A DNA stretch of 40,850 nt, from positions 1 to 40,850 of IMG/VR virus record IMGVR_UViG_3300048918_000334; one strand, 5' to 3'. The stretch comes from a virus. Positions within the stretch are counted from its first letter, which is position 1. Each line of letters starts with the position of its first letter. The notes under the pieces are model-generated. The model was not told where the DNA came from. It searched no databases and saw nothing but the letters and a program-made list of their open reading frames with translations. Positions 1-40,850 of this stretch are shown one piece after another. Both the position numbers and the translations under genes were made by a program.

Positions 1-134
1 GATCCGGACATGGCGAAGGGAGACTTCGGCTGGCCCGCCTTCGACGTCTGGCTGCTCGACGAACGCTTCCGGTCGTTCCTGCCGAAAGAGGCTTGCCGGG
101 ACGTGACGCCACGAACGGCGTTCGCGGTTGCTGC
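1..134. repeat. Terminal direct repeat (left copy), circular-closure overlap
   Basis: Bases 1-134 reappear at 40717-40850. The only difference is base 21 (a) against base 40737 (c), a silent Gly codon change. The reading frame of the replication gene runs unbroken through the junction, so the genome is circular or circularly permuted with a unit length of 40716 bp. It is best read as an assembly overlap rather than a packaged terminal repeat, because it falls in the middle of a gene far from the terminase end. Confidence 0.9.
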
Positions 135-354
135 GCCACTGAGCGACGGCCTGGCGCTGCTGCGCGACGAGGTCGCCCAGGTCGATCCGACCGCAGCGGC
201 CTGCCTCGACCGCGCCCGTTTCGGGACCGGCGGGGCGATCCAGCCCTCGACCCATTGGGCCTATGACCGCCTGCGGTCCGTGGCCGACCCCATCATCCGC
301 CGCTACGGCTTCGAGCTGATCGAACCGGGCGTCGCCATTGGAGCGAACCGTTGA
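1..354 (+). CDS. Replication initiator (3' part of the gene beginning at 40090)
   Basis: Frame 1 is open from base 1 and continues the protein begun at 40090; the junction codons agree in the duplicated 134 bases. An ATG at base 10 exists but is internal and should not be taken as the start. This part gives the last 117 residues, ending ...EPGVAIGANR. One of the distributed 19-bp palindromes (109-127) lies here, coding R-T-A-F-A. The stop TGA (352-354) overlaps the TTG start of the NusG-like gene. Confidence 0.75.
   Translation, partial: DPDMAKGDFGWPAFDVWLLDERFRSFLPKEACRDVTPRTAFAVAAPLSDGLALLRDEVAQVDPTAAACLDRARFGTGGAIQPSTHWAYDRLRSVADPIIRRYGFELIEPGVAIGANR
109..127. promoter_or_regulatory. Distributed 19-bp palindrome, site 1
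   Basis: CCACGAACGGCGTTCGCGG, inside the replication gene. Fits YSRCGAACSSSGTTCGYGR. Nearest site to the candidate origin (about 320 bases on the circle). Confidence 0.75.
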
Positions 355-983
355 ACCCCGCATCGCGCAACTACGTCATCGGCCAGCAAGTTGAGCCAGC
401 CGCCCTCCGCCACCGTCCTCGCTATGCCCTCAACCTGGCCGATGGGCTTAGCGATGACCACGCGGGCCTGCGCTGGTATTTCGCCCGCGCGGCGACGCGG
501 CAGGAGGCCAAGGCCGAGGAAAGCCTGACGACTGCCGGCGTCGCGTTCTACTTCCCGCGGCTGACCCGCTGGGGAGACCATGGCCGCAAGAAGATCAAGG
601 TCCGCCAATCGTTGTTCGAGGGCTACGGGTTTGTGGGCCTGGCAGACGGGCAGTCCCTCTATGAGTTGCCTGACCTGCAGGGCTTCTGCGGCGTCATCCG
701 CTTCGGGCGCGAGGCCTGCCCGCCGCCTGTCCCGATGCGCCTCATCGCGCCGATCGTCACGTCTGAGCTCGCCGGGCATTACGACCGCACGCTCGACGCC
801 GACGAGGTCGAGGCGGTCGGGTTCGAAAAGGACGAGATCATTCGCGTCGTCGACGGCGCATTCGCGGGCTTCAACGCCTGCATCTTGCGCCTGCCGTCCC
901 GCAAGCGGGTCGAGATCCTGGTCTCGATCTTCGGGCGATCGTCGCGGGTCGATCTGCCCGTCACCGCAATCCGGAAAATGTGA
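351..983 (+). CDS. NusG-family transcription antiterminator, phage-encoded
   Basis: The protein is 210 residues. Residues about 41-137 match the NusG N-terminal domain (start RWYFARAATRQEAKAEESL, then FYFPR and a GYGFVGL strand). Residues about 157-210 look like a KOW domain (EIIRVVDGAFAGFNACIL, ending in a ...VDLPVTAIRKM strand). NusG/RfaH relatives bind RNA polymerase and change pausing and termination. The gene is last in the early/replication operon, and is followed by an array of hairpins and then by the late genes, the same order as lambda O-P-Q. The likely job is therefore to let polymerase read through into the late operon. The start is TTG 351 inside the upstream stop (TTGA overlap); the first 40 residues are not part of the fold and a later start is possible. 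Confidence 0.75.
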   Translation: MNPASRNYVIGQQVEPAALRHRPRYALNLADGLSDDHAGLRWYFARAATRQEAKAEESLTTAGVAFYFPRLTRWGDHGRKKIKVRQSLFEGYGFVGLADGQSLYELPDLQGFCGVIRFGREACPPPVPMRLIAPIVTSELAGHYDRTLDADEVEAVGFEKDEIIRVVDGAFAGFNACILRLPSRKRVEILVSIFGRSSRVDLPVTAIRKM

Positions 984-1027
984 CCTCTTGCAGCCGCGCG
1001 CAAATCAGTTCTGTTTTCGCTCCCAAG

Positions 1028-1041
1028 CCCGCCACGGCGGG
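1028..1041 (+). other. Short hairpin in late leader
   Basis: CCCGC (1028-1032) pairs with GCGGG (1037-1041) around a 4-base loop. No T-run follows. It is the first of several GC-rich hairpins in the noncoding stretch 984-1380. Confidence 0.4.
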
Positions 1042-1134
1042 AGGGACGACCGGCTGACGTAAGACGAGCTGGCAAGGCCAGACAGCCGATCCCGAGGCGC
1101 CCAGCGCACCTCAGATGTGGGCTAGTGCCCGAAG

Positions 1135-1170
1135 AGCCCGCCGCAGCCAACGGCGGGCTTCGTCGTTTCC
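1135..1170 (+). terminator. Terminator-like hairpin 1 downstream of the NusG-like gene
   Basis: A perfect 9-bp stem, AGCCCGCCG (1135-1143) with CGGCGGGCT (1151-1159), 7-base loop, followed by a T-rich run (ttcgtcgttt). It would terminate transcripts leaving the early operon and is a plausible target for the upstream NusG-like protein. Confidence 0.6.
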
Positions 1171-1247
1171 GAGCCTTGGGTATTCCACGCGCCCACCAGC
1201 GCCGGAGGCCAAGCCATGTAACGGGACACTCACGCATCCCACCATTG

Positions 1248-1280
1248 AGCCCGTCATGGCCTGCCATGGCGGGCTTTCTG
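1248..1280 (+). terminator. Terminator-like hairpin 2 in late leader
   Basis: A 12-bp stem with one G-U pair: 1248-1259 pairs with 1264-1275 around a 4-base loop, followed by ttctgct. It shares the AGCCCG/CGGGCT base with hairpin 1, about 113 bases upstream, so the two look like a repeated element. Confidence 0.55.
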
Positions 1281-1333
1281 CTGAGTGGGGGCTTCGGCCT
1301 CAACCCGCCCTGTGGGCGTTCCTACCTCAACTC

Positions 1334-1370
1334 GGCGGCGCTGGCCCATCCGGCGCCGCCGCTCTCTTTC
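1334..1370 (+). terminator. Terminator-like hairpin 3 just before the HNH gene
   Basis: GGCGGCGC (1334-1341) pairs with GCGCCGCC (1353-1360) around an 11-base loop, followed by gctctctttc. A smaller stem (CGCCC 1306-1310 with GGGCG) sits just upstream. The last ten bases before the HNH start carry its ribosome site (GGAAGAGG). Confidence 0.4.
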
Positions 1371-1380
1371 GGAAGAGGTC

Positions 1381-1743
1381 ATGGGGTCCCTGCGCAACAT
1401 CCGACCGCGCATTGGCGTCATGCCGCCGCGGTTGAAGCGCGGGTCGGACGACGAGGGACACGGCGAAGCGTCCGAGCCTTGGCGCAAGTGGTATCATTGG
1501 GCGCGGTGGAAGCATCCGCAGCACGGCCTGCGCATCCGCGTCCTGCTTCGCGATCTCTTCACGTGCCAATGGCCGGGCTGCGGGCGATGCGAGAACGACA
1601 CCTCGCAGCTCGTCGCTGACCACAAGACCCCTCATCGCGGCGACCCTGACCTCTTCTGGGATGAGGACAACCTCTGGACCCTCTGCAAGCCCCACCACGA
1701 CGGGGCAAAGCAGGCGCAGGAGCGCCGGTCAGCCAGGGGGTAG
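1381..1743 (+). CDS. HNH endonuclease, packaging-associated
   Basis: The protein is 120 residues from ATG 1381, chosen for its GGAAGAGG ribosome site at 1371-1378. An in-frame upstream extension would run through the leader hairpins and has no ribosome site. The C-terminal half has the HNH pattern: CQWPGCGRC zinc-knuckle cysteines, the VADHKTPHRG segment with Asp-His, an acidic N-rich stretch (DEDNLWTLC) and a final KPHHD. Small HNH proteins beside terminase stimulate cos cleavage in HK97-type phages. Its position directly before the terminase pair fits that role. Confidence 0.85.
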   Translation: MGSLRNIRPRIGVMPPRLKRGSDDEGHGEASEPWRKWYHWARWKHPQHGLRIRVLLRDLFTCQWPGCGRCENDTSQLVADHKTPHRGDPDLFWDEDNLWTLCKPHHDGAKQAQERRSARG

Positions 1744-1812
1744 GGGGGTCGAAAGTGCAGCGCCGCACGCCTCGGACACCGGCACCACTCTCACGCAGGG
1801 AATTTTTTTCGG

Positions 1813-2304
1813 ATGGCGGAGAAATCACCCGCCGAGGCGCCTGTGTTGGACCTCTTCGGCCAGCCTTGGCTTGAGCCGCGTGACCCTCGGGGACGCAAGT
1901 CGCACCGTTGGTCGATGCAAGTGGCGGAAACCATTGCGCTTCTCAAAGCGACCGGCACGGCCGACATTGAGGTTGCGGTCCGGGTCGGCCTCAGCCTGCC
2001 GACGCTGAAGAAGTATTATTTTCGCGAGCTGTCCCAGGGCGCAGCCATGGTGCGCCAAGCGGTCATCCGAGCGCAGCTCGACGCGGCGCTCAAGGGCAAG
2101 AGTTCGTCGGCGACGCTGGTGCTGCGCGAGCTCGATAAGGGCGACCTAACCGACATCGCCTATCGGGCTCCGGCCGGCCTGGCCGCATCGCCACCCAAGG
2201 CCGCGCCGGCGCTCGGCAAGAAAGACCAAAGGCAGGCCGCCGCCGAGCAGATCGGCGAAGGCATATTCGCGCCTGGCGAGCCGCCGAGCGGCCTGACGCA
2301 CTGA
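1813..2304 (+). CDS. Terminase small subunit (probable)
   Basis: The protein is 163 residues and ends one base before the large subunit start. The middle contains a helix-turn-helix-like segment (residues about 40-70: [21 protein letters not shown]) in the style of TerS DNA-binding domains, followed by a helical region and an Ala/Pro-rich tail that could contact TerL. The identification rests on position, size and the HTH. TerS would recognise the packaging site and load TerL. Confidence 0.7.
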
Positions 2305-2305
2305 C

Positions 2306-4018
2306 ATGGACTGGTCGACAGCATGTCCCGATTGGGCTGAGCGCCTCGTCGCGCGCCGCTCGATCATCCCGAAGCCGCTCTTCGCCGAAGAGGCGGCCAA
2401 GGCGCTAGCGGTCTTCAAGCGCCTGCGTATCGTCGACGCGGCCGGGTCGCCGACCTTCGGGGAGGCCTGCGAACCCTGGGTCTTCGAATTCGTCGCGGCG
2501 ATCTTCGGGGCCTACGACGCCGCCGCTGGCCGCCGTCTGATCCGCGAATTCTTCCTGCTGATCAGCAAGAAGAACTCGAAATCGACCATCGCCGCCGGGA
2601 TCATGGTCACGGCGCTTGTGCGCAACTGGCGCAAGTCCGCCGAGCTGCTGCTGCTCGCGCCGACCCTTGAGGTCGCCAACAACGCCTTCGCGCCAGCCCG
2701 CGACATGATCTTGGCCGATCCCGAACTGCGAGATCTGCTCTACATCCAGGAGCATCTGCGCCAGATCACCCATCGGCTGACCAAGGCGGTCCTCAAGGTC
2801 GTCTCGGCCGACAACGACGTCGTCAGCGGCAAGAAGGCCGCCTTCGTTTTGGTCGACGAACTCTGGGTGTTCGGCAAGAAGCCGAAGGCCGACGCGATGC
2901 TGCGCGAGGTGACCGGCGGACTTGTATCGCGGCCCGAGGGCTTCGTGATCTTCCTCTCGACGCAGTCCGACGACGGGCCAGCCGGCGTATTCAGGGCGAA
3001 ACTCGACTACTTCCGCTCGGTCCGCGACGGGCGGATCGTCGATCCCAAGAGCCTGCCTATAATCTTCGAGTTCCCCGAGGCCATGGTGGCGGCCGAGGCC
3101 TACCTCGACCCGGCGAATTTCTACCTCACCAACCCCAACCTGGGCCGGTCAGTCGACGCCGAGTGGCTGCTCGACGAGCTGACCAAGGTGCTGAATGCCC
3201 GCGGCGGCGAGAAGCAGGCCTTCCTCGCCAAGCACCTGAACGTCGAAATCGGCCTGGGTCTGCACGCCGACCGCTGGCGCGGCGCCGACTACTGGCTGAC
3301 CGCGACCGATGCGAAGATCACCATCGCGGACCTGAAACGCCGCTGCGAGGTCTGCGTCGTCGGTATCGACGGCGGCGGCTTGGATGACTTGCTGGGTCTG
3401 ACCGTGATGGGCCGCGAACGCGGTTCGCGGCGCTGGCTTTCGTGGTCCAAGGCCTGGGTTCAGAGCGACGTTCTACGGCTGCGACCGGAGATCGCGCCTG
3501 TGCTTCGCGACTTCGAGGCCGACGGTGACTTGGTCATCTTCGATCTGGCACCGGCCGAGGACGGCGGCGTCCCGCAGGTGCGAGATTTTTCCGAGGTCGC
3601 CGACATCTGCGAGGATCTCAACGAGGCGGGTTTGCTGCCGGAGGCTGGCGCGATCGGGCTCGACGCGGCGGGCGTCGCGACCCTGGTCGATGCTCTGGTC
3701 GAGCGTGGCCTCACCAGCGAGCAGCTCGCCAGCGTGCCTCAGGGCTACAAGCTGCAGGGCGCGATCCTGGCCGGCGAGCGGAAGCTCAAGGACCGCACCT
3801 GGCGGCCTGCCTCGCAGCGCCTCATGGCCTGGTGCGTCGGCAACGCGAAAACCGAGATGAAGGGGTCCGCCATGCTGATCACCAAGCAGGTTGCTGGCAA
3901 GGCGAAGATCGACCCCTTGATGGCCGCGTTCGACGCGATCGAGCTGATGGCCCGCAATCCGGAGGCCAACGGCGTTGACCTCACCAGCTTCCTGAAGTCG
4001 GCGGCGATGTTCGCATGA
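2306..4018 (+). CDS. terL: Terminase large subunit
   Basis: The protein is 570 residues, the usual size for HK97-type large terminases. The ATPase has a variant Walker A, SKKNSKS at residues 87-93, and Walker B VLVDE at 181-185, followed by a coupling-like segment (FLSTQSDD). The C-terminal nuclease half shows the acidic strand [11 protein letters not shown] and a further acidic strand VIFDLAP. It cuts concatemers and pumps DNA into the prohead. The portal gene start overlaps its stop (ATGA). One distributed palindrome (3412-3430) lies inside, coding E-R-G-S-R. Confidence 0.95.
3412..3430. promoter_or_regulatory. Distributed 19-bp palindrome, site 2
   Basis: CCGCGAACGCGGTTCGCGG, inside terL, read in the frame E-R-G-S-R. 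Confidence 0.75.
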
Positions 4019-5256
4019 GCCTGTTCGACGGACTTTTCGCAGGCCGGCGGCGGGTCAAACTGACCGACCCCGCGACCTGGCACTTCGAGACCGGTAGCTG
4101 GGCGAACAAGGCCGTGACGCCGGATAGCGTCCTGCAACTCGCCACGGCCTGGGCGTGCATCCGCCTGAATGCGCGGACGATCGGCGCCCTGCCGCTGCAA
4201 GTCTTCGAGCGGGTCAGCGACGGCGAGCGTAGGCTCGCGACCGATCACCCGCTCTATGAGCTGATCCATGACACGCCGAACGCGGATCAGACGGCGATGG
4301 AGTTTTGGGAGGGCGAGGTTGCCGCACAGAACATTCGCGGCAACGCCTACGCCGAGAAGCATTTCAACGGCGGGCGCCTGATCGCGATCACGCCCATGAG
4401 CCCGGACCTGACGACGGTCTATCGGACGCCCCAGGGCGAACGCCGCTACCGCTACAGCGACCCGGTCCTCGGAGGGCAGGACTGGGGCGAGGACAAGGTC
4501 TTCCACCTTCGCGGCTTCGGGGCAGGCGGCATGCAGGGGCTGTCGCCGATCCACTACGGCCGACAGACCCTCGGGACGGCGCTCGCCGCCGACGAGGTCG
4601 CCGGCCGCACCTTTGCCAACGGCCTGCAACTTGCTGGCTTCGTGGAGATGGCGACCGGGACGAAGGTCACCGAAAAGCAGCGCGAAGAGCTCGTCGCGTT
4701 GTTCCAGAAGTTCGCCGGATCGACACAGGCCGGAAAGGTCATGCCGCTCGATCCAGGCATGAGTTTCAAGGGCCTCGGCATGACGCCGGAGGACGCCCAG
4801 CTTCTCGAAACGCGGGGCTTCCACGTCGACGAGATCTGCCGTTGGTTCGGCGTTCCGCCGATCCTCGTCGGCCACGCCAGCGCCGGGCAGACGATGTGGG
4901 GAACGGGCGTCGAGCAGATCATGCTGGCCTGGCTGACCTTCAGCCTGCAGCAGGAACTCGAGCGGATCGAGCAGGCGATCGAGAAGCAACTCCTCTCGCC
5001 GGCGGACCGGCGCCGCTACTACGTCGAGCACAATATCGAAAGCCTGCTGCGCGCCGACAGCGCAGGGCGGGCGGCGCTCTATTCCTCCGCCGGACAGAAC
5101 GGCTGGATGGACCGCAACGAAATCCGCGCCAAGGAAAACCTGGGGCCGCGCCCCGGCGCCGGGGTGTTGACCGTCCAATCGAACCTCGTTCCGCTCGACA
5201 AGCTCGGAACGCTCCCCCCGCGCGGCGTCCAGCCAGCGCCTGGCGAGCCCGTCTAG
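4015..5256 (+). CDS. Portal protein, HK97 family
   Basis: The protein is 413 residues with the HK97 portal pattern: an N-terminal [24 protein letters not shown] segment (shown here in part only as a marker), a central [16 protein letters not shown] motif and the [20 protein letters not shown] clip/stem-region signature. It forms the dodecameric channel at one capsid vertex, where terminase docks and DNA passes. It overlaps terL by four bases and precedes the protease, the standard order. The C-terminus is Pro-rich, typical of the family. Confidence 0.95.
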
Positions 5257-5268
5257 GAGCCGACCCTC

Positions 5269-6354
5269 ATGCGCTATCTGCACTTGCTCTCGGCCTACGC
5301 GGCCGAGCCCTGGGCCATGCAGCCGGAGAAGCTGGCGGCCATCACCGGCCTGTTGCTGTTCCAGGCGCGCGGCGGGAAGTTCGGCGACGACGAGCTGCAA
5401 GCGCGGATTTCCAACGCAAGGGCGCGGGAAGCCGCGACGGCGCCTGGCGGTGTGGCGATTATTCCGGTGCATGGGGTGATCTCGCAGCGCGCGAGCATGC
5501 TCGGCGACATCTCCGAGAGCGGGACCTCGACCGAGGCGATCGGTCAGGCGTTCCGCAAGGCCCTCGCCGACGACACGGTCCGGGCGATCATCTTCGACGG
5601 CGATAGCCCCGGCGGCGGGACCTACGGGATCGACGAACTGGCGACGGAGATCCGCGACGCCCGCGGCGTCAAGCCGATCATCGGACAGGTCAACTCGCTC
5701 GTCGCCTCGGCCGCGTACTACCTGCTGAGCCAATGCGACGAGATCGTTTGCACGCCGAGTGGCGAGGCCGGTTCGGTCGGCGTCTATGGCGTCCATGAAG
5801 ACGTGTCGGAAGCCATGGCGAAGGAGGGGGTCAAGCCGACCCTGATCCGTGGCGAGAAGGGCGTCCACAAGGGCGAGACCATGGGCTTCCTGCCCCTGAC
5901 GGACGACGCCCGCGCCTACCTGCAGGAGCGGGTCAACCGCGCGGAGGACGCCTTCATCCGCGCCGTCGCGCTCGGCCGCAAGACGACGCAGTCGAACGTG
6001 ATCGAGAACTTCGGCAAGGGCCGGATGTTCGGCGCCCAGGAACTCGTCAAGCGCGGCATGGCCGACCGGGTCGGAACGCTGCGCGAGACGCTGCAGCGGT
6101 TCGGCGCGGAGGGGCCGCGCTATGCCGCGACGGCCGACAGCCGCCGGGCCTTCGCCGCAGGGACGAACCCCTCCCTGGCACAGATCGAGGACGTCCTGCG
6201 CGAAGCAGGCTTCCCCAAAGCCCTCGCCGTGAACTTCGTCTCGGCCGGCAAGGGCGCGCTCCGGAGCGACGCCGGGCCTGACGAGACCCACGAACCGCCA
6301 ACCCCTGACGCGAAGGCGTCGTTGGCCGCGCTGATCGCCGGCCTCAACTTCTGA
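5269..6354 (+). CDS. Prohead maturation protease, S49 (SppA-like) family
   Basis: The protein is 361 residues. The Ser-protease fold shows IIPVHGVIS near 64-72, the FDGDSPGG oxyanion-type turn at 109-116, the nucleophile in VASAAYYL (Ser147), and candidate general-base lysines in IRGEKGVHKG (about 197-201). S49 enzymes use a Ser-Lys dyad, and in this family of phages they cleave the scaffold/delta domain of the major capsid protein. The Pro/Ala-rich C-terminal ~100 residues may act as a scaffold. The start ATG 5269 follows a TAGGAG ribosome site that overlaps the portal stop. Confidence 0.9.
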   Translation: MRYLHLLSAYAAEPWAMQPEKLAAITGLLLFQARGGKFGDDELQARISNARAREAATAPGGVAIIPVHGVISQRASMLGDISESGTSTEAIGQAFRKALADDTVRAIIFDGDSPGGGTYGIDELATEIRDARGVKPIIGQVNSLVASAAYYLLSQCDEIVCTPSGEAGSVGVYGVHEDVSEAMAKEGVKPTLIRGEKGVHKGETMGFLPLTDDARAYLQERVNRAEDAFIRAVALGRKTTQSNVIENFGKGRMFGAQELVKRGMADRVGTLRETLQRFGAEGPRYAATADSRRAFAAGTNPSLAQIEDVLREAGFPKALAVNFVSAGKGALRSDAGPDETHEPPTPDAKASLAALIAGLNF

Positions 6355-6366
6355 AGGACCCGAGAG

Positions 6367-7557
6367 ATGGACAAGGAATTCCAAGAACTGCTCGCCAAGC
6401 TGAACGCTCGCGATGAGGAGCTGAAGGCTCTCGTCGCCAAGGCGAACGACGAGGCGAAGGCTTTCGGCAAGGTCGCCGAGGAGACCCGGGGCCAGATCGA
6501 GGCTCTGACAGCGAAGAACACCGAACTGCACGGCCGCCTGCTCGACATGGAGCAGAAGGCCGCGCGGCGTGTCGACATGGCCGCGCAGGGGGGCCGCACG
6601 ATCGGCGAACTCTTCGCCGAGGACGAGAGCTTCAAGAAGCTGGCGAACGAACGCCGCGGCACGGCGCGCATGGCCCTGAAGGGCTTCGGCCTGCAGGCGG
6701 CCGTGGCGAACATCACGACCGGCGGGACCGCCGGCACGGGCGCCGTCGGCGACGGCGTCGCGCCGGACCGCCTGGCGGGGATCATCACGCCCTCCAACCG
6801 GCCGATGACGATCCGCAACCTGCTGATGCAGGGGCGCACCGCTTCGAACGTCGTGCAGTTCGTGCAGGAAACCGGCTTCCAGAACATGGCCGCGCCGGTC
6901 GCCGAGGGCGGCGCGAAGCCGCAGTCGGACCTGACGCTCGAACTCATCGACGCCAATGTGCGGACGATCGCCCATTGGATGAAGGCCTCGAACCAAGTCC
7001 TGGCCGACATCCCGCTGCTGCAGTCCTACATCGACGGCCGGCTGCGCTACGGCCTGCAGTACGAGGAAGAACTGCAACTGCTGACCGGCGACGGCACTGG
7101 CCAGAACCTGCCCGGCCTGATCGGTCAAGCCACGGCCTATGACACCGCGTTGACGCAAGACGACGATCAGCAGATCGACCTGCTGCGCCGCGCCATGCTG
7201 CAGGTGCGGATCGCGGAATATCGCGCCTCCGCCGTGGTGCTGAACCCGATCGATTGGGCGATCATCGAGACGCTGAAGGACGCCAACGGCCGCTACATCT
7301 TCGGCGACCCGAACGGTCTTCGCCCGCCGGCCATCTGGGGCAAGCCCGTGGTCGACACGAACGCCATGCCGCAGGGCCACTTCCTGGTCGGCGCCTTCGA
7401 CGTCGCGGCCCAGGTGTTCGACCGTGAAGACGCCAACGTGCAGGTCTCGACCGAAGACGGCGACAACTTCACGAAGAACATGGTCACCATCCGCGCGGAG
7501 GAACGGCTCGCCCTGGCCGTCTACCGGCCGCAGAGCTTCGTCTACGGCGCCTTCTAG
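6367..7557 (+). CDS. Major capsid protein, HK97 fold
   Basis: The protein is 396 residues. The first ~65 residues are a charged coiled coil (the delta domain, acting as internal scaffold and removed by the upstream protease). The remainder has HK97-family landmarks: GGTAGTGAVGDGVAPDRL, a RNLLMQGRT arm, KMKASNQVLADIP-type spine region (here HWMKASNQVLADIPLLQ), and the C-terminal GDNFTKNMVTIRAEERLALAVYRP strand. The gene is followed by an intrinsic terminator. It has a good ribosome site (GAAGGA) before ATG 6367. Confidence 0.95.
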   Translation: MDKEFQELLAKLNARDEELKALVAKANDEAKAFGKVAEETRGQIEALTAKNTELHGRLLDMEQKAARRVDMAAQGGRTIGELFAEDESFKKLANERRGTARMALKGFGLQAAVANITTGGTAGTGAVGDGVAPDRLAGIITPSNRPMTIRNLLMQGRTASNVVQFVQETGFQNMAAPVAEGGAKPQSDLTLELIDANVRTIAHWMKASNQVLADIPLLQSYIDGRLRYGLQYEEELQLLTGDGTGQNLPGLIGQATAYDTALTQDDDQQIDLLRRAMLQVRIAEYRASAVVLNPIDWAIIETLKDANGRYIFGDPNGLRPPAIWGKPVVDTNAMPQGHFLVGAFDVAAQVFDREDANVQVSTEDGDNFTKNMVTIRAEERLALAVYRPQSFVYGAF

Positions 7558-7580
7558 GCCGGGCAGGCGCACCTAGGATT

Positions 7581-7606
7581 GGGCCGCCCCTCGGGGCGGC
7601 CCTTTT
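7581..7606 (+). terminator. Intrinsic terminator after the major capsid gene
   Basis: A GC stem of 8-10 bp, 7581-7590 with 7593-7602, is followed by TTTT (7603-7606). It lies 24 bases after the capsid stop within an otherwise continuous rightward operon, so it probably acts as a partial stop that keeps capsid mRNA more abundant than downstream messages. Confidence 0.75.
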
Positions 7607-7696
7607 CCCATCCGACGGAAGGCCAGTTCCAAACGGCGCGCAGACCGCGCCGCTTTGACCTGTCGTTCCCATCCCCATCCTTTCAGGAGGCCGCCG

Positions 7697-7936
7697 ATGG
7701 CCAAGGTGATTAAGCCGTTCCGCTTCAACGGGCAGGTCGTCCATCCGGGCGACAATGTCGAGCCTGAGCCGGGTCACCGCCTGCAGCTCGAACAAGCCGG
7801 CATGATCGAGGCCTCGGCCCCGCCGCGCATCGCGAAGAAGGCGAAGAAGGTCGCATCCAAGCCCACCGCCTCCAAGGGCGTCGTCCTCAAGGGCGGCGTC
7901 CGACCCGCATCCCGCCGACCCGTCGTCGGGAAATAA
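7697..7936 (+). CDS. Small basic protein of head region, unknown
   Basis: The protein is 79 residues from ATG 7697, behind a near-perfect AGGAGG ribosome site at 7685-7690. The N-terminal half (PFRFNGQVVHPGDNVEPEP...) looks like a small beta domain, and the C-terminal half is very Lys/Ala/Arg-rich, ending ASRRPVVGK. Short basic proteins of this type often lie between capsid and connector genes. No function can be assigned; a DNA- or RNA-contacting tail is suggested only by charge. Confidence 0.7.
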   Translation: MAKVIKPFRFNGQVVHPGDNVEPEPGHRLQLEQAGMIEASAPPRIAKKAKKVASKPTASKGVVLKGGVRPASRRPVVGK

Positions 7937-7990
7937 GGCCCGCGAGGGCCGTCCCAGGCGCGCCAGCGCCGCCAACCTCGGAGAACTTCC

Positions 7991-8365
7991 ATGCGTCGAT
8001 ATAAGGTCACGGTGACCACGGCGGCCGACGGTACCGTCACCGCCTTCAGCCCCCGCATCAGCGGCAAGATCCACTCGATCAACTACGTCAAGGACACGGG
8101 CGGCAACGCCTATACCGACGGCGTCGATTTCGCGATCACCTCCGAGCAGACCGGCGAGAACATCCTGACCAAGGCGGATGTCAACGCCTCGGCGGTGTTC
8201 TATCCACGCGCGCCGACCCACAGTCAGGCCGGCGTCGCCGCGCTCTATGCGGCGGCCGGGACGGCAGTGCAGGACAAGGTCGCGGTCTCCAACGACCGCG
8301 TGAAGATCGTTCTGGCCGCTGGCGGCAACGCCAAGGTCGGCGTCTTCCACATCCTCGTCGACTGA
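7991..8365 (+). CDS. Head-region structural protein, unknown (possible decoration protein)
   Basis: The protein is 124 residues, rich in Val/Thr/Ala beta strands, with no cysteine or catalytic motif. It begins MRRYKVTVTTAADGTVTAFS and ends VFHILVD. Its place between capsid and the head-tail connector suggests a virion component such as a capsid cement protein. It stops four bases before the connector gene starts, so the two are translationally linked. Confidence 0.7.
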   Translation: MRRYKVTVTTAADGTVTAFSPRISGKIHSINYVKDTGGNAYTDGVDFAITSEQTGENILTKADVNASAVFYPRAPTHSQAGVAALYAAAGTAVQDKVAVSNDRVKIVLAAGGNAKVGVFHILVD

Positions 8366-8369
8366 TCCG

Positions 8370-8972
8370 ATGGACGTCCTGGTCGTCACGCCCCCCGTAC
8401 CCGTCGTCAGCCTGGCGCTGGCGAAGGCGCATCTGGATGTGGTTAGGGGCGATCAGGACAACCTCATTCTAGCCTACGTGGCCGCCGCCACCGGGCAACT
8501 AGACGGTCCCGGCGGATGGCTGGGCCGCGCCCTCGGGCGTCAGACCCTGCTTGCCGAGATGGACGGCTTCGAGACGTGGCGCCGTGACGAACGGCATCGT
8601 CACAGCTCAAGGCGCCAGGGCTTCATTCCACTGCCCTATCCACCGATCGCCTCGATCGAGAGCGTTGCCTACGACGATCCACAGGGCATCGAGCAGGTGC
8701 TTGGCCCTGACCTCTATACGTTGCAGGCGCAGGGCCTCTTACTGACCGCAGGCGCATCCTTCCCGGCCACCAGCGAGCAGCGCGGATGCGTGCGCATCAC
8801 CTATGTCGCTGGCGAGGAAGCGATCCCCGCCGCGATCGTCGCCGCCATCCTGCTGATGGTTGGCGACATCTATCAGAACCGCGAAACGACAGACACAGGG
8901 CGGGTCGCCAAGATCCCGATGAGCATGGCCGTAGAGATGCTGCTTTCGCCCTACCGGTCGTGGTTCGCCTGA
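8370..8972 (+). CDS. Head-tail connector, gp6-like (phiE125 gp8 type)
   Basis: The protein is 200 residues. It has the family pattern of an N-terminal SLALAKAHLDVVRGDQDNLILAYV-type helix pair (quoted in part), a central PLPYPPIASIESVAYDD strand and a C-terminal AIPAAIVAAILLMVGDIYQNRE helix. These proteins form the ring below the portal that completes the head. ATG 8370 lies five bases after the preceding stop. Confidence 0.85.
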   Translation: MDVLVVTPPVPVVSLALAKAHLDVVRGDQDNLILAYVAAATGQLDGPGGWLGRALGRQTLLAEMDGFETWRRDERHRHSSRRQGFIPLPYPPIASIESVAYDDPQGIEQVLGPDLYTLQAQGLLLTAGASFPATSEQRGCVRITYVAGEEAIPAAIVAAILLMVGDIYQNRETTDTGRVAKIPMSMAVEMLLSPYRSWFA

Positions 8973-9001
8973 GGCCTGCCTCGCTCTGAACCAACCAACC
9001 C

Positions 9002-9020
9002 TCGCGAACGCGGTTCGCGA
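9002..9020. promoter_or_regulatory. Distributed 19-bp palindrome, site 3
   Basis: TCGCGAACGCGGTTCGCGA, a fully symmetric copy apart from its centre, in the gap before the 9047 gene. Confidence 0.8.
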
Positions 9021-9046
9021 CGCTTTCAGCAGAAGGAACCTTTTCC

Positions 9047-9532
9047 ATGCGCTTCTTCCGTACCTTGATCGCCTGCGCGGCTGGCCTGTTGCTCAGCACC
9101 CTGCCCTTGGTGGCGCATGCGACGGATCTTTCCGTCACCGCAGCCAGTGTCCTGCCGGCCACCGACGCCGTTCTGCAAACCGGCGTTGCGGGCGAGGCGG
9201 TCACGGCTGGTCAGCTCGTCTACAAAAAGGCGGCTGACGGCAAGTGGTACAAGGCCGACTGCAACTCCGCGACGGCCGAGGTCAGGGTCGCTTCGGGGGT
9301 CGTCACCAACGGCGCCGCCGCCGGTCAGCCGGTTGTCGTGCAGCGGAGCGGGTCGATCACCATCGGCGCGACGCTGACCGCCGGGACGGTCTACTACCTC
9401 TCGGGGACCGCGGGAGGCATCCGCCCTGTCGCGGACAATACGACCGGCGACTATCCGCAGGCCGTCGGGATCGCGACCTCGACCACGGTGTTGAAGCTCA
9501 ACTTCGTACTCGCCGCCGGCGTCGCCCTCTAG
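9047..9532 (+). CDS. Secreted-type beta-barrel protein (capsid-cement-like, DUF2190-like) with Sec signal peptide
   Basis: The protein is 161 residues. Residues 1-25 form a classic Sec signal peptide: Arg near the start, hydrophobic core LIACAAGLLLSTLPLVA, then AHA before TDLS. The rest is a beta-rich domain (GEAVTAGQLVYKKAADGKWY ... LTAGTVYYLSGTAGGI ... YPQAVGIAT) resembling the DUF2190 phage decoration fold. A signal peptide is unusual for a virion-region protein. A distributed palindrome (9002-9020) lies in the gap just upstream of its ribosome site. Related beta domains also occur at the C-terminus of the hub protein (17738-19732). Confidence 0.7.
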   Translation: MRFFRTLIACAAGLLLSTLPLVAHATDLSVTAASVLPATDAVLQTGVAGEAVTAGQLVYKKAADGKWYKADCNSATAEVRVASGVVTNGAAAGQPVVVQRSGSITIGATLTAGTVYYLSGTAGGIRPVADNTTGDYPQAVGIATSTTVLKLNFVLAAGVAL

Positions 9533-9581
9533 CCCGCGCGGCGCTCCCCCGACATTCCAGACCGAAAGGGGCTTGAGCCCA

Positions 9582-9788
9582 ATGTCCCGACTGTTCGCGA
9601 AGCTGTGGCGTCAGCCCACGAGCGAGCCCGGCGTTACTCGCCATTTCGCGCCTCAGACCGAATGTCCGCCTGACTTAGAGGCCGAGGCCGAAGCGGCGGG
9701 TGCATTGGAGCCGCTCGCGGAAGAAGGCGGGGCCGAGACTGTCGCGCGCCCCCAACGCGTCCGCACGCGGCGCAGGACTGTGCGCTAA
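9582..9788 (+). CDS. Small acidic/basic protein of unknown function
   Basis: The protein is 68 residues from ATG 9582, preceded by GAAAGGGG; a TTG three codons upstream is also in frame but too close to that ribosome site. It has a basic N-terminus, an acidic middle (PDLEAEAEAAGALEPLAEEGG) and a very Arg-rich end (RPQRVRTRRRTVR). No domain is recognised. It sits between the cement-like gene and the head-closure gene and may be a minor connector or assembly factor. Confidence 0.5.
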   Translation: MSRLFAKLWRQPTSEPGVTRHFAPQTECPPDLEAEAEAAGALEPLAEEGGAETVARPQRVRTRRRTVR

Positions 9789-9792
9789 GCCG

Positions 9793-10149
9793 ATGCGGGC
9801 GGGCGCGTTGGACCGGAAGATCAGGCTGCTGAGGCCGGTTCAGGACAAGGACAGGCTGGGTGCTCCCTCGACCACGTTCGATGACGCGACGCCCTACCCG
9901 CATCCGGCGGGGCGCGTCTATGTGTCCAGCGCCGAGCGTGTCCGTGCCGCAGAGGTCGGCGCGGTGCGGGTTGAGAAGTTCGAAATCCGCTGGGACCCGG
10001 CCGTCGCCGACATCGATGAAACCTGGCGGGTGATCGGCGACGACGGCCGCGAGTACAACCTCGTCGCCGTCAGCGAGATCGATCGCCGCAAAGGCTGGTG
10101 GCTCACCGGCCATGCGCGCGCCGAAACCCCGGACCCGTCGGCGCAATGA
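9793..10149 (+). CDS. Head-closure (head-tail joining) protein, SPP1 gp16-like
   Basis: The protein is 118 residues from ATG 9793. It begins MRAGALDRKIRLLRP, the usual opening of phage head-tail adaptors (an 'LD.RI.L..P' strand), then a beta-barrel with the conserved VRVEKFEIRWDPAVADIDETWRV stretch (partly quoted) and Y-N-L-V-A-V strand near the end. It plugs the connector and joins it to the tail. It overlaps the next gene by four bases. Confidence 0.75.
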   Translation: MRAGALDRKIRLLRPVQDKDRLGAPSTTFDDATPYPHPAGRVYVSSAERVRAAEVGAVRVEKFEIRWDPAVADIDETWRVIGDDGREYNLVAVSEIDRRKGWWLTGHARAETPDPSAQ

Positions 10150-10538
10150 AGGAAGCTGTCCTCACTTCCATGCTCGCGCACGACGGCGTGCGGGCGAAGG
10201 CTAGCGATCGCGTCGGCTGGGGTGAGCGGCTTCGCGGCTCGCCGTTGCCAGCGGTTACCCTCTTTCGCGTCGGCGGCGCGCAGGGCGTCACGACCGACGG
10301 TCCTGATGGCCTCGACGGCGCGGCCGTCCAGGCCGATTGCTGGGCTTCCAGTCCCGCGGAAGCCGACGACCTGGCCGCCGCGGTGAAAGCCTGGGCGGGC
10401 GGCGTCAATCGCGTCAGCTCGGCGGGCGCGCTGCAAGGCGCCTTCGTGAATTCCGAGCAAGACCACTTCGAGGGCGAAGCCCCGGAGCGCATCCACCGAA
10501 CCGTCGTCTTCTTCGACGTCTGGTTCCCGGCCCCCTGA
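10146..10538 (+). CDS. Tail completion / terminator protein, DUF3168 family
   Basis: The protein is 130 residues from ATG 10146, overlapping the head-closure stop (ATGA). The DUF3168 pattern is visible: an N-terminal helix, LPAVTLFRVGG strand, a VQADCWASSPAEADDLAAAVKAW segment (partly quoted) and a C-terminal strand pair ending HRTVVFFDVWF. Members cap the tail tube and contact the head. Order and size fit. Confidence 0.8.
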   Translation: MKEAVLTSMLAHDGVRAKASDRVGWGERLRGSPLPAVTLFRVGGAQGVTTDGPDGLDGAAVQADCWASSPAEADDLAAAVKAWAGGVNRVSSAGALQGAFVNSEQDHFEGEAPERIHRTVVFFDVWFPAP

Positions 10539-10557
10539 CTGAAAAGGAACTGTCGCT

Positions 10558-10974
10558 ATGACTGACGCCGCCATTGGCTACGGCATGTTTTTCGAGCTGG
10601 AAACCGCGCCGGGCGCCGGCACCTTCCTGCGGATCGCGGAGGTCACCAGCATCACGCCGCCGAACGAGAAGACCGACACGCTCGACGCCACGAACACCGA
10701 TAGCCCGGACGGCTACATGGAGTTCATCATGGGCATGACCGATCCGGGCGAGTGCTCGTTCGAGATGAACTTCTTGCCCGGAAGCGCCTCAGAAACTCGC
10801 ATCCTGGCCGCGAAGGCCACGCGGCAGGCTCATGCCGCCAAGATCACCATGCCCGGCGCCCAGGTGTGGAGCTTCGACGTCCTGATGACCGGCTATGCGC
10901 CTGCCATGCCGGTGAAGGACAAGATGACCGCCACGGTGACCGGCAAGGTCACGGGCTCCGTCGCCCGCGCCTGA
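10558..10974 (+). CDS. Major tail tube protein
   Basis: The protein is 138 residues with the tail-tube beta-sandwich pattern: FLRIAEVTSITPPNEKTDTLD, a PGECSFEMNFLPGS strand pair, and a C-terminal MTATVTGKVTGSVARA strand. It polymerises as hexameric rings on the tape measure scaffold. It has a good ribosome site (AAAGGAAC) 10 bases before ATG 10558. Confidence 0.85.
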   Translation: MTDAAIGYGMFFELETAPGAGTFLRIAEVTSITPPNEKTDTLDATNTDSPDGYMEFIMGMTDPGECSFEMNFLPGSASETRILAAKATRQAHAAKITMPGAQVWSFDVLMTGYAPAMPVKDKMTATVTGKVTGSVARA

Positions 10975-10980
10975 TAGTCG

Positions 10981-11349
10981 ATGGCCAATCCCCTACGCGG
11001 TGAGGTGGAGTTCGTGCAGGGTGGGCAGCGCTACACTCTGCACCTCGGCGTGAACGCGCTCTGCATGGCCGAGGCGCTGCTCGGCCGGAAGACCCACGAG
11101 ATCAGCGCGGCCTTGGGCGCACGCGGAGACATGTCGGCGCTGCGCGGCATGCTCTGGGCGGGCTTGAAGGAACACCATGATCTGTCGCTTGAGGATGCCG
11201 GGGCCTTGTTACAGGCCCGCGGCATCCAGAAGGCGACCGAGGACATGATCCGCGCGCTGAAGCTGGCCTTCCCCGAGCCGAAGGTCGTCACCGCGCGCCC
11301 TCGCAAGGCCGCCCGTGGGACTGGCTCGAACTCTTTGACCGATGGATAG
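10981..11349 (+). CDS. Tail assembly chaperone, gene-transfer-agent gp10 type
   Basis: The protein is 122 residues beginning MANPLRGEVEFVQGGQRYTL; a strand, then helices (NALCMAEALLG, MSALRGMLWAGLKEHH, LSLEDAGALLQARG) as in the GTA gp10/phage TAC family. It binds the tape measure during tail assembly. The frame stops at 11349, but a second frame carrying the next chaperone part is already open from about 11316, which suggests frameshifting (see next entry and findings). Confidence 0.8.
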   Translation: MANPLRGEVEFVQGGQRYTLHLGVNALCMAEALLGRKTHEISAALGARGDMSALRGMLWAGLKEHHDLSLEDAGALLQARGIQKATEDMIRALKLAFPEPKVVTARPRKAARGTGSNSLTDG

Positions 11350-11396
11350 AGCTCGGCGGCGAGCCTGACGCCTATTGGCGTCAGACGCCCCGGCTC

Positions 11397-11762
11397 TTGT
11401 CGGTCTGGTTCGAGGCAAAGTCGCGGGCGGCCGAAGCCGCCTTCAAGACCGAAGCCTGGCACACCTGGCACACAGCGGCGCTGACCGCCTACGCGGTCAA
11501 CTCGCCGAAGAAGATGCCATCGCTGGCCGATTTCCGCGGCGACAAAGCCTCCTCGCGCGAGCCGATGACTGGCGACCAGATGCTCTCCGTCGCCCGTCAA
11601 TGGGCGGCATTGGGCGGCGGCGCCCTTGTAAGGGAGACCTCGCATGGCCGACGCCAAGCTCCTCGGGCTCGAAAAGAAGCTCGCCGCGATGCGAGCGTTG
11701 CCGGAGAAGCTGCAGGAGACCTGCCGCGCCCAACTCGACGCGGAGGCCAAGGAACTCGCTGA
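11397..11762 (+). CDS. Second tail chaperone segment, probably a frameshift product
   Basis: The frame with codons at positions divisible by three encodes a W-D-W-L-E-L-F segment from 11316 onward, then DAYWRQTPRLL and AWHTWHTAALTAY, typical of the short chaperone following GTA-type gp10. There is no ATG/GTG start with ribosome site before this segment; TTG 11397 is the first usual start but falls inside the conserved part. It most likely forms the C-terminal half of a -1 (or +2) fusion with 10981-11349. The last ~40 residues overlap the 11644 gene in another frame and look like shadow sequence; where translation really ends is unclear. Confidence 0.5.
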   Translation: MSVWFEAKSRAAEAAFKTEAWHTWHTAALTAYAVNSPKKMPSLADFRGDKASSREPMTGDQMLSVARQWAALGGGALVRETSHGRRQAPRARKEARRDASVAGEAAGDLPRPTRRGGQGTR

Positions 11763-12129
11763 CGCCATCCGCCGCGTCGTACCCGAGCGCACGGGAACGC
11801 TGCGCGGCACGGTGCGCGTCGAGCCGTCAGAAGATCCGCTGATCAGGCGGGTCGCGGCGGGCGGTCGAGCCACGACGGTGAAGGTGCGAAGGGGCGTGAA
11901 GGACGCGGACTTCGCGAAGGCGCTGCAGAGCGGCGGTGCCAAGGGCGAATACGATTATGCCCGCGGCGTCGAGTTCGGCCACCTGAGCCGCGACGGCGAC
12001 CATGTCGGACCGCGCCCGTTCTTCTTTCAGACCTTCCGAGCTCGCCGGAAGGCCATGTCGCAACGCCTGAAGAGCGCGTCGCGGAGGACCATCAAGGCCC
12101 TTTTCCCGACCGAGACCTCCGGAGCCTGA
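11644..12129 (+). CDS. HK97 gp10-like minor tail/neck protein
   Basis: The protein is 161 residues. The N-terminal part is a helical segment; the conserved core includes LADAIRRVVPERTGTLRGTV (the 'P..TG.L..S/T' signature), an EYDYARGVEFGH segment and VGPRPFFFQTFRARR near the end, all landmarks of the HK97 gp10 family. It usually lies between the head-closure and DUF3168 genes; here it has moved downstream of the chaperones. It has a GGGAGA ribosome site. Confidence 0.85.
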   Translation: MADAKLLGLEKKLAAMRALPEKLQETCRAQLDAEAKELADAIRRVVPERTGTLRGTVRVEPSEDPLIRRVAAGGRATTVKVRRGVKDADFAKALQSGGAKGEYDYARGVEFGHLSRDGDHVGPRPFFFQTFRARRKAMSQRLKSASRRTIKALFPTETSGA

Positions 12130-12135
12130 CCACGC

Positions 12136-14970
12136 ATGCCCGCGACAGACCAAGAGGCTTTGCTGCTGCAATTCGGGGTTCAGCTCCGAGACCTGCAGAA
12201 GCAAATGAACAGTGCGGTCGGCGTCGTTTCTGATGGCGGCGCCAAGATGGTGCTGAAGACAAAGGAGGCGATGGCCGAGATCGAGAAGACTTATGGCACG
12301 GTCGACGCCAAGGGCTTCCGAGACATGCTCGCCCAGACCGCGGCGACGCAGGACAAGCTCACGGCCGCCCAAGCGGCTGGCAACACGGCCGAGGCCAAGG
12401 CCCTGCGGGAGCAGCTCGTCCTGCAGCAGGCCGTTCAAAAGGCCGCCACGCTGCAGATCGAGACGCAGTTAGCGATCGCCAAGGCGGCAGGATCGAGGGG
12501 GCAGGTCGCCCAACTTACCGAAGCGCTGGCGCTGCAGGGTCAGCTCAACAAGTTGCAAGGCGTGGGCCTCGTCGGAACGAAGGCCCTCGTCCAAGCCGAG
12601 GCCGCCGTTAACGGGCTTGCCGCCGCCGAAAAGGCCGCTGAAGGCGCCAGCGCCGGCCGAGCGCTGAACAACGTTTTTGACCGTTCGCGCCTGGCGGTGA
12701 TCGAGGAAGGGACCGCCAAGGTTCCGATCTTCGGGAGCGCCGTCGAGGCGTTGGGCGTCGCCGGCTTCGCGGCCGCCGCCGGTCTGGTGGCGTTGGGGAT
12801 CGGCGCCGAGCAGGCCCACAAGGCGATGGAGTGGGCCGACACTCTGCAGAAGACCGCCGATGGTCTGGGCGTCACGACGGACAGCCTGCAGAAGCTGGAT
12901 TATGCCGCTGTCGCGTCCTCGCTCGGCGTGGATAAGGGGCGAGAAACCCTCGCGAACTTCAACCAGTTGATCGGCAAGTTCGAGACGAACACCGCGGCCG
13001 GCCGGATCAACAAATGGGCCGCGGCGATCAAGCTTTCACGCGACGAGGTCAACGCCACCGTCGACCCGGTCGAGAAGCTTCAACTGGTGATGGAGAAGAT
13101 CGCCACCTTGCGCGACGCGCAGTCGCGCTCGGCGGCTGCCAAGGCCTTCGGTCTCGACGGCTTCCTGCCGCTGATCCAGCAAGGTGCGCCGGCGATCGAC
13201 GCCTTCGTCGCCAAGATGCGCGAAGCCCAAGCGGTCGGGGGCGTGATCGGCGCCGAAGACATCCGGCGGGCGGCCGAGATGAACGACAAGGTCGAGGCGC
13301 TGAGTTACCTGATTGGCCAGCACTTCCGTCAATCGTTCATCGACGCCGCGCCGGCCATCGAAAAGGTCGCCGAGTTCATTGAGCGCTGCGTCAAGGGTCT
13401 CGCCGATCTGATCGGTTCAATCCCGGATGCGATCCGCGGCCTGGAAAGCTTGATCTCCAAGATCCCGCATCTGCCGGATATCAAGATCGACGCCAGCGGC
13501 CTGGCTGAAACGACCGCGCGGGCGTTGGGCTTCGGTCCGGTGATCGACGTGGGCCGGGGCGCGGCCGCCGGATATCACGCGCTCGCGGAGCGCGGGCGAG
13601 CGGCCACTTATCAGGACCCCGACGATCCGGAGGTGATCCGCAACCAGATCCGCAGCCTGGCGCTCTCGCGGCAGGGCAAAGGCGAGCAACTCACCTTCGA
13701 CAAGCCGAAGAAGGCCAAGAAGGGTCCGACCGACGACACAGCTCAGAAGACCGATCAGGTCGCTGCGACGCTCGACGGGCTCGACCGTCAACTGCTGCAG
13801 GCGATGGCGGCCCTGCTCACCAATGTCGAGACCCGCGCGGTTGTCGAGAAGCAGATCGCCGACGCCGAGGCCGCGCAGCAGAAGGCGCGCCTGGACAAGC
13901 AGATTGCGGATATCGCCAAAGACAAGGGCTTACCGGACGCGACCAAGCGCCGGCTCACGGCCGAACTCGAACTCGGAAAGGTCGAGGTCGACAAGATCAC
14001 CGTCGCCAAGGACGAGTTGATCGATCGCCAAAAGGCGGATGCGCTTGCGCGGCAGGCCCTGAAGAGCAGTGAAACCGCGCTGCAGGGCCAAGACCAGATC
14101 CTCGCCTTGCAGGACAGCCTGGCGACCACGGCCAGCCAGCGCCGCGACATCGAACTGAAGCGGCTCGACCTCGCCGATCAGATGCAGGCACTCGAGCTGC
14201 AAGCGGTGATCGACAGCAGGCTGTCGTCGGACGTCGACAAGCAGATCGCCCAGGCCAAACTCGATCAGCTTCGGGCCACCAAAGGCCTTCGGCAGCAGCA
14301 GGTCCTTCGTAACACCGAAGGGCCTGGCGCGAGCTACCTCCGCAGTCTCGATCACGATACCTCGGCCGAGGGATTTGAGACGGCCGCCGTCAACGCCCTC
14401 AAGGATCTCAACGATCAGCTCGACCAAGCGATCGAGGGCACGGAGAGCCTGGGCGACGCTTTCAAGCACGTGGCGGCGACAATCCTGGCCAGCCTCATCG
14501 ATATCTCGATCAAGGAAAACATCATCACGCCACTCGCCCACCAGCTCTTCGGGGGTGGTGGCGGCGGCGGCGGCGGCGGGACGTCTGGTGGGTTCGGCGG
14601 CGGTGGGATCGGCAATTTCATCTCCAGCATCTTCGGCGGCGGCTCCGGATCGTCGCTCGGCTCGTCCCTCTCCGGATCGACCGACTTCGAGGCCAATCTC
14701 GCGAGCGGGGGCGTGCCCGGCTTCGCGGGCGGCGGGTCTTTCATCGTCGGCGGCATGAGCGGGATCGACCGCAACCTCGTCCAACTCCGCGCCTCGCGCG
14801 GCGAGCGCATCAGCATCGAGACGCCGGAGCAGCAGGCCGCCGCGAACGCGGTTCGCGGCGGAGGCCCCATGACGGTGATCCAACACATCATCACTCCAGA
14901 CGCCGACAGCTTCAGGAAGAGTGCGCGGCAGATCGCGAGCGCGACCAAGCGCGGGCTGGCGATCGTATGA
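12136..14970 (+). CDS. Tail tape measure protein
   Basis: The protein is 944 residues, long and mainly helical with coiled-coil stretches (about 15-175 and 530-720). A hydrophobic segment lies near residues 200-220 (AGFAAAAGLVALGIGAEQA). There is a tape-measure core (TLQKTADGLGVTTDSLQKL) and a Gly-rich run near 810-850, followed by a compact C-terminal domain with VGGMSGIDRNLVQLRASRGE. It sets tail length and is probably ejected with DNA. Palindrome 14840-14858 lies near the 3' end. It overlaps the next gene by four bases. Confidence 0.9.
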   Translation: MPATDQEALLLQFGVQLRDLQKQMNSAVGVVSDGGAKMVLKTKEAMAEIEKTYGTVDAKGFRDMLAQTAATQDKLTAAQAAGNTAEAKALREQLVLQQAVQKAATLQIETQLAIAKAAGSRGQVAQLTEALALQGQLNKLQGVGLVGTKALVQAEAAVNGLAAAEKAAEGASAGRALNNVFDRSRLAVIEEGTAKVPIFGSAVEALGVAGFAAAAGLVALGIGAEQAHKAMEWADTLQKTADGLGVTTDSLQKLDYAAVASSLGVDKGRETLANFNQLIGKFETNTAAGRINKWAAAIKLSRDEVNATVDPVEKLQLVMEKIATLRDAQSRSAAAKAFGLDGFLPLIQQGAPAIDAFVAKMREAQAVGGVIGAEDIRRAAEMNDKVEALSYLIGQHFRQSFIDAAPAIEKVAEFIERCVKGLADLIGSIPDAIRGLESLISKIPHLPDIKIDASGLAETTARALGFGPVIDVGRGAAAGYHALAERGRAATYQDPDDPEVIRNQIRSLALSRQGKGEQLTFDKPKKAKKGPTDDTAQKTDQVAATLDGLDRQLLQAMAALLTNVETRAVVEKQIADAEAAQQKARLDKQIADIAKDKGLPDATKRRLTAELELGKVEVDKITVAKDELIDRQKADALARQALKSSETALQGQDQILALQDSLATTASQRRDIELKRLDLADQMQALELQAVIDSRLSSDVDKQIAQAKLDQLRATKGLRQQQVLRNTEGPGASYLRSLDHDTSAEGFETAAVNALKDLNDQLDQAIEGTESLGDAFKHVAATILASLIDISIKENIITPLAHQLFGGGGGGGGGGTSGGFGGGGIGNFISSIFGGGSGSSLGSSLSGSTDFEANLASGGVPGFAGGGSFIVGGMSGIDRNLVQLRASRGERISIETPEQQAAANAVRGGGPMTVIQHIITPDADSFRKSARQIASATKRGLAIV
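14840..14858. promoter_or_regulatory. Distributed 19-bp palindrome, site 4
   Basis: CCGCGAACGCGGTTCGCGG, near the 3' end of the tape measure gene, read A-N-A-V-R. Confidence 0.75.
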
Positions 14971-15641
14971 GCAGCTTTATCGACGCCTATCTGCCGTCCG
15001 CCATCCCAGGTTACCCCTGCGTTTCGTCGCCGCGGACCAGCACCAGCATTGTCGCCAACGCTGGCGGCGCCGAGCAGCGCAACAAGAACTGGTCAAGTCC
15101 GCTGCGCCAATTCGTGCTTCCCGAAGCCATCGCCCGCGCCTGGCCGGTGATCGAGGCGCTGAAACGCCATTGGCTGATCATGGACGGGCCTTTCAGCACT
15201 TTCCCTTGGCGCGATCCGCTCGACTTCGCCTCGATCGATCTGCTTGTCGCCAACGAGGCCGAGACCTCCGTGGTCGCCCGCGTCTCAATGCTCGATCAGC
15301 CGCTCGGGACGGGCGACGGCTTCACCCGAACGTTCAATTTGGCGAAGGTGTACAGCCTCGGGGGGCACAACCACGTCCGCCCGATCACCCTGCCAGTCGT
15401 CGATACGCTTTTGGTCGCGGACGCGGGCGCGCTTGTCAGCGCCGCGGACTATGACCTGAGCCGCCCCGGCGGCGCGGTGACCTTCGATGTCGCGCCCGGC
15501 CTCGGCCATGCTCTGACCTGGGGCGGCCTCTTCGATGTGGAGGTCCGCTACGAGGCCGACGACACCTTCGCCGGCATTCTGCGCGCTTATCAAGCGGGTG
15601 GCGCTTCCGACCTGAACCTCTTTGAAGTGAGGCCCTGCTGA
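14967..15641 (+). CDS. Distal tail protein, DUF2460 family (GTA gp12-like)
   Basis: The protein is 224 residues. It has DUF2460 features: a REFVLPEAIAR-type segment (here RQFVLPEAIARAW), HWLIMDGPFSTFPWRDPLDF, FTRTFNLAKVY and a C-terminal VTFDVAPGLGHALTWGGLFDVEVRY strand pair (partly quoted). In gene transfer agents this protein forms the distal-tail ring that carries the hub. The start overlaps the tape-measure stop, and its stop overlaps the next start. Confidence 0.85.
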   Translation: MSSFIDAYLPSAIPGYPCVSSPRTSTSIVANAGGAEQRNKNWSSPLRQFVLPEAIARAWPVIEALKRHWLIMDGPFSTFPWRDPLDFASIDLLVANEAETSVVARVSMLDQPLGTGDGFTRTFNLAKVYSLGGHNHVRPITLPVVDTLLVADAGALVSAADYDLSRPGGAVTFDVAPGLGHALTWGGLFDVEVRYEADDTFAGILRAYQAGGASDLNLFEVRPC

Positions 15642-16750
15642 TGAACCTCTGGCTGGACGGGTTCGGTCGCTATGGTGGCAACAAGGCGTTCATGCTGAAC
15701 GGCGCGGCCAATCAGGCGTGGGCGCAGGTCGATACACACTTCACCCTCTCGACCGCGAACCCTCGCACCGGCGCCTATTCGTTGCGCCTAGGGGTCTCGA
15801 TCTTCCACACCGAGGCCAGGCGGGTCTTCGGCGCACAACTGACCGAGGTCTTCGTGGCCCTGGCCGTCAACTGCGCGGCCCTGCCGGTGAGTGAGCCCGA
15901 TCCGGCGTCCGGGGCGTCTCCCGGTGGCGTATTCCTCGCCCAATTGCGGGATCAGGCGAACGAAAATCAGCTCTCCTTCTTCCTTGGGACCGATGGCGCG
16001 ATCGTGGTCTATCAGGACGGCACGTTGACGCCGGCGGACATTTTCCACGGCACGCTGCTCGACCGCTCCATCCCGGTGATCGGGACCGGCGGTTATCACA
16101 GTGTCGAAATCTACGCCCTTATCGGCAACGCCGGCGCCTTCGAGGTCCGGGTGGATGAGGTCACGCGGCTGAACCGGACCGGGGTGGACACCCAGAAAAC
16201 GGCGAACGCGGAGGCGAGCCAATGGGCGATCGGGCAGCTCGACCTGACCGAGACGACTGATGTAATCGACTTCGCCGATTGCTACGCCAACGACACGACG
16301 GACGACGGCTCCGGCTGCAACACGTTCGTCGGCGACGCCAAGTGCGGTTTGATCATGGTCGACGCCGACACCGCTCAAGCCGACTTCGCCCTGTCGTCGG
16401 GTGCGACGGGTTACAGCCTGATCAATGAAATCCCGCCCGTCGACGCCAGTTACATTACGACTACGGCGACCGCCGCGAGGTCCGATTTCGCCTTGGCCGC
16501 GCCGCCGGCGAACCTGACGGAGATCCTGACCGCCCGGCCGTTCATCAGGGCGTGGAAGGACGACGCGGGAAGTTGCCTCGTGGCGCCGAATATCCGCTCC
16601 GGCGGTTCCGCCGGAACGGTCACGGCGCAGCCGATCACCACGGCTCCGGCCTATTACGACAGCAACGTCCCGCAAGACCCCGACGTCAGCGCGCCTTGGG
16701 CGCTAGCGAGCCTCAGCGCCGCGCACGAAATCGTCGAACGCACCGTCTAG
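15641..16750 (+). CDS. Minor tail protein, beta-sandwich (lectin-like) candidate
   Basis: The protein is 369 residues. It begins MNLWLDGFGRYGG and is rich in beta strands; the first ~190 residues resemble a concanavalin/LamG-like jelly roll (TGAYSLRLG, HSVEIYALIG, AFEVRVDEVTRL). The C-terminal part is different (Ala/Asp/Thr-rich). Proteins of this kind often sit between DUF2460 and DUF2163 tail genes and may bind surface glycans. Fold assignment is from sequence pattern only. Confidence 0.6.
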   Translation: MNLWLDGFGRYGGNKAFMLNGAANQAWAQVDTHFTLSTANPRTGAYSLRLGVSIFHTEARRVFGAQLTEVFVALAVNCAALPVSEPDPASGASPGGVFLAQLRDQANENQLSFFLGTDGAIVVYQDGTLTPADIFHGTLLDRSIPVIGTGGYHSVEIYALIGNAGAFEVRVDEVTRLNRTGVDTQKTANAEASQWAIGQLDLTETTDVIDFADCYANDTTDDGSGCNTFVGDAKCGLIMVDADTAQADFALSSGATGYSLINEIPPVDASYITTTATAARSDFALAAPPANLTEILTARPFIRAWKDDAGSCLVAPNIRSGGSAGTVTAQPITTAPAYYDSNVPQDPDVSAPWALASLSAAHEIVERTV

Positions 16751-16754
16751 GCCG

Positions 16755-17738
16755 ATGACAGAACTGCGGGTCAGTCAGGCGGGGACGGAGTACCTCTTCC
16801 GCGTCTTGCCTGGGGCCAAGGTCTCGCAGGCGGGCGTGGAGTTCCTGCTGCGCGTTGAGCCCGGCATTACGATCAGTCAGGCGGGCGTGGAGTTTCTCTA
16901 TAAGGCCATGCCCTGCACGACGCAGGACGCCCAGGTCTGGACGATCACGCGCAAGGACGGGGTGACATATCGGTTCACCTCGCTCGACCGGGACATGGTC
17001 TGGCTCGGCCACACCTATTCCGCTTGCGGAGGGTTGCTCCCTACGGCCTCGGAGAGCGCCAATGATGTCGGCTCGATCGCCAACATGGACGTCGCGGGCC
17101 TGATCCGGACGAACTCGATCACCGAAGCCGATCTCTTCGGAGGTCGGTTCGACGGGGCCGACCTAGAGGCTTGGCTCGTGCCATGGCAGGGCGAGAAACC
17201 GCCGCGAATGCTGCTCAAGGGCCGCTTCGGCAAGGTGACGCACGGTCCGGCGGGCTTCAGCGTCGAGGCGCTTGGGGATGGTTCGCGGTTTTCGCAGACG
17301 CCCCTGATCCAGACGGTGCAGCCTGGCTGCAGGTGGGTGTTCGGCTCCGCCGAATGCGGGATCGACCTTGGGCCACTGACCGTCACCGGGACAGTTTCCT
17401 CCGCCGGCTCGGCCCGCGCCTTCACGGACACAGACCGCGGCGAGGCGCCGGGGTACTTCACCTATGGCCTGGTGACCTTCACCAGCGGCGACAACAACGG
17501 GATCACGGCCGAGATCCGCTCGCACGCGGCTGGCGGCGTGTTCGCGCTCTGGCCCGGTCTGGCGAGCCCCATCATGATCGGGGACACCTATTCGATGACG
17601 CCCGGCTGCACCCTCAACAAGGCGGCGGACGGCGGCACGAAGGGCTGCACGGCTTGGGCGAACGTCGTCAACTACGGCGGCTTCGACAAACTACCCGGCC
17701 AGGACGCTCTCAAGAAGACGCCGACGGCGCGCACCTGA
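16755..17738 (+). CDS. DUF2163 tail-tip protein with three N-terminal repeats
   Basis: The protein is 327 residues. Residues about 50-320 match DUF2163 (GTA gp13/14 region): YRFTSLDRDMVW, SANDVGSIANMDVAGLI, FGKVTHG, CRWVFGSAECGID and a C-terminal CTLNKAADGGTKGCTAW cysteine pair. In front lie three ~17-residue repeats with core SQAGTEYLFRV, SQAGVEFLLRV and SQAGVEFLYKA. This repeat is not part of the usual family and may be an oligomerisation or attachment module. The stop overlaps the hub start (TGATG). Confidence 0.8.
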   Translation: MTELRVSQAGTEYLFRVLPGAKVSQAGVEFLLRVEPGITISQAGVEFLYKAMPCTTQDAQVWTITRKDGVTYRFTSLDRDMVWLGHTYSACGGLLPTASESANDVGSIANMDVAGLIRTNSITEADLFGGRFDGADLEAWLVPWQGEKPPRMLLKGRFGKVTHGPAGFSVEALGDGSRFSQTPLIQTVQPGCRWVFGSAECGIDLGPLTVTGTVSSAGSARAFTDTDRGEAPGYFTYGLVTFTSGDNNGITAEIRSHAAGGVFALWPGLASPIMIGDTYSMTPGCTLNKAADGGTKGCTAWANVVNYGGFDKLPGQDALKKTPTART

Positions 17739-19732
17739 TGGTCTTGAACCTACTCATCCAGCTGGCCTTAGAGGTCACGCTTTCCTATTGGTCCAGCAGG
17801 CTCACGGCGCCCGACGGTCCGCGCCTGACCGACCTAAATGGTCTGCAGGGCGACTATGGCGTCCCGATGAACCGCTTGTTCGGCGGCGCGACACGCGTCG
17901 GCGCCGTGGTCATTGCGGCGACGCCGCTGATCGAGGTCGCCAATGAACAGGACAACGACACCGTCGACTTCCTTCTCGGCGGTCTGCTGGGCCTGCTGGT
18001 CCCTGCGCCGAAGACCTACACCTATCACGTCACCTTGGCGTGCCTGATCGCCGATCGGACGTTCGATGGGCCGATCGAGGACGTCGACGAGATCTGGGCG
18101 AACGGGAAGAAAATCTACGACGGCTCGCCGGGGCCGACGAAGCTCTGGAAATCGATCACCATTCATAACGGCGACTTCACTCAGACCGCCGATCCGGTCC
18201 TCACCGCCAAGGGCCTGATCGACGGCGAAGCCTTCCGTGGCTCAGCCTATGTCGTGATCGAGGATCTGCAGCTCACCCAGGAATTTGGCAATTCGATCCC
18301 GCAATTGGAGTTCCTGGTCCGCGCGAAGACCGACCAGTCGCTCGCTGACGTCGCCAACGTCGTCTGTCGCGCAGCCGGCATAGACGCTGAGCATAACCTT
18401 TCCACCAGTGAGCTCTCCAGCATCCCGATCAAAGGCTTCGCCATATTGCAGGCAACGAACTGCTGGGATGCCTTGAAGCCGCTCATGCCGGCCTATGGCG
18501 TCGACGTCGGCGAGGTGGCCGGTCAGATCCGCTTCTATCGACGCGGCCACAACATGCGCTCGATCATACCGATCAGCGATATGGGCGCGCATAGCCCAAC
18601 GGAAGCAAGGCCGGAGCCGTACTCGCTGAGCCATGGCCCCGACGTCGGCCTTCCACAGCAGGTTGCGGTGACGTTCCGCGATCCGGAGCGGGACTATCAG
18701 CCCAATACGCAGATGGCGCGCCGGACCTTGGGTGACGCCCAGTCCAATGTCGCCAACGAGTACCTTCTGACCCTGTCAGCGGACGAGGGCCGCGCCATGG
18801 CGCAGGCCCTTCTTTGGGAGCCGTGGACCGGCAAGACCAGCAACGCCTTCGCGCTGTCGGACAAGTGGCTGAGTATCGAGCCCGGCGTCGTCTATGGCGT
18901 GGAAACGCCCGTCGGTATCCGTGCCCAGCGCGTGGTGCGACGCACCCGAGGTGCAAACGGCGTGATCGCGGTCGAGTTGGTCTCCGATGAGAGCGCGGTC
19001 TATTCGTCGCGCGGCCCCGGCGGCTCGGGCTCGGTTCCGACCAACACCCCGCCCGCCACGCCGACTGCGGTTCCCTCGACCCCTCTGGGGCTCGTCGCGA
19101 CGCCCGGCAACGGATCAGCAAGCCTCGATTGGTCCGCGAACCCCGTTCGTGAGGACGTCACGCACTACAACATCTATCGCGCGGATGGGACGGGCGCCCT
19201 GTTCGGCGCCGCGAGCCTGATCGATACCGCGACCGGGACAAGCTGGGGCGAAGTCGGCCTCGCCGTTTCCGCCGGCTACACCTACTTCATCGAAGCCGAG
19301 AACATCGTCGGCCCGTCGTTGCCCACAGCCGGCGTCAACCTCACCACCACAGCCTTGCCGCAAAATCCCGGCCAGACGGTGACTTATGTCGCGACCGAGA
19401 CGCTGGCCGACGGCGATCTGGTGAGTTTCTGGATCGACAGCGGCGTGACCAAGGTCCGGCTCGCCGATGCGACCGACGATAGCCGCCAGCCCGATGGCTT
19501 CGTCCTCGTCGGCGCGGCCATCGGGGCGCTCGTCAAGGTTTCCCTGGCCGGTTCGGTCGATACGGCGCGTAGCGGGCTGAGCCCCGGAGAGATCTACTTC
19601 CTCGACACTACGCCGGGGCAAATCACCCTCGCGCGGCCGAGCGCGGCCGGGACGTGGGGGCAGGAAGTCGGCAAGGCGCTGGACGCCACCAGCCTTCTCT
19701 TCGATCCAAAAGCGGGGACCCTCAATGCTTAG
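17738..19732 (+). CDS. Tail hub / baseplate protein with fibronectin III and cement-like C-terminal domain
   Basis: The protein is 664 residues from ATG 17738; the open frame extends upstream, but that part is a shadow of the DUF2163 gene. Residues 1-430 resemble the phage tail hub family (GVPMNRLFGGATRVGAVVIAA, DRTFDGPIEDVDEIWANGKKI, partly quoted, and an LTLSADEGRAMAQALLWE segment). A Pro/Thr linker (about 435-450) leads to an FnIII domain (PLGLVATPGNGSASLDW...ISVSAGYTYFIEAEN region), then a beta domain similar to the 9047-9532 product. Palindrome 19134-19152 lies in the FnIII coding part. Confidence 0.8.
   Translation: MVLNLLIQLALEVTLSYWSSRLTAPDGPRLTDLNGLQGDYGVPMNRLFGGATRVGAVVIAATPLIEVANEQDNDTVDFLLGGLLGLLVPAPKTYTYHVTLACLIADRTFDGPIEDVDEIWANGKKIYDGSPGPTKLWKSITIHNGDFTQTADPVLTAKGLIDGEAFRGSAYVVIEDLQLTQEFGNSIPQLEFLVRAKTDQSLADVANVVCRAAGIDAEHNLSTSELSSIPIKGFAILQATNCWDALKPLMPAYGVDVGEVAGQIRFYRRGHNMRSIIPISDMGAHSPTEARPEPYSLSHGPDVGLPQQVAVTFRDPERDYQPNTQMARRTLGDAQSNVANEYLLTLSADEGRAMAQALLWEPWTGKTSNAFALSDKWLSIEPGVVYGVETPVGIRAQRVVRRTRGANGVIAVELVSDESAVYSSRGPGGSGSVPTNTPPATPTAVPSTPLGLVATPGNGSASLDWSANPVREDVTHYNIYRADGTGALFGAASLIDTATGTSWGEVGLAVSAGYTYFIEAENIVGPSLPTAGVNLTTTALPQNPGQTVTYVATETLADGDLVSFWIDSGVTKVRLADATDDSRQPDGFVLVGAAIGALVKVSLAGSVDTARSGLSPGEIYFLDTTPGQITLARPSAAGTWGQEVGKALDATSLLFDPKAGTLNA
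19134..19152. promoter_or_regulatory. Distributed 19-bp palindrome, site 5
   Basis: CCGCGAACCCCGTTCGTGA, in the FnIII-coding part of the hub gene, read A-N-P-V-R. Only 634 bases from site 6. Confidence 0.75.
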
Positions 19733-21353
19733 GCGCCTGTTTCTCGGCCTGGCGGCGCTATGCCTCTTCGCGAACCCCGTTCGCGGCGCAGACATCAAGG
19801 CGATCGGGATCAACCCAGCGACGGGCCAACAGATCCAGATCGGCGGCACGAACACCCTGCAGTTGCCGACCGCCAGCACGGCCAACGCCAGCGCCAACTG
19901 CCCGCAGGGGACGGCTCCCACATCGCCGGTGAACGGCGACGTCTGGTGTACCAGCGCCGGCATGTTCGTGCGGATCGCCGGGTCGACGGTCGGTCCTCTC
20001 AGCGCCGGCGGCTCGCCGGGGGGGTCGAGCGGGCAGATCCAGTACAACAACGCAGGCGCCTTTGGCGGGTCCAATGTCAGCGGCGATTGCAGCGCCTCGA
20101 TCCTGGCGTTCACCTGCACGAAGACGAGCGGCGTCAGCTTCGGCTACTTCGCCACCGGGACCGACGCGGCGAACCTGACGGGGACATTGGGCTGTGGCCG
20201 GTTCCCGGCGCTGACCGGCGACCTCACGACGTCCGCAGGCTCCTGCGCGACGACAATCGGCGCCCACAAGGTCACGCTCGGCGACATCGCGCAGATCGGC
20301 GCGAACACCATGCTCGGCAACTGGACGGGCTCGACCGCCGACGTCGCGGCGAACGCCATGCCGAGCTGCTCGGACACCGGCGGCAACCACCTGAACTACG
20401 TCTCCGGAACCGGGATCACCTGCGGGACGTCGAGCACGGGATCGGGCACCGTCACCCACACCGCGGGGTCGCTGACATCTGGCCAGTTGGTGTTTGGCAA
20501 CGGTTCTGCCGACATCACAGTTGGCAACCTCTCGGGCGACGTGACGACCTCCGGCTCGGGCGTCACGGCGATCGGCGCCAACAAGGTCACAACCGCAGCA
20601 ATCAACAATAGCGCCGTCACCCTCGCCAAGATTGCGAACGTCGCCGATCAGACGATCCTCGGGAACAATACCGGCGGCTCGGCGGCGCCTGTGGCCCTTA
20701 CCGCATCGCAAGCGCGGACCGTGTTGGGGACCGTGATCGGGACCAATGTGCAGGCGTGGGACGCTGACCTCGACGCTCTCGCCGCGCTTTCCGGCACGAA
20801 CACGATCTATTACCGCTCGGCGGCCAGCACCTGGGCGCCGGTGAGCATCGGAACTCAGCTCAGCTTTTCAAGCGGCACGCTGAACGTCATCGGCGGCGGC
20901 GGGGGAAGCACCGGCTCCGGCGTCACCATCGCGCAGCTGCAGTCGAACTTCTCGATCGGCTCCGGCGTCTTCGCGAAGAAGTCGTGGGCCGCCGGCGACA
21001 TCATCCGCGATGACGTGACGGCGTGGTCGTCCGGTGCGGCGACCCGCTTCACCACGCCGAGCGGCTACACCAAGGTTCGCATCACGTCGAAGATGTCGTG
21101 GGCGCAGAGCGCCTCAACGAGCTATCGCTGGCTGAACATTTATAAGAACGGCAACTTCTTCAACGGCATACATATCCCGGCCAGCTTGGCGGACAGCACC
21201 CGCGCCTCGTTCACGTCGAACTGGATCGTGGTGGCCGCCACGGACTATTTCGAGGTCGAGTGGGGTCAGAACACCGGCGGTGCGCTAAACCTCATTGGCA
21301 GCACAACCAACGGCGCCGACAGCGCCTCGATCCAGTTCGAATGGGCGCCTTAG
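19725..21353 (+). CDS. Tail fibre-like protein with Sec signal peptide
   Basis: The protein is 542 residues from ATG 19725, overlapping the hub gene by eight bases. Residues 1-22 are a signal peptide (MLRRLFLGLAALCLFANPVRGA then DIKAIG). The body is low-complexity, Gly/Thr/Ser-rich beta-repeat sequence (GNLSGDVTTSGSGVTAIGANK type repeats), as in tail fibres, with repeated 'TIGA(H/N)KVT' units. The last ~130 residues form a compact C-terminal domain ending QFEWAP, a candidate receptor-binding head. Palindrome 19768-19786 lies in the signal-peptide codons (A-N-P-V-R-G). Confidence 0.75.
   Translation: MLRRLFLGLAALCLFANPVRGADIKAIGINPATGQQIQIGGTNTLQLPTASTANASANCPQGTAPTSPVNGDVWCTSAGMFVRIAGSTVGPLSAGGSPGGSSGQIQYNNAGAFGGSNVSGDCSASILAFTCTKTSGVSFGYFATGTDAANLTGTLGCGRFPALTGDLTTSAGSCATTIGAHKVTLGDIAQIGANTMLGNWTGSTADVAANAMPSCSDTGGNHLNYVSGTGITCGTSSTGSGTVTHTAGSLTSGQLVFGNGSADITVGNLSGDVTTSGSGVTAIGANKVTTAAINNSAVTLAKIANVADQTILGNNTGGSAAPVALTASQARTVLGTVIGTNVQAWDADLDALAALSGTNTIYYRSAASTWAPVSIGTQLSFSSGTLNVIGGGGGSTGSGVTIAQLQSNFSIGSGVFAKKSWAAGDIIRDDVTAWSSGAATRFTTPSGYTKVRITSKMSWAQSASTSYRWLNIYKNGNFFNGIHIPASLADSTRASFTSNWIVVAATDYFEVEWGQNTGGALNLIGSTTNGADSASIQFEWAP
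19768..19786. promoter_or_regulatory. Distributed 19-bp palindrome, site 6
   Basis: TCGCGAACCCCGTTCGCGG, in the signal-peptide codons of the fibre gene. Confidence 0.75.
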
Positions 21354-21454
21354 TGCGGCGCGCCTGAGCCAATCCAGGCGATCCAGATCAGGGCCGCAAA
21401 GAACGCGGCCCAGGCCGCCCATCCGGCGAGTTCGTAGAGCTTCGTTCGCGACAT
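21350..21454 (-). CDS. Tiny membrane protein on the opposite strand (candidate)
   Basis: A 34-residue reverse-strand frame from ATG 21454 to TAA at 21352-21350. It has one strong hydrophobic helix (WAAWAAFFAALIWIAWIG) after a short polar start MSRTKLYEL. A GGGGGAAG ribosome site lies about nine bases upstream of ATG. It lies in the gap between the fibre and GT-C-like genes. Opposite orientation to its neighbours makes it doubtful, but hydrophobicity and ribosome site are better than expected for a shadow. Confidence 0.35.
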   Translation of the reverse strand: MSRTKLYELAGWAAWAAFFAALIWIAWIGSGAPH

Positions 21455-21531
21455 TCGACCGCTTCCCCCAGCGCCACGCTGCATTTTGCGTGCCGCGATG
21501 ACGTGTGGCAAGCTCCGCGCGGGGGAGCGGC

Positions 21532-22917
21532 ATGTCGGCGACAGTTGCGGCGCGTAGAGTTGAGCCTTGGGCCTGGGTCGCCTTCGCCATCGTCGCGAGC
21601 CTTCAGACCTGGCTTATCTTCGCCCACGCCGCTTGGTTCGACGAGGCGCAGGCGCTGCTGATCGCCCGCGCGCCGTGGGCCGAGCTGCACACGAACCTGC
21701 GCTACGAAGGCCACCCGGCGCTTTGGTACCTGTTGCTCGGCATGATCGACCGCTTGGACGGCGGACGGCCGCTGACGCTTCCATTGGCAGAGTCCTTGGT
21801 GGCGGCGGGACTTTGGGCGCTGATCTGGCTGCGCAGTCCGTTACCGAGTTGGGCCAAGCTGCTCCTATCGCTGAACTACTACGTCCTGTTCGAGTATGGC
21901 GTCATCTCACGGAGCTACGGCCTGGCCGGGCTCCTGATCCTGGCCGCCGTCGCATGGCGTCGTTCGATCTGGGGATGGGCGTTGCTGGCCTTGGCCGCCA
22001 ACGTGGCCGTCCATTTCACTGTCGCCGCAGCCTTCGTGGGCGGGCTGATGTTCCTTGAGCGCCGAAGCTACCCTGGCGCCGCGATCTTCGCCGCAGGATG
22101 CGTTCTCGCCGTCGCCACGGTCTACCCGAGCCCCGCCGATCTCCACCTGGCCTCGCCGATGCTGGCGCCGCTCTCCATCAAGCTGATCATCAACTTCCAT
22201 CGGATCTCCGGCCTGATCCTGCCCGATCTGCCGCTACCGCCAATCGGGTGGGGACACCTTGCGCCGTTCCCTTGGTCGCTGTTCGTCACGCTGGTCGCGC
22301 TTATCGCTGGCCCGCTGATGCTTCGGACCTGGCCGGCACGCCTGGCCTTCCTCGGGCTGTTCGGCGCGCTCTGGATCATCGGTGTCGCGGTCTATCCGAT
22401 CTGGGTCCGGCACGTCGGGGCGCTGGCGATCTTCCTCATCGCCGCAGCGTGGATGGAGGCGGACCGCGAGCCGCAGCAACCCTTGCCGAGACTGTTCGTG
22501 GTCTGGCTGGTCGTCCTGGCCTTTTCTGGCGTCTCGGCGGCAGGCTCGGCGCTGGTGAAGCCCTTCACGAGGCATCCTGAAATCGCCCACTGGGTGAGGG
22601 AGCGCCACGTTGAGGGCGACGCATTGGGCGCTTGGCCGGGTAACTACGGCGTACCGCTCGCCGCGCTCTTGGATCGACCTATAATCAACACCCAGAAGGG
22701 CTGCGCCGAGCGGTTCACCCGCTGGAACTACGATCCTCAGGGCAAGGGTAGCGCCGAGGCGCGCATCCGGGCTTCCGGCGCACAATACGTGATTTCCGAT
22801 GAGGTCTTGTTCGCGCAGCCCGTCGCCCGGTTCCCGAACGCCTTAGCGGGCAAGGCCCTCACCATCTACGACTTTGGGCCGCCGCTGCGGCCGGCCACCC
22901 TCTGCGACAACCACTGA
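21532..22917 (+). CDS. Polytopic membrane protein resembling GT-C glycosyltransferases
   Basis: The protein is 461 residues from ATG 21532, chosen for its GGGGGAG ribosome site; an in-frame start nine codons upstream lacks one. About ten hydrophobic helices are followed by a soluble C-terminal domain of ~130 residues. After the first helix comes AWFDEAQALLIARAP, with the acidic pair found in the first periplasmic loop of GT-C enzymes such as ArnT and PMT. These use polyprenyl-linked sugars. It lies between fibre and beta-helix genes and could alter host surface glycans (lysogenic conversion or superinfection exclusion). It is not needed for virion assembly as far as can be seen. Substrate unknown. 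Confidence 0.65.
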   Translation: MSATVAARRVEPWAWVAFAIVASLQTWLIFAHAAWFDEAQALLIARAPWAELHTNLRYEGHPALWYLLLGMIDRLDGGRPLTLPLAESLVAAGLWALIWLRSPLPSWAKLLLSLNYYVLFEYGVISRSYGLAGLLILAAVAWRRSIWGWALLALAANVAVHFTVAAAFVGGLMFLERRSYPGAAIFAAGCVLAVATVYPSPADLHLASPMLAPLSIKLIINFHRISGLILPDLPLPPIGWGHLAPFPWSLFVTLVALIAGPLMLRTWPARLAFLGLFGALWIIGVAVYPIWVRHVGALAIFLIAAAWMEADREPQQPLPRLFVVWLVVLAFSGVSAAGSALVKPFTRHPEIAHWVRERHVEGDALGAWPGNYGVPLAALLDRPIINTQKGCAERFTRWNYDPQGKGSAEARIRASGAQYVISDEVLFAQPVARFPNALAGKALTIYDFGPPLRPATLCDNH

Positions 22918-22960
22918 CCGCCTGACGCGCCTCCCGCGTCGCCTCCTGAAGGATCACCCC

Positions 22961-24352
22961 ATGCATCGCTTCATCCACGCCCTCGCGGCGTGCCTTCTGC
23001 TGTGCGCGTCTCCAGTCTGGGCCGCGACGATCAACGTCGCCTCGACAGACGCGGCCTATGCCGCCGTGAAGGTCGCGCAGCCCGGCGATGTCGTGCAGAT
23101 CGCCGCGGGGAGCTATGGGGCGCTCAGCCTTTACTCGCTGAAGCCTGCTGGCGTCGTGACCGTCCAGCCGGTCCCGGGTGCTAAGGTGACGGTCACCGGC
23201 ATCTCGGCCGACGCGGCTGCGAACCTGACGATCCGGGGCTTCGATGTCGGGATGGCGCTGGCCCAGCAGTACGGCGCCACGGCCCAGAGCGGCGCCAGCA
23301 ACATCACCTTCGACGGTCTATCGGTGCATCAGGCCGACAACACCACCTTGGCCGGGTCCGGCTTCTTCGTCCGCGACAGCGACAGCATCACCATCAAGAA
23401 CGCCGACATCCACCACGTCGGAGCCGGCGTCGGCATCCTGCAATCGACCAATGTCCTCGTCTCGGGAAACCGCCTTCACGACGTCGCGACGGACGGCATC
23501 CTCGTCGCCTGCAACCAGCAGGTTCAGGTCGTCGGCAACAGCTTCATCAACTTCCACCCCGGCGTAGGCGACCACCCGGACGCGATCCAGGGCTTCTGCA
23601 CCGTCGCCGGCGCCATCCAGTCCGACATCACGATCAAGGACAACGACATCCGCCGCGGCCCAACCGGCCAGGTTATCCAGGGCATCTTCCTGGAGGCGAC
23701 GAAGAACGCGACGATCACCGGCAACGCCCTCTCGGGCACCATGTTCAACGCGATCTCGCTCTCGACCAGCGGCCCGGCCGACGTCGGCTTCAACTTCGCG
23801 CAGGGGTGGACCGACGACTGCGCCGGCCAGCCTTGCTCGACGCGGATGATCACCCGCGGCCAGAGCGTCAACGTCACGGTGCACGACAACGCCTTCCAGG
23901 GCATCGGCCAGGTGCTTGACGGAGGCCTGCCGAACCCCGGCTACGTCGAGCTGCGGAACACCGTCATCCCCGCAGCCCCGCCTGGCGACTACTCTGCGAT
24001 GAACGCCTGGATCGCGGCCAAGGGCGGCTCGGTCCCGCCGCCCGTCGTCACCCCGCCGGCCGTCGACCCGCGCGACGCGACGATCGCCACGCTCACCGCC
24101 CAGGTCGCCAGCCTGACTGCGGCGGCCAACGACAACGCCGCGAAGCTCTTGGCCGCTCAGACGGCCGCAGCGACGGCCCAGAGCGCCGCGCAGGCCGCCT
24201 CAACGCAACTCGCCGCTACCCAGGCTCAGCTCGCGGCCTTGCAGGCCTCTACGGCGTCCGTTTCCAACCTTCAGAAGCAGCTCGCCACCGCGCAGGCGCA
24301 GGTCACGACGCTGCAGGGCAAGATCGCCAAAGCCCAGGCCGACCTGAAGTAA
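22961..24352 (+). CDS. Secreted parallel beta-helix protein with C-terminal coiled coil
   Basis: The protein is 463 residues from ATG 22961. Residues 1-21 form a Sec signal peptide (FIHALAACLLLCASPVWA|ATINV). Residues about 30-330 are right-handed beta-helix repeats with the pectate-lyase-like rungs NITFDGLSVH, SITIKNADIHH, NVLVSGNRLHD, VQVVGNSFINFH, DITIKDNDIRR and ATITGNALSG. After a Pro-rich linker comes an Ala/Gln coiled coil (about 375-463). Such domains act as tailspike depolymerases or polysaccharide-binding proteins. The signal peptide is unexpected for a tailspike. Palindrome 24354-24372 follows immediately after the stop. Confidence 0.75.
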   Translation: MHRFIHALAACLLLCASPVWAATINVASTDAAYAAVKVAQPGDVVQIAAGSYGALSLYSLKPAGVVTVQPVPGAKVTVTGISADAAANLTIRGFDVGMALAQQYGATAQSGASNITFDGLSVHQADNTTLAGSGFFVRDSDSITIKNADIHHVGAGVGILQSTNVLVSGNRLHDVATDGILVACNQQVQVVGNSFINFHPGVGDHPDAIQGFCTVAGAIQSDITIKDNDIRRGPTGQVIQGIFLEATKNATITGNALSGTMFNAISLSTSGPADVGFNFAQGWTDDCAGQPCSTRMITRGQSVNVTVHDNAFQGIGQVLDGGLPNPGYVELRNTVIPAAPPGDYSAMNAWIAAKGGSVPPPVVTPPAVDPRDATIATLTAQVASLTAAANDNAAKLLAAQTAAATAQSAAQAASTQLAATQAQLAALQASTASVSNLQKQLATAQAQVTTLQGKIAKAQADLK

Positions 24353-24353
24353 C

Positions 24354-24372
24354 CCGCGAACCGCGTTCGCGA
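24354..24372. promoter_or_regulatory. Distributed 19-bp palindrome, site 7
   Basis: CCGCGAACCGCGTTCGCGA, in the gap after the beta-helix gene, two bases past its stop. Confidence 0.8.
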
Positions 24373-24397
24373 CTGTCCGACCTGTTGAGGGGGCCGA

Positions 24398-24832
24398 ATG
24401 GTGCAGACCTGGGTTCAGGAGGCGGCGGCGCTTGCCTCGGCGATGGGGCTGGGCGGCCTGCTCAAGGCCGGCTTCGACGCCTGGCGGGCGAAGATCGTCG
24501 GCAGGGCGAAGGAGCCGGCCGCCCTGATCACCTCCAACGCGGAGTTCGCCGCGGCGCTCAGCGACGCCGCGAAGAAGCTGCTCGAGGACTACCGCAACCA
24601 ACTCACCTTCGTTCGCGGCCGCTGCAACGAGCTCGAAGAGAAGGTCGACGCCTGCGAGGGCCGCCACGCCGACTGCGAGGGCAAGATCCGCGACTTCGAG
24701 CACCGCCTCGACGAGAGCGAGCGCGACCGCCTGAGCCTGCAACTCCGGATCGACCGGCTGATGGAAGAGCATCCGCCCGCCGACTACGGCCCGACGCTCA
24801 TTCGCGGCGTCGTTCCCCCCACCAAAGCCTGA
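24398..24832 (+). CDS. Coiled-coil protein at head of lysis cluster, unknown
   Basis: The protein is 144 residues. The first ~35 residues are mildly hydrophobic/amphipathic (ALASAMGLGGLLKAGFDAW), followed by a helical segment and a long charged coiled coil (about 65-125) with two regularly spaced cysteines (DACEGRHADCEGK). The position before the holin-like and endolysin genes recalls i-spanin or lysis-regulator genes, but there is no clear transmembrane helix. Function open. Confidence 0.6.
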   Translation: MVQTWVQEAAALASAMGLGGLLKAGFDAWRAKIVGRAKEPAALITSNAEFAAALSDAAKKLLEDYRNQLTFVRGRCNELEEKVDACEGRHADCEGKIRDFEHRLDESERDRLSLQLRIDRLMEEHPPADYGPTLIRGVVPPTKA

Positions 24833-24842
24833 GAGGAAAGCC

Positions 24843-25154
24843 ATGACCAACACCTCCGCCACTCCGACGCCCGCGGTTCCCGCGACGCCGATCCTCGTCA
24901 ACGCCACGCCGACGCCCGATCAGATCGCGTCTGCGATCCGCTATGGCGTCACCGCCGCCGGGTCGATCGCCGGCGCGCTCGGCTATAGCGGCGTGTTCAG
25001 CGACAAGCAGGACAACACGGCCGCGGCGATGATCGGCCCGATGGCCGTGGTCATCGCCTTCATCTGGGGGCAGCTCGTCACTCGCCTGCGGGCCAAGCAG
25101 CTCGCGGTGACGGCCGCGCATTCCCCCGACCCGGTCGCCCAGGTCAAGCCGTGA
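24843..25154 (+). CDS. Holin-like protein
   Basis: The protein is 103 residues. It has a Thr/Pro-rich N-terminus, then two hydrophobic segments (AIRYGVTAAGSIAGALGYSG about 31-50 and MIGPMAVVIAFIWGQLV about 63-79) and a short charged tail. Size, topology and overlap with the endolysin gene (GTGA) fit a class II-like holin of the Pam3 gp28 kind. With a SAR endolysin it would be a pinholin or depolarising holin. GAGAGGAAAG ribosome site. Confidence 0.65.
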   Translation: MTNTSATPTPAVPATPILVNATPTPDQIASAIRYGVTAAGSIAGALGYSGVFSDKQDNTAAAMIGPMAVVIAFIWGQLVTRLRAKQLAVTAAHSPDPVAQVKP

Positions 25155-25648
25155 CCGTCCAGCCTGGCGCATCCGGCAAGCCGCAGAACAAGGCGGCGAT
25201 CATCGCGGCGTGCTGCGCCATCGCAGCGCCCATGGTGATCGCCGCCGAGGGCTGGGTGAAGGTCGGCTATCGCGACCCGATCGGGATCGTGACGAGCTGC
25301 GTCGGGCACACCGGCGCGGGCGCAGAGCTCGGCCGCCACTACTCGGACGAAGAGTGCAAGGCCCAACTGCAGGCCGACCTGGCGCGCCACGCCCAGGAAA
25401 TCGACGCCTGCATCAAGGTCGACCTGCCCCTGAAGAGCCGTGCGGCCTTCACCTCGTTCGCCTTCAACGTCGGCGCGGCGGCCTTCTGCAGCTCGACGCT
25501 CGACCGCAAGCTCAACGCGGGCGACCTAGTGGGCGCCTGCGCGGAGCTTTCCCGCTGGACGAAGGCGGCCGGCCGGGTGCTTCCCGGCCTCGTCACGCGC
25601 CGCAAGACAGAGCGCGCGCTCTGCGAAGCCGGGCTCACGTCGCCGTGA
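25151..25648 (+). CDS. SAR endolysin, GH24 lysozyme family
   Basis: The protein is 165 residues with GTG start 25151 overlapping the holin-like stop. Residues 15-32 (AAIIAACCAIAAPMVIAA) form a weakly hydrophobic signal-arrest-release segment. The catalytic triad E33-x8-D42-x5-T48 matches GH24 (EGWVKVGYRDPIGIVTSC). Further landmarks are SFAFNVG and RRKTERALC. Cysteines in the SAR segment (21, 22) and next to the active site (50) suggest disulfide control as in P1 Lyz. It cuts peptidoglycan after release from the inner membrane. Confidence 0.9.
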   Translation: MTVQPGASGKPQNKAAIIAACCAIAAPMVIAAEGWVKVGYRDPIGIVTSCVGHTGAGAELGRHYSDEECKAQLQADLARHAQEIDACIKVDLPLKSRAAFTSFAFNVGAAAFCSSTLDRKLNAGDLVGACAELSRWTKAAGRVLPGLVTRRKTERALCEAGLTSP

Positions 25649-25857
25649 GCCCAGCGCGCCGCCCGAAACGTTTCCTGCCGTTCGCGGACCTGCAGGGCCT
25701 GGCGCGCGGCGCCGTCGTCTCCAACGACGACCGAGCGCCTGCGCTGCGCCTTGTCGAGCCGGTGAACCGCGCCTGCGTCGCGGGGCCTGGCGGCGCTTGC
25801 CTGGCGTGCGACGCCCCGCAGGGCGAGCCCTGCCGGCGTCAACCGGGCAACACCTGA
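25645..25857 (+). CDS. Small cysteine-cluster protein
   Basis: The protein is 70 residues from GTG 25645, overlapping the endolysin stop (GTGA). The C-terminal end has a compact C-L-A-C-x6-C cluster (GGACLACDAPQGEPC) that could bind a metal. The frame continues upstream inside the endolysin gene, but that part is a shadow. Supported by the coupled start and by the motif; function unknown. Confidence 0.5.
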   Translation: MSPARRPKRFLPFADLQGLARGAVVSNDDRAPALRLVEPVNRACVAGPGGACLACDAPQGEPCRRQPGNT

Positions 25858-25899
25858 CCTTTCGCCCAATCCTGGGCTTTTGCCGAGAGAGACCTGACC

Positions 25900-26217
25900 A
25901 TGAAGACGACCCTGCTCACCGCGGGCGCGCTGGCGCTCGCGTGCCTCAACACGTCCGCCTGCTCGACCTTGGGCGCCGGGAGCAACAACTCCGCCCTCAC
26001 CGATGGGCTCTTGAAGATCGCGACCGATCCGAACTGCACTCACGCCGACGTCTTGGACGTGATGCTGGGGCCGATCCCGAGCGGCCATATCCACCTCGAA
26101 CGTTCAGGGTGCGCGACGCCCGCAGGTGTGCCGGCCCCGCCGGCGCCCGCCGCTCAAGCCGCCGCTGCGGTCGGCGTGGCACCGACGTCCTTCGACACAG
26201 CCGCCCCGCCGAAGTGA
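25900..26217 (+). CDS. Lipoprotein, possible o-spanin
   Basis: The protein is 105 residues. The signal peptide MKTTLLTAGALALACLNTSAC ends in a lipobox-like T-S-A-C, with Cys21 as probable lipidated residue (sequence quoted only to residue 20 plus Cys). The mature part is short, with two more cysteines and an Ala/Pro-rich tail. A small lipoprotein following the endolysin suggests an outer-membrane lysis component (Rz1 type), but Pro-richness is modest and an i-spanin partner is not certain. It overlaps the next start (GTGA). Confidence 0.6.
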   Translation: MKTTLLTAGALALACLNTSACSTLGAGSNNSALTDGLLKIATDPNCTHADVLDVMLGPIPSGHIHLERSGCATPAGVPAPPAPAAQAAAAVGVAPTSFDTAAPPK

Positions 26218-26666
26218 GCGCCTTCACCAACCACCTCGGCCTGATCGAGCTGACCGACGCCGCCGGTCGCCCGATCCCGACCGCCGACGGCCGCATGCAG
26301 TGGTATGTCGCCGGGCCGCCCTTCCTGTCCTACGACGTTGGCGCGGAGCTGTCCGGCGAGAGCATCACGGTTCCGGGCCTGGCCTCGGGCTTCCACACGG
26401 ATCTCGGCTCGATCCCGCGCCTGGCATGGAGCCTCGGCTTCCCGCCGGACGGGATCGCGGCCAAGGCCTATGTGATCCATGACCTGCTCTGCGCGACCAA
26501 CGGAACGGGCGAGTGGGGCGGCCAGCGCTGGATCACGCGCCATCGGCCCTATACCAGCGTCGAGGCCGCGGCGATCCTCTGCGAGGCGGCGCAGGTCTGC
26601 GGCGTCGACGCCTTCCACGCGGGCCTGATCCGCAAGGCGGTCGTCGCCGGCGGCCCGCAGTTCTGA
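26214..26666 (+). CDS. DUF1353 family protein
   Basis: The protein is 150 residues from GTG 26214, overlapping the lipoprotein stop. It shows the DUF1353 pattern: strands leading to GFHTDLGSIPRLAWSLGFPP, then AYVIHDLLC, and a C-terminal helix with VCGVDAFHAGLIRKAV. The family is widespread in phages near lysis genes, and its His/Asp residues look metal-binding; biochemical role is not established. Last gene of the rightward operon. Confidence 0.8.
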   Translation: MSAFTNHLGLIELTDAAGRPIPTADGRMQWYVAGPPFLSYDVGAELSGESITVPGLASGFHTDLGSIPRLAWSLGFPPDGIAAKAYVIHDLLCATNGTGEWGGQRWITRHRPYTSVEAAAILCEAAQVCGVDAFHAGLIRKAVVAGGPQF

Positions 26667-26695
26667 GCCGCCCGGCCTCACCGCCGCATCTGAAA

Positions 26696-26725
26696 AGCCC
26701 TCCGGCTCACGCCGGGGGGCTTTTT
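26696..26725. terminator. Strong intrinsic terminator between converging operons
   Basis: An 11-bp stem (26696-26706 with 26711-26721, one G-U pair, loop tcac) followed by a T-run on the + strand, and preceded by AAAA, so it works in both directions. It ends the rightward late operon after DUF1353 and the leftward operon, whose last stop codon (26707) lies inside the structure. Confidence 0.9.
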
Positions 26726-27048
26726 CTTTGGCTCCGCAGCCACGCGGGCGCGCGATCGACCTCCTTCTCGTCGAACGCCAAGCGCTCATGCCACGCCATG
26801 CCCGGCGCCTTGGCGTGGAATTCCACCACCCCGCCGCAGAGCAGCCGCCGGCAACGGGCGTAGCGGTTCCAGAGGCTCGTCCTCGGGCCGCTGACGTAGG
26901 CGATCAGCTTGAGGTCGACCTGCATCTGCAGGCCGCATTGGCGGCAGACCGAGATCACGTCCCAGCCGGCCTTCGCCATCTCCGCCACGTCGCGCGCCCG
27001 CGCATAGCGCTGGCGGATCGAGACGCGGTCAGGGTTTCGCTGGCCCAT
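26707..27048 (-). CDS. Small zinc-ribbon-like protein, unknown
   Basis: The protein is 113 residues from ATG 27048. It has a SVCRQCGLQMQVDLKLI cysteine pair, GPRTSLWNRYARCR and LCGGVVEFHAK. Two C-x(2-6)-C pairs suggest a zinc ribbon. Similar small proteins are common in alphaproteobacterial prophages and chromosomes, without known role. It is the distal gene of the leftward operon, separated from the next by about 80 bases that hold palindrome 27096-27114. Confidence 0.65.
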   Translation of the reverse strand: MGQRNPDRVSIRQRYARARDVAEMAKAGWDVISVCRQCGLQMQVDLKLIAYVSGPRTSLWNRYARCRRLLCGGVVEFHAKAPGMAWHERLAFDEKEVDRAPAWLRSQRKSPPA

Positions 27049-27095
27049 CCCGCCGAGATAGCGCCGAGCCGGAATGTTCGCAATCCGTTCTCACG

Positions 27096-27114
27096 CCACG
27101 AACGCGGTTCGTGA
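27096..27114. promoter_or_regulatory. Distributed 19-bp palindrome, site 8
   Basis: CCACGAACGCGGTTCGTGA, in the gap between 27048 and 27128. Symmetry extends to CACGAAC...GTTCGTG. Confidence 0.8.
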
Positions 27115-27127
27115 GATGACCTTCGGC

Positions 27128-27523
27128 TTACAAAACCGGCGGGGATTTGGGAAGTTCTGCAATCGCGCCAAGGTCTTGCGTCGGATCGGCGGACAGGGCG
27201 TCGGGACTATGTCGGGAGTTTTCGCAGGCCCTACGGTAGCGCCAGATCACTTGCTCAGTCGGATCGCATGGCTCGCCCGAGGCAGGGCATGTCCCGTCCT
27301 CGTCGGCGCAGTCGCGACACATGGGCGTCGGACCGATCACGGCGTCCACGATCTTGCGCCAGTCGGCGTTCCACATGGCGCACGCCTTTTCGAGCTGTTC
27401 GATCTTGGCGGCCGCTTCCTTGACCAGGGCGCGGGCGTCATCGTTCAGCGTCGTGCGGCCGTCCATCGCCGGCGCGCAGATACCGCCCATCGCCCAAAGC
27501 CGGCCGGATACATCGCTGCTCAT
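27128..27523 (-). CDS. Small cysteine-containing protein, unknown
   Basis: The protein is 131 residues from ATG 27523. The start is fixed by the repeated junction AAGGAAAGCCCCATGA and overlaps the preceding stop. It has a helix (ARALVKEAAAKIEQLEKACAMWNADW, partly quoted) then a cysteine-rich middle (MCRDCADEDGTCPASGEPC) that could bind zinc. No family recognised. Confidence 0.6.
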   Translation of the reverse strand: MSSDVSGRLWAMGGICAPAMDGRTTLNDDARALVKEAAAKIEQLEKACAMWNADWRKIVDAVIGPTPMCRDCADEDGTCPASGEPCDPTEQVIWRYRRACENSRHSPDALSADPTQDLGAIAELPKSPPVL

Positions 27524-27759
27524 GGGGCTTTCCTTCCGAACGCGCGGCCGAGGGCAGTCGCCCGATACCAAATGTTGTCGCGCCCGCCTCCGCCGTGGCC
27601 GACGTAGTCGACCGCGACCAGGCCTGCGCGCTTCAGGGCATTGATCGCTGGCCAGGAGCGCCCATCGGCGAGCGCACCGCGCTGCTGATCCGGCGCGACG
27701 GCGCAGCCGGCGTCGAGGATGCGCTGCTGCGCGCTCGTCATGACGAGCTTCCCGGTCAT
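27520..27759 (-). CDS. Small winged-helix-like protein
   Basis: The protein is 79 residues from ATG 27759 at a repeated junction. The pattern SAQQRILDAG ... SWPAINALKRAGLVAVDYVG ... IWYRATALGRAF is what one expects of a small winged helix (recognition helix, then wing, then the 'Y..T..G' strand). It ends in -GRKAP with the stop overlapping the next ATG. It may be a DNA-binding regulator; not proven. Confidence 0.6.
   Translation of the reverse strand: MTGKLVMTSAQQRILDAGCAVAPDQQRGALADGRSWPAINALKRAGLVAVDYVGHGGGGRDNIWYRATALGRAFGRKAP
27521..27538 (-). repeat. Repeated stop/start junction, copy 1
   Basis: On the minus strand this reads GGAAGGAAAGCCCCATG. It supplies the ribosome site, the C-terminal KAP codons plus stop of the upstream gene, and the ATG of the downstream gene. 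Four similar copies are found at 27757-27773, 28008-28026, 28271-28287 and 28501-28516. Confidence 0.7.
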
Positions 27760-28010
27760 GGGGCTTTCCCTTCTCGACGATGATAGGCCCGCACGACGAT
27801 GGGGCTGTCCTTCAAGCCCATGGTCCTGACGGATAGAACGCCATTGGTCGGTACGTCGGCCGGCCGCCAAATGTGACCGCAGCCGTGGCACAGGTGCGAA
27901 CGGTGCGGCGGGTTCGTCCAGTCGCCCGCAGCCTCGTCGAGGTGTTGCTCTCCGCACTCCGGACAATAGAGCACCATGTCGATAGAGACCGGCTGCTGCG
28001 TTTCAGTCAT
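27756..28010 (-). CDS. Zinc-ribbon protein, small
   Basis: The protein is 84 residues from ATG 28010. A clear zinc ribbon, YCPECGEQHLDE...HLCHGCGHIWRPAD, with two C-x2-C pairs about 27 residues apart, is followed by a short basic tail ending EGKAP. It is preceded by GAGGAAGGAAAGCCCC, the operon's repeated start module. Likely nucleic-acid or protein binding. Confidence 0.65.
   Translation of the reverse strand: MTETQQPVSIDMVLYCPECGEQHLDEAAGDWTNPPHRSHLCHGCGHIWRPADVPTNGVLSVRTMGLKDSPIVVRAYHRREGKAP
27757..27773 (-). repeat. Repeated stop/start junction, copy 2
   Basis: Minus-strand AGAAGGGAAAGCCCCATG; identical to copy 1 over AAAGCCCCATGA. Codes the EGKAP end of 27756-28010 and the start of 27520-27759. 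Confidence 0.7.
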
Positions 28011-28026
28011 GGGGCTTTCCTTCCTC
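28008..28026 (-). repeat. Repeated stop/start junction, copy 3
   Basis: Minus-strand GAGGAAGGAAAGCCCCATG. Here the upstream gene stops before the module, so the DNA module is kept although the KAP codons are not used. This suggests that its value lies in translation initiation. Confidence 0.7.
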
Positions 28027-28273
28027 ACGCTCGGCCCTGCGGCGGCAAGACCCGGCGGCTGATATCGGCGAGGCGTTCCGGCATGGCCGAAGCGATTAGG
28101 GCGAAGACCTGATCTGGCGTCTGACCGCCCGTCGTCGACGCGGCGACATAGGTGCAGACGCCGGCGACGACGCTTTCCAGCGTGACCAGCACGTTCTGCG
28201 GAGAGCCTGCCGCCTTCACGAGGTCGACGACGATCCGGGGCGCGAGCTGGTTGTGGATCTCGGCTTCGGTCAT
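28025..28273 (-). CDS. Small protein, unknown
   Basis: The protein is 82 residues from ATG 28273, whose start overlaps the upstream stop. Mostly helical, with no cysteine cluster; it begins MTEAEIHNQLAPRIVVDLV. It ends 14 bases before the next ATG, the only gene in this series without an overlapping stop. Function unknown. Confidence 0.6.
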   Translation of the reverse strand: MTEAEIHNQLAPRIVVDLVKAAGSPQNVLVTLESVVAGVCTYVAASTTGGQTPDQVFALIASAMPERLADISRRVLPPQGRA

Positions 28274-28503
28274 GGGGCTTTCCCTTCTGCCGGAGCAGGT
28301 GGCGCGAACGGGTCGCCCAATGCGCGAGCGTAAGCGTCGCGGCGTTCGATGAACCATTGCGACACGTCATGACCGGGAGGACACGCCGAGCGCTGCGCGT
28401 AGCGATGCAAGGCGGTGTGCGCCTCGGCCCAGGCCTGCGCTGCCGCCTCGCCGCCCAGCTGCTCAAACTTGATCCGCTGGCGATCCTCGTCGGTTAGGGT
28501 CAT
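28270..28503 (-). CDS. Small protein, unknown
   Basis: The protein is 77 residues from ATG 28503, start overlapping the upstream stop; the same frame is open further upstream without a ribosome site. Begins MTLTDEDRQRIKFEQLGGEA, contains an HTALHRYAQRSACPPGHDVSQW segment (partly quoted), ends AEGKAP. Function unknown. Confidence 0.6.
   Translation of the reverse strand: MTLTDEDRQRIKFEQLGGEAAAQAWAEAHTALHRYAQRSACPPGHDVSQWFIERRDAYARALGDPFAPPAPAEGKAP
28271..28287 (-). repeat. Repeated stop/start junction, copy 4
   Basis: Minus-strand AGAAGGGAAAGCCCCATG, identical to copy 2. Codes EGKAP at the end of 28270-28503 and starts 28025-28273. Confidence 0.7.
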
Positions 28504-28769
28504 GGCGCTTTCTCCTTGCTCGCCGCGTCGGCGGCGCGATCGAGCTTCGCGAGCCACTGCTCGGCGGCGATCCTCGCGCCCGGCCCGAGCTCGGCGAGCG
28601 GGCGGCCGAAGTGGGTCCTGGCCATGGCATCGGCGGCGTCGGTCCGCCAGAAGGCGGCCAGCACATAGGCCTTGACCAGCCACCCACCGAGGCCCGTCTG
28701 CTTTCGCAGATCCCGATAGGCCGCGTTCAACCTGTCGCGGTCCGCCCGCGGGATTGCCGGGGCGTTCAT
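28500..28769 (-). CDS. Small helical protein, unknown
   Basis: The protein is 89 residues from ATG 28769, overlapping the recombinase stop (ATGA). Helical and charged (MNAPAIPRADRDRLNAAYRD...), ends SKEKAP at the first of the repeated junctions. Directly coupled to the recombinase gene, so co-expressed with it. Confidence 0.6.
   Translation of the reverse strand: MNAPAIPRADRDRLNAAYRDLRKQTGLGGWLVKAYVLAAFWRTDAADAMARTHFGRPLAELGPGARIAAEQWLAKLDRAADAASKEKAP
28501..28516 (-). repeat. Repeated stop/start junction, copy 5 (diverged)
   Basis: Minus-strand AAGGAGAAAGCGCCATG, one base different in the CCCC part. Codes KEKAP at the end of 28500-28769 and starts 28270-28503. Confidence 0.6.
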
Positions 28770-30457
28770 GCCGCCTCCGCCACCAGCGGGAAGGCGACGA
28801 TCATCGGGGGGGCCGGTTTGTAGCGGCCCCCAGCTACCAACCGGCTCCCCCAGGTCGACGCCTCGGGGGAGCCGTCCTCGCCGGCCAGGAAGCGCGACAA
28901 GTCGCCGTGAAGGCGCAGGTCAAGGCCGCCTTTCCCGCGCGGGTTCGGGATGATCTCGATCTTAGTGACGAGGCCGCGGGCGACGTCGATCAGGCGACGG
29001 TTCGCCGGCACGGTCGAGGCCGCCTCGCCATAATCCGCGAGCGCCTGGCGCAGCTCGCCGACGATCTTCGCATAGGCGTCGGCGGCGCCCGGATGCAGGG
29101 CGATCGGCGGCTCGGCCGGAGCCTGGGCGAGCTGACGGTCGATCGCGTCGCGCTCCGCCTCGAATTCGAGCGCGCGGGCCTTTGCGTCTGCCGTGGCCGT
29201 GCCGTCGCAGATCGCGTCGACAACCCGGCCAATCCGCCGCGTGAGCTCGGCCCGGCGGCGTTCGAGGGGTTGGCGCTCGGCCAGCCGCTCGCGGTCGAGG
29301 CGCTGCCATGCGGCGTGATAAGCGCGCACATAGGCGGCGACGGCCGCCGGCGCGAGCAGCCGCGTCTGCAGGCCTTCGAGCGCGCGGGCCTCGACCTCGG
29401 CGCGTAGAACCTTTCTTGAGTTTTGGCAGAACGACGAACCGCGTTCGCGGTTGCCCGCGCAGACGAGCTTGCCGCCGCCGAAGGCCGTATAAGACGACCC
29501 GCAGGCGCCGCACTTGAGCAGGCCGGAGAAGAGGCCGGGCTTGCGGCGGTTGCCAAGGGCGCGCGCCGCGCGCTGCGGATCGGCTGCGCCCGCGCCGCGC
29601 GCCGCATTGGCGGCGTGGCGGGCTTGCACGCGGTCCCACAGGTCCTGCGGGACAATCCGAAGATGCTCGACGCTCGTCCGCCGCCATTCCGAGGGCTGAC
29701 GCATGACCGGCGTTCTCTTGCCCGTCCTGGGGTCCTTGCGGACCTCCATGCGGTTCCAGACCTTCGCGCCGGCATAGATCTCCGAATGCAGCACGCCGTT
29801 GCCGCGCGCCGCCGAGCCGGAGATCGAGGACCCGTTCCAGAAGCCGCCGCGCGGGCCTGGCGCGCGCTCGCGGTTCAGGAGGTCGGCAATCTCGCGTCCG
29901 CTCATGTCGTAGTCGGCGAACAGGGTGCAGATGCGCCGGACGATCTCTGCCTCTTGCTCGACGATCACCTGCTCGCCACCGGGCGCGGTGCGGTAGCCGA
30001 ACAGCCGTGAGCCTGTCGCGAGGCCTTTCTCGGCGTTCGAGCGCATGCCGCGGCTGGTTTTCTGGCCGAGGTCGATCAGGTACTGCTGCCCGATCAGGCC
30101 CTTAAAGGCCGTCCGCATGAGGTCGACCTCGTCGGTCCCCAGCGTCGCCAGCGTGACCCCGCAGGCGTTCAGGTCGTCACGGATCGTCGCCAAGTGGCCG
30201 AGGTTTCGCGCGAGACGGTCCTCGTCCTCGACGAGCAGGATATCGAACTCGCCGCGGCCGGCGGCGGCTATGGCGGCCAGGAGGCCCGGCCGGTTCGCCA
30301 TGGCGAAGCCGGAAATCCCTGCGTCGTCGAAGCCGGCGACGATCGCCCAGCCGCGCGCCTTCGCGCGCTCCGCGCAAACGGCGTGCTGATCGGGGATCGA
30401 GCGGGCGTTCTGCCGGTCCTCGTTCGAGAACCTGGCGTAGATGGCGCAACGGTTCAC
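28766..30457 (-). CDS. Large serine recombinase (phage integrase)
   Basis: The protein is 563 residues from GTG 30457. The N-terminal resolvase domain (1-150) has the catalytic serine in CAIYARFS (Ser11), the LVEDEDRLARN segment with the conserved arginine, and the usual LMRTAFKGLIGQ linker. A recombinase domain follows (about 160-290), then a zinc ribbon (LLKCGACGSSYTAFGGGKLVC...SSFC) and a coiled-coil insertion (about 370-440). Such enzymes integrate phage DNA between attP and attB without host factors, and need a directionality factor for excision. Palindrome 29432-29450 lies in the zinc-ribbon codons. Confidence 0.95.
   Translation of the reverse strand: MNRCAIYARFSNEDRQNARSIPDQHAVCAERAKARGWAIVAGFDDAGISGFAMANRPGLLAAIAAAGRGEFDILLVEDEDRLARNLGHLATIRDDLNACGVTLATLGTDEVDLMRTAFKGLIGQQYLIDLGQKTSRGMRSNAEKGLATGSRLFGYRTAPGGEQVIVEQEAEIVRRICTLFADYDMSGREIADLLNRERAPGPRGGFWNGSSISGSAARGNGVLHSEIYAGAKVWNRMEVRKDPRTGKRTPVMRQPSEWRRTSVEHLRIVPQDLWDRVQARHAANAARGAGAADPQRAARALGNRRKPGLFSGLLKCGACGSSYTAFGGGKLVCAGNRERGSSFCQNSRKVLRAEVEARALEGLQTRLLAPAAVAAYVRAYHAAWQRLDRERLAERQPLERRRAELTRRIGRVVDAICDGTATADAKARALEFEAERDAIDRQLAQAPAEPPIALHPGAADAYAKIVGELRQALADYGEAASTVPANRRLIDVARGLVTKIEIIPNPRGKGGLDLRLHGDLSRFLAGEDGSPEASTWGSRLVAGGRYKPAPPMIVAFPLVAEAA
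29432..29450. promoter_or_regulatory. Distributed 19-bp palindrome, site 9
   Basis: CGACGAACCGCGTTCGCGG, inside the recombinase gene (zinc-ribbon codons). Confidence 0.7.
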
Positions 30458-30624
30458 TGATTTTGCCGCAGCTTGGCGACGGACTGTCCAGTCTGGCGGA
30501 GCGCCGCGACGAGGGCGGGGATGCGGTCGCCGACAATGCCGGCGGCTTGGGCGGTTTCGCCGATCGCGGCGGCCAGGGCGGGAGCCCGCTTCAGAACGGT
30601 CGATGTTTTTGGGGGTTTGCTCAC
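30454..30624 (-). CDS. Small protein coupled to the recombinase
   Basis: The protein is 56 residues from GTG 30624. Start and stop both overlap neighbouring genes (GTGA at each end), which is the main support. Helical: LKRAPALAAAIGETAQAAG, then DRIPALVAALRQTGQSVAKL. No family recognised. Tight coupling to the recombinase suggests a helper or directionality role, which is inference. Confidence 0.5.
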   Translation of the reverse strand: MSKPPKTSTVLKRAPALAAAIGETAQAAGIVGDRIPALVAALRQTGQSVAKLRQNQ

Positions 30625-30770
30625 GCGGGCGTCTCGGGGGTCAGGGTGCGCGCCGCATAGTCCTTGTTGGCCTGGGCTTCGGCAAGGGCTTCGATGAACC
30701 GCAGCACGGCAGGGTCGAGCGGCCGGTCGCGGCGCTCATCTTCCTGGGGCTGGCGGATCGGGGCGTTCAT
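30621..30770 (-). CDS. Small protein coupled to the recombinase operon
   Basis: The protein is 49 residues from ATG 30770, stop overlapping the next GTG. Begins MNAPIRQPQEDERRDRPLDP and continues as one helix (AVLRFIEALAEAQANKDYAART). No purine-rich ribosome site is visible before the ATG; the bases upstream belong to the inverted repeat 30780-30820. Function unknown. Confidence 0.5.
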   Translation of the reverse strand: MNAPIRQPQEDERRDRPLDPAVLRFIEALAEAQANKDYAARTLTPETPA

Positions 30771-30779
30771 GGCCGGGGT

Positions 30780-30820
30780 GGGGCCGGGTCGTCCGTTGGG
30801 GGGTGCAGTGACCCGGCCCC
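30780..30820. other. 41-bp dyad: candidate attP or attenuator
   Basis: Perfect 11-bp arms, GGGGCCGGGTC (30780-30790) and GACCCGGCCCC (30810-30820), are separated by 19 bases. It is the only real gap near the recombinase gene. Serine-integrase attP sites are ~40-50 bp with inverted outer arms around a ~20-base centre (phiC31 is an example), so the geometry is suggestive, although an odd-length centre is not ideal for a 2-base crossover. A hairpin regulating the downstream genes is the alternative. No T-run follows on either strand. Confidence 0.4.
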
Positions 30821-30829
30821 TCGTCTCCG

Positions 30830-31648
30830 TCAGATGCGGCCGTAAACGGCCTTGCAGCCGGTCAGCTCGCGAACGTTGGAGACGATCTCTTTGAACACGG
30901 CCTGCCGGACGTGTTCGGCGCGGTGCAGTTCGACGCCCAGCTTGAGGCCGATGCCTTCTTCCATGCGCCAGCGAAGGAAGGCGAAGAAGCGAATGGTCCG
31001 GCCGTCGAAGTAGACGGGGATTTCGAGCTCGAACTTCGTCGGGATCTCGATCTCGCCCTTGCGGGTCGTGGCCTGCGTCTCGTCGGAATATTCAAAGCTC
31101 TCGTTGTCGGAGCTTGTCCGGACGGCCTTGATGAAGTTGACCTTCCGCTTAGCCTGAATGTCGCGGCAGATTTCCAGGAGCTCGGCGCCCGACGGGGCGA
31201 TGACGTCGTTGGCGTTCTCTTCGAGGAAGCGGGCGAACTCCAACTGTTCGAGCATCTTGCCGTCGATCTTCGACCACGTCTTCCACTCCTCGGAGAAGGG
31301 CAGCGTCAGGCGGGCCAGATGGTCGACGTTCGCCGGCTTCTCGGGGCAGTGATAGTCGAGCGCGCCGACGATGCGGTTTTCCGAGATGTCGGCGAAGAGC
31401 GTCGTGCCTGGGCGCGCGAAGGCGTTCACGTATTCGATCAGGCTGTCGACGGTCTGCAGGATGACGTCCTGGCGTATCCGGGCGGGCGTGGGCAACAGGT
31501 CATGCGGGTCGCTGACCTCCTGCATTTCCGTCTCGCGTCCACGGACGAGGAATAGGCGGGGTGTCTCGCCGTTCATCACGGACACCACATGCGGCGTTTC
31601 GGCCTGACGGGTCAGGTCGGCGACCACTTCGGCTTCGGTCTTATCCAT
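30830..31648 (-). CDS. DUF2303 family (YfdQ-like) protein
   Basis: The protein is 272 residues. It matches the DUF2303 pattern: short N-terminal helix, PHVVSVMNGE-type segment, DSLIEYVNAFARPGTTLFADIS, an IVGALDYHCP strand, ARLTLPFSEEWKTW, FARFLEENANDVIAPSGAELLE (partly quoted) and a C-terminal beta domain. Widespread in phage early regions next to ParB-like or recombination genes; biochemical role unknown. Start ATG 31648 has a GAGAAGA ribosome site. Confidence 0.8.
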   Translation of the reverse strand: MDKTEAEVVADLTRQAETPHVVSVMNGETPRLFLVRGRETEMQEVSDPHDLLPTPARIRQDVILQTVDSLIEYVNAFARPGTTLFADISENRIVGALDYHCPEKPANVDHLARLTLPFSEEWKTWSKIDGKMLEQLEFARFLEENANDVIAPSGAELLEICRDIQAKRKVNFIKAVRTSSDNESFEYSDETQATTRKGEIEIPTKFELEIPVYFDGRTIRFFAFLRWRMEEGIGLKLGVELHRAEHVRQAVFKEIVSNVRELTGCKAVYGRI

Positions 31649-31705
31649 AGGTCTTCTCTTTCAAATGGCGGCTCGCCCAGGATGGCGCGGGCCTGGGGGC
31701 TTGGA

Positions 31706-32068
31706 TCAGTGGGCGGCGCGCTCTCGCACTTCGCCGGTTTCGGGGTCGATTTCCTCCTCGACGTCGGCGCCGCCGACCGAGGCGAAGCGATGGATCTTTT
31801 TGGGGTCCTCGCGCAGCAGGTCGCCCTCGTCGTTGGTGAAGAACATGCCGTCGGGCAGGTCCGGGCGCGGGCTCTTGCCCTTGATCTCGGCGCTGACGCG
31901 GATCACGTCGGGGTCCGCCTTGTCGGGCGTGACCTTCAGCTTGATCGTCAGCTCGCCGGGCTTGCCGGTGGCCTTGGCGTCGCGCACGACGCCCGCCAGT
32001 TCCGCCGTCGCTGCGTCGACGACGCGGCCTCGGCGAATGTCCCGCAGGACGTCAGTAATAGGTCGCAT
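31706..32068 (-). CDS. Small acidic protein between parB-like and DUF2303 genes, unknown
   Basis: The protein is 120 residues from ATG 32068 with a GGAGAAG ribosome site. N-terminal helix (DVLRDIRRGRVVDAATAELAGVV, partly quoted), then a central strand region (GELTIKLKVTPDKADPDVIRVSAEIKGK, partly quoted) and an acidic tail (DVEEEIDPETGEVRE). Such a partner often precedes DUF2303 in phages. No function known. Confidence 0.65.
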   Translation of the reverse strand: MRPITDVLRDIRRGRVVDAATAELAGVVRDAKATGKPGELTIKLKVTPDKADPDVIRVSAEIKGKSPRPDLPDGMFFTNDEGDLLREDPKKIHRFASVGGADVEEEIDPETGEVRERAAH

Positions 32069-32102
32069 GGGTCTTCTCCGGTTGTGGGCTTCCGCCCGTT
32101 GA

Positions 32103-33911
32103 TCAGGTGTGCGAGGCGCTGGCCGGAGCGCCGATCAGACGGCGCTCCCAGGGCGCGAGGCCGCCCGCGTTTTCGGAGCCGCCGTCGTCCTCGTGGTCGG
32201 GCGCGGGGCCTTCGTCGCCGTCTCCCACTTCCCCGACGTCGAGGTCCGCGAGTTCGGGCGGGCTCTCGTCCGTCGCCGGCGGCGCCTGAGGCGTGGCGAG
32301 GCCTGCGGCGGTGTTCAGCGCGACGGCGAGCAGGGTCACGCGCGCGACAGTGTCGGGATGGGGCGGCGCGTGTTCGGGGAAGTCGTGCATCACGCGAGCG
32401 CCGTTCGCGGCGATGATCCCGGCGAGGCGGGTGGGATAGAGCGGAAGCGGCTTGCCGCTCGCCGCGAAGACGACGCCGAACAGTGGGTCGATCGCCTTCG
32501 GCGGCTTGGCGTCCAGCCGTTCGGCGAGCTGCAGGGCGGAGGTCAGCCGCGAGAGCGCCGCGGCCATCGCTTCGTCGGCCTCGACCTGCTGCTGCGCTTC
32601 TTCCCTGGCGCGGGCGTCCGCCTTGGTCTTGGCCTCGGCCTTGGCCTGCGCGATCTCGGCCAGTATTTCAGGGGCGGGGTCGAACGGCCCGTTCAGCCAT
32701 TCGGTCGCGTACCCCTCGGCGATCTCGACGGGGTTTCCGAAGACGGCCTCGCGCGCCTCGGCAAGCGCCTCGGCGCGCGTTTCGTCGTGATCAATGCCGC
32801 CGAACTTGAGCCGCAGGGCGTCGAGCCGATGCTCGAAGAAGCGGACGCAGGCGCGGCCGGTCGGCCAGCCGTCGGCGTCCTCGACCTGGCGGACCTCGGA
32901 AACGAGCCCAGCTGGAAGTTGGCTCAGGATCTCCAAGTCGCGGTCCTGATCGGCGACTTCCCGCACCGTCGCGGCGGGGCCGTTGAAGCCTGTTCCTTCG
33001 GTGACGGGGCTACGCTCCTGCGCGTCGAACAGTTCGAGCGCGATCAGCCATTGGCGGGACGTAAGCTTCAGGGGCTTCGGGCGCTTGCGAAGCCACTCGC
33101 GCGCGTCCGTCACGGACAGGGTCCCAAGCTCGACCTCGTCCTGCTTCGGCGCCGGGAGTTTCAGGAGCTCCATGCGCAGCTCGACATAGCGGACCGTCTT
33201 GTCGAGGCGGCTCGCGACGATCTCCTTCGCGTCCTTCAACTGCAGGTCCGGATCGGCGGCCATGCGGTCGGCGACGATGCGGGTGAAGGCGCGCGCCTCT
33301 TCCATGGGCGTCATGTCGTCGCGCTGGACGTTCTCGATCGTGGCGGCCTCGTGCGCCTGGGCGTCGGTCATGATCCGGAAGAGGGCGGGGATCGACGTCA
33401 GGCCAGCTTCGAACGCGGCGCGTTTTCGGCGCGACCCCGCGACGATGCGGAAGCGCCCGTCGGTCAGGCCCTGGCGGACGAGGACAGGCTGCAGCACGCC
33501 GTTGCTGCGGATCGATGCGGTCAGCTCTTCGAGCTTTTCGGCGTCCTTGGCGGCGGCGTCCTCGCCGAGCTTCTTCTTGCGCGGGTTCAGCTCGGGGTCA
33601 TCGTCGATCAGGTCGAGGGCGATCTCGCGCAATCCCTCGCCTTCGGGCGATACGCCGACCGCGCCAGCGCCCGCGTCAGGGTTGTTCGCCCTGTCGATGG
33701 CGGCCAGCACGCCGCGGCCCAGGTCGGTCAGGATCGGGGTCTTGCCGTCGCGGCTCGTCCAGCCCTTCGCGTCGCAGGCCTTGAGGCTTTTCGACAGGTT
33801 GGCGTGATCGCGGTTGAGGGCCGCGGCGAGGCTGGCGCCGGTCGCGTGGGCGCCGGTCCCGATCAGGGAGAGCAGGGGCGCGGCCTGCAGAGCTTCGGGC
33901 GTGAGGATCAA
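32103..33911 (-). CDS. ParB/KorB-family DNA-binding protein (CTP-switch type)
   Basis: The protein is 602 residues from TTG 33911, chosen for its GGAG ribosome site and because it follows a small upstream gene; the frame continues to an ATG at 34055 but would cross that gene. Residues about 10-65 look like an added winged helix. Residues about 95-205 are the ParB N-terminal domain with LIDDDPELNPRKK, the CTP-binding GSRRKR box (159-164) and ENVQRDDMTPMEEA (193-206). An HTH follows (about 213-250: LKDAKEIVASRLDKTVRYVE). The rest (260-602) is unlike chromosomal ParB: helical, coiled-coil, acidic tail. ParB proteins load at parS and slide as CTP clamps. No ParA gene is present. Likely ligand: the eleven 19-bp palindromes. 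Confidence 0.85.
   Translation of the reverse strand: MILTPEALQAAPLLSLIGTGAHATGASLAAALNRDHANLSKSLKACDAKGWTSRDGKTPILTDLGRGVLAAIDRANNPDAGAGAVGVSPEGEGLREIALDLIDDDPELNPRKKKLGEDAAAKDAEKLEELTASIRSNGVLQPVLVRQGLTDGRFRIVAGSRRKRAAFEAGLTSIPALFRIMTDAQAHEAATIENVQRDDMTPMEEARAFTRIVADRMAADPDLQLKDAKEIVASRLDKTVRYVELRMELLKLPAPKQDEVELGTLSVTDAREWLRKRPKPLKLTSRQWLIALELFDAQERSPVTEGTGFNGPAATVREVADQDRDLEILSQLPAGLVSEVRQVEDADGWPTGRACVRFFEHRLDALRLKFGGIDHDETRAEALAEAREAVFGNPVEIAEGYATEWLNGPFDPAPEILAEIAQAKAEAKTKADARAREEAQQQVEADEAMAAALSRLTSALQLAERLDAKPPKAIDPLFGVVFAASGKPLPLYPTRLAGIIAANGARVMHDFPEHAPPHPDTVARVTLLAVALNTAAGLATPQAPPATDESPPELADLDVGEVGDGDEGPAPDHEDDGGSENAGGLAPWERRLIGAPASASHT
32392..32410. promoter_or_regulatory. Degenerate palindrome inside the parB-like gene
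   Basis: One mismatch in the left arm (CGAGC instead of CGAAC), the rest fits: GCC spacer, GTTCG, then CGG. May be a weak site or chance. Confidence 0.3.
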
Positions 33912-33925
33912 GGGGTTAGCTCCGA

Positions 33926-34048
33926 TCAAAGGTGGGTGACGGCGCGAATGGCTGCGGCCACAAGGGCGAGCGCGGCCAGATCGAGCGCGGCGAGGGTGAT
34001 GAGCAGCAGGCGGTTGCTGCGGCGTCGGCGGAACACGGTCAGCGTCAT
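33926..34048 (-). CDS. 40-residue single-helix membrane protein
   Basis: ATG 34048 overlaps the upstream stop (ATGA) and the TGA is at 33928-33926, 14 bases before the parB-like start. A basic N-terminus (TVFRRRRSNR) precedes one hydrophobic helix (LLLITLAALDLAALALVAAA), so it is probably an inner-membrane protein. Function unknown. Confidence 0.55.
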   Translation of the reverse strand: MTLTVFRRRRSNRLLLITLAALDLAALALVAAAIRAVTHL

Positions 34049-34284
34049 GCTGCACGCAGAGGCTGGCGGGCGGGCGCGGGCTCAGCGCGGCTTCGGGCGT
34101 AGCGAACGAGGTCGATGAAGGGGTTAGGCCGCTTGAACCGGCCGACCCGGTTCTGATGAACCCAGATCGCGGCCCAATAGCCGAACATCATGAACTTGTA
34201 GCGGGCGAGGGCGGCCCAGGCCTTGCCCTCCGCCTCGTCGAGATCAGTGCGAAGGTCGGCGACGATTTGAAGGGCGACGTTCAT
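34045..34284 (-). CDS. Small protein, unknown
   Basis: The protein is 79 residues from ATG 34284, overlapping genes at both ends. It has a central aromatic segment (YKFMMFGYWAAIWVHQN) and a basic C-terminus. Possibly membrane-associated. No family recognised. Confidence 0.6.
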   Translation of the reverse strand: MNVALQIVADLRTDLDEAEGKAWAALARYKFMMFGYWAAIWVHQNRVGRFKRPNPFIDLVRYARSRAEPAPARQPLRAA

Positions 34285-34583
34285 TGCGCGCGGCCATGCG
34301 TGGCGCGGGCGAGATCGGCGGCCATCTTGCCGGGAACCGCGACCGTGGCGACGTACTCACCCGCCGCGTAGGCGGTGACCGACGGGAAGGTGTCGAAGCC
34401 CGGATAGGCCGCCGCGCCGTTGCAGAATGAGAGGGGCCAGGGGCCGGCGAGGACGCGCAGCCGGTCGACCAGGGCGTCGAAGGTCGGGAATTCCTCGAAG
34501 CCCTTGAAGCCGGGCGGGAACAGGGTCGGCCGCATCGGCAGGCGCGAGCGGTCGGACACAAGGTCGAGGCGCGCCTGGGTCAT
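34281..34583 (-). CDS. Small protein, unknown
   Basis: The protein is 100 residues from ATG 34583, overlapping the upstream stop (ATGA). Contains FPPGFKGFEEFPTFDALVDR and a beta-rich C-terminal half (EYVATVAVPGKMAADLA). Coding supported by operon coupling. Function unknown. Confidence 0.6.
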   Translation of the reverse strand: MTQARLDLVSDRSRLPMRPTLFPPGFKGFEEFPTFDALVDRLRVLAGPWPLSFCNGAAAYPGFDTFPSVTAYAAGEYVATVAVPGKMAADLARATHGRAQ

Positions 34584-34819
34584 TCCATCGGCCCCTTGCT
34601 GAACCCGGCCAGCGTCCCGCCGACGGTCACCTTCCAAAGCTCGATGGCGAAGGCGCCGCTGCGCAGCATGGTGACGCCGTCGGGGCCGCGTTCGACGGCG
34701 TAGGCGCCCGGCTCGCAGCCGCTGACCGTGTGCGCGATCAGTGCGTCGCCCGGTTTCAGGGTTTCCGCCGGGATGCTGAACCAGCCGTCCCAATCGTGGT
34801 CGATCTCGGCGGTCTTCAT
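34580..34819 (-). CDS. Small beta protein, paralogue of 34980-35222
   Basis: The protein is 79 residues from ATG 34819. Aligns with the 34980-35222 product: LKPGD near the middle, a Gly-x-x-x-V/Val-Glu turn, and a C-terminal ELW...GGTLAGFSKG matching ELF...GGLLVGLSRG. The two flank a tiny membrane-protein gene. Function unknown. Confidence 0.6.
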   Translation of the reverse strand: MKTAEIDHDWDGWFSIPAETLKPGDALIAHTVSGCEPGAYAVERGPDGVTMLRSGAFAIELWKVTVGGTLAGFSKGPME

Positions 34820-34983
34820 GCGGTCACCGCCAGGGCGGCGCCTGCGACGATCAGCATGCAGGCGGGGCCGAACGCGCGGGCGGCGACCATGCCGATCAGG
34901 CCCTTGCGGTCGGCGGAGGCGATCAGCAGGGCGACACCAAGGCCCGCCGCGACGCTTCCGATCACGACGCGAAGGCCGCTCAT
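34816..34983 (-). CDS. 55-residue membrane protein with two helices
   Basis: ATG 34983 overlaps the upstream stop and the TGA overlaps the next ATG. Two hydrophobic helices (VVIGSVAAGLGVALLIASA and ARAFGPACMLIVAGAALAV) are separated by a short polar turn (DRKGLIGMV). Inner-membrane protein of the early leftward operon; unknown role, perhaps exclusion. Confidence 0.55.
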   Translation of the reverse strand: MSGLRVVIGSVAAGLGVALLIASADRKGLIGMVAARAFGPACMLIVAGAALAVTA

Positions 34984-35222
34984 GATTGCGCCTCGCCGCG
35001 GCTGAGGCCGACGAGCAGGCCGCCCGCGCCCTGAAACAGTTCGAGGTAGTGGAAGCCCTGGCGGCAGTGGATGAAGAGGTCGCCCTCGCTGTCGGCCTCG
35101 ACCGTGGCGAGCCCATGGATCAGGCAGGCCTGGCGTGGCTGGACGAGGACGGTGTCTCCGGGCTTGAGATCGCCAAGGCGAAGCCCGTCTTCAGTGGCGA
35201 ACGCGGTTCGCGGGTCGGACAT
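34980..35222 (-). CDS. First gene of leftward operon, small beta protein
   Basis: The protein is 80 residues from ATG 35222. Core LKPGDTVLVQPRQACLIHG, then VEADSEGDLFIHCRQGFHYLELF (partly quoted) and GGLLVGLSRG. Paralogous to 34580-34819. Palindrome 35195-35213 lies in codons 4-9 (R-T-A-F-A), 10-28 bases after the start, so a bound protein there could block the operon. Promoter and operator OL lie upstream. Confidence 0.65.
   Translation of the reverse strand: MSDPRTAFATEDGLRLGDLKPGDTVLVQPRQACLIHGLATVEADSEGDLFIHCRQGFHYLELFQGAGGLLVGLSRGEAQS
35195..35213. promoter_or_regulatory. Distributed 19-bp palindrome, site 10
   Basis: TGGCGAACGCGGTTCGCGG, at the very start of the first gene of the leftward operon. 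Confidence 0.75.
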
Positions 35223-35233
35223 GGAAGGCCCCG

Positions 35234-35309
35234 GAACCCGCTGGGCCTGCGGTTGGTCTTACAGCCCCAACCTAATCAAGCGCCCATCGCCGGACCGGCC
35301 AGCGGGTTC
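35234..35309. promoter_or_regulatory. Leader of leftward operon with long inverted repeat
   Basis: GAACCCGCTGG (35234-35244) is repeated inverted as CCAGCGGGTTC (35299-35309). Between them is a second dyad, GGTTGG (35251-35256) with CCAACC (35267-35272). The transcript from OL/PL could fold into a nested structure immediately before the first gene, as expected for an attenuator or antitermination site. No T-run. Confidence 0.45.
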
Positions 35310-35333
35310 GGGCCTAGTAAGGAACCTGATTGC

Positions 35334-35346
35334 TTGACCGTGTCAA
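35334..35346. promoter_or_regulatory. Operator OL for the XRE repressor, overlapping a leftward -35 box
   Basis: TTGAC-CGT-GTCAA, a perfect 5+5 dyad. The same arms and flanks (GC before, CG after) recur at OR (35993). The minus-strand reading TTGACA is a consensus -35 element for the leftward operon; a -10 is not clear (TTACTA at 35320-35315 is too far by about three bases). Confidence 0.65.
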
Positions 35347-35374
35347 CGACGGGTTTGCAAATACCTGTCGTCGT

Positions 35375-35974
35375 CTACCGTAAAGACGGCTCGTCCCGCT
35401 TGGCGGCCTGCAGGAAGACAGCGAAATAGGCCTCAAGCTCTCGAAGGCCTTCCGGCGTCATGTGGCTCGGATAGCGGAAGGTCACCGGCCCGTCGCGCGT
35501 CGGGAACACCGCCTCGACCATGCCGCCGTCAAAGGGCGTCGGACGTTCGGCGACCCCGCCGGTCGCCCCGACCTCCGTCGCGAGACGGCGAAGGCGCGAG
35601 GCGGCGGTTTCCGCCGGTCCGCCGCTCATTTCGGCCATGACCGCGTCGAGGTCTTCCAGCGTAAGCGGCTCTGAGCCGGGCGGCGCTGCGGTGTTCAGGG
35701 CGTCGATCAGGCCTTGCTGCACGCCGGGGTCATAGATGCCGCGCAGATGACCGTTCTCGATCGAGCCCCAATGCTGCTTCGAGAAGTCATCCGCGTGGCC
35801 GGCGGCGGCCTGTTCCTGGCTGAGGCCCAGCCGGTCGCGGAGGATGCGGAGCGCCTGGCCGACCTTCAGTCGCCCCGGGTCGACACGGCGTCCGGGCGCC
35901 GCAGGTCGCGTTGTTGCCATGTGGAAAGCATGGCGAAGAGGGCGCGCCTGATCGAGCGTCTGAAGCATTGCCAT
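35375..35974 (-). CDS. XRE-family repressor (CI-like)
   Basis: The protein is 199 residues from ATG 35974, or 181 from ATG 35920; neither has a good ribosome site, so a leaderless message is possible. An XRE helix-turn-helix spans residues about 36-80 (LKVGQALRILRDRLGLSQEQ ... KQHWGSIENGHLRG). The C-terminal part (TRDGPVTFRYPSHMTPEGLRELEAYF) is a short alpha/beta segment and not an S24 peptidase, so induction would not be by RecA-stimulated self-cleavage. It is flanked by matching operators OL and OR. Probably maintains lysogeny. Confidence 0.8.
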   Translation of the reverse strand: MAMLQTLDQARPLRHAFHMATTRPAAPGRRVDPGRLKVGQALRILRDRLGLSQEQAAAGHADDFSKQHWGSIENGHLRGIYDPGVQQGLIDALNTAAPPGSEPLTLEDLDAVMAEMSGGPAETAASRLRRLATEVGATGGVAERPTPFDGGMVEAVFPTRDGPVTFRYPSHMTPEGLRELEAYFAVFLQAAKRDEPSLR

Positions 35975-35992
35975 ACCTAGGAAGCTAGACGC

Positions 35993-36005
35993 TTGACCAA
36001 GTCAA
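35993..36005. promoter_or_regulatory. Operator OR for the XRE repressor
   Basis: TTGAC-CAA-GTCAA, same arms and same flanking GC/CG as OL. It lies in the divergent gap between the repressor start (35974) and the Cro-like gene (36054). Each strand contains a TTGAC[C/T] -35-like hexamer, so repressor binding would cover both promoters. -10 boxes are not clear by eye. Confidence 0.65.
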
Positions 36006-36053
36006 CGGATCACTTGAGTTAAAGGGGCCAAGCGACCTGCGGAGCCCGCGCAC

Positions 36054-36335
36054 TTGGCCGACGACGTCACCCTTTCCCCACCGCCCCGCGCACCGCGCGT
36101 CGTCGCGCGCCCGGCCCTGGCCGGCTGGATGTTCCGCCGCAACATGGACCTGCGGGCGGGTGGCAAGTTCTTCGGGGTCAGCCATGAGACGGTGCGCCGC
36201 TGGGGCCTGCCGTTCGACCATCCGAACAGGCTGACGCCCGACGCCGCGGAGCGCGAGCGGATCGACCTGCTCACGGCGGGCGAGGTTCCGCCCGACAGCT
36301 TCGATCCGCCTAGCTCGGCGGGGCGTCCATCATGA
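36054..36335 (+). CDS. Cro-like / helix-turn-helix regulator
   Basis: The protein is 93 residues from TTG 36054, with GGAG about ten bases upstream; first ATG in frame (36129) would remove part of the fold. Contains an HTH (WMFRRNMDLRAGGKFFGVSHETVRRWGLPF) with YdaS/Cro-like spacing (partly quoted). Divergent from the repressor across OR, the place of cro in lambda. Overlaps the end of 36310-36600 on the other strand. Confidence 0.65.
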   Translation: MADDVTLSPPPRAPRVVARPALAGWMFRRNMDLRAGGKFFGVSHETVRRWGLPFDHPNRLTPDAAERERIDLLTAGEVPPDSFDPPSSAGRPS

Positions 36336-36600
36336 CGCCGCGCGCATCCTCGACGTCGCGGCCCCGCGGGCAAGCCCTGCAGGCGGCGCAGAGTGAGTTC
36401 AGCGCCCGGACGGCGCCGAAGCGGATGGCGAGCGGGTCTTCCCCATCGTCATCGTCGAGGACGTCGACCGGCGCCGCATATGCAGCGTCGCAGGCGCGGT
36501 CCATCGCCACGCGGCAGACATCGTCCGGGACCCCGTCGGCGATGCTGAACAGCGCCAGCAAGGCGAGGCGCATTTCGGCTGGGCGCGCGAAGAGCAGCAC
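36310..36600 (-). CDS. Small protein, unknown, opposite strand to the early rightward operon
   Basis: The protein is 96 residues from GTG 36600, which follows GGGGAGAAGAC at good spacing. Composition is protein-like: LLFARPAEMRLALLALFSIA, an acidic DVLDDDDGEDP turn, and a C-terminal cluster LCAACRACPRGRD that may bind metal. The + strand frame here is a Ser/Arg-rich shadow. It converges on and overlaps the Cro-like gene by 26 bases. Confidence 0.5.
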   Translation of the reverse strand: MLLFARPAEMRLALLALFSIADGVPDDVCRVAMDRACDAAYAAPVDVLDDDDGEDPLAIRFGAVRALNSLCAACRACPRGRDVEDARGVMMDAPPS

Positions 36601-36741
36601 GTCTTCTCCCCATTTTTCATTGCCCCGGCTCGCGCAGGCTGGGGCGACCGCCAACATCGCCCGTCGCGCGGAGCATGAGCCCCCGCATCCCTCGCCGTTG
36701 AGTTGCGCGCGGATCGCCTTAACGCCTCGGAAACAAACGTC

Positions 36742-37149
36742 ATGAACGGGCAACGTCCGCGAACGCCGTTCGTGAGCCGCAGCCGCGACTTCGCAGCTAG
36801 CCTCATCGAGCAGCGCCGAGCGTGGATCGTGTTTCTCGGCGCCTGCAAGGCGCAGGGCCACCTGGCCGTCGGCGAGCGTTGGCCGTTCGAGGACGACGCG
36901 CGGTCGTTCGCGAACCTGATCGCGCGGCTGACCGCCTTCCCGGTGCGGATCAGCTCGGCCGTCGAGGTCGCCGAGGCGACGCGGCGGATCGGCCGAGCTC
37001 TGGCGGACAGCCGCAACCCGATCGACCGCGCCGAGCTCGGCGCCCTGCTGCTCTCGTCTGCGGCCTTCCTTGAGCGGATGCTGTCCGAAGACGTCCAGGC
37101 CGCCGCGGCGCTGTCGCGTCGGATTTCCGGCGAGGCGGACGATGACTGA
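36742..37149 (+). CDS. Early protein, unknown
   Basis: The protein is 135 residues from ATG 36742 (weak GGAAA ribosome site). Helical, with RAWIVFLGACKAQGHLAVGE and FANLIARLTAFPVRISSAVE. Palindrome 36757-36775 covers codons 6-11 (R-T-P-F-V), close to the start as at the leftward operon. Overlaps the next gene by eight bases. Confidence 0.6.
   Translation: MNGQRPRTPFVSRSRDFAASLIEQRRAWIVFLGACKAQGHLAVGERWPFEDDARSFANLIARLTAFPVRISSAVEVAEATRRIGRALADSRNPIDRAELGALLLSSAAFLERMLSEDVQAAAALSRRISGEADDD
36757..36775. promoter_or_regulatory. Distributed 19-bp palindrome, site 11
   Basis: CCGCGAACGCCGTTCGTGA, at the start of the first gene of the rightward early cluster (36742). Confidence 0.75.
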
Positions 37150-37531
37150 CACCGTCCGGCCCTTTCCGACCGCCGATCGCAGCGACACGATCATTGCGCG
37201 CGAGATCGAGCGGGACGTCGGTCGTCCCGACGCCAAGCCCGGCCACCTCTGCATCTTCTGCGTCGACGCTGAGGAAGATCTCTGGACGGTTTGGCTGGTC
37301 GACGGCGTCGATAGCCGCGGGATCGTCGCCACTGTCGCGAGCGAGGCCGGCGAGGCTCTGGCGCTGTCCGGCCTGCTAGCTCTCGACGTCTACTTCGCCA
37401 ACGACCCCGCGCCTTTCGAACCGGAGAAGCTGCGCGAGCTGATGCTCTGGAAGCAGCATCGCGGGCTTGCCGCAGTCCAGGCCGCGGGGCGCGCCGCCTG
37501 GCGGCCTGACTATCCGCGGGACGGTCGATGA
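37142..37531 (+). CDS. Early protein, unknown
   Basis: The protein is 129 residues from ATG 37142. Contains HLCIFCVDAEEDLWTVWLVD and a C-terminal helix region (LRELMLWKQHRGLAAVQAAG). No family recognised. Overlaps both neighbours (ATGA with the methyltransferase). Confidence 0.6.
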   Translation: MTDTVRPFPTADRSDTIIAREIERDVGRPDAKPGHLCIFCVDAEEDLWTVWLVDGVDSRGIVATVASEAGEALALSGLLALDVYFANDPAPFEPEKLRELMLWKQHRGLAAVQAAGRAAWRPDYPRDGR

Positions 37532-38658
37532 CCGGCACCCGCGACTACTACAACGAACTCGACCCGTTCGCGGCTCAGTGGATACGCGAGATGATCGGGC
37601 TCGGCGTCCTGCCGCCCGGCGAAGTCGATCAGCGCTCGATCAAGGACGTCACCCCTCATGACCTCGAAGGCTTCCGCCACTGCCATTTCTTCGCCGGCGT
37701 CGGCGGATGGGCCTACGCCGCCAAGCTCGCCGAATGGCCGGACGACCTGCGGCTCTGGACGGGCTCGTGCCCCTGCCAGCCGTTCTCCACGGCGGGCGAA
37801 GGCCGAGGTCATGACGATCCTCGGGACCTGTGGCCCCACTTCTTTCGCCTCATCCGCGCCCGAAGGCCCGCTCATGTCGTGGGAGAACAGGTTGCGGGAA
37901 AGGCTGGCCTCGGTTGGCTCGACCGAGTGCGCGCTGATCTGGCGCGTCAAGACTACGCCAGCCGGGGCGTCGATATCCCGGCTTGCGCCGTGGACGCCCC
38001 CAACATCCGCTCGCGCCTCTACTGGCGCGCCATGGCCGACGCCCAACGCCTCGGACTTGGAGGGCGGCCGGGTCAACCCTGCGGGGACGTCGCCGACGGG
38101 CCGCAGGCCCGACGGCCGCAAGGCGCAGATGGGCCTGCCGAACGCCATGGGGGGGGGCTCGCCGATAGGCCTATGGTCGACGCCGCGCGCGACAGATGGG
38201 GAGAAGGGCGGGCCGAACGGCGCGTTCGGGGCAGGGGGAACGCCTCTGCCGACGCAGCTCCATCGCGCGACCTGGCCGACGCCGGACGCGAGCGCAGGCG
38301 GACTGGTCTTCGGTCCGGATCGCGGCATGTCGACATGGGCGACGCCGCAGGCCAGGGACAGCAAGGGCTCTCGGTCGCCGAACGGTTCGAGCGGCTTGCG
38401 GGCTGGCGGCCAGATGCTGAACGAGCAGGTCGTCGAACCTGGCGATCTCATTGGGCCGACGCCGTCTGGATCATCTGCCACGACGGCAAGGCGCGGCGCG
38501 CCGAACCCAGCATTCCCCTGTTGGCTCATGGGGTACACGCCCGCGTTCCTAAGTGGCGCGGATTTGGCAACGCGATCAATCCGATCCTCGCGGCGGAAGT
38601 CTTAGGGGCGCTGCTCGACGACTTGGGCGCCGACCGCGCCGGAATGGCGGTCGAATGA
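37528..38658 (+). CDS. dcm: DNA cytosine C5 methyltransferase
   Basis: The protein is 376 residues. Motif I FFAGVGG (54-60), motif IV with catalytic Cys83 (GSCPCQPFSTAGEG), GEQV at 119-122 in place of ENV, an IRSRLYW segment (160-166) and motif X GFGNAINP near the end. The middle (about 170-310) is a variable target-recognition region rich in Arg/Gly/Ala with repeated A-D-A units. It methylates cytosine in a specific site, probably protecting phage DNA. No obvious restriction partner. Another frame over the same DNA also looks protein-like (next entry). Confidence 0.9.
   Translation: MTGTRDYYNELDPFAAQWIREMIGLGVLPPGEVDQRSIKDVTPHDLEGFRHCHFFAGVGGWAYAAKLAEWPDDLRLWTGSCPCQPFSTAGEGRGHDDPRDLWPHFFRLIRARRPAHVVGEQVAGKAGLGWLDRVRADLARQDYASRGVDIPACAVDAPNIRSRLYWRAMADAQRLGLGGRPGQPCGDVADGPQARRPQGADGPAERHGGGLADRPMVDAARDRWGEGRAERRVRGRGNASADAAPSRDLADAGRERRRTGLRSGSRHVDMGDAAGQGQQGLSVAERFERLAGWRPDAERAGRRTWRSHWADAVWIICHDGKARRAEPSIPLLAHGVHARVPKWRGFGNAINPILAAEVLGALLDDLGADRAGMAVE
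37658..38605 (+). CDS. Possible overprinted gene inside the methyltransferase (alternative frame)
   Basis: A 315-codon frame shifted +1 against the methyltransferase. In the part from about 37870 it reads LASVGSTECALIWRVKTTPAG, four W-x-T-P-x-A units near 38034, 38174, 38273 and 38336, and a C-terminal PAFPCWLMGYTPAF, followed by RSSRRKS. I know these patterns from phage methyltransferase-associated proteins, so the frame may be real or an evolutionary relic of frame switching. Possible starts are ATG 37658, 37811 and 37874, none with a strong ribosome site. A GC-rich shadow remains possible. Confidence 0.35.
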   Translation: MTSKASATAISSPASADGPTPPSSPNGRTTCGSGRARAPASRSPRRAKAEVMTILGTCGPTSFASSAPEGPLMSWENRLRERLASVGSTECALIWRVKTTPAGASISRLAPWTPPTSARASTGAPWPTPNASDLEGGRVNPAGTSPTGRRPDGRKAQMGLPNAMGGGSPIGLWSTPRATDGEKGGPNGAFGAGGTPLPTQLHRATWPTPDASAGGLVFGPDRGMSTWATPQARDSKGSRSPNGSSGLRAGGQMLNEQVVEPGDLIGPTPSGSSATTARRGAPNPAFPCWLMGYTPAFLSGADLATRSIRSSRRKS

Positions 38659-38846
38659 GCGCGCGACACGCCTTCGGGACGCGGATCGCCGAGTTCGCGG
38701 ACGGCTCACTGCAGGTCGTCGCCTACTGCGCGCGCTGCACGCTGATCGTGCCGGTCGGCGCCCATTTCCTGCAGCCCTGCGTCGAGACGCCGTCCTTGTC
38801 GGTCGCCGCAAGCTGGCCGACGCCCAGGCCGGAGGATCGGCCGTGA
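38655..38846 (+). CDS. Small early protein with C-x2-C
   Basis: The protein is 63 residues from ATG 38655, overlapping the methyltransferase stop (ATGA) and the next start (GTGA). Contains VVAYCARCTLIVPVGAHFLQ. One cysteine pair; function unknown. Confidence 0.55.
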   Translation: MSARHAFGTRIAEFADGSLQVVAYCARCTLIVPVGAHFLQPCVETPSLSVAASWPTPRPEDRP

Positions 38847-39160
38847 GCCCGCCGATCAGCGAGGCCAACCGCGAACACTATCCGGCGGACTGGCCGGAGA
38901 TCAGCTTCAATGCGCGGCGGCGCGCGGAGTGGCGGTGCGAGGGCTCGCCCTCCTACCCGAGCTGTCGGGCCGTCCAGGGCTCACCGCATCCGGTCACCGG
39001 CTCGATCGTCGTCCTGACGGTCGCGCACCTCGACCACACGCCCGAGAACGTCGCGCCGGCGAACCTCAAGGCGTGGTGTCAGCGCTGCCACCTCACCTAC
39101 GACGCCGCGCATCACGCGCAGAACGCCGCGGCCACGCGCGCGGCGAGGGTCGCGTCATGA
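38843..39160 (+). CDS. HNH-type endonuclease, early
   Basis: The protein is 105 residues from GTG 38843. RRRAEWRCEG...SCRA provides the first cysteine pair; VVLTVAHLDHTPENVAPANL has the His-Asn part; LKAWCQRCHLTYDAAHH completes the zinc/HNH fold. Lies two genes after the methyltransferase. Could be a free nuclease or part of a modification-linked defence; not established. Confidence 0.75.
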   Translation: MSPPISEANREHYPADWPEISFNARRRAEWRCEGSPSYPSCRAVQGSPHPVTGSIVVLTVAHLDHTPENVAPANLKAWCQRCHLTYDAAHHAQNAAATRAARVAS

Positions 39161-39474
39161 TCGTCGTCCGCGTCGAGCTTTGGTCGGCGGTGACCGGCGA
39201 GCGGACCGAGCTCGCGCGGATGCGGATCGGCAACGACGGCCGTGCCACGGCCGCCGATCCCACGCTCGGGACCTATGCCGGCGAGACCCTGAAGGGCCGG
39301 TCAGCATCGGCGCTCGACAAGGGCGAGGTTACCCGGCGAGGCCGCGTCGAGCGCTTCCGGCGGAAGGACCAGCACGTCTGGCATCTGGTGGCGCGCATGC
39401 TCGCGTCGATGGGCTACGGTGCGCCTGGCGAGCTCCTGGCGGACCAGCCTGACCTTCCGGGGCTTCGCCCATGA
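39157..39474 (+). CDS. Small phage protein, conserved, unknown
   Basis: The protein is 105 residues from ATG 39157 (ATGA overlap). MIVVRVELWSAVTGERTELA and RMRIGNDG..., then VERFRRKDQHVWHLVARML at the C-terminus, a pattern seen in many alphaproteobacterial phages. Role unknown. Confidence 0.7.
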   Translation: MIVVRVELWSAVTGERTELARMRIGNDGRATAADPTLGTYAGETLKGRSASALDKGEVTRRGRVERFRRKDQHVWHLVARMLASMGYGAPGELLADQPDLPGLRP

Positions 39475-40076
39475 AGCCGGCGGCCCGCTTCGCGCGCGTG
39501 ACGTTCGACGGCCCGCCGAAAACGCGGGCCTGGCGGATCTACTGCACGCCCTGCGGCGGACAGCTCGATCGGCCCGACGACCGGCAGAACATCAGCACCG
39601 CCCAGCGCGACCGCTGGTTCACCGAGCGCGGCTGGCTGGTCGGCCGCAAGCGCCACGTCTGCCCGGCCTGCCAAGCGCCTGAGGCGCCGCGCTCCGCGCC
39701 CCAAAGCCAGAACAGATCATCGGAGGAAGAGGCCATGACCGCCGACCCGCCGCGCGAGCCGACGCGCGAGGACAACAGGATCATCCATGACGCGATCGAC
39801 GCGTCCTGGGACCATGAGCGCGGGCTCTATCGCGGCGCCTGCAGCGACGACGAAGTCGGGCGCGCCGTCGAGCGCCCGCGCGATTGGGTGCGGCGGGTGC
39901 GTGAGGCCTTCTTCGGGGCGGCCGACGCCTGCGTTTCGCGGGTCGACGGCCTGGCGTCGCTGTCGAGCCTAGAACGCCGCGCCCAGGAGCTCGAAGAGCG
40001 GGCGATGTCCGTGGCTGCCGAGGCCGAGGACCTGAAGCGCGAAGTCGCCGCGGCGCGCAAGGCCGCCGGCGTCTGA
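39471..40076 (+). CDS. Two-part protein: N-terminal zinc-binding, C-terminal helical
   Basis: The protein is 201 residues from ATG 39471. N-part: RIYCTPCGGQLDRP ... VCPACQAP, two C-x2-C pairs (zinc ribbon). After a Ser/Gln linker, the C-part starts at an internal ATG (39735) that has its own GGAGGAAGAGG ribosome site: a HTH-like helical region (DDEVGRAVERPRDWVRRVRE) and a coiled coil. It may be a fusion, or two products may be made. Confidence 0.6.
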   Translation: MKPAARFARVTFDGPPKTRAWRIYCTPCGGQLDRPDDRQNISTAQRDRWFTERGWLVGRKRHVCPACQAPEAPRSAPQSQNRSSEEEAMTADPPREPTREDNRIIHDAIDASWDHERGLYRGACSDDEVGRAVERPRDWVRRVREAFFGAADACVSRVDGLASLSSLERRAQELEERAMSVAAEAEDLKREVAAARKAAGV

Positions 40077-40089
40077 AGCGGAACGGGGC

Positions 40090-40850
40090 ATGAGCAACGA
40101 CGCACTCAGTTGGGCTTGGAAGGCGCGCGTCGGGTCGGCGAAGCTCGTCCTCGTCGCGCTGGCCGACCAAGGCTCGGCGCACTCCGGCGAGGATTGGTGC
40201 TGCTTCCCGTCGGTCGAATACCTCGTCGAACGGACGGAGCTCGGGCGCGCGACGGTGGAGCGCCACCTGCGACAGCTCGACGCCGAAGGCTGGATTTCCC
40301 GGCGGCGGCGGGTGCGGGCCGACGGCCGGCTCGGCATATTTGACTATACGTTGCATCGCGACGCCGAGGTGCGCGCCCACCTGAAAGCGGAGCGCGCGGG
40401 GGAAAGTCCAGCGCTCAAAATGAGCGGTGGCGAAGGCGCCGATCCAGCGCTCGTTTTGGAGCCGACCAGCGCTCAAAATGACGTCCAGCCAGCGCTCAAA
40501 ATGAGCGCGCTAGAACCCTTACTAGAACCCAAAGGTGAACCCTCAGACGCGGGCGCGCGCGAGCCGGGCGATGAAGGGTTCGACAGGGCGATCGCAGCCT
40601 GGCCGGAGAGCGGACGGAAGCGGACACGCTGGCCGAAGGCGCGTTCGGCGTGGGCGCTGACCTGCCAGTCCGTGGATGCGGCTCGGCTATATGCTGCGGT
40701 CGTCGCCTGCGCCGAGGATCCGGACATGGCGAAGGGCGACTTCGGCTGGCCCGCCTTCGACGTCTGGCTGCTCGACGAACGCTTCCGGTCGTTCCTGCCG
40801 AAAGAGGCTTGCCGGGACGTGACGCCACGAACGGCGTTCGCGGTTGCTGC
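40090..40850 (+). CDS. Replication initiator, lambda O-like helix-turn-helix protein (5' part, runs off window)
   Basis: Joined across the circle (40090-40716 then 1-354) this encodes 326 residues. The start is ATG 40090 behind a GGAACGGGG-type ribosome site, 13 bases after the preceding gene. Residues about 5-80 form a winged helix-turn-helix of the phage replication type (start MSNDALSWAWKA, recognition helix near LGRATVERHLRQLDAEGW). Residues about 105-145 are a low-complexity linker whose DNA holds four iterons, and the C-terminal third is a conserved globular region. The position at the end of the rightward early operon, the HTH and the internal iterons together resemble lambda O. By analogy it would bind the iterons and recruit host replication proteins; helicase loading is not shown by the sequence. 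Confidence 0.75.
   Translation, partial: MSNDALSWAWKARVGSAKLVLVALADQGSAHSGEDWCCFPSVEYLVERTELGRATVERHLRQLDAEGWISRRRRVRADGRLGIFDYTLHRDAEVRAHLKAERAGESPALKMSGGEGADPALVLEPTSAQNDVQPALKMSALEPLLEPKGEPSDAGAREPGDEGFDRAIAAWPESGRKRTRWPKARSAWALTCQSVDAARLYAAVVACAEDPDMAKGDFGWPAFDVWLLDERFRSFLPKEACRDVTPRTAFAVA
40408..40545. other. Candidate replication origin: four iterons plus AT-richer flank, inside the initiator gene
   Basis: Four repeats begin with CCAGCGCTC: 40408-40426, 40444-40462, 40466-40484 and 40489-40507. The first and last are identical over 19 bases. Copies 1 and 4 contain the dyad CGCTCA-AAA-TGAGCG, copy 3 a slightly imperfect version, and copy 2 a related dyad (GCTC GTTTTG GAGC). Spacings are 36, 22 and 23 bases. 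Immediately downstream (40508-40545) the DNA is clearly less GC-rich than its surroundings and holds two CTAGAACCC repeats at 12-base spacing. Lambda has four dyad iterons inside gene O beside an AT-rich unwinding region, so this is a good structural match. Function is inferred. Confidence 0.6.
40717..40850. repeat. Terminal direct repeat (right copy)
   Basis: Second copy of the 134-base overlap, matching bases 1-134 except at base 40737. The mismatch suggests either population variation or a sequencing error at a contig end. Confidence 0.9.
40825..40843. promoter_or_regulatory. Distributed 19-bp palindrome, site 1 repeated in the terminal overlap
   Basis: Same site as 109-127, present twice only because the window overlaps itself. 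Confidence 0.75.

Follow-up and report, generated by a model that had tools for sequence, protein, structure and literature searches.

The palindromes CGAAC-N3-GTTCG scattered over a 40,850-bp stretch of viral DNA (the window, meaning the whole stretch analysed) are probably parS-like loading sites of an orphan phage ParB clamp, used for genome-wide organisation or control of the phage DNA. The link between the sites and ParB is strongly supported by sequence comparison: the initial annotation had named the ParB-like protein as their owner, and both co-occurrence across viruses and covariation of site and residue agree with it.

Palindromes and the ParB gene in the window

A motif scan finds 12 exact matches in the window, namely 11 copies and a terminal duplicate, against a mean of 0.07 and a maximum of 1 in 100 dinucleotide-preserving shuffles. 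The longer consensus YSRCGAACSSSGTTCGYGR fits all 12 on the plus strand without mismatch. When CGAAC and GTTCG are sought in the window at spacers of 0 to 14, spacer 3 yields these 12 copies and each remaining spacer 0 to 3. A terminal repeat of 134 bases (99% identical) contains the copy at 40828, which implies a genome of about 40,716 bp, circular or terminally redundant. Gaps measure 634 to 5,838 bp, and spacing on the circle is evener than random (p = 0.005). The initial annotation had described eleven copies that agree beyond the core, with gaps of about 0.6 to 5.8 kb and less than one copy expected by chance; its positions and these statements all hold, with the copy at 40828 in addition. 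One near-copy, ACGCGAGCGCCGTTCGCGG, differs at a single core base, and places with two mismatches to GCGAAC-N3-GTTCGC number 5, which is the control level (mean 4.1). With the first 25 kb of the window as query, megablast returned no match to named phages.

The features are as follows; sites have no strand and, unless marked, come from the motif scan and the consensus.

109..127, site 1, CCACGAACGGCGTTCGCGG; duplicated by the terminal repeat at 40825-40843
3412..3430, site 2, inside the terminase large subunit gene
9002..9020, site 3, between frames 8370-8972 and 9047-9532
14840..14858, site 4, inside the tape-measure gene
19134..19152, site 5, inside tail-protein frame 17171-19732, which the gene caller missed
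19768..19786, site 6, inside tail gene 19725-21353
24354..24372, site 7, between frames 22874-24352 and 24398-24832
27096..27114, site 8, in no called gene
28766..30457, minus strand, large serine integrase (phrog_95, PF00239, PF07508), the context of a temperate phage
29432..29450, site 9, inside the serine integrase gene
32103..33911, minus strand, orphan ParB of 602 aa (PF02195, PF17762, structure model, PDB fold matches)
32392..32410, degenerate site in the parB gene, core one base off (consensus scan)
35195..35213, site 10, inside small minus-strand frame 34980-35222
35375..35974, minus strand, HTH protein, candidate repressor (PF13560, E 9e-6, 26.3 bits, just below the cut-off of 27)
36757..36775, site 11, inside frame 36703-37149
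40825..40843, terminal duplicate of site 1 (motif scan, terminal repeat)

Several simpler origins of the motif were rejected. Genic copies in the window occupy all three reading-frame offsets, which excludes a repeated peptide. Terminators or RNA hairpins were dismissed because the sequence flanking 359 sites is close to background in composition and lacks a T run; scans of 34900-36500 of the window returned neither terminators nor sigma-70 promoters. LexA-type boxes have spacers other than 3, and enrichment is strong for spacer 3 alone. A shared-lineage accident was dismissed on finding the site in just 4 of 80 terminase-relative loci. The sites are also symmetric, and so form no asymmetric, co-oriented stoperator pattern.

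The window ParB comprises an N-terminal winged HTH (approximately residues 1-76, modelled at pLDDT ∼80-92), a ParB_N clamp domain, an HTH_ParB domain (∼199-276) and a long, variable C-terminus. PF02195 (ParB_N) matches at E 1e-20 (73.9 bits, cut-off 26.3) and PF17762 (HTH_ParB) at E 6e-5 (23.5 bits, cut-off 22.6). Both the G-x-R-R and the E-N-x-x-R boxes are present (GSRRKRA and ENVQR); in alignment A4 of ParBs, E193, N194 and R197 are invariant, and G159, R161, R162 and R164 occur in at least 90%. KorB of RK2 (8qa9) is the top PDB fold match of the modelled core, followed by Noc, with ParB also among the matches. By reading, the gene appears to start at a TTG codon at 33911; a longer frame of 650 aa with a GTG start is also present. 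Ten of 11 aligned ParB rows have a wHTH-like N-terminal stretch, with weak SlyA matches; for the eleventh (L204) the start was chosen too far in, and a separate view of that protein shows such a stretch.

Pairing of sites and ParB across viruses and hosts

Counts in 50 virus records put CGAAC-N3-GTTCG at 3-14 copies in 38 of them, and the reversed motif is absent from all 50. PF02195 is found in 30 of the 38 records with at least three sites against 3 of the 12 with fewer (Fisher p 0.0012), and a ParB profile search adds one more site-rich record (G023). None of the other 1,500 or so predicted proteins is as widely shared as ParB (1,500 in all), which is present in 34 of 42 records, with the runner-up in 22 (proteins of at least 80 aa, E 1e-3, so that small or fast-evolving proteins could escape). 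Starting from the protein gives a concordant result: in a search of 50 records, the 6 closest new ParB relatives (42-58% identity) have 3-9 sites each, and of the 44 more distant ones 43 have none and one has a single site. A motif scan of related phages, proposed in the initial annotation, thus finds sites and ParB together from either direction.

The annotation had also named sites kept without a parB-like gene as evidence against the pairing. Such records exist, as PF02195 and the profile together detect no class-A ParB in 7 of the 38 site-rich records (G006, G008, G010, G011, G018, G025 and G039), but the other 31 have one. Several of the seven may be fragments: four are contigs of 30-36 kb, and G018 and G039 (36-37 kb) seem by eye to contain mainly structural genes. 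G010 is 51 kb. A 397-aa ParB-like frame in G025 resembles, on visual inspection, a fusion with a methyltransferase and was excluded from class A.

The base next to the conserved half-sites (X in CGAAC-X-N-X'-GTTCG) covaries with the ParB residue aligned to Caulobacter ParB 201. According to PMC7383237, R201 of Noc reads the C at position 6 of its site. Glu or Ala occupies the aligned position in 19 of 24 inner-G ParBs and 0 of 12 inner-C ParBs (20 of 24 and 0 of 12 by hand, the automated tally having left four rows unassigned and misassigned L275), and Arg or Lys in 7 of 12 inner-C ParBs and none of the 24 inner-G ones. This covariation is confounded with ancestry: one independent pair has good support, the best tree gives three, two inner-G row pairs are identical, and no significance is possible on the tree. 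Labels follow the majority of sites: G007, with 13 C and 5 G, and G037, with 12 C and 4 G, count as inner-C, and the window, at 13 G to 9 C, and G038, at 16 C to 11 G, as mixed. The class-A recognition helix is mostly T172, R174, Q/E177 and R179; the regular expression used to find it demands some of the tallied letters, which biases counts at 174, 176, 177 and 179, and the alignment is unbiased.

A second ParB class, which includes those of phages VarioGold and Aval, differs in both recognition helix and palindrome, pairing with GTGCA-N6-TGCAC. PF02195 is missing in 4 of the 29 records with at least three such sites; it is present in 12 of 17 with just 1-2 copies. The expectation that site and HTH co-vary is therefore borne out by the second class with its second palindrome, while its inner-base part follows residue 201 but is confounded as described. 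In Pseudomonas phage MD8, which encodes a 288-aa ParB, CGAAC-N3-GTTCG is absent and no array of palindromes is clearly present. As a separate observation, L293 and L317 carry 3-4 copies of TGTAACC-N5-GGTTACA.

Were another phage protein (a repressor, integrase or methylase) the owner of the sites and ParB a passenger, the seven site-rich records lacking a detectable class-A ParB would be readily accommodated. We regard this as very improbable, given that the next most shared protein matches just 22 of 42 records, that the inner base tracks a ParB DNA-contact residue, and that a second ParB class goes with a second word.

Ownership by a host protein, which the initial annotation had named as a possible refutation, is not upheld. 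In 385 genomes sampled from the class to which Nitrospirillum belongs (its genome among them), at least one copy occurs in 153, but counts of 0-8 per genome lie at background level (0-16 for the reversed control). In three lysogens, 27 of 29 copies (8/8, 10/10 and 9/11) are confined to one phage stretch or contig of 45-53 kb each, together with ParB. This reading is largely refuted, and we consider it extremely unlikely.

Spacing, placement and candidate roles

Sites are spaced more evenly than chance in 38 of 42 records; the combined p of ∼1e-21 is too small because the records are related, and 25 of the 42 are not significant singly. Gaps are mostly 2.6-5.8 kb (quartiles, 42 phages). Intergenic sites number 151 of 359, with 87 expected from an imperfect gene call (the caller still misses genes, such as the frame at 17.7-19.7 kb), an enrichment that a transcriptional role would also predict. 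Within tandem gaps, sites lean towards the preceding stop and away from the next start (26, 18, 15, 11 and 11 per fifth, n = 81). The parB genes of two annotated phages belong to a run of minus-strand genes, with repressor and integrase on either side.

From co-occurrence and covariation we strongly infer that the HTH_ParB domain recognises CGAAC-X-N-X'-GTTCG. By analogy with ParB, Noc and KorB, the protein would then close with nucleotide into a clamp and slide over flanking DNA. From about ten sites at such gaps, clamps could cover the phage genome in full and hardly any other DNA in the cell, the most likely use being to organise or control phage DNA genome-wide. It weighs against this reading that 17 of the 28 ParB-fold proteins tested in PMC12704722 bound no NTP, the nucleotide used being described there as unpredictable from sequence.

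One specific form of control would be global repression as by KorB, with the clamp sliding to distant promoters to silence prophage lytic genes and the N-terminal winged HTH acting as a built-in stopper, like KorA. The fold match to KorB, the wHTH-like N-terminus in 10 of 11 rows (with its weak SlyA matches) and the enrichment between genes fit this, as does the report that KorB reaches promoters up to 1.5 kb off and is locked by KorA (PMC11790492). It nevertheless seems rather unlikely to us, since the sites in tandem gaps lean to the previous stop rather than the next start, a promoter map does not require regular spacing, and VarioGold and Aval have a separate CI-like or HTH protein near parB.

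The initial annotation had proposed action without a ParA, and this agrees with the domain searches: the window lacks any PF13614 match, and the hits in 3 of the 38 site-rich records are all partial, two above cut-off and none beside parB. The ParA-binding motif [LFI]G[KR]G[LFI] is absent from all 31 ParBs, the window protein having LGRGV, one letter off, within its winged HTH. Without a detected ParA this is not a canonical partition machine, and the sites spread evenly over the genome, unlike parS clustered near one origin. A ParB-DNA complex could still tether, condense or place phage DNA in the manner of Noc or SMC (ParA-independent segregation, packaging choice, nucleoid occlusion). PMC12704722 describes Noc as an orphan ParB, a Noc structure is the second fold match, and condensation would suit regular spacing. 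Such a role is unlikely in our estimation, as the window ParB N-terminus is modelled as a winged HTH rather than a membrane helix, and as the window, VarioGold and Aval carry integrases, so that prophage partition is not obviously needed in these three.

Within genome-wide organisation or control by loaded ParB clamps, we favour a role early in infection over that of a prophage repressor, because spacing is coverage-like, sites are not promoter-centred and, in the two annotated phages, parB lies between repressor and integrase. ParB might keep incoming phage DNA open or set apart, either by driving off host silencers in the manner of VirB or by organising that DNA. More tentatively, and on balance doubtful, the orphan ParB clamps of many temperate phages (fused to a winged HTH in at least ten of them) may form a phage-specific chromatin, coating the genome from private, regular sites and marking self against the host chromosome with lineage-specific protein-site codes.

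Significance and relation to known systems

Orphan ParB genes on phages and prophages are widespread and mostly unexplained, and the array supplies a candidate target; genome sequence by itself suffices to match a protein to a DNA word, so that function becomes directly testable. The regular spread of putative clamp-loading sites along an entire viral genome suggests coverage as their purpose; we know of no phage for which this has been described. Many bacterial viruses share the arrangement, a possible way to coat or control an entire viral genome, and lineage-specific codes, if real, would let co-infecting phages keep their coats separate. Perhaps there are further codes beyond CGAAC-N3-GTTCG and GTGCA-N6-TGCAC. 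ParB-site pairs also offer new orthogonal systems, such systems being already in use to label DNA in cells.

The O_B operators of KorB, about a dozen odd-length palindromes, are scattered over RK2 and differ in sequence from CGAAC-N3-GTTCG. KorB, likewise of the ParB family, is reported to be a CTPase clamp with kb-range action from several operators (PMC11790492). Scattered sites on the replicon are thus common to both; the array differs in lying on a phage genome, in its even spacing and in the winged HTH at the ParB N-terminus.

Noc is an orphan relative with a shared DNA-reading helix region, but the phage recognition helix is rewritten and no membrane helix is seen in the model. Noc also has scattered sites; parS and NBS words are of even length, and the phage core is odd (13 bp). 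As described for Noc, residue 201 reads the inner base (PMC7383237), with which the aligned phage residue covaries.

VirB of Shigella, a ParB-related regulator, is described as using CTP and countering H-NS silencing (PMC10676424, PMC10653881). It differs in that its target is a plasmid virulence regulon. We know of no evenly spaced site array for VirB.

Cluster A mycobacteriophage stoperators likewise place many repressor-site copies over a temperate phage genome; they are given as 13-bp and mostly in one orientation (PMC6550527), and as asymmetric and bound by a monomeric repressor (PMC9283540), whereas the ParB sites are symmetric. Finally, a 2025 survey (PMC12704722) reports ParB-fold proteins encoded by phages and prophages away from parAB operons, as here; where the survey, in its available text, treats proteins, fusions and nucleotides, the array adds cognate sites in the phage genome.

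Distribution of the palindrome among phages and hosts

The window (40,850 bases, with a terminal repeat of 134 bases) looks, from its gene content, like a temperate HK97-type siphophage, encoding a terminase, portal, protease, capsid, tape measure and endolysin, as well as a large serine integrase. All eleven copies of CGAAC-N3-GTTCG reported in the initial annotation were found, together with the terminal duplicate, and the claim that chance would supply far less than one copy is borne out by a computed expectation of 0.07. Spacers other than 3 between the half-sites give 0-3 copies each in the window. Genic copies represent all three frame offsets, and a copy one base off lies at 32392, within parB itself. 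Other features of the window include:

351-983, plus strand: NusG-domain protein, 210 aa (PF02357, E 2e-7), possibly a NusG/RfaH-like antiterminator of the phage, encoded ahead of the late genes
27517-28288: four copies, at least 77% alike and 236-263 bp apart, of a 22-nt repeat like CGGTCATGGGGCTTTCCCTTCT, perhaps shared gene-start signals
37528-38658, plus strand: C5 cytosine DNA methylase (PF00145, phrog_363)
40408-40507: three copies within 100 bp (one 84% alike) of the 19-nt repeat CCAGCGCTCAAAATGAGCG, which has an inverted repeat within itself; possibly an operator cluster

A scan of IMG/VR for CGCGAACSSSGTTCGCG returned at least 118 stretches, and CGAACSSSGTTCG was counted in 50 whole records (44 picked among the listed scan matches, and 6 terminase relatives). 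This motif scan of related phages, as proposed initially, recovered 3-14 copies in 38 of the 50 chosen records and 0-2 in the other 12, 44 having been picked among listed matches, while the reversed control word was absent from all 50. When gapped palindromes were sought de novo in 19 fetched records, a form of CGAAC-N3-GTTCG was the top or joint-top word in all 16 site-rich records (in record G008 the same-register form CGCGAA-N5-TTCGCG); in the remaining three, the top word was not clearly such a form. Just 4 of 80 terminase-relative loci hold a copy, so the sites do not track the lineage of the structural genes.

The palindrome is a property of phages. Ownership of the motif by a host protein, the alternative raised at the outset, is not supported: 153 of 385 genomes belonging to the same class as Nitrospirillum contain at least one copy, with per-genome counts of 0-8 vs. 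0-16 for the reversed control. Relatives of the class-A ParBs (those paired with CGAAC-N3-GTTCG), sought with a profile of three such proteins (A2) from which the window's own was left out, were found in Nitrospirillum iridis, Azospirillum picis and Skermanella stibiiresistens. Within these genomes of 7-8 Mb each, 8/8, 10/10 and 9/11 copies are confined to one 45-kb stretch or one 51-53 kb contig, the same one that carries the ParB, judged by contig number and position.

The probable ParB partner

The 602-aa ParB of the window contains ParB_N and HTH_ParB domains. Its structure model (mean pLDDT 70, pTM 0.39), good over residues ∼1-70 and most of 91-270 and poor at the C-terminus, comprises a winged HTH, a ParB clamp fold and an HTH domain; among PDB folds it comes closest to KorB, Noc and ParB, and SlyA matches to the winged HTH are weak (E about 0.005).

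The proposed pairing of sites with this protein is supported by co-occurrence from both directions. PF02195 is present in 30 of the 38 records that have three or more sites vs. 3 of the 12 with fewer (Fisher p 0.0012), and a ParB profile adds one further site-rich record, G023. In a gene-agnostic ranking of 1,500 predicted proteins from 42 records, the window among them, a single ParB query finds matches in 34 records, counting its own, and the second most shared protein matches 22. Starting from the protein, profile A3 yielded 56 ParB loci, four of which (L277, L278, L284, L286) belong to already known records and two of which (L330, L332), holding no site in their loci, were left out of the whole-record search. 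In the 50 records searched, sites number 3-9 in each of the six nearest relatives (42-58% identity) and one in a seventh (40%), with none in the other 43; A3 derives from site-bearing phages, so that neither identity nor sites can be treated as independent of ancestry.

The pairing is incomplete in that PF02195 and the profile detect no class-A ParB in 7 of the 38 site-rich records; four of these seven are contigs measuring 30-36 kb, and another two appear, by eye, to consist mostly of structural genes. Two of the three site-poor records with a ParB (G027 and G044, first 40 kb of each) have the class-A helix, and in these GCGAAC-N3-GTTCGC is matched 2 and 3 times when one mismatch is allowed, vs. 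0.17 for control words. Record G060 (L410-L412) encodes a ParB with a class-A-like helix, yet has a single exact site; five GCGAA-N5-TTCGC variants occur among its nine two-mismatch places, a total about one standard deviation above control, and its site code has perhaps drifted. Matches to a class-A ParB core at <60% identity are also encoded by 3,602 plasmid records, mostly from Escherichia and other enterobacteria.

The description of the system as lacking a ParA agrees with our searches: the ParA motif was found in none of 31 ParBs, and PF13614, the sole ParA model used, gave partial hits only, in 3 of 38 records.

Covariation of protein and DNA word

Across 359 sites in 43 records, the two positions flanking the central base hold G (0.70) or C (0.29), one kind predominating in any given phage. 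Where the alignment places residue 201 of Caulobacter ParB, the proteins of inner-C phages carry R, K, S or T, and E or A is found in 19 of 24 inner-G ParBs vs. none of 12 inner-C ParBs; the window and record G038, which both mix inner G and C, have T. Eleven of the 12 inner-C ParBs, read by eye, carry an RMTLPxDD-like insertion or variant just before this residue. The aligned Caulobacter sequence, checked by hand, agrees with the numbers quoted in the available text of PMC7383237, according to which Noc R201 reads C at position 6, the place matching the inner base; the covariation is in striking agreement with this contact. Ancestry may account for the covariation instead, since the ParB_N tree holds one well-supported independent base/residue pair, or three if the best tree is followed, and contains two identical pairs among its inner-G rows. 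The suggested covariation of site and HTH is seen as inner base tracking residue 201, confounded with ancestry.

Orphan-type ParBs also occur in the named phages VarioGold (771 aa) and Aval (953 aa), where parB has a repressor-like gene on one side and the integrase gene on the other. CGAAC-N3-GTTCG is absent from both; GTGCA-N6-TGCAC is present in six copies in VarioGold (L415) and four in Aval (L413), with 0.08 expected in each and one copy within each parB, and in six and five copies in two IMG/VR relatives of the VarioGold ParB. A scan for this word gave at least 120 stretches, and 46 records from the listed matches were searched whole. Among the matches listed, 29 of 46 records have at least three copies, and by our own tally PF02195 is present in 25 of these 29 vs. 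12 of the 17 with 1-2 copies. The recognition helix of this second class (S172 in 28, R173 in 22, Y175 in 25 and Y177 in 24 of 28 read, from 30 proteins) differs from that of class A (T172 in 29, R174 in 30 and Q/E177 in 34 of 36 read, from 38 proteins; the helix-locating regex biases the class-A counts at 174 and 177, a separate alignment being unbiased). The helix differs along with the palindrome, and judging from these sequences ParB class and DNA word therefore switch jointly. In two ParB-bearing viral contigs (L293, L317), TGTAACC-N5-GGTTACA occurs 3-4 times within 20 kb and may represent a third pairing of protein and site. Pseudomonas phage MD8, which has a short ParB, carries neither CGAAC-N3-GTTCG nor a clear palindrome array.

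Spacing and predicted use of the sites

Gap variation falls under the random median in 38 of 42 records with at least four sites (p < 0.05 in 17); the combined Fisher p of about 1e-21 is too small, as the records are related. Gaps have a median of 3.8 kb (quartiles 2.6-5.8 kb). Intergenic sites are enriched (151 of 359 vs. 87 expected, the gene call being imperfect), and in tandem gaps lean towards the upstream gene's stop. Of the 32 records whose parB was mapped, 12 by hand count have a site no more than 450 bp from the approximate ParB_N middle, with about 6 expected from the mean gap.

Computation establishes that the word is private and associated with a ParB, that it is nearly restricted to phage DNA and spaced almost regularly, and that a PF13614 ParA is mostly absent. 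The sites probably serve as ParB loading sites for genome-wide coverage; as in its family, the protein would load and slide in a nucleotide-dependent manner. As the use of such predicted coverage, we consider early anti-silencing or organisation somewhat likelier than prophage repression, on account of the gene order in VarioGold and Aval and its resemblance to that of the window, where the HTH gene at 35375, parB and the integrase gene all lie on the minus strand; a sigma-70 promoter search of 34900-36500 gave none.

In the open-access literature, with subscription papers and bioRxiv preprints mostly outside the search, no title or abstract was found that describes a scattered set of cognate sites for the orphan ParBs of phages. 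The VarioGold paper names a ParB-like domain, and the word 'palindrome' is absent from its available text (PMC9658991). ParB-fold orphan proteins, varied in their nucleotides, are widespread on mobile elements, according to the accessible part of PMC12704722. KorB is described in the accessible part of PMC11790492 as sliding to promoters as far as 1.5 kb off; given such a reach, clamps loaded at intervals of a few kb would get to much of the genome.

Follow-up and report, generated by a model that had tools for sequence, protein, structure and literature searches.

Does the long open frame that lies out of register over a phage methyltransferase gene encode a second protein, and if so, what might that protein do? 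Long genes with dual coding are regarded as uncommon in bacteria and DNA phages, and annotation rules count against them. We examined such a case in the window, that is, the whole 40,850-nucleotide stretch of viral DNA that was analysed. Its genes for a terminase large subunit (2306-4018, + strand), a tape measure protein (12136-14970, +) and an integrase (28766-30457, −) identify it as a tailed, probably temperate phage. The initial annotation had described a full C5 methyltransferase with motifs I, IV, VIII-like and X in one frame (frame 1) and an open +1 frame (frame 2) over the same DNA, and had proposed either dual coding or a change of frame during evolution.

The features of frame 1 are as follows.

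37528-38658, + strand: frame-1 gene, C5-cytosine methyltransferase catalytic chain (motifs I, IV, VI, VIII and X), 376 aa, from PF00145, phrog_363, motifs and structural model
37690-37704, + strand: motif I, FAGVG, from motif positions
37771-37782, + strand: motif IV, PCQP, with the catalytic cysteine, from motif positions
37885-37893, + strand: motif VI, EQV, from motif positions
38002-38016, + strand: motif VIII, NIRSR, from motif positions
38080-38364, + strand: residues 185-279, a predicted disordered, nearly unconstrained linker, from pLDDT and a synonymous share near that of the control frame
38566-38577, + strand: motif X, GNAI, the same DNA reading ATRS in frame 2, from motif positions

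Frame 1 matched PF00145 in Pfam (E = 4.9e-9; 36.5 bits against a curated cut-off of 22) and phrog_363 in PHROGs (E = 1.4e-65). Its AlphaFold2 model, for which M.HhaI was a structural match, was well folded to about residue 175, disordered over residues 185-279 (pLDDT mostly 33-45) and partly recovered around motif X. Together with the motifs, these matches bear out the identification as a C5 methyltransferase, whose frame-1 chain has no motif IX. The same holds across the family. Among the 411 loci that pass the overlap filter (median overlap 299 codons, 43-76% GC, some of them copies of the same contig), the family motif count placed motifs I, IV, VI, VIII and X in frame 1 of 386-408, with PCQ in 397 and GN in 399, and a pattern count found a motif-IX-like sequence in frame 1 of just 6. 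The lack of motif IX, combined with the disorder of residues 185-279, indicates a catalytic chain rather than a complete single-chain enzyme.

In the window's subgroup, a motif-II-like segment (NExDPxAAxWLR) precedes motif I, at 37528-37680 in the window and in relatives with YYNExDPxAAxWLR, and the usual motif II-III stretch between motifs I and IV is absent, as if circularly permuted. The best profile alignment fell on the segment expected from such a permutation, but at low probability.

Frame 2 contributes a different set of features.

37642-37646, + strand: AAGGA, weakly Shine-Dalgarno-like, 11 nt ahead of the frame-2 ATG, from the sequence and the start-site survey; commoner in relatives
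37658-38605, + strand: frame-2 gene (+1), 315 aa, with WPTP units and a motif-IX-like end, from phrog_1008 and family conservation beyond the frame-1 imprint
37931-37993, + strand: predicted hairpin TECALIW...SISRLA (strands 92-99 and 105-112), the most confident part of the AlphaFold2 model
38033-38347, + strand: recognition-like region with four W-x-T-P units (38033, 38174, 38273 and 38336), from motif positions and a profile match to the mycobacteriophage in-frame region
38501-38548, + strand: motif-IX-like PNPAFPCWLMGYTPAF region, from its pattern and the mycobacteriophage profile bridge

Every element first reported for this frame is present in its 315 open codons, namely STECALIW, TTPAG, four W-x-T-P units and PCWLMGY, the last within PAFPCWLMGYT at 38507. 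The double reading of the repeat TGGCCGACGCC, as ADA in frame 1 and WPTP in frame 2, is directly visible in the sequence. Frame 2 matched phrog_1008 in PHROGs (E = 1.2e-20), a family labelled DNA methyltransferase. Searches with the two translations thus led to separate phage families rather than to frame-1 matches only, and both kinds of sequence do occur in annotated phage methyltransferase families (phrog_363 for frame 1, phrog_1008 for frame 2).

Beyond these families, frame 2 had no convincing relative in Pfam, NCBIfam or PDB, and its comparison with Pfam and NCBIfam gave no endonuclease match and no HNH family. Its AlphaFold2 model was poor (mean pLDDT 59), with a confident hairpin at residues 92-112 and a fairly confident segment at residues 281-300, and a fold search with this model returned no significant structural relative. 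Over the 411 loci, the motif-IX-like pattern NPxFxxWLMGYP occurs in frame 2 of 364, and the catalytic PCQ is absent from frame 2 in nearly all. The motifs are divided between the frames, with I, IV, VI, VIII and X in frame 1 and the IX-like motif in frame 2. Both phrog_1008 and phrog_31772, the frame-2 families, carry the name DNA methyltransferase; since frame 2 is without PCQ nearly everywhere, they probably owe this name to the overlapping gene.

Taken alone, the window shows no excess over chance. The region has a GC content of ~70%, and synonymous shuffling, in which codons were permuted among positions with the same amino acid, left the +1 frame open in 21% of 20,000 trials. An antisense ORF (37510-38538, − strand, 342 aa) is longer than frame 2 and stayed open in every shuffle, indicating that it follows from the frame-1 amino acids and base composition. 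Open-frame length was therefore rejected as evidence within the window, and BLAST matches to frame 2 alone were judged insufficient because shuffled sequences still scored ~80 bits. Such values (P = 0.21 for the window) are what would be seen if frame 2 were a passive shadow of frame-1 conservation and high GC, made into a family by gene callers. The significance of frame 2 accordingly comes from its homologues.

At the family level, an unbiased stop test was performed on 79 loci fetched through the methyltransferase alignment only (median 273 codons). The +1 frame was stop-free in 73 of them against 6.1 expected, while the other four frames were stop-free in 0, 7, 0 and 0 loci against expectations of 0, 7.0, 0.15 and 0.43; the six exceptions still hold a long frame-2 ORF. 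A frame-2 profile averaged 216-240 bits on real sequences versus 72-82 on synonymous shuffles, and exceeded all 50 shuffles in each of the 218 loci left out of profile building, a comparison in which the absence of stops is partly built in by overlap cutting, a bias from which the 79-locus test is free. Over motifs IV-VIII, frame 2 scored above all shuffles in 239 of 241 loci. In the reverse shuffle, with frame 2 held fixed, frame 1 likewise scored above the shuffled sequences.

Substitution patterns were compared in 174 independent pairs, chosen for the DNA words they share rather than from a tree, which makes the values given here relative measures and not dN/dS estimates. The synonymous share of changed codons in frame 1, frame 2 and the unused +2 frame was.52,.21 and.10 over motifs IV-VIII,.14,.23 and.08 in the middle, and.33,.31 and.11 at the end; when the middle was aligned by frame 2, the shares became.06,.33 and.10. 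These regional differences indicate that frame 1 dominates the catalytic part and frame 2 the middle, with both held at the end. Position 1 of frame 1, which is the wobble base of frame 2, changes most often in the middle region, and upstream of frame 2 the usual pattern is seen, position 3 being fastest.

Dual coding in this family is real: both frames are conserved and selected beyond each other's imprint, family-wide. The proposal of dual coding is thus upheld by the stop, shuffle and substitution tests, and homologues do not freely break frame 2, whose conservation exceeds the frame-1 imprint. For the family, the same three tests exclude a passive shadow, the dual-frame signal is present at 43-48% GC as well, and the middle region varies most at the frame-2 wobble position, leaving that explanation next to no probability. 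A nucleotide-level origin of the conservation, through RNA structure, DNA sites or translational coupling instead of a second protein, would accommodate the Shine-Dalgarno-like sites inside the gene; it is nevertheless very improbable, given that the +1 conservation operates at the amino-acid level over ~300 codons and that the synonymous excess is found there and not in the +2 control.

Separate initiation of frame 2 is supported by sequence signals around its start, namely a conserved ATG, Shine-Dalgarno-like sites above the control level and an excess of AGG. In 100 of the 153 loci surveyed for start sites, an ATG stands 38 nt ahead of the motif-I codon; in the window, the frame-2 ATG is at −26. 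Shine-Dalgarno-like sites accompany the conserved frame-2 ATG in 65 loci, compared with 15% for internal ATGs, and AGG is used in excess at an upstream arginine codon (27% versus 7%).

The overlap is widespread. Of 244 loci, 242 have their frame-2 match placed over the methyltransferase at +1, and all of a further 160 loci have frame 2 at +1, comprising 80 from a divergent viral subgroup and 80 from bacterial genomes (Proteobacteria, Verrucomicrobia, Planctomycetes, Clostridia, Cyanobacteria, Bacteroidetes and others). Among the best 80 matches of each list in the viral and genome scans, no frame-2 gene stood on its own. Both frames are already annotated in Escherichia phage K1ind2, Xanthomonas phage PhiXhv-28 and Paenibacillus phage Bloom; frame 1 alone is annotated in the intact E. 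coli RefSeq loci examined.

The identity of frame 2 became clearer through mycobacteriophage relatives. Methyltransferases of the WillSterrel type carry motifs I-VIII, LLPTP repeats, LNPAFPEWMMGWPTGWV and GNGVVPQQ in one chain and one frame. The C-terminal half of the frame-2 profile aligned to their in-frame WPTP/IX region (hhalign probability 96.9, E = 1.4e-10), and frame 1 aligned to their catalytic part (E = 6.5e-29). In C5 enzymes, motif IX is the segment just before motif X, and the L-x-P...L-M-G-Y-P spacing in frame 2 is one that we take to agree with motif IX. On the basis of its position before motif X, this spacing and the mycobacteriophage profile alignment, a recognition-like region and motif IX are the most likely content of frame 2. 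One C-terminus with this spacing also matched the end of PF00145 weakly (E = 0.08).

Architectures differ among these genes. The WPTP/IX module lies at +1 in the large family and in frame in most mycobacteriophages found; in the mycobacteriophage loci L272 and L276 it is at +1, and motif X then follows in the same +1 ORF. Switching of frame during evolution, the second possibility raised at the outset, is supported by this in-frame arrangement and by differences between close relatives. As a separate observation, the frame of LLPTP and motif IX differs between the closely related mycobacteriophage genes L272, L275, L276 and L279 on the one hand and L259 and L260 on the other, and the number of LLPTP units varies, which suggests recent frame switches by indel or recombination. 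In single-chain mycobacteriophage genes, the part corresponding to the N-terminus of frame 2 scored only a little higher than the shuffles or fell within their range; selection on this part was therefore rejected, as the signal is possibly a shadow.

Motif complementarity, the disorder in frame 1, the in-frame mycobacteriophage module and the precedent of M.EcoHK31I together favour a split C5-cytosine methyltransferase with both chains encoded in superimposed frames, a reading that we consider probable. Frame 1 would yield the catalytic chain with motifs I-VIII and X, and its disordered linker would lie where the ribosome passes through the recognition region of the other chain. Frame 2 would yield a smaller chain with the WPTP region and motif IX, translated from its own ATG inside the first gene. 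The two chains may combine to form a single enzyme with a specific methylation site in phage DNA, probably as a means of evading host restriction. Separate translation of frame 2, chain assembly, DNA recognition by the WPTP region and this biological role are what we infer from the combined evidence. In a wider picture, towards which we lean, catalytic and DNA-recognition chains are superimposed over ~300 codons in a large family, use of the DNA alternates between them, and the recognition module has switched frame.

Two other readings accept the selected second frame. In the first, frame 2 does encode a protein, but one whose function has nothing to do with methylation (an anti-host or DNA-binding protein, for instance) and which is overprinted on the methyltransferase. 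Its conservation over motifs IV-VIII as well (the 239 loci above), more than recognition and motif IX need, and its lack of a known domain would fit such a protein. We nevertheless consider this unlikely, as the C-terminal half of frame 2 matches an in-frame region of mycobacteriophage methyltransferases and frame 2 was never seen apart from the methyltransferase among the loci fetched (the best 80 per list). In the second, programmed ribosomal frameshifting joins motifs I-VIII of frame 1 to the WPTP/IX region of frame 2 in one chain, consistent with the change of selected frame along the gene and with the fused chain of mycobacteriophages. This mechanism has only a small chance of being correct: motif X is back in frame 1 after frame 2, so that two shifts would be required, and conservation of frame 2 extends upstream of any such shift and includes its ATG. 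The split-enzyme reading remains preferred.

Known systems offer partial parallels. In M.EcoHK31I, the gene for the small chain lies inside the gene for the large chain in another frame. Its large subunit holds motifs I-VIII and X and its small subunit motif IX (PMC3404938, citing Lee et al. 1995), which, compared by described motifs alone, resembles frame 1 in having I-VIII and X without IX. The predicted TRD of M.EcoHK31I was placed in the large subunit (PMC3404938), whereas in the present case disorder is predicted for the middle of frame 1 and the WPTP region would belong to the small chain; moreover, this is a large family of phages and prophages. M.AquI is likewise a C5 enzyme in two chains split around the variable region, but its small chain contains IX and X (PMC3404938), whereas here X belongs to the large chain and most of both genes lies within the overlap; among mycobacteriophages, the loci L272, L275 and L276 seem more like M.AquI. 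The ShiLan domain, an HNH endonuclease concealed in an alternative frame of a phage methylase (PMC11855218), shares with frame 2 its position in another frame of a phage methylase gene; it is a mobile insertion with an HNH fold, whereas frame 2 overlaps the methyltransferase itself and matches no HNH family. WillSterrel gp071 has the same WPTP repeats and WMMGxP segment as frame 2, but there a single chain read in a single frame contains every motif. Both the division of a C5 enzyme over two chains and the hiding of a frame within a phage methylase (PMC11855218) are known. No paper on the family-wide overlap was found in the literature searched, a collection from which most subscription journals are absent; two DNA-cytosine methyltransferase genes are listed in a Paenibacillus larvae phage survey, in passages that do not mention an overlap.

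A dual-coding gene recurs in hundreds of phages and prophages across many phyla; many annotations list only one gene of the pair, and in phage records the second frame has taken its name from the first. Should the split-enzyme reading hold, frame-1 clones of orphan phage methyltransferases may lack activity or specificity, and methylomes predicted without regard to frame 2 may be wrong. The family also constitutes a natural experiment in a recognition module moving between reading frames.

Several individual loci deserve mention. In L248 (1363-2532), the methyltransferase of an E. coli Ec1117 prophage, RefSeq lists two partial pseudogenes, although frame 1 is open for 404 codons and frame 2 for 343; the pseudogene call may be wrong. 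L011 (375-1013) and L012 (1971-2609) have lost the frame-1 catalytic core and the N-terminal half of frame 2, and both C-terminal ends are open. A Klebsiella aerogenes plasmid match, considered as a relative beside a restriction enzyme, was rejected as a broken phage-like locus.

As for the neighbourhood of the gene pair in the window, an HNH endonuclease gene (38843-39160, + strand; phrog_1571, 5.4e-27) lies shortly downstream of the methyltransferase. It is the only candidate restriction-modification partner among the window neighbours checked, and the methyltransferase may be an orphan enzyme. A further TGGCCGACGCC copy at 38812-38830 (+ strand), downstream of the gene pair, reads WPTP in one frame and is possibly a leftover of a repeat unit.
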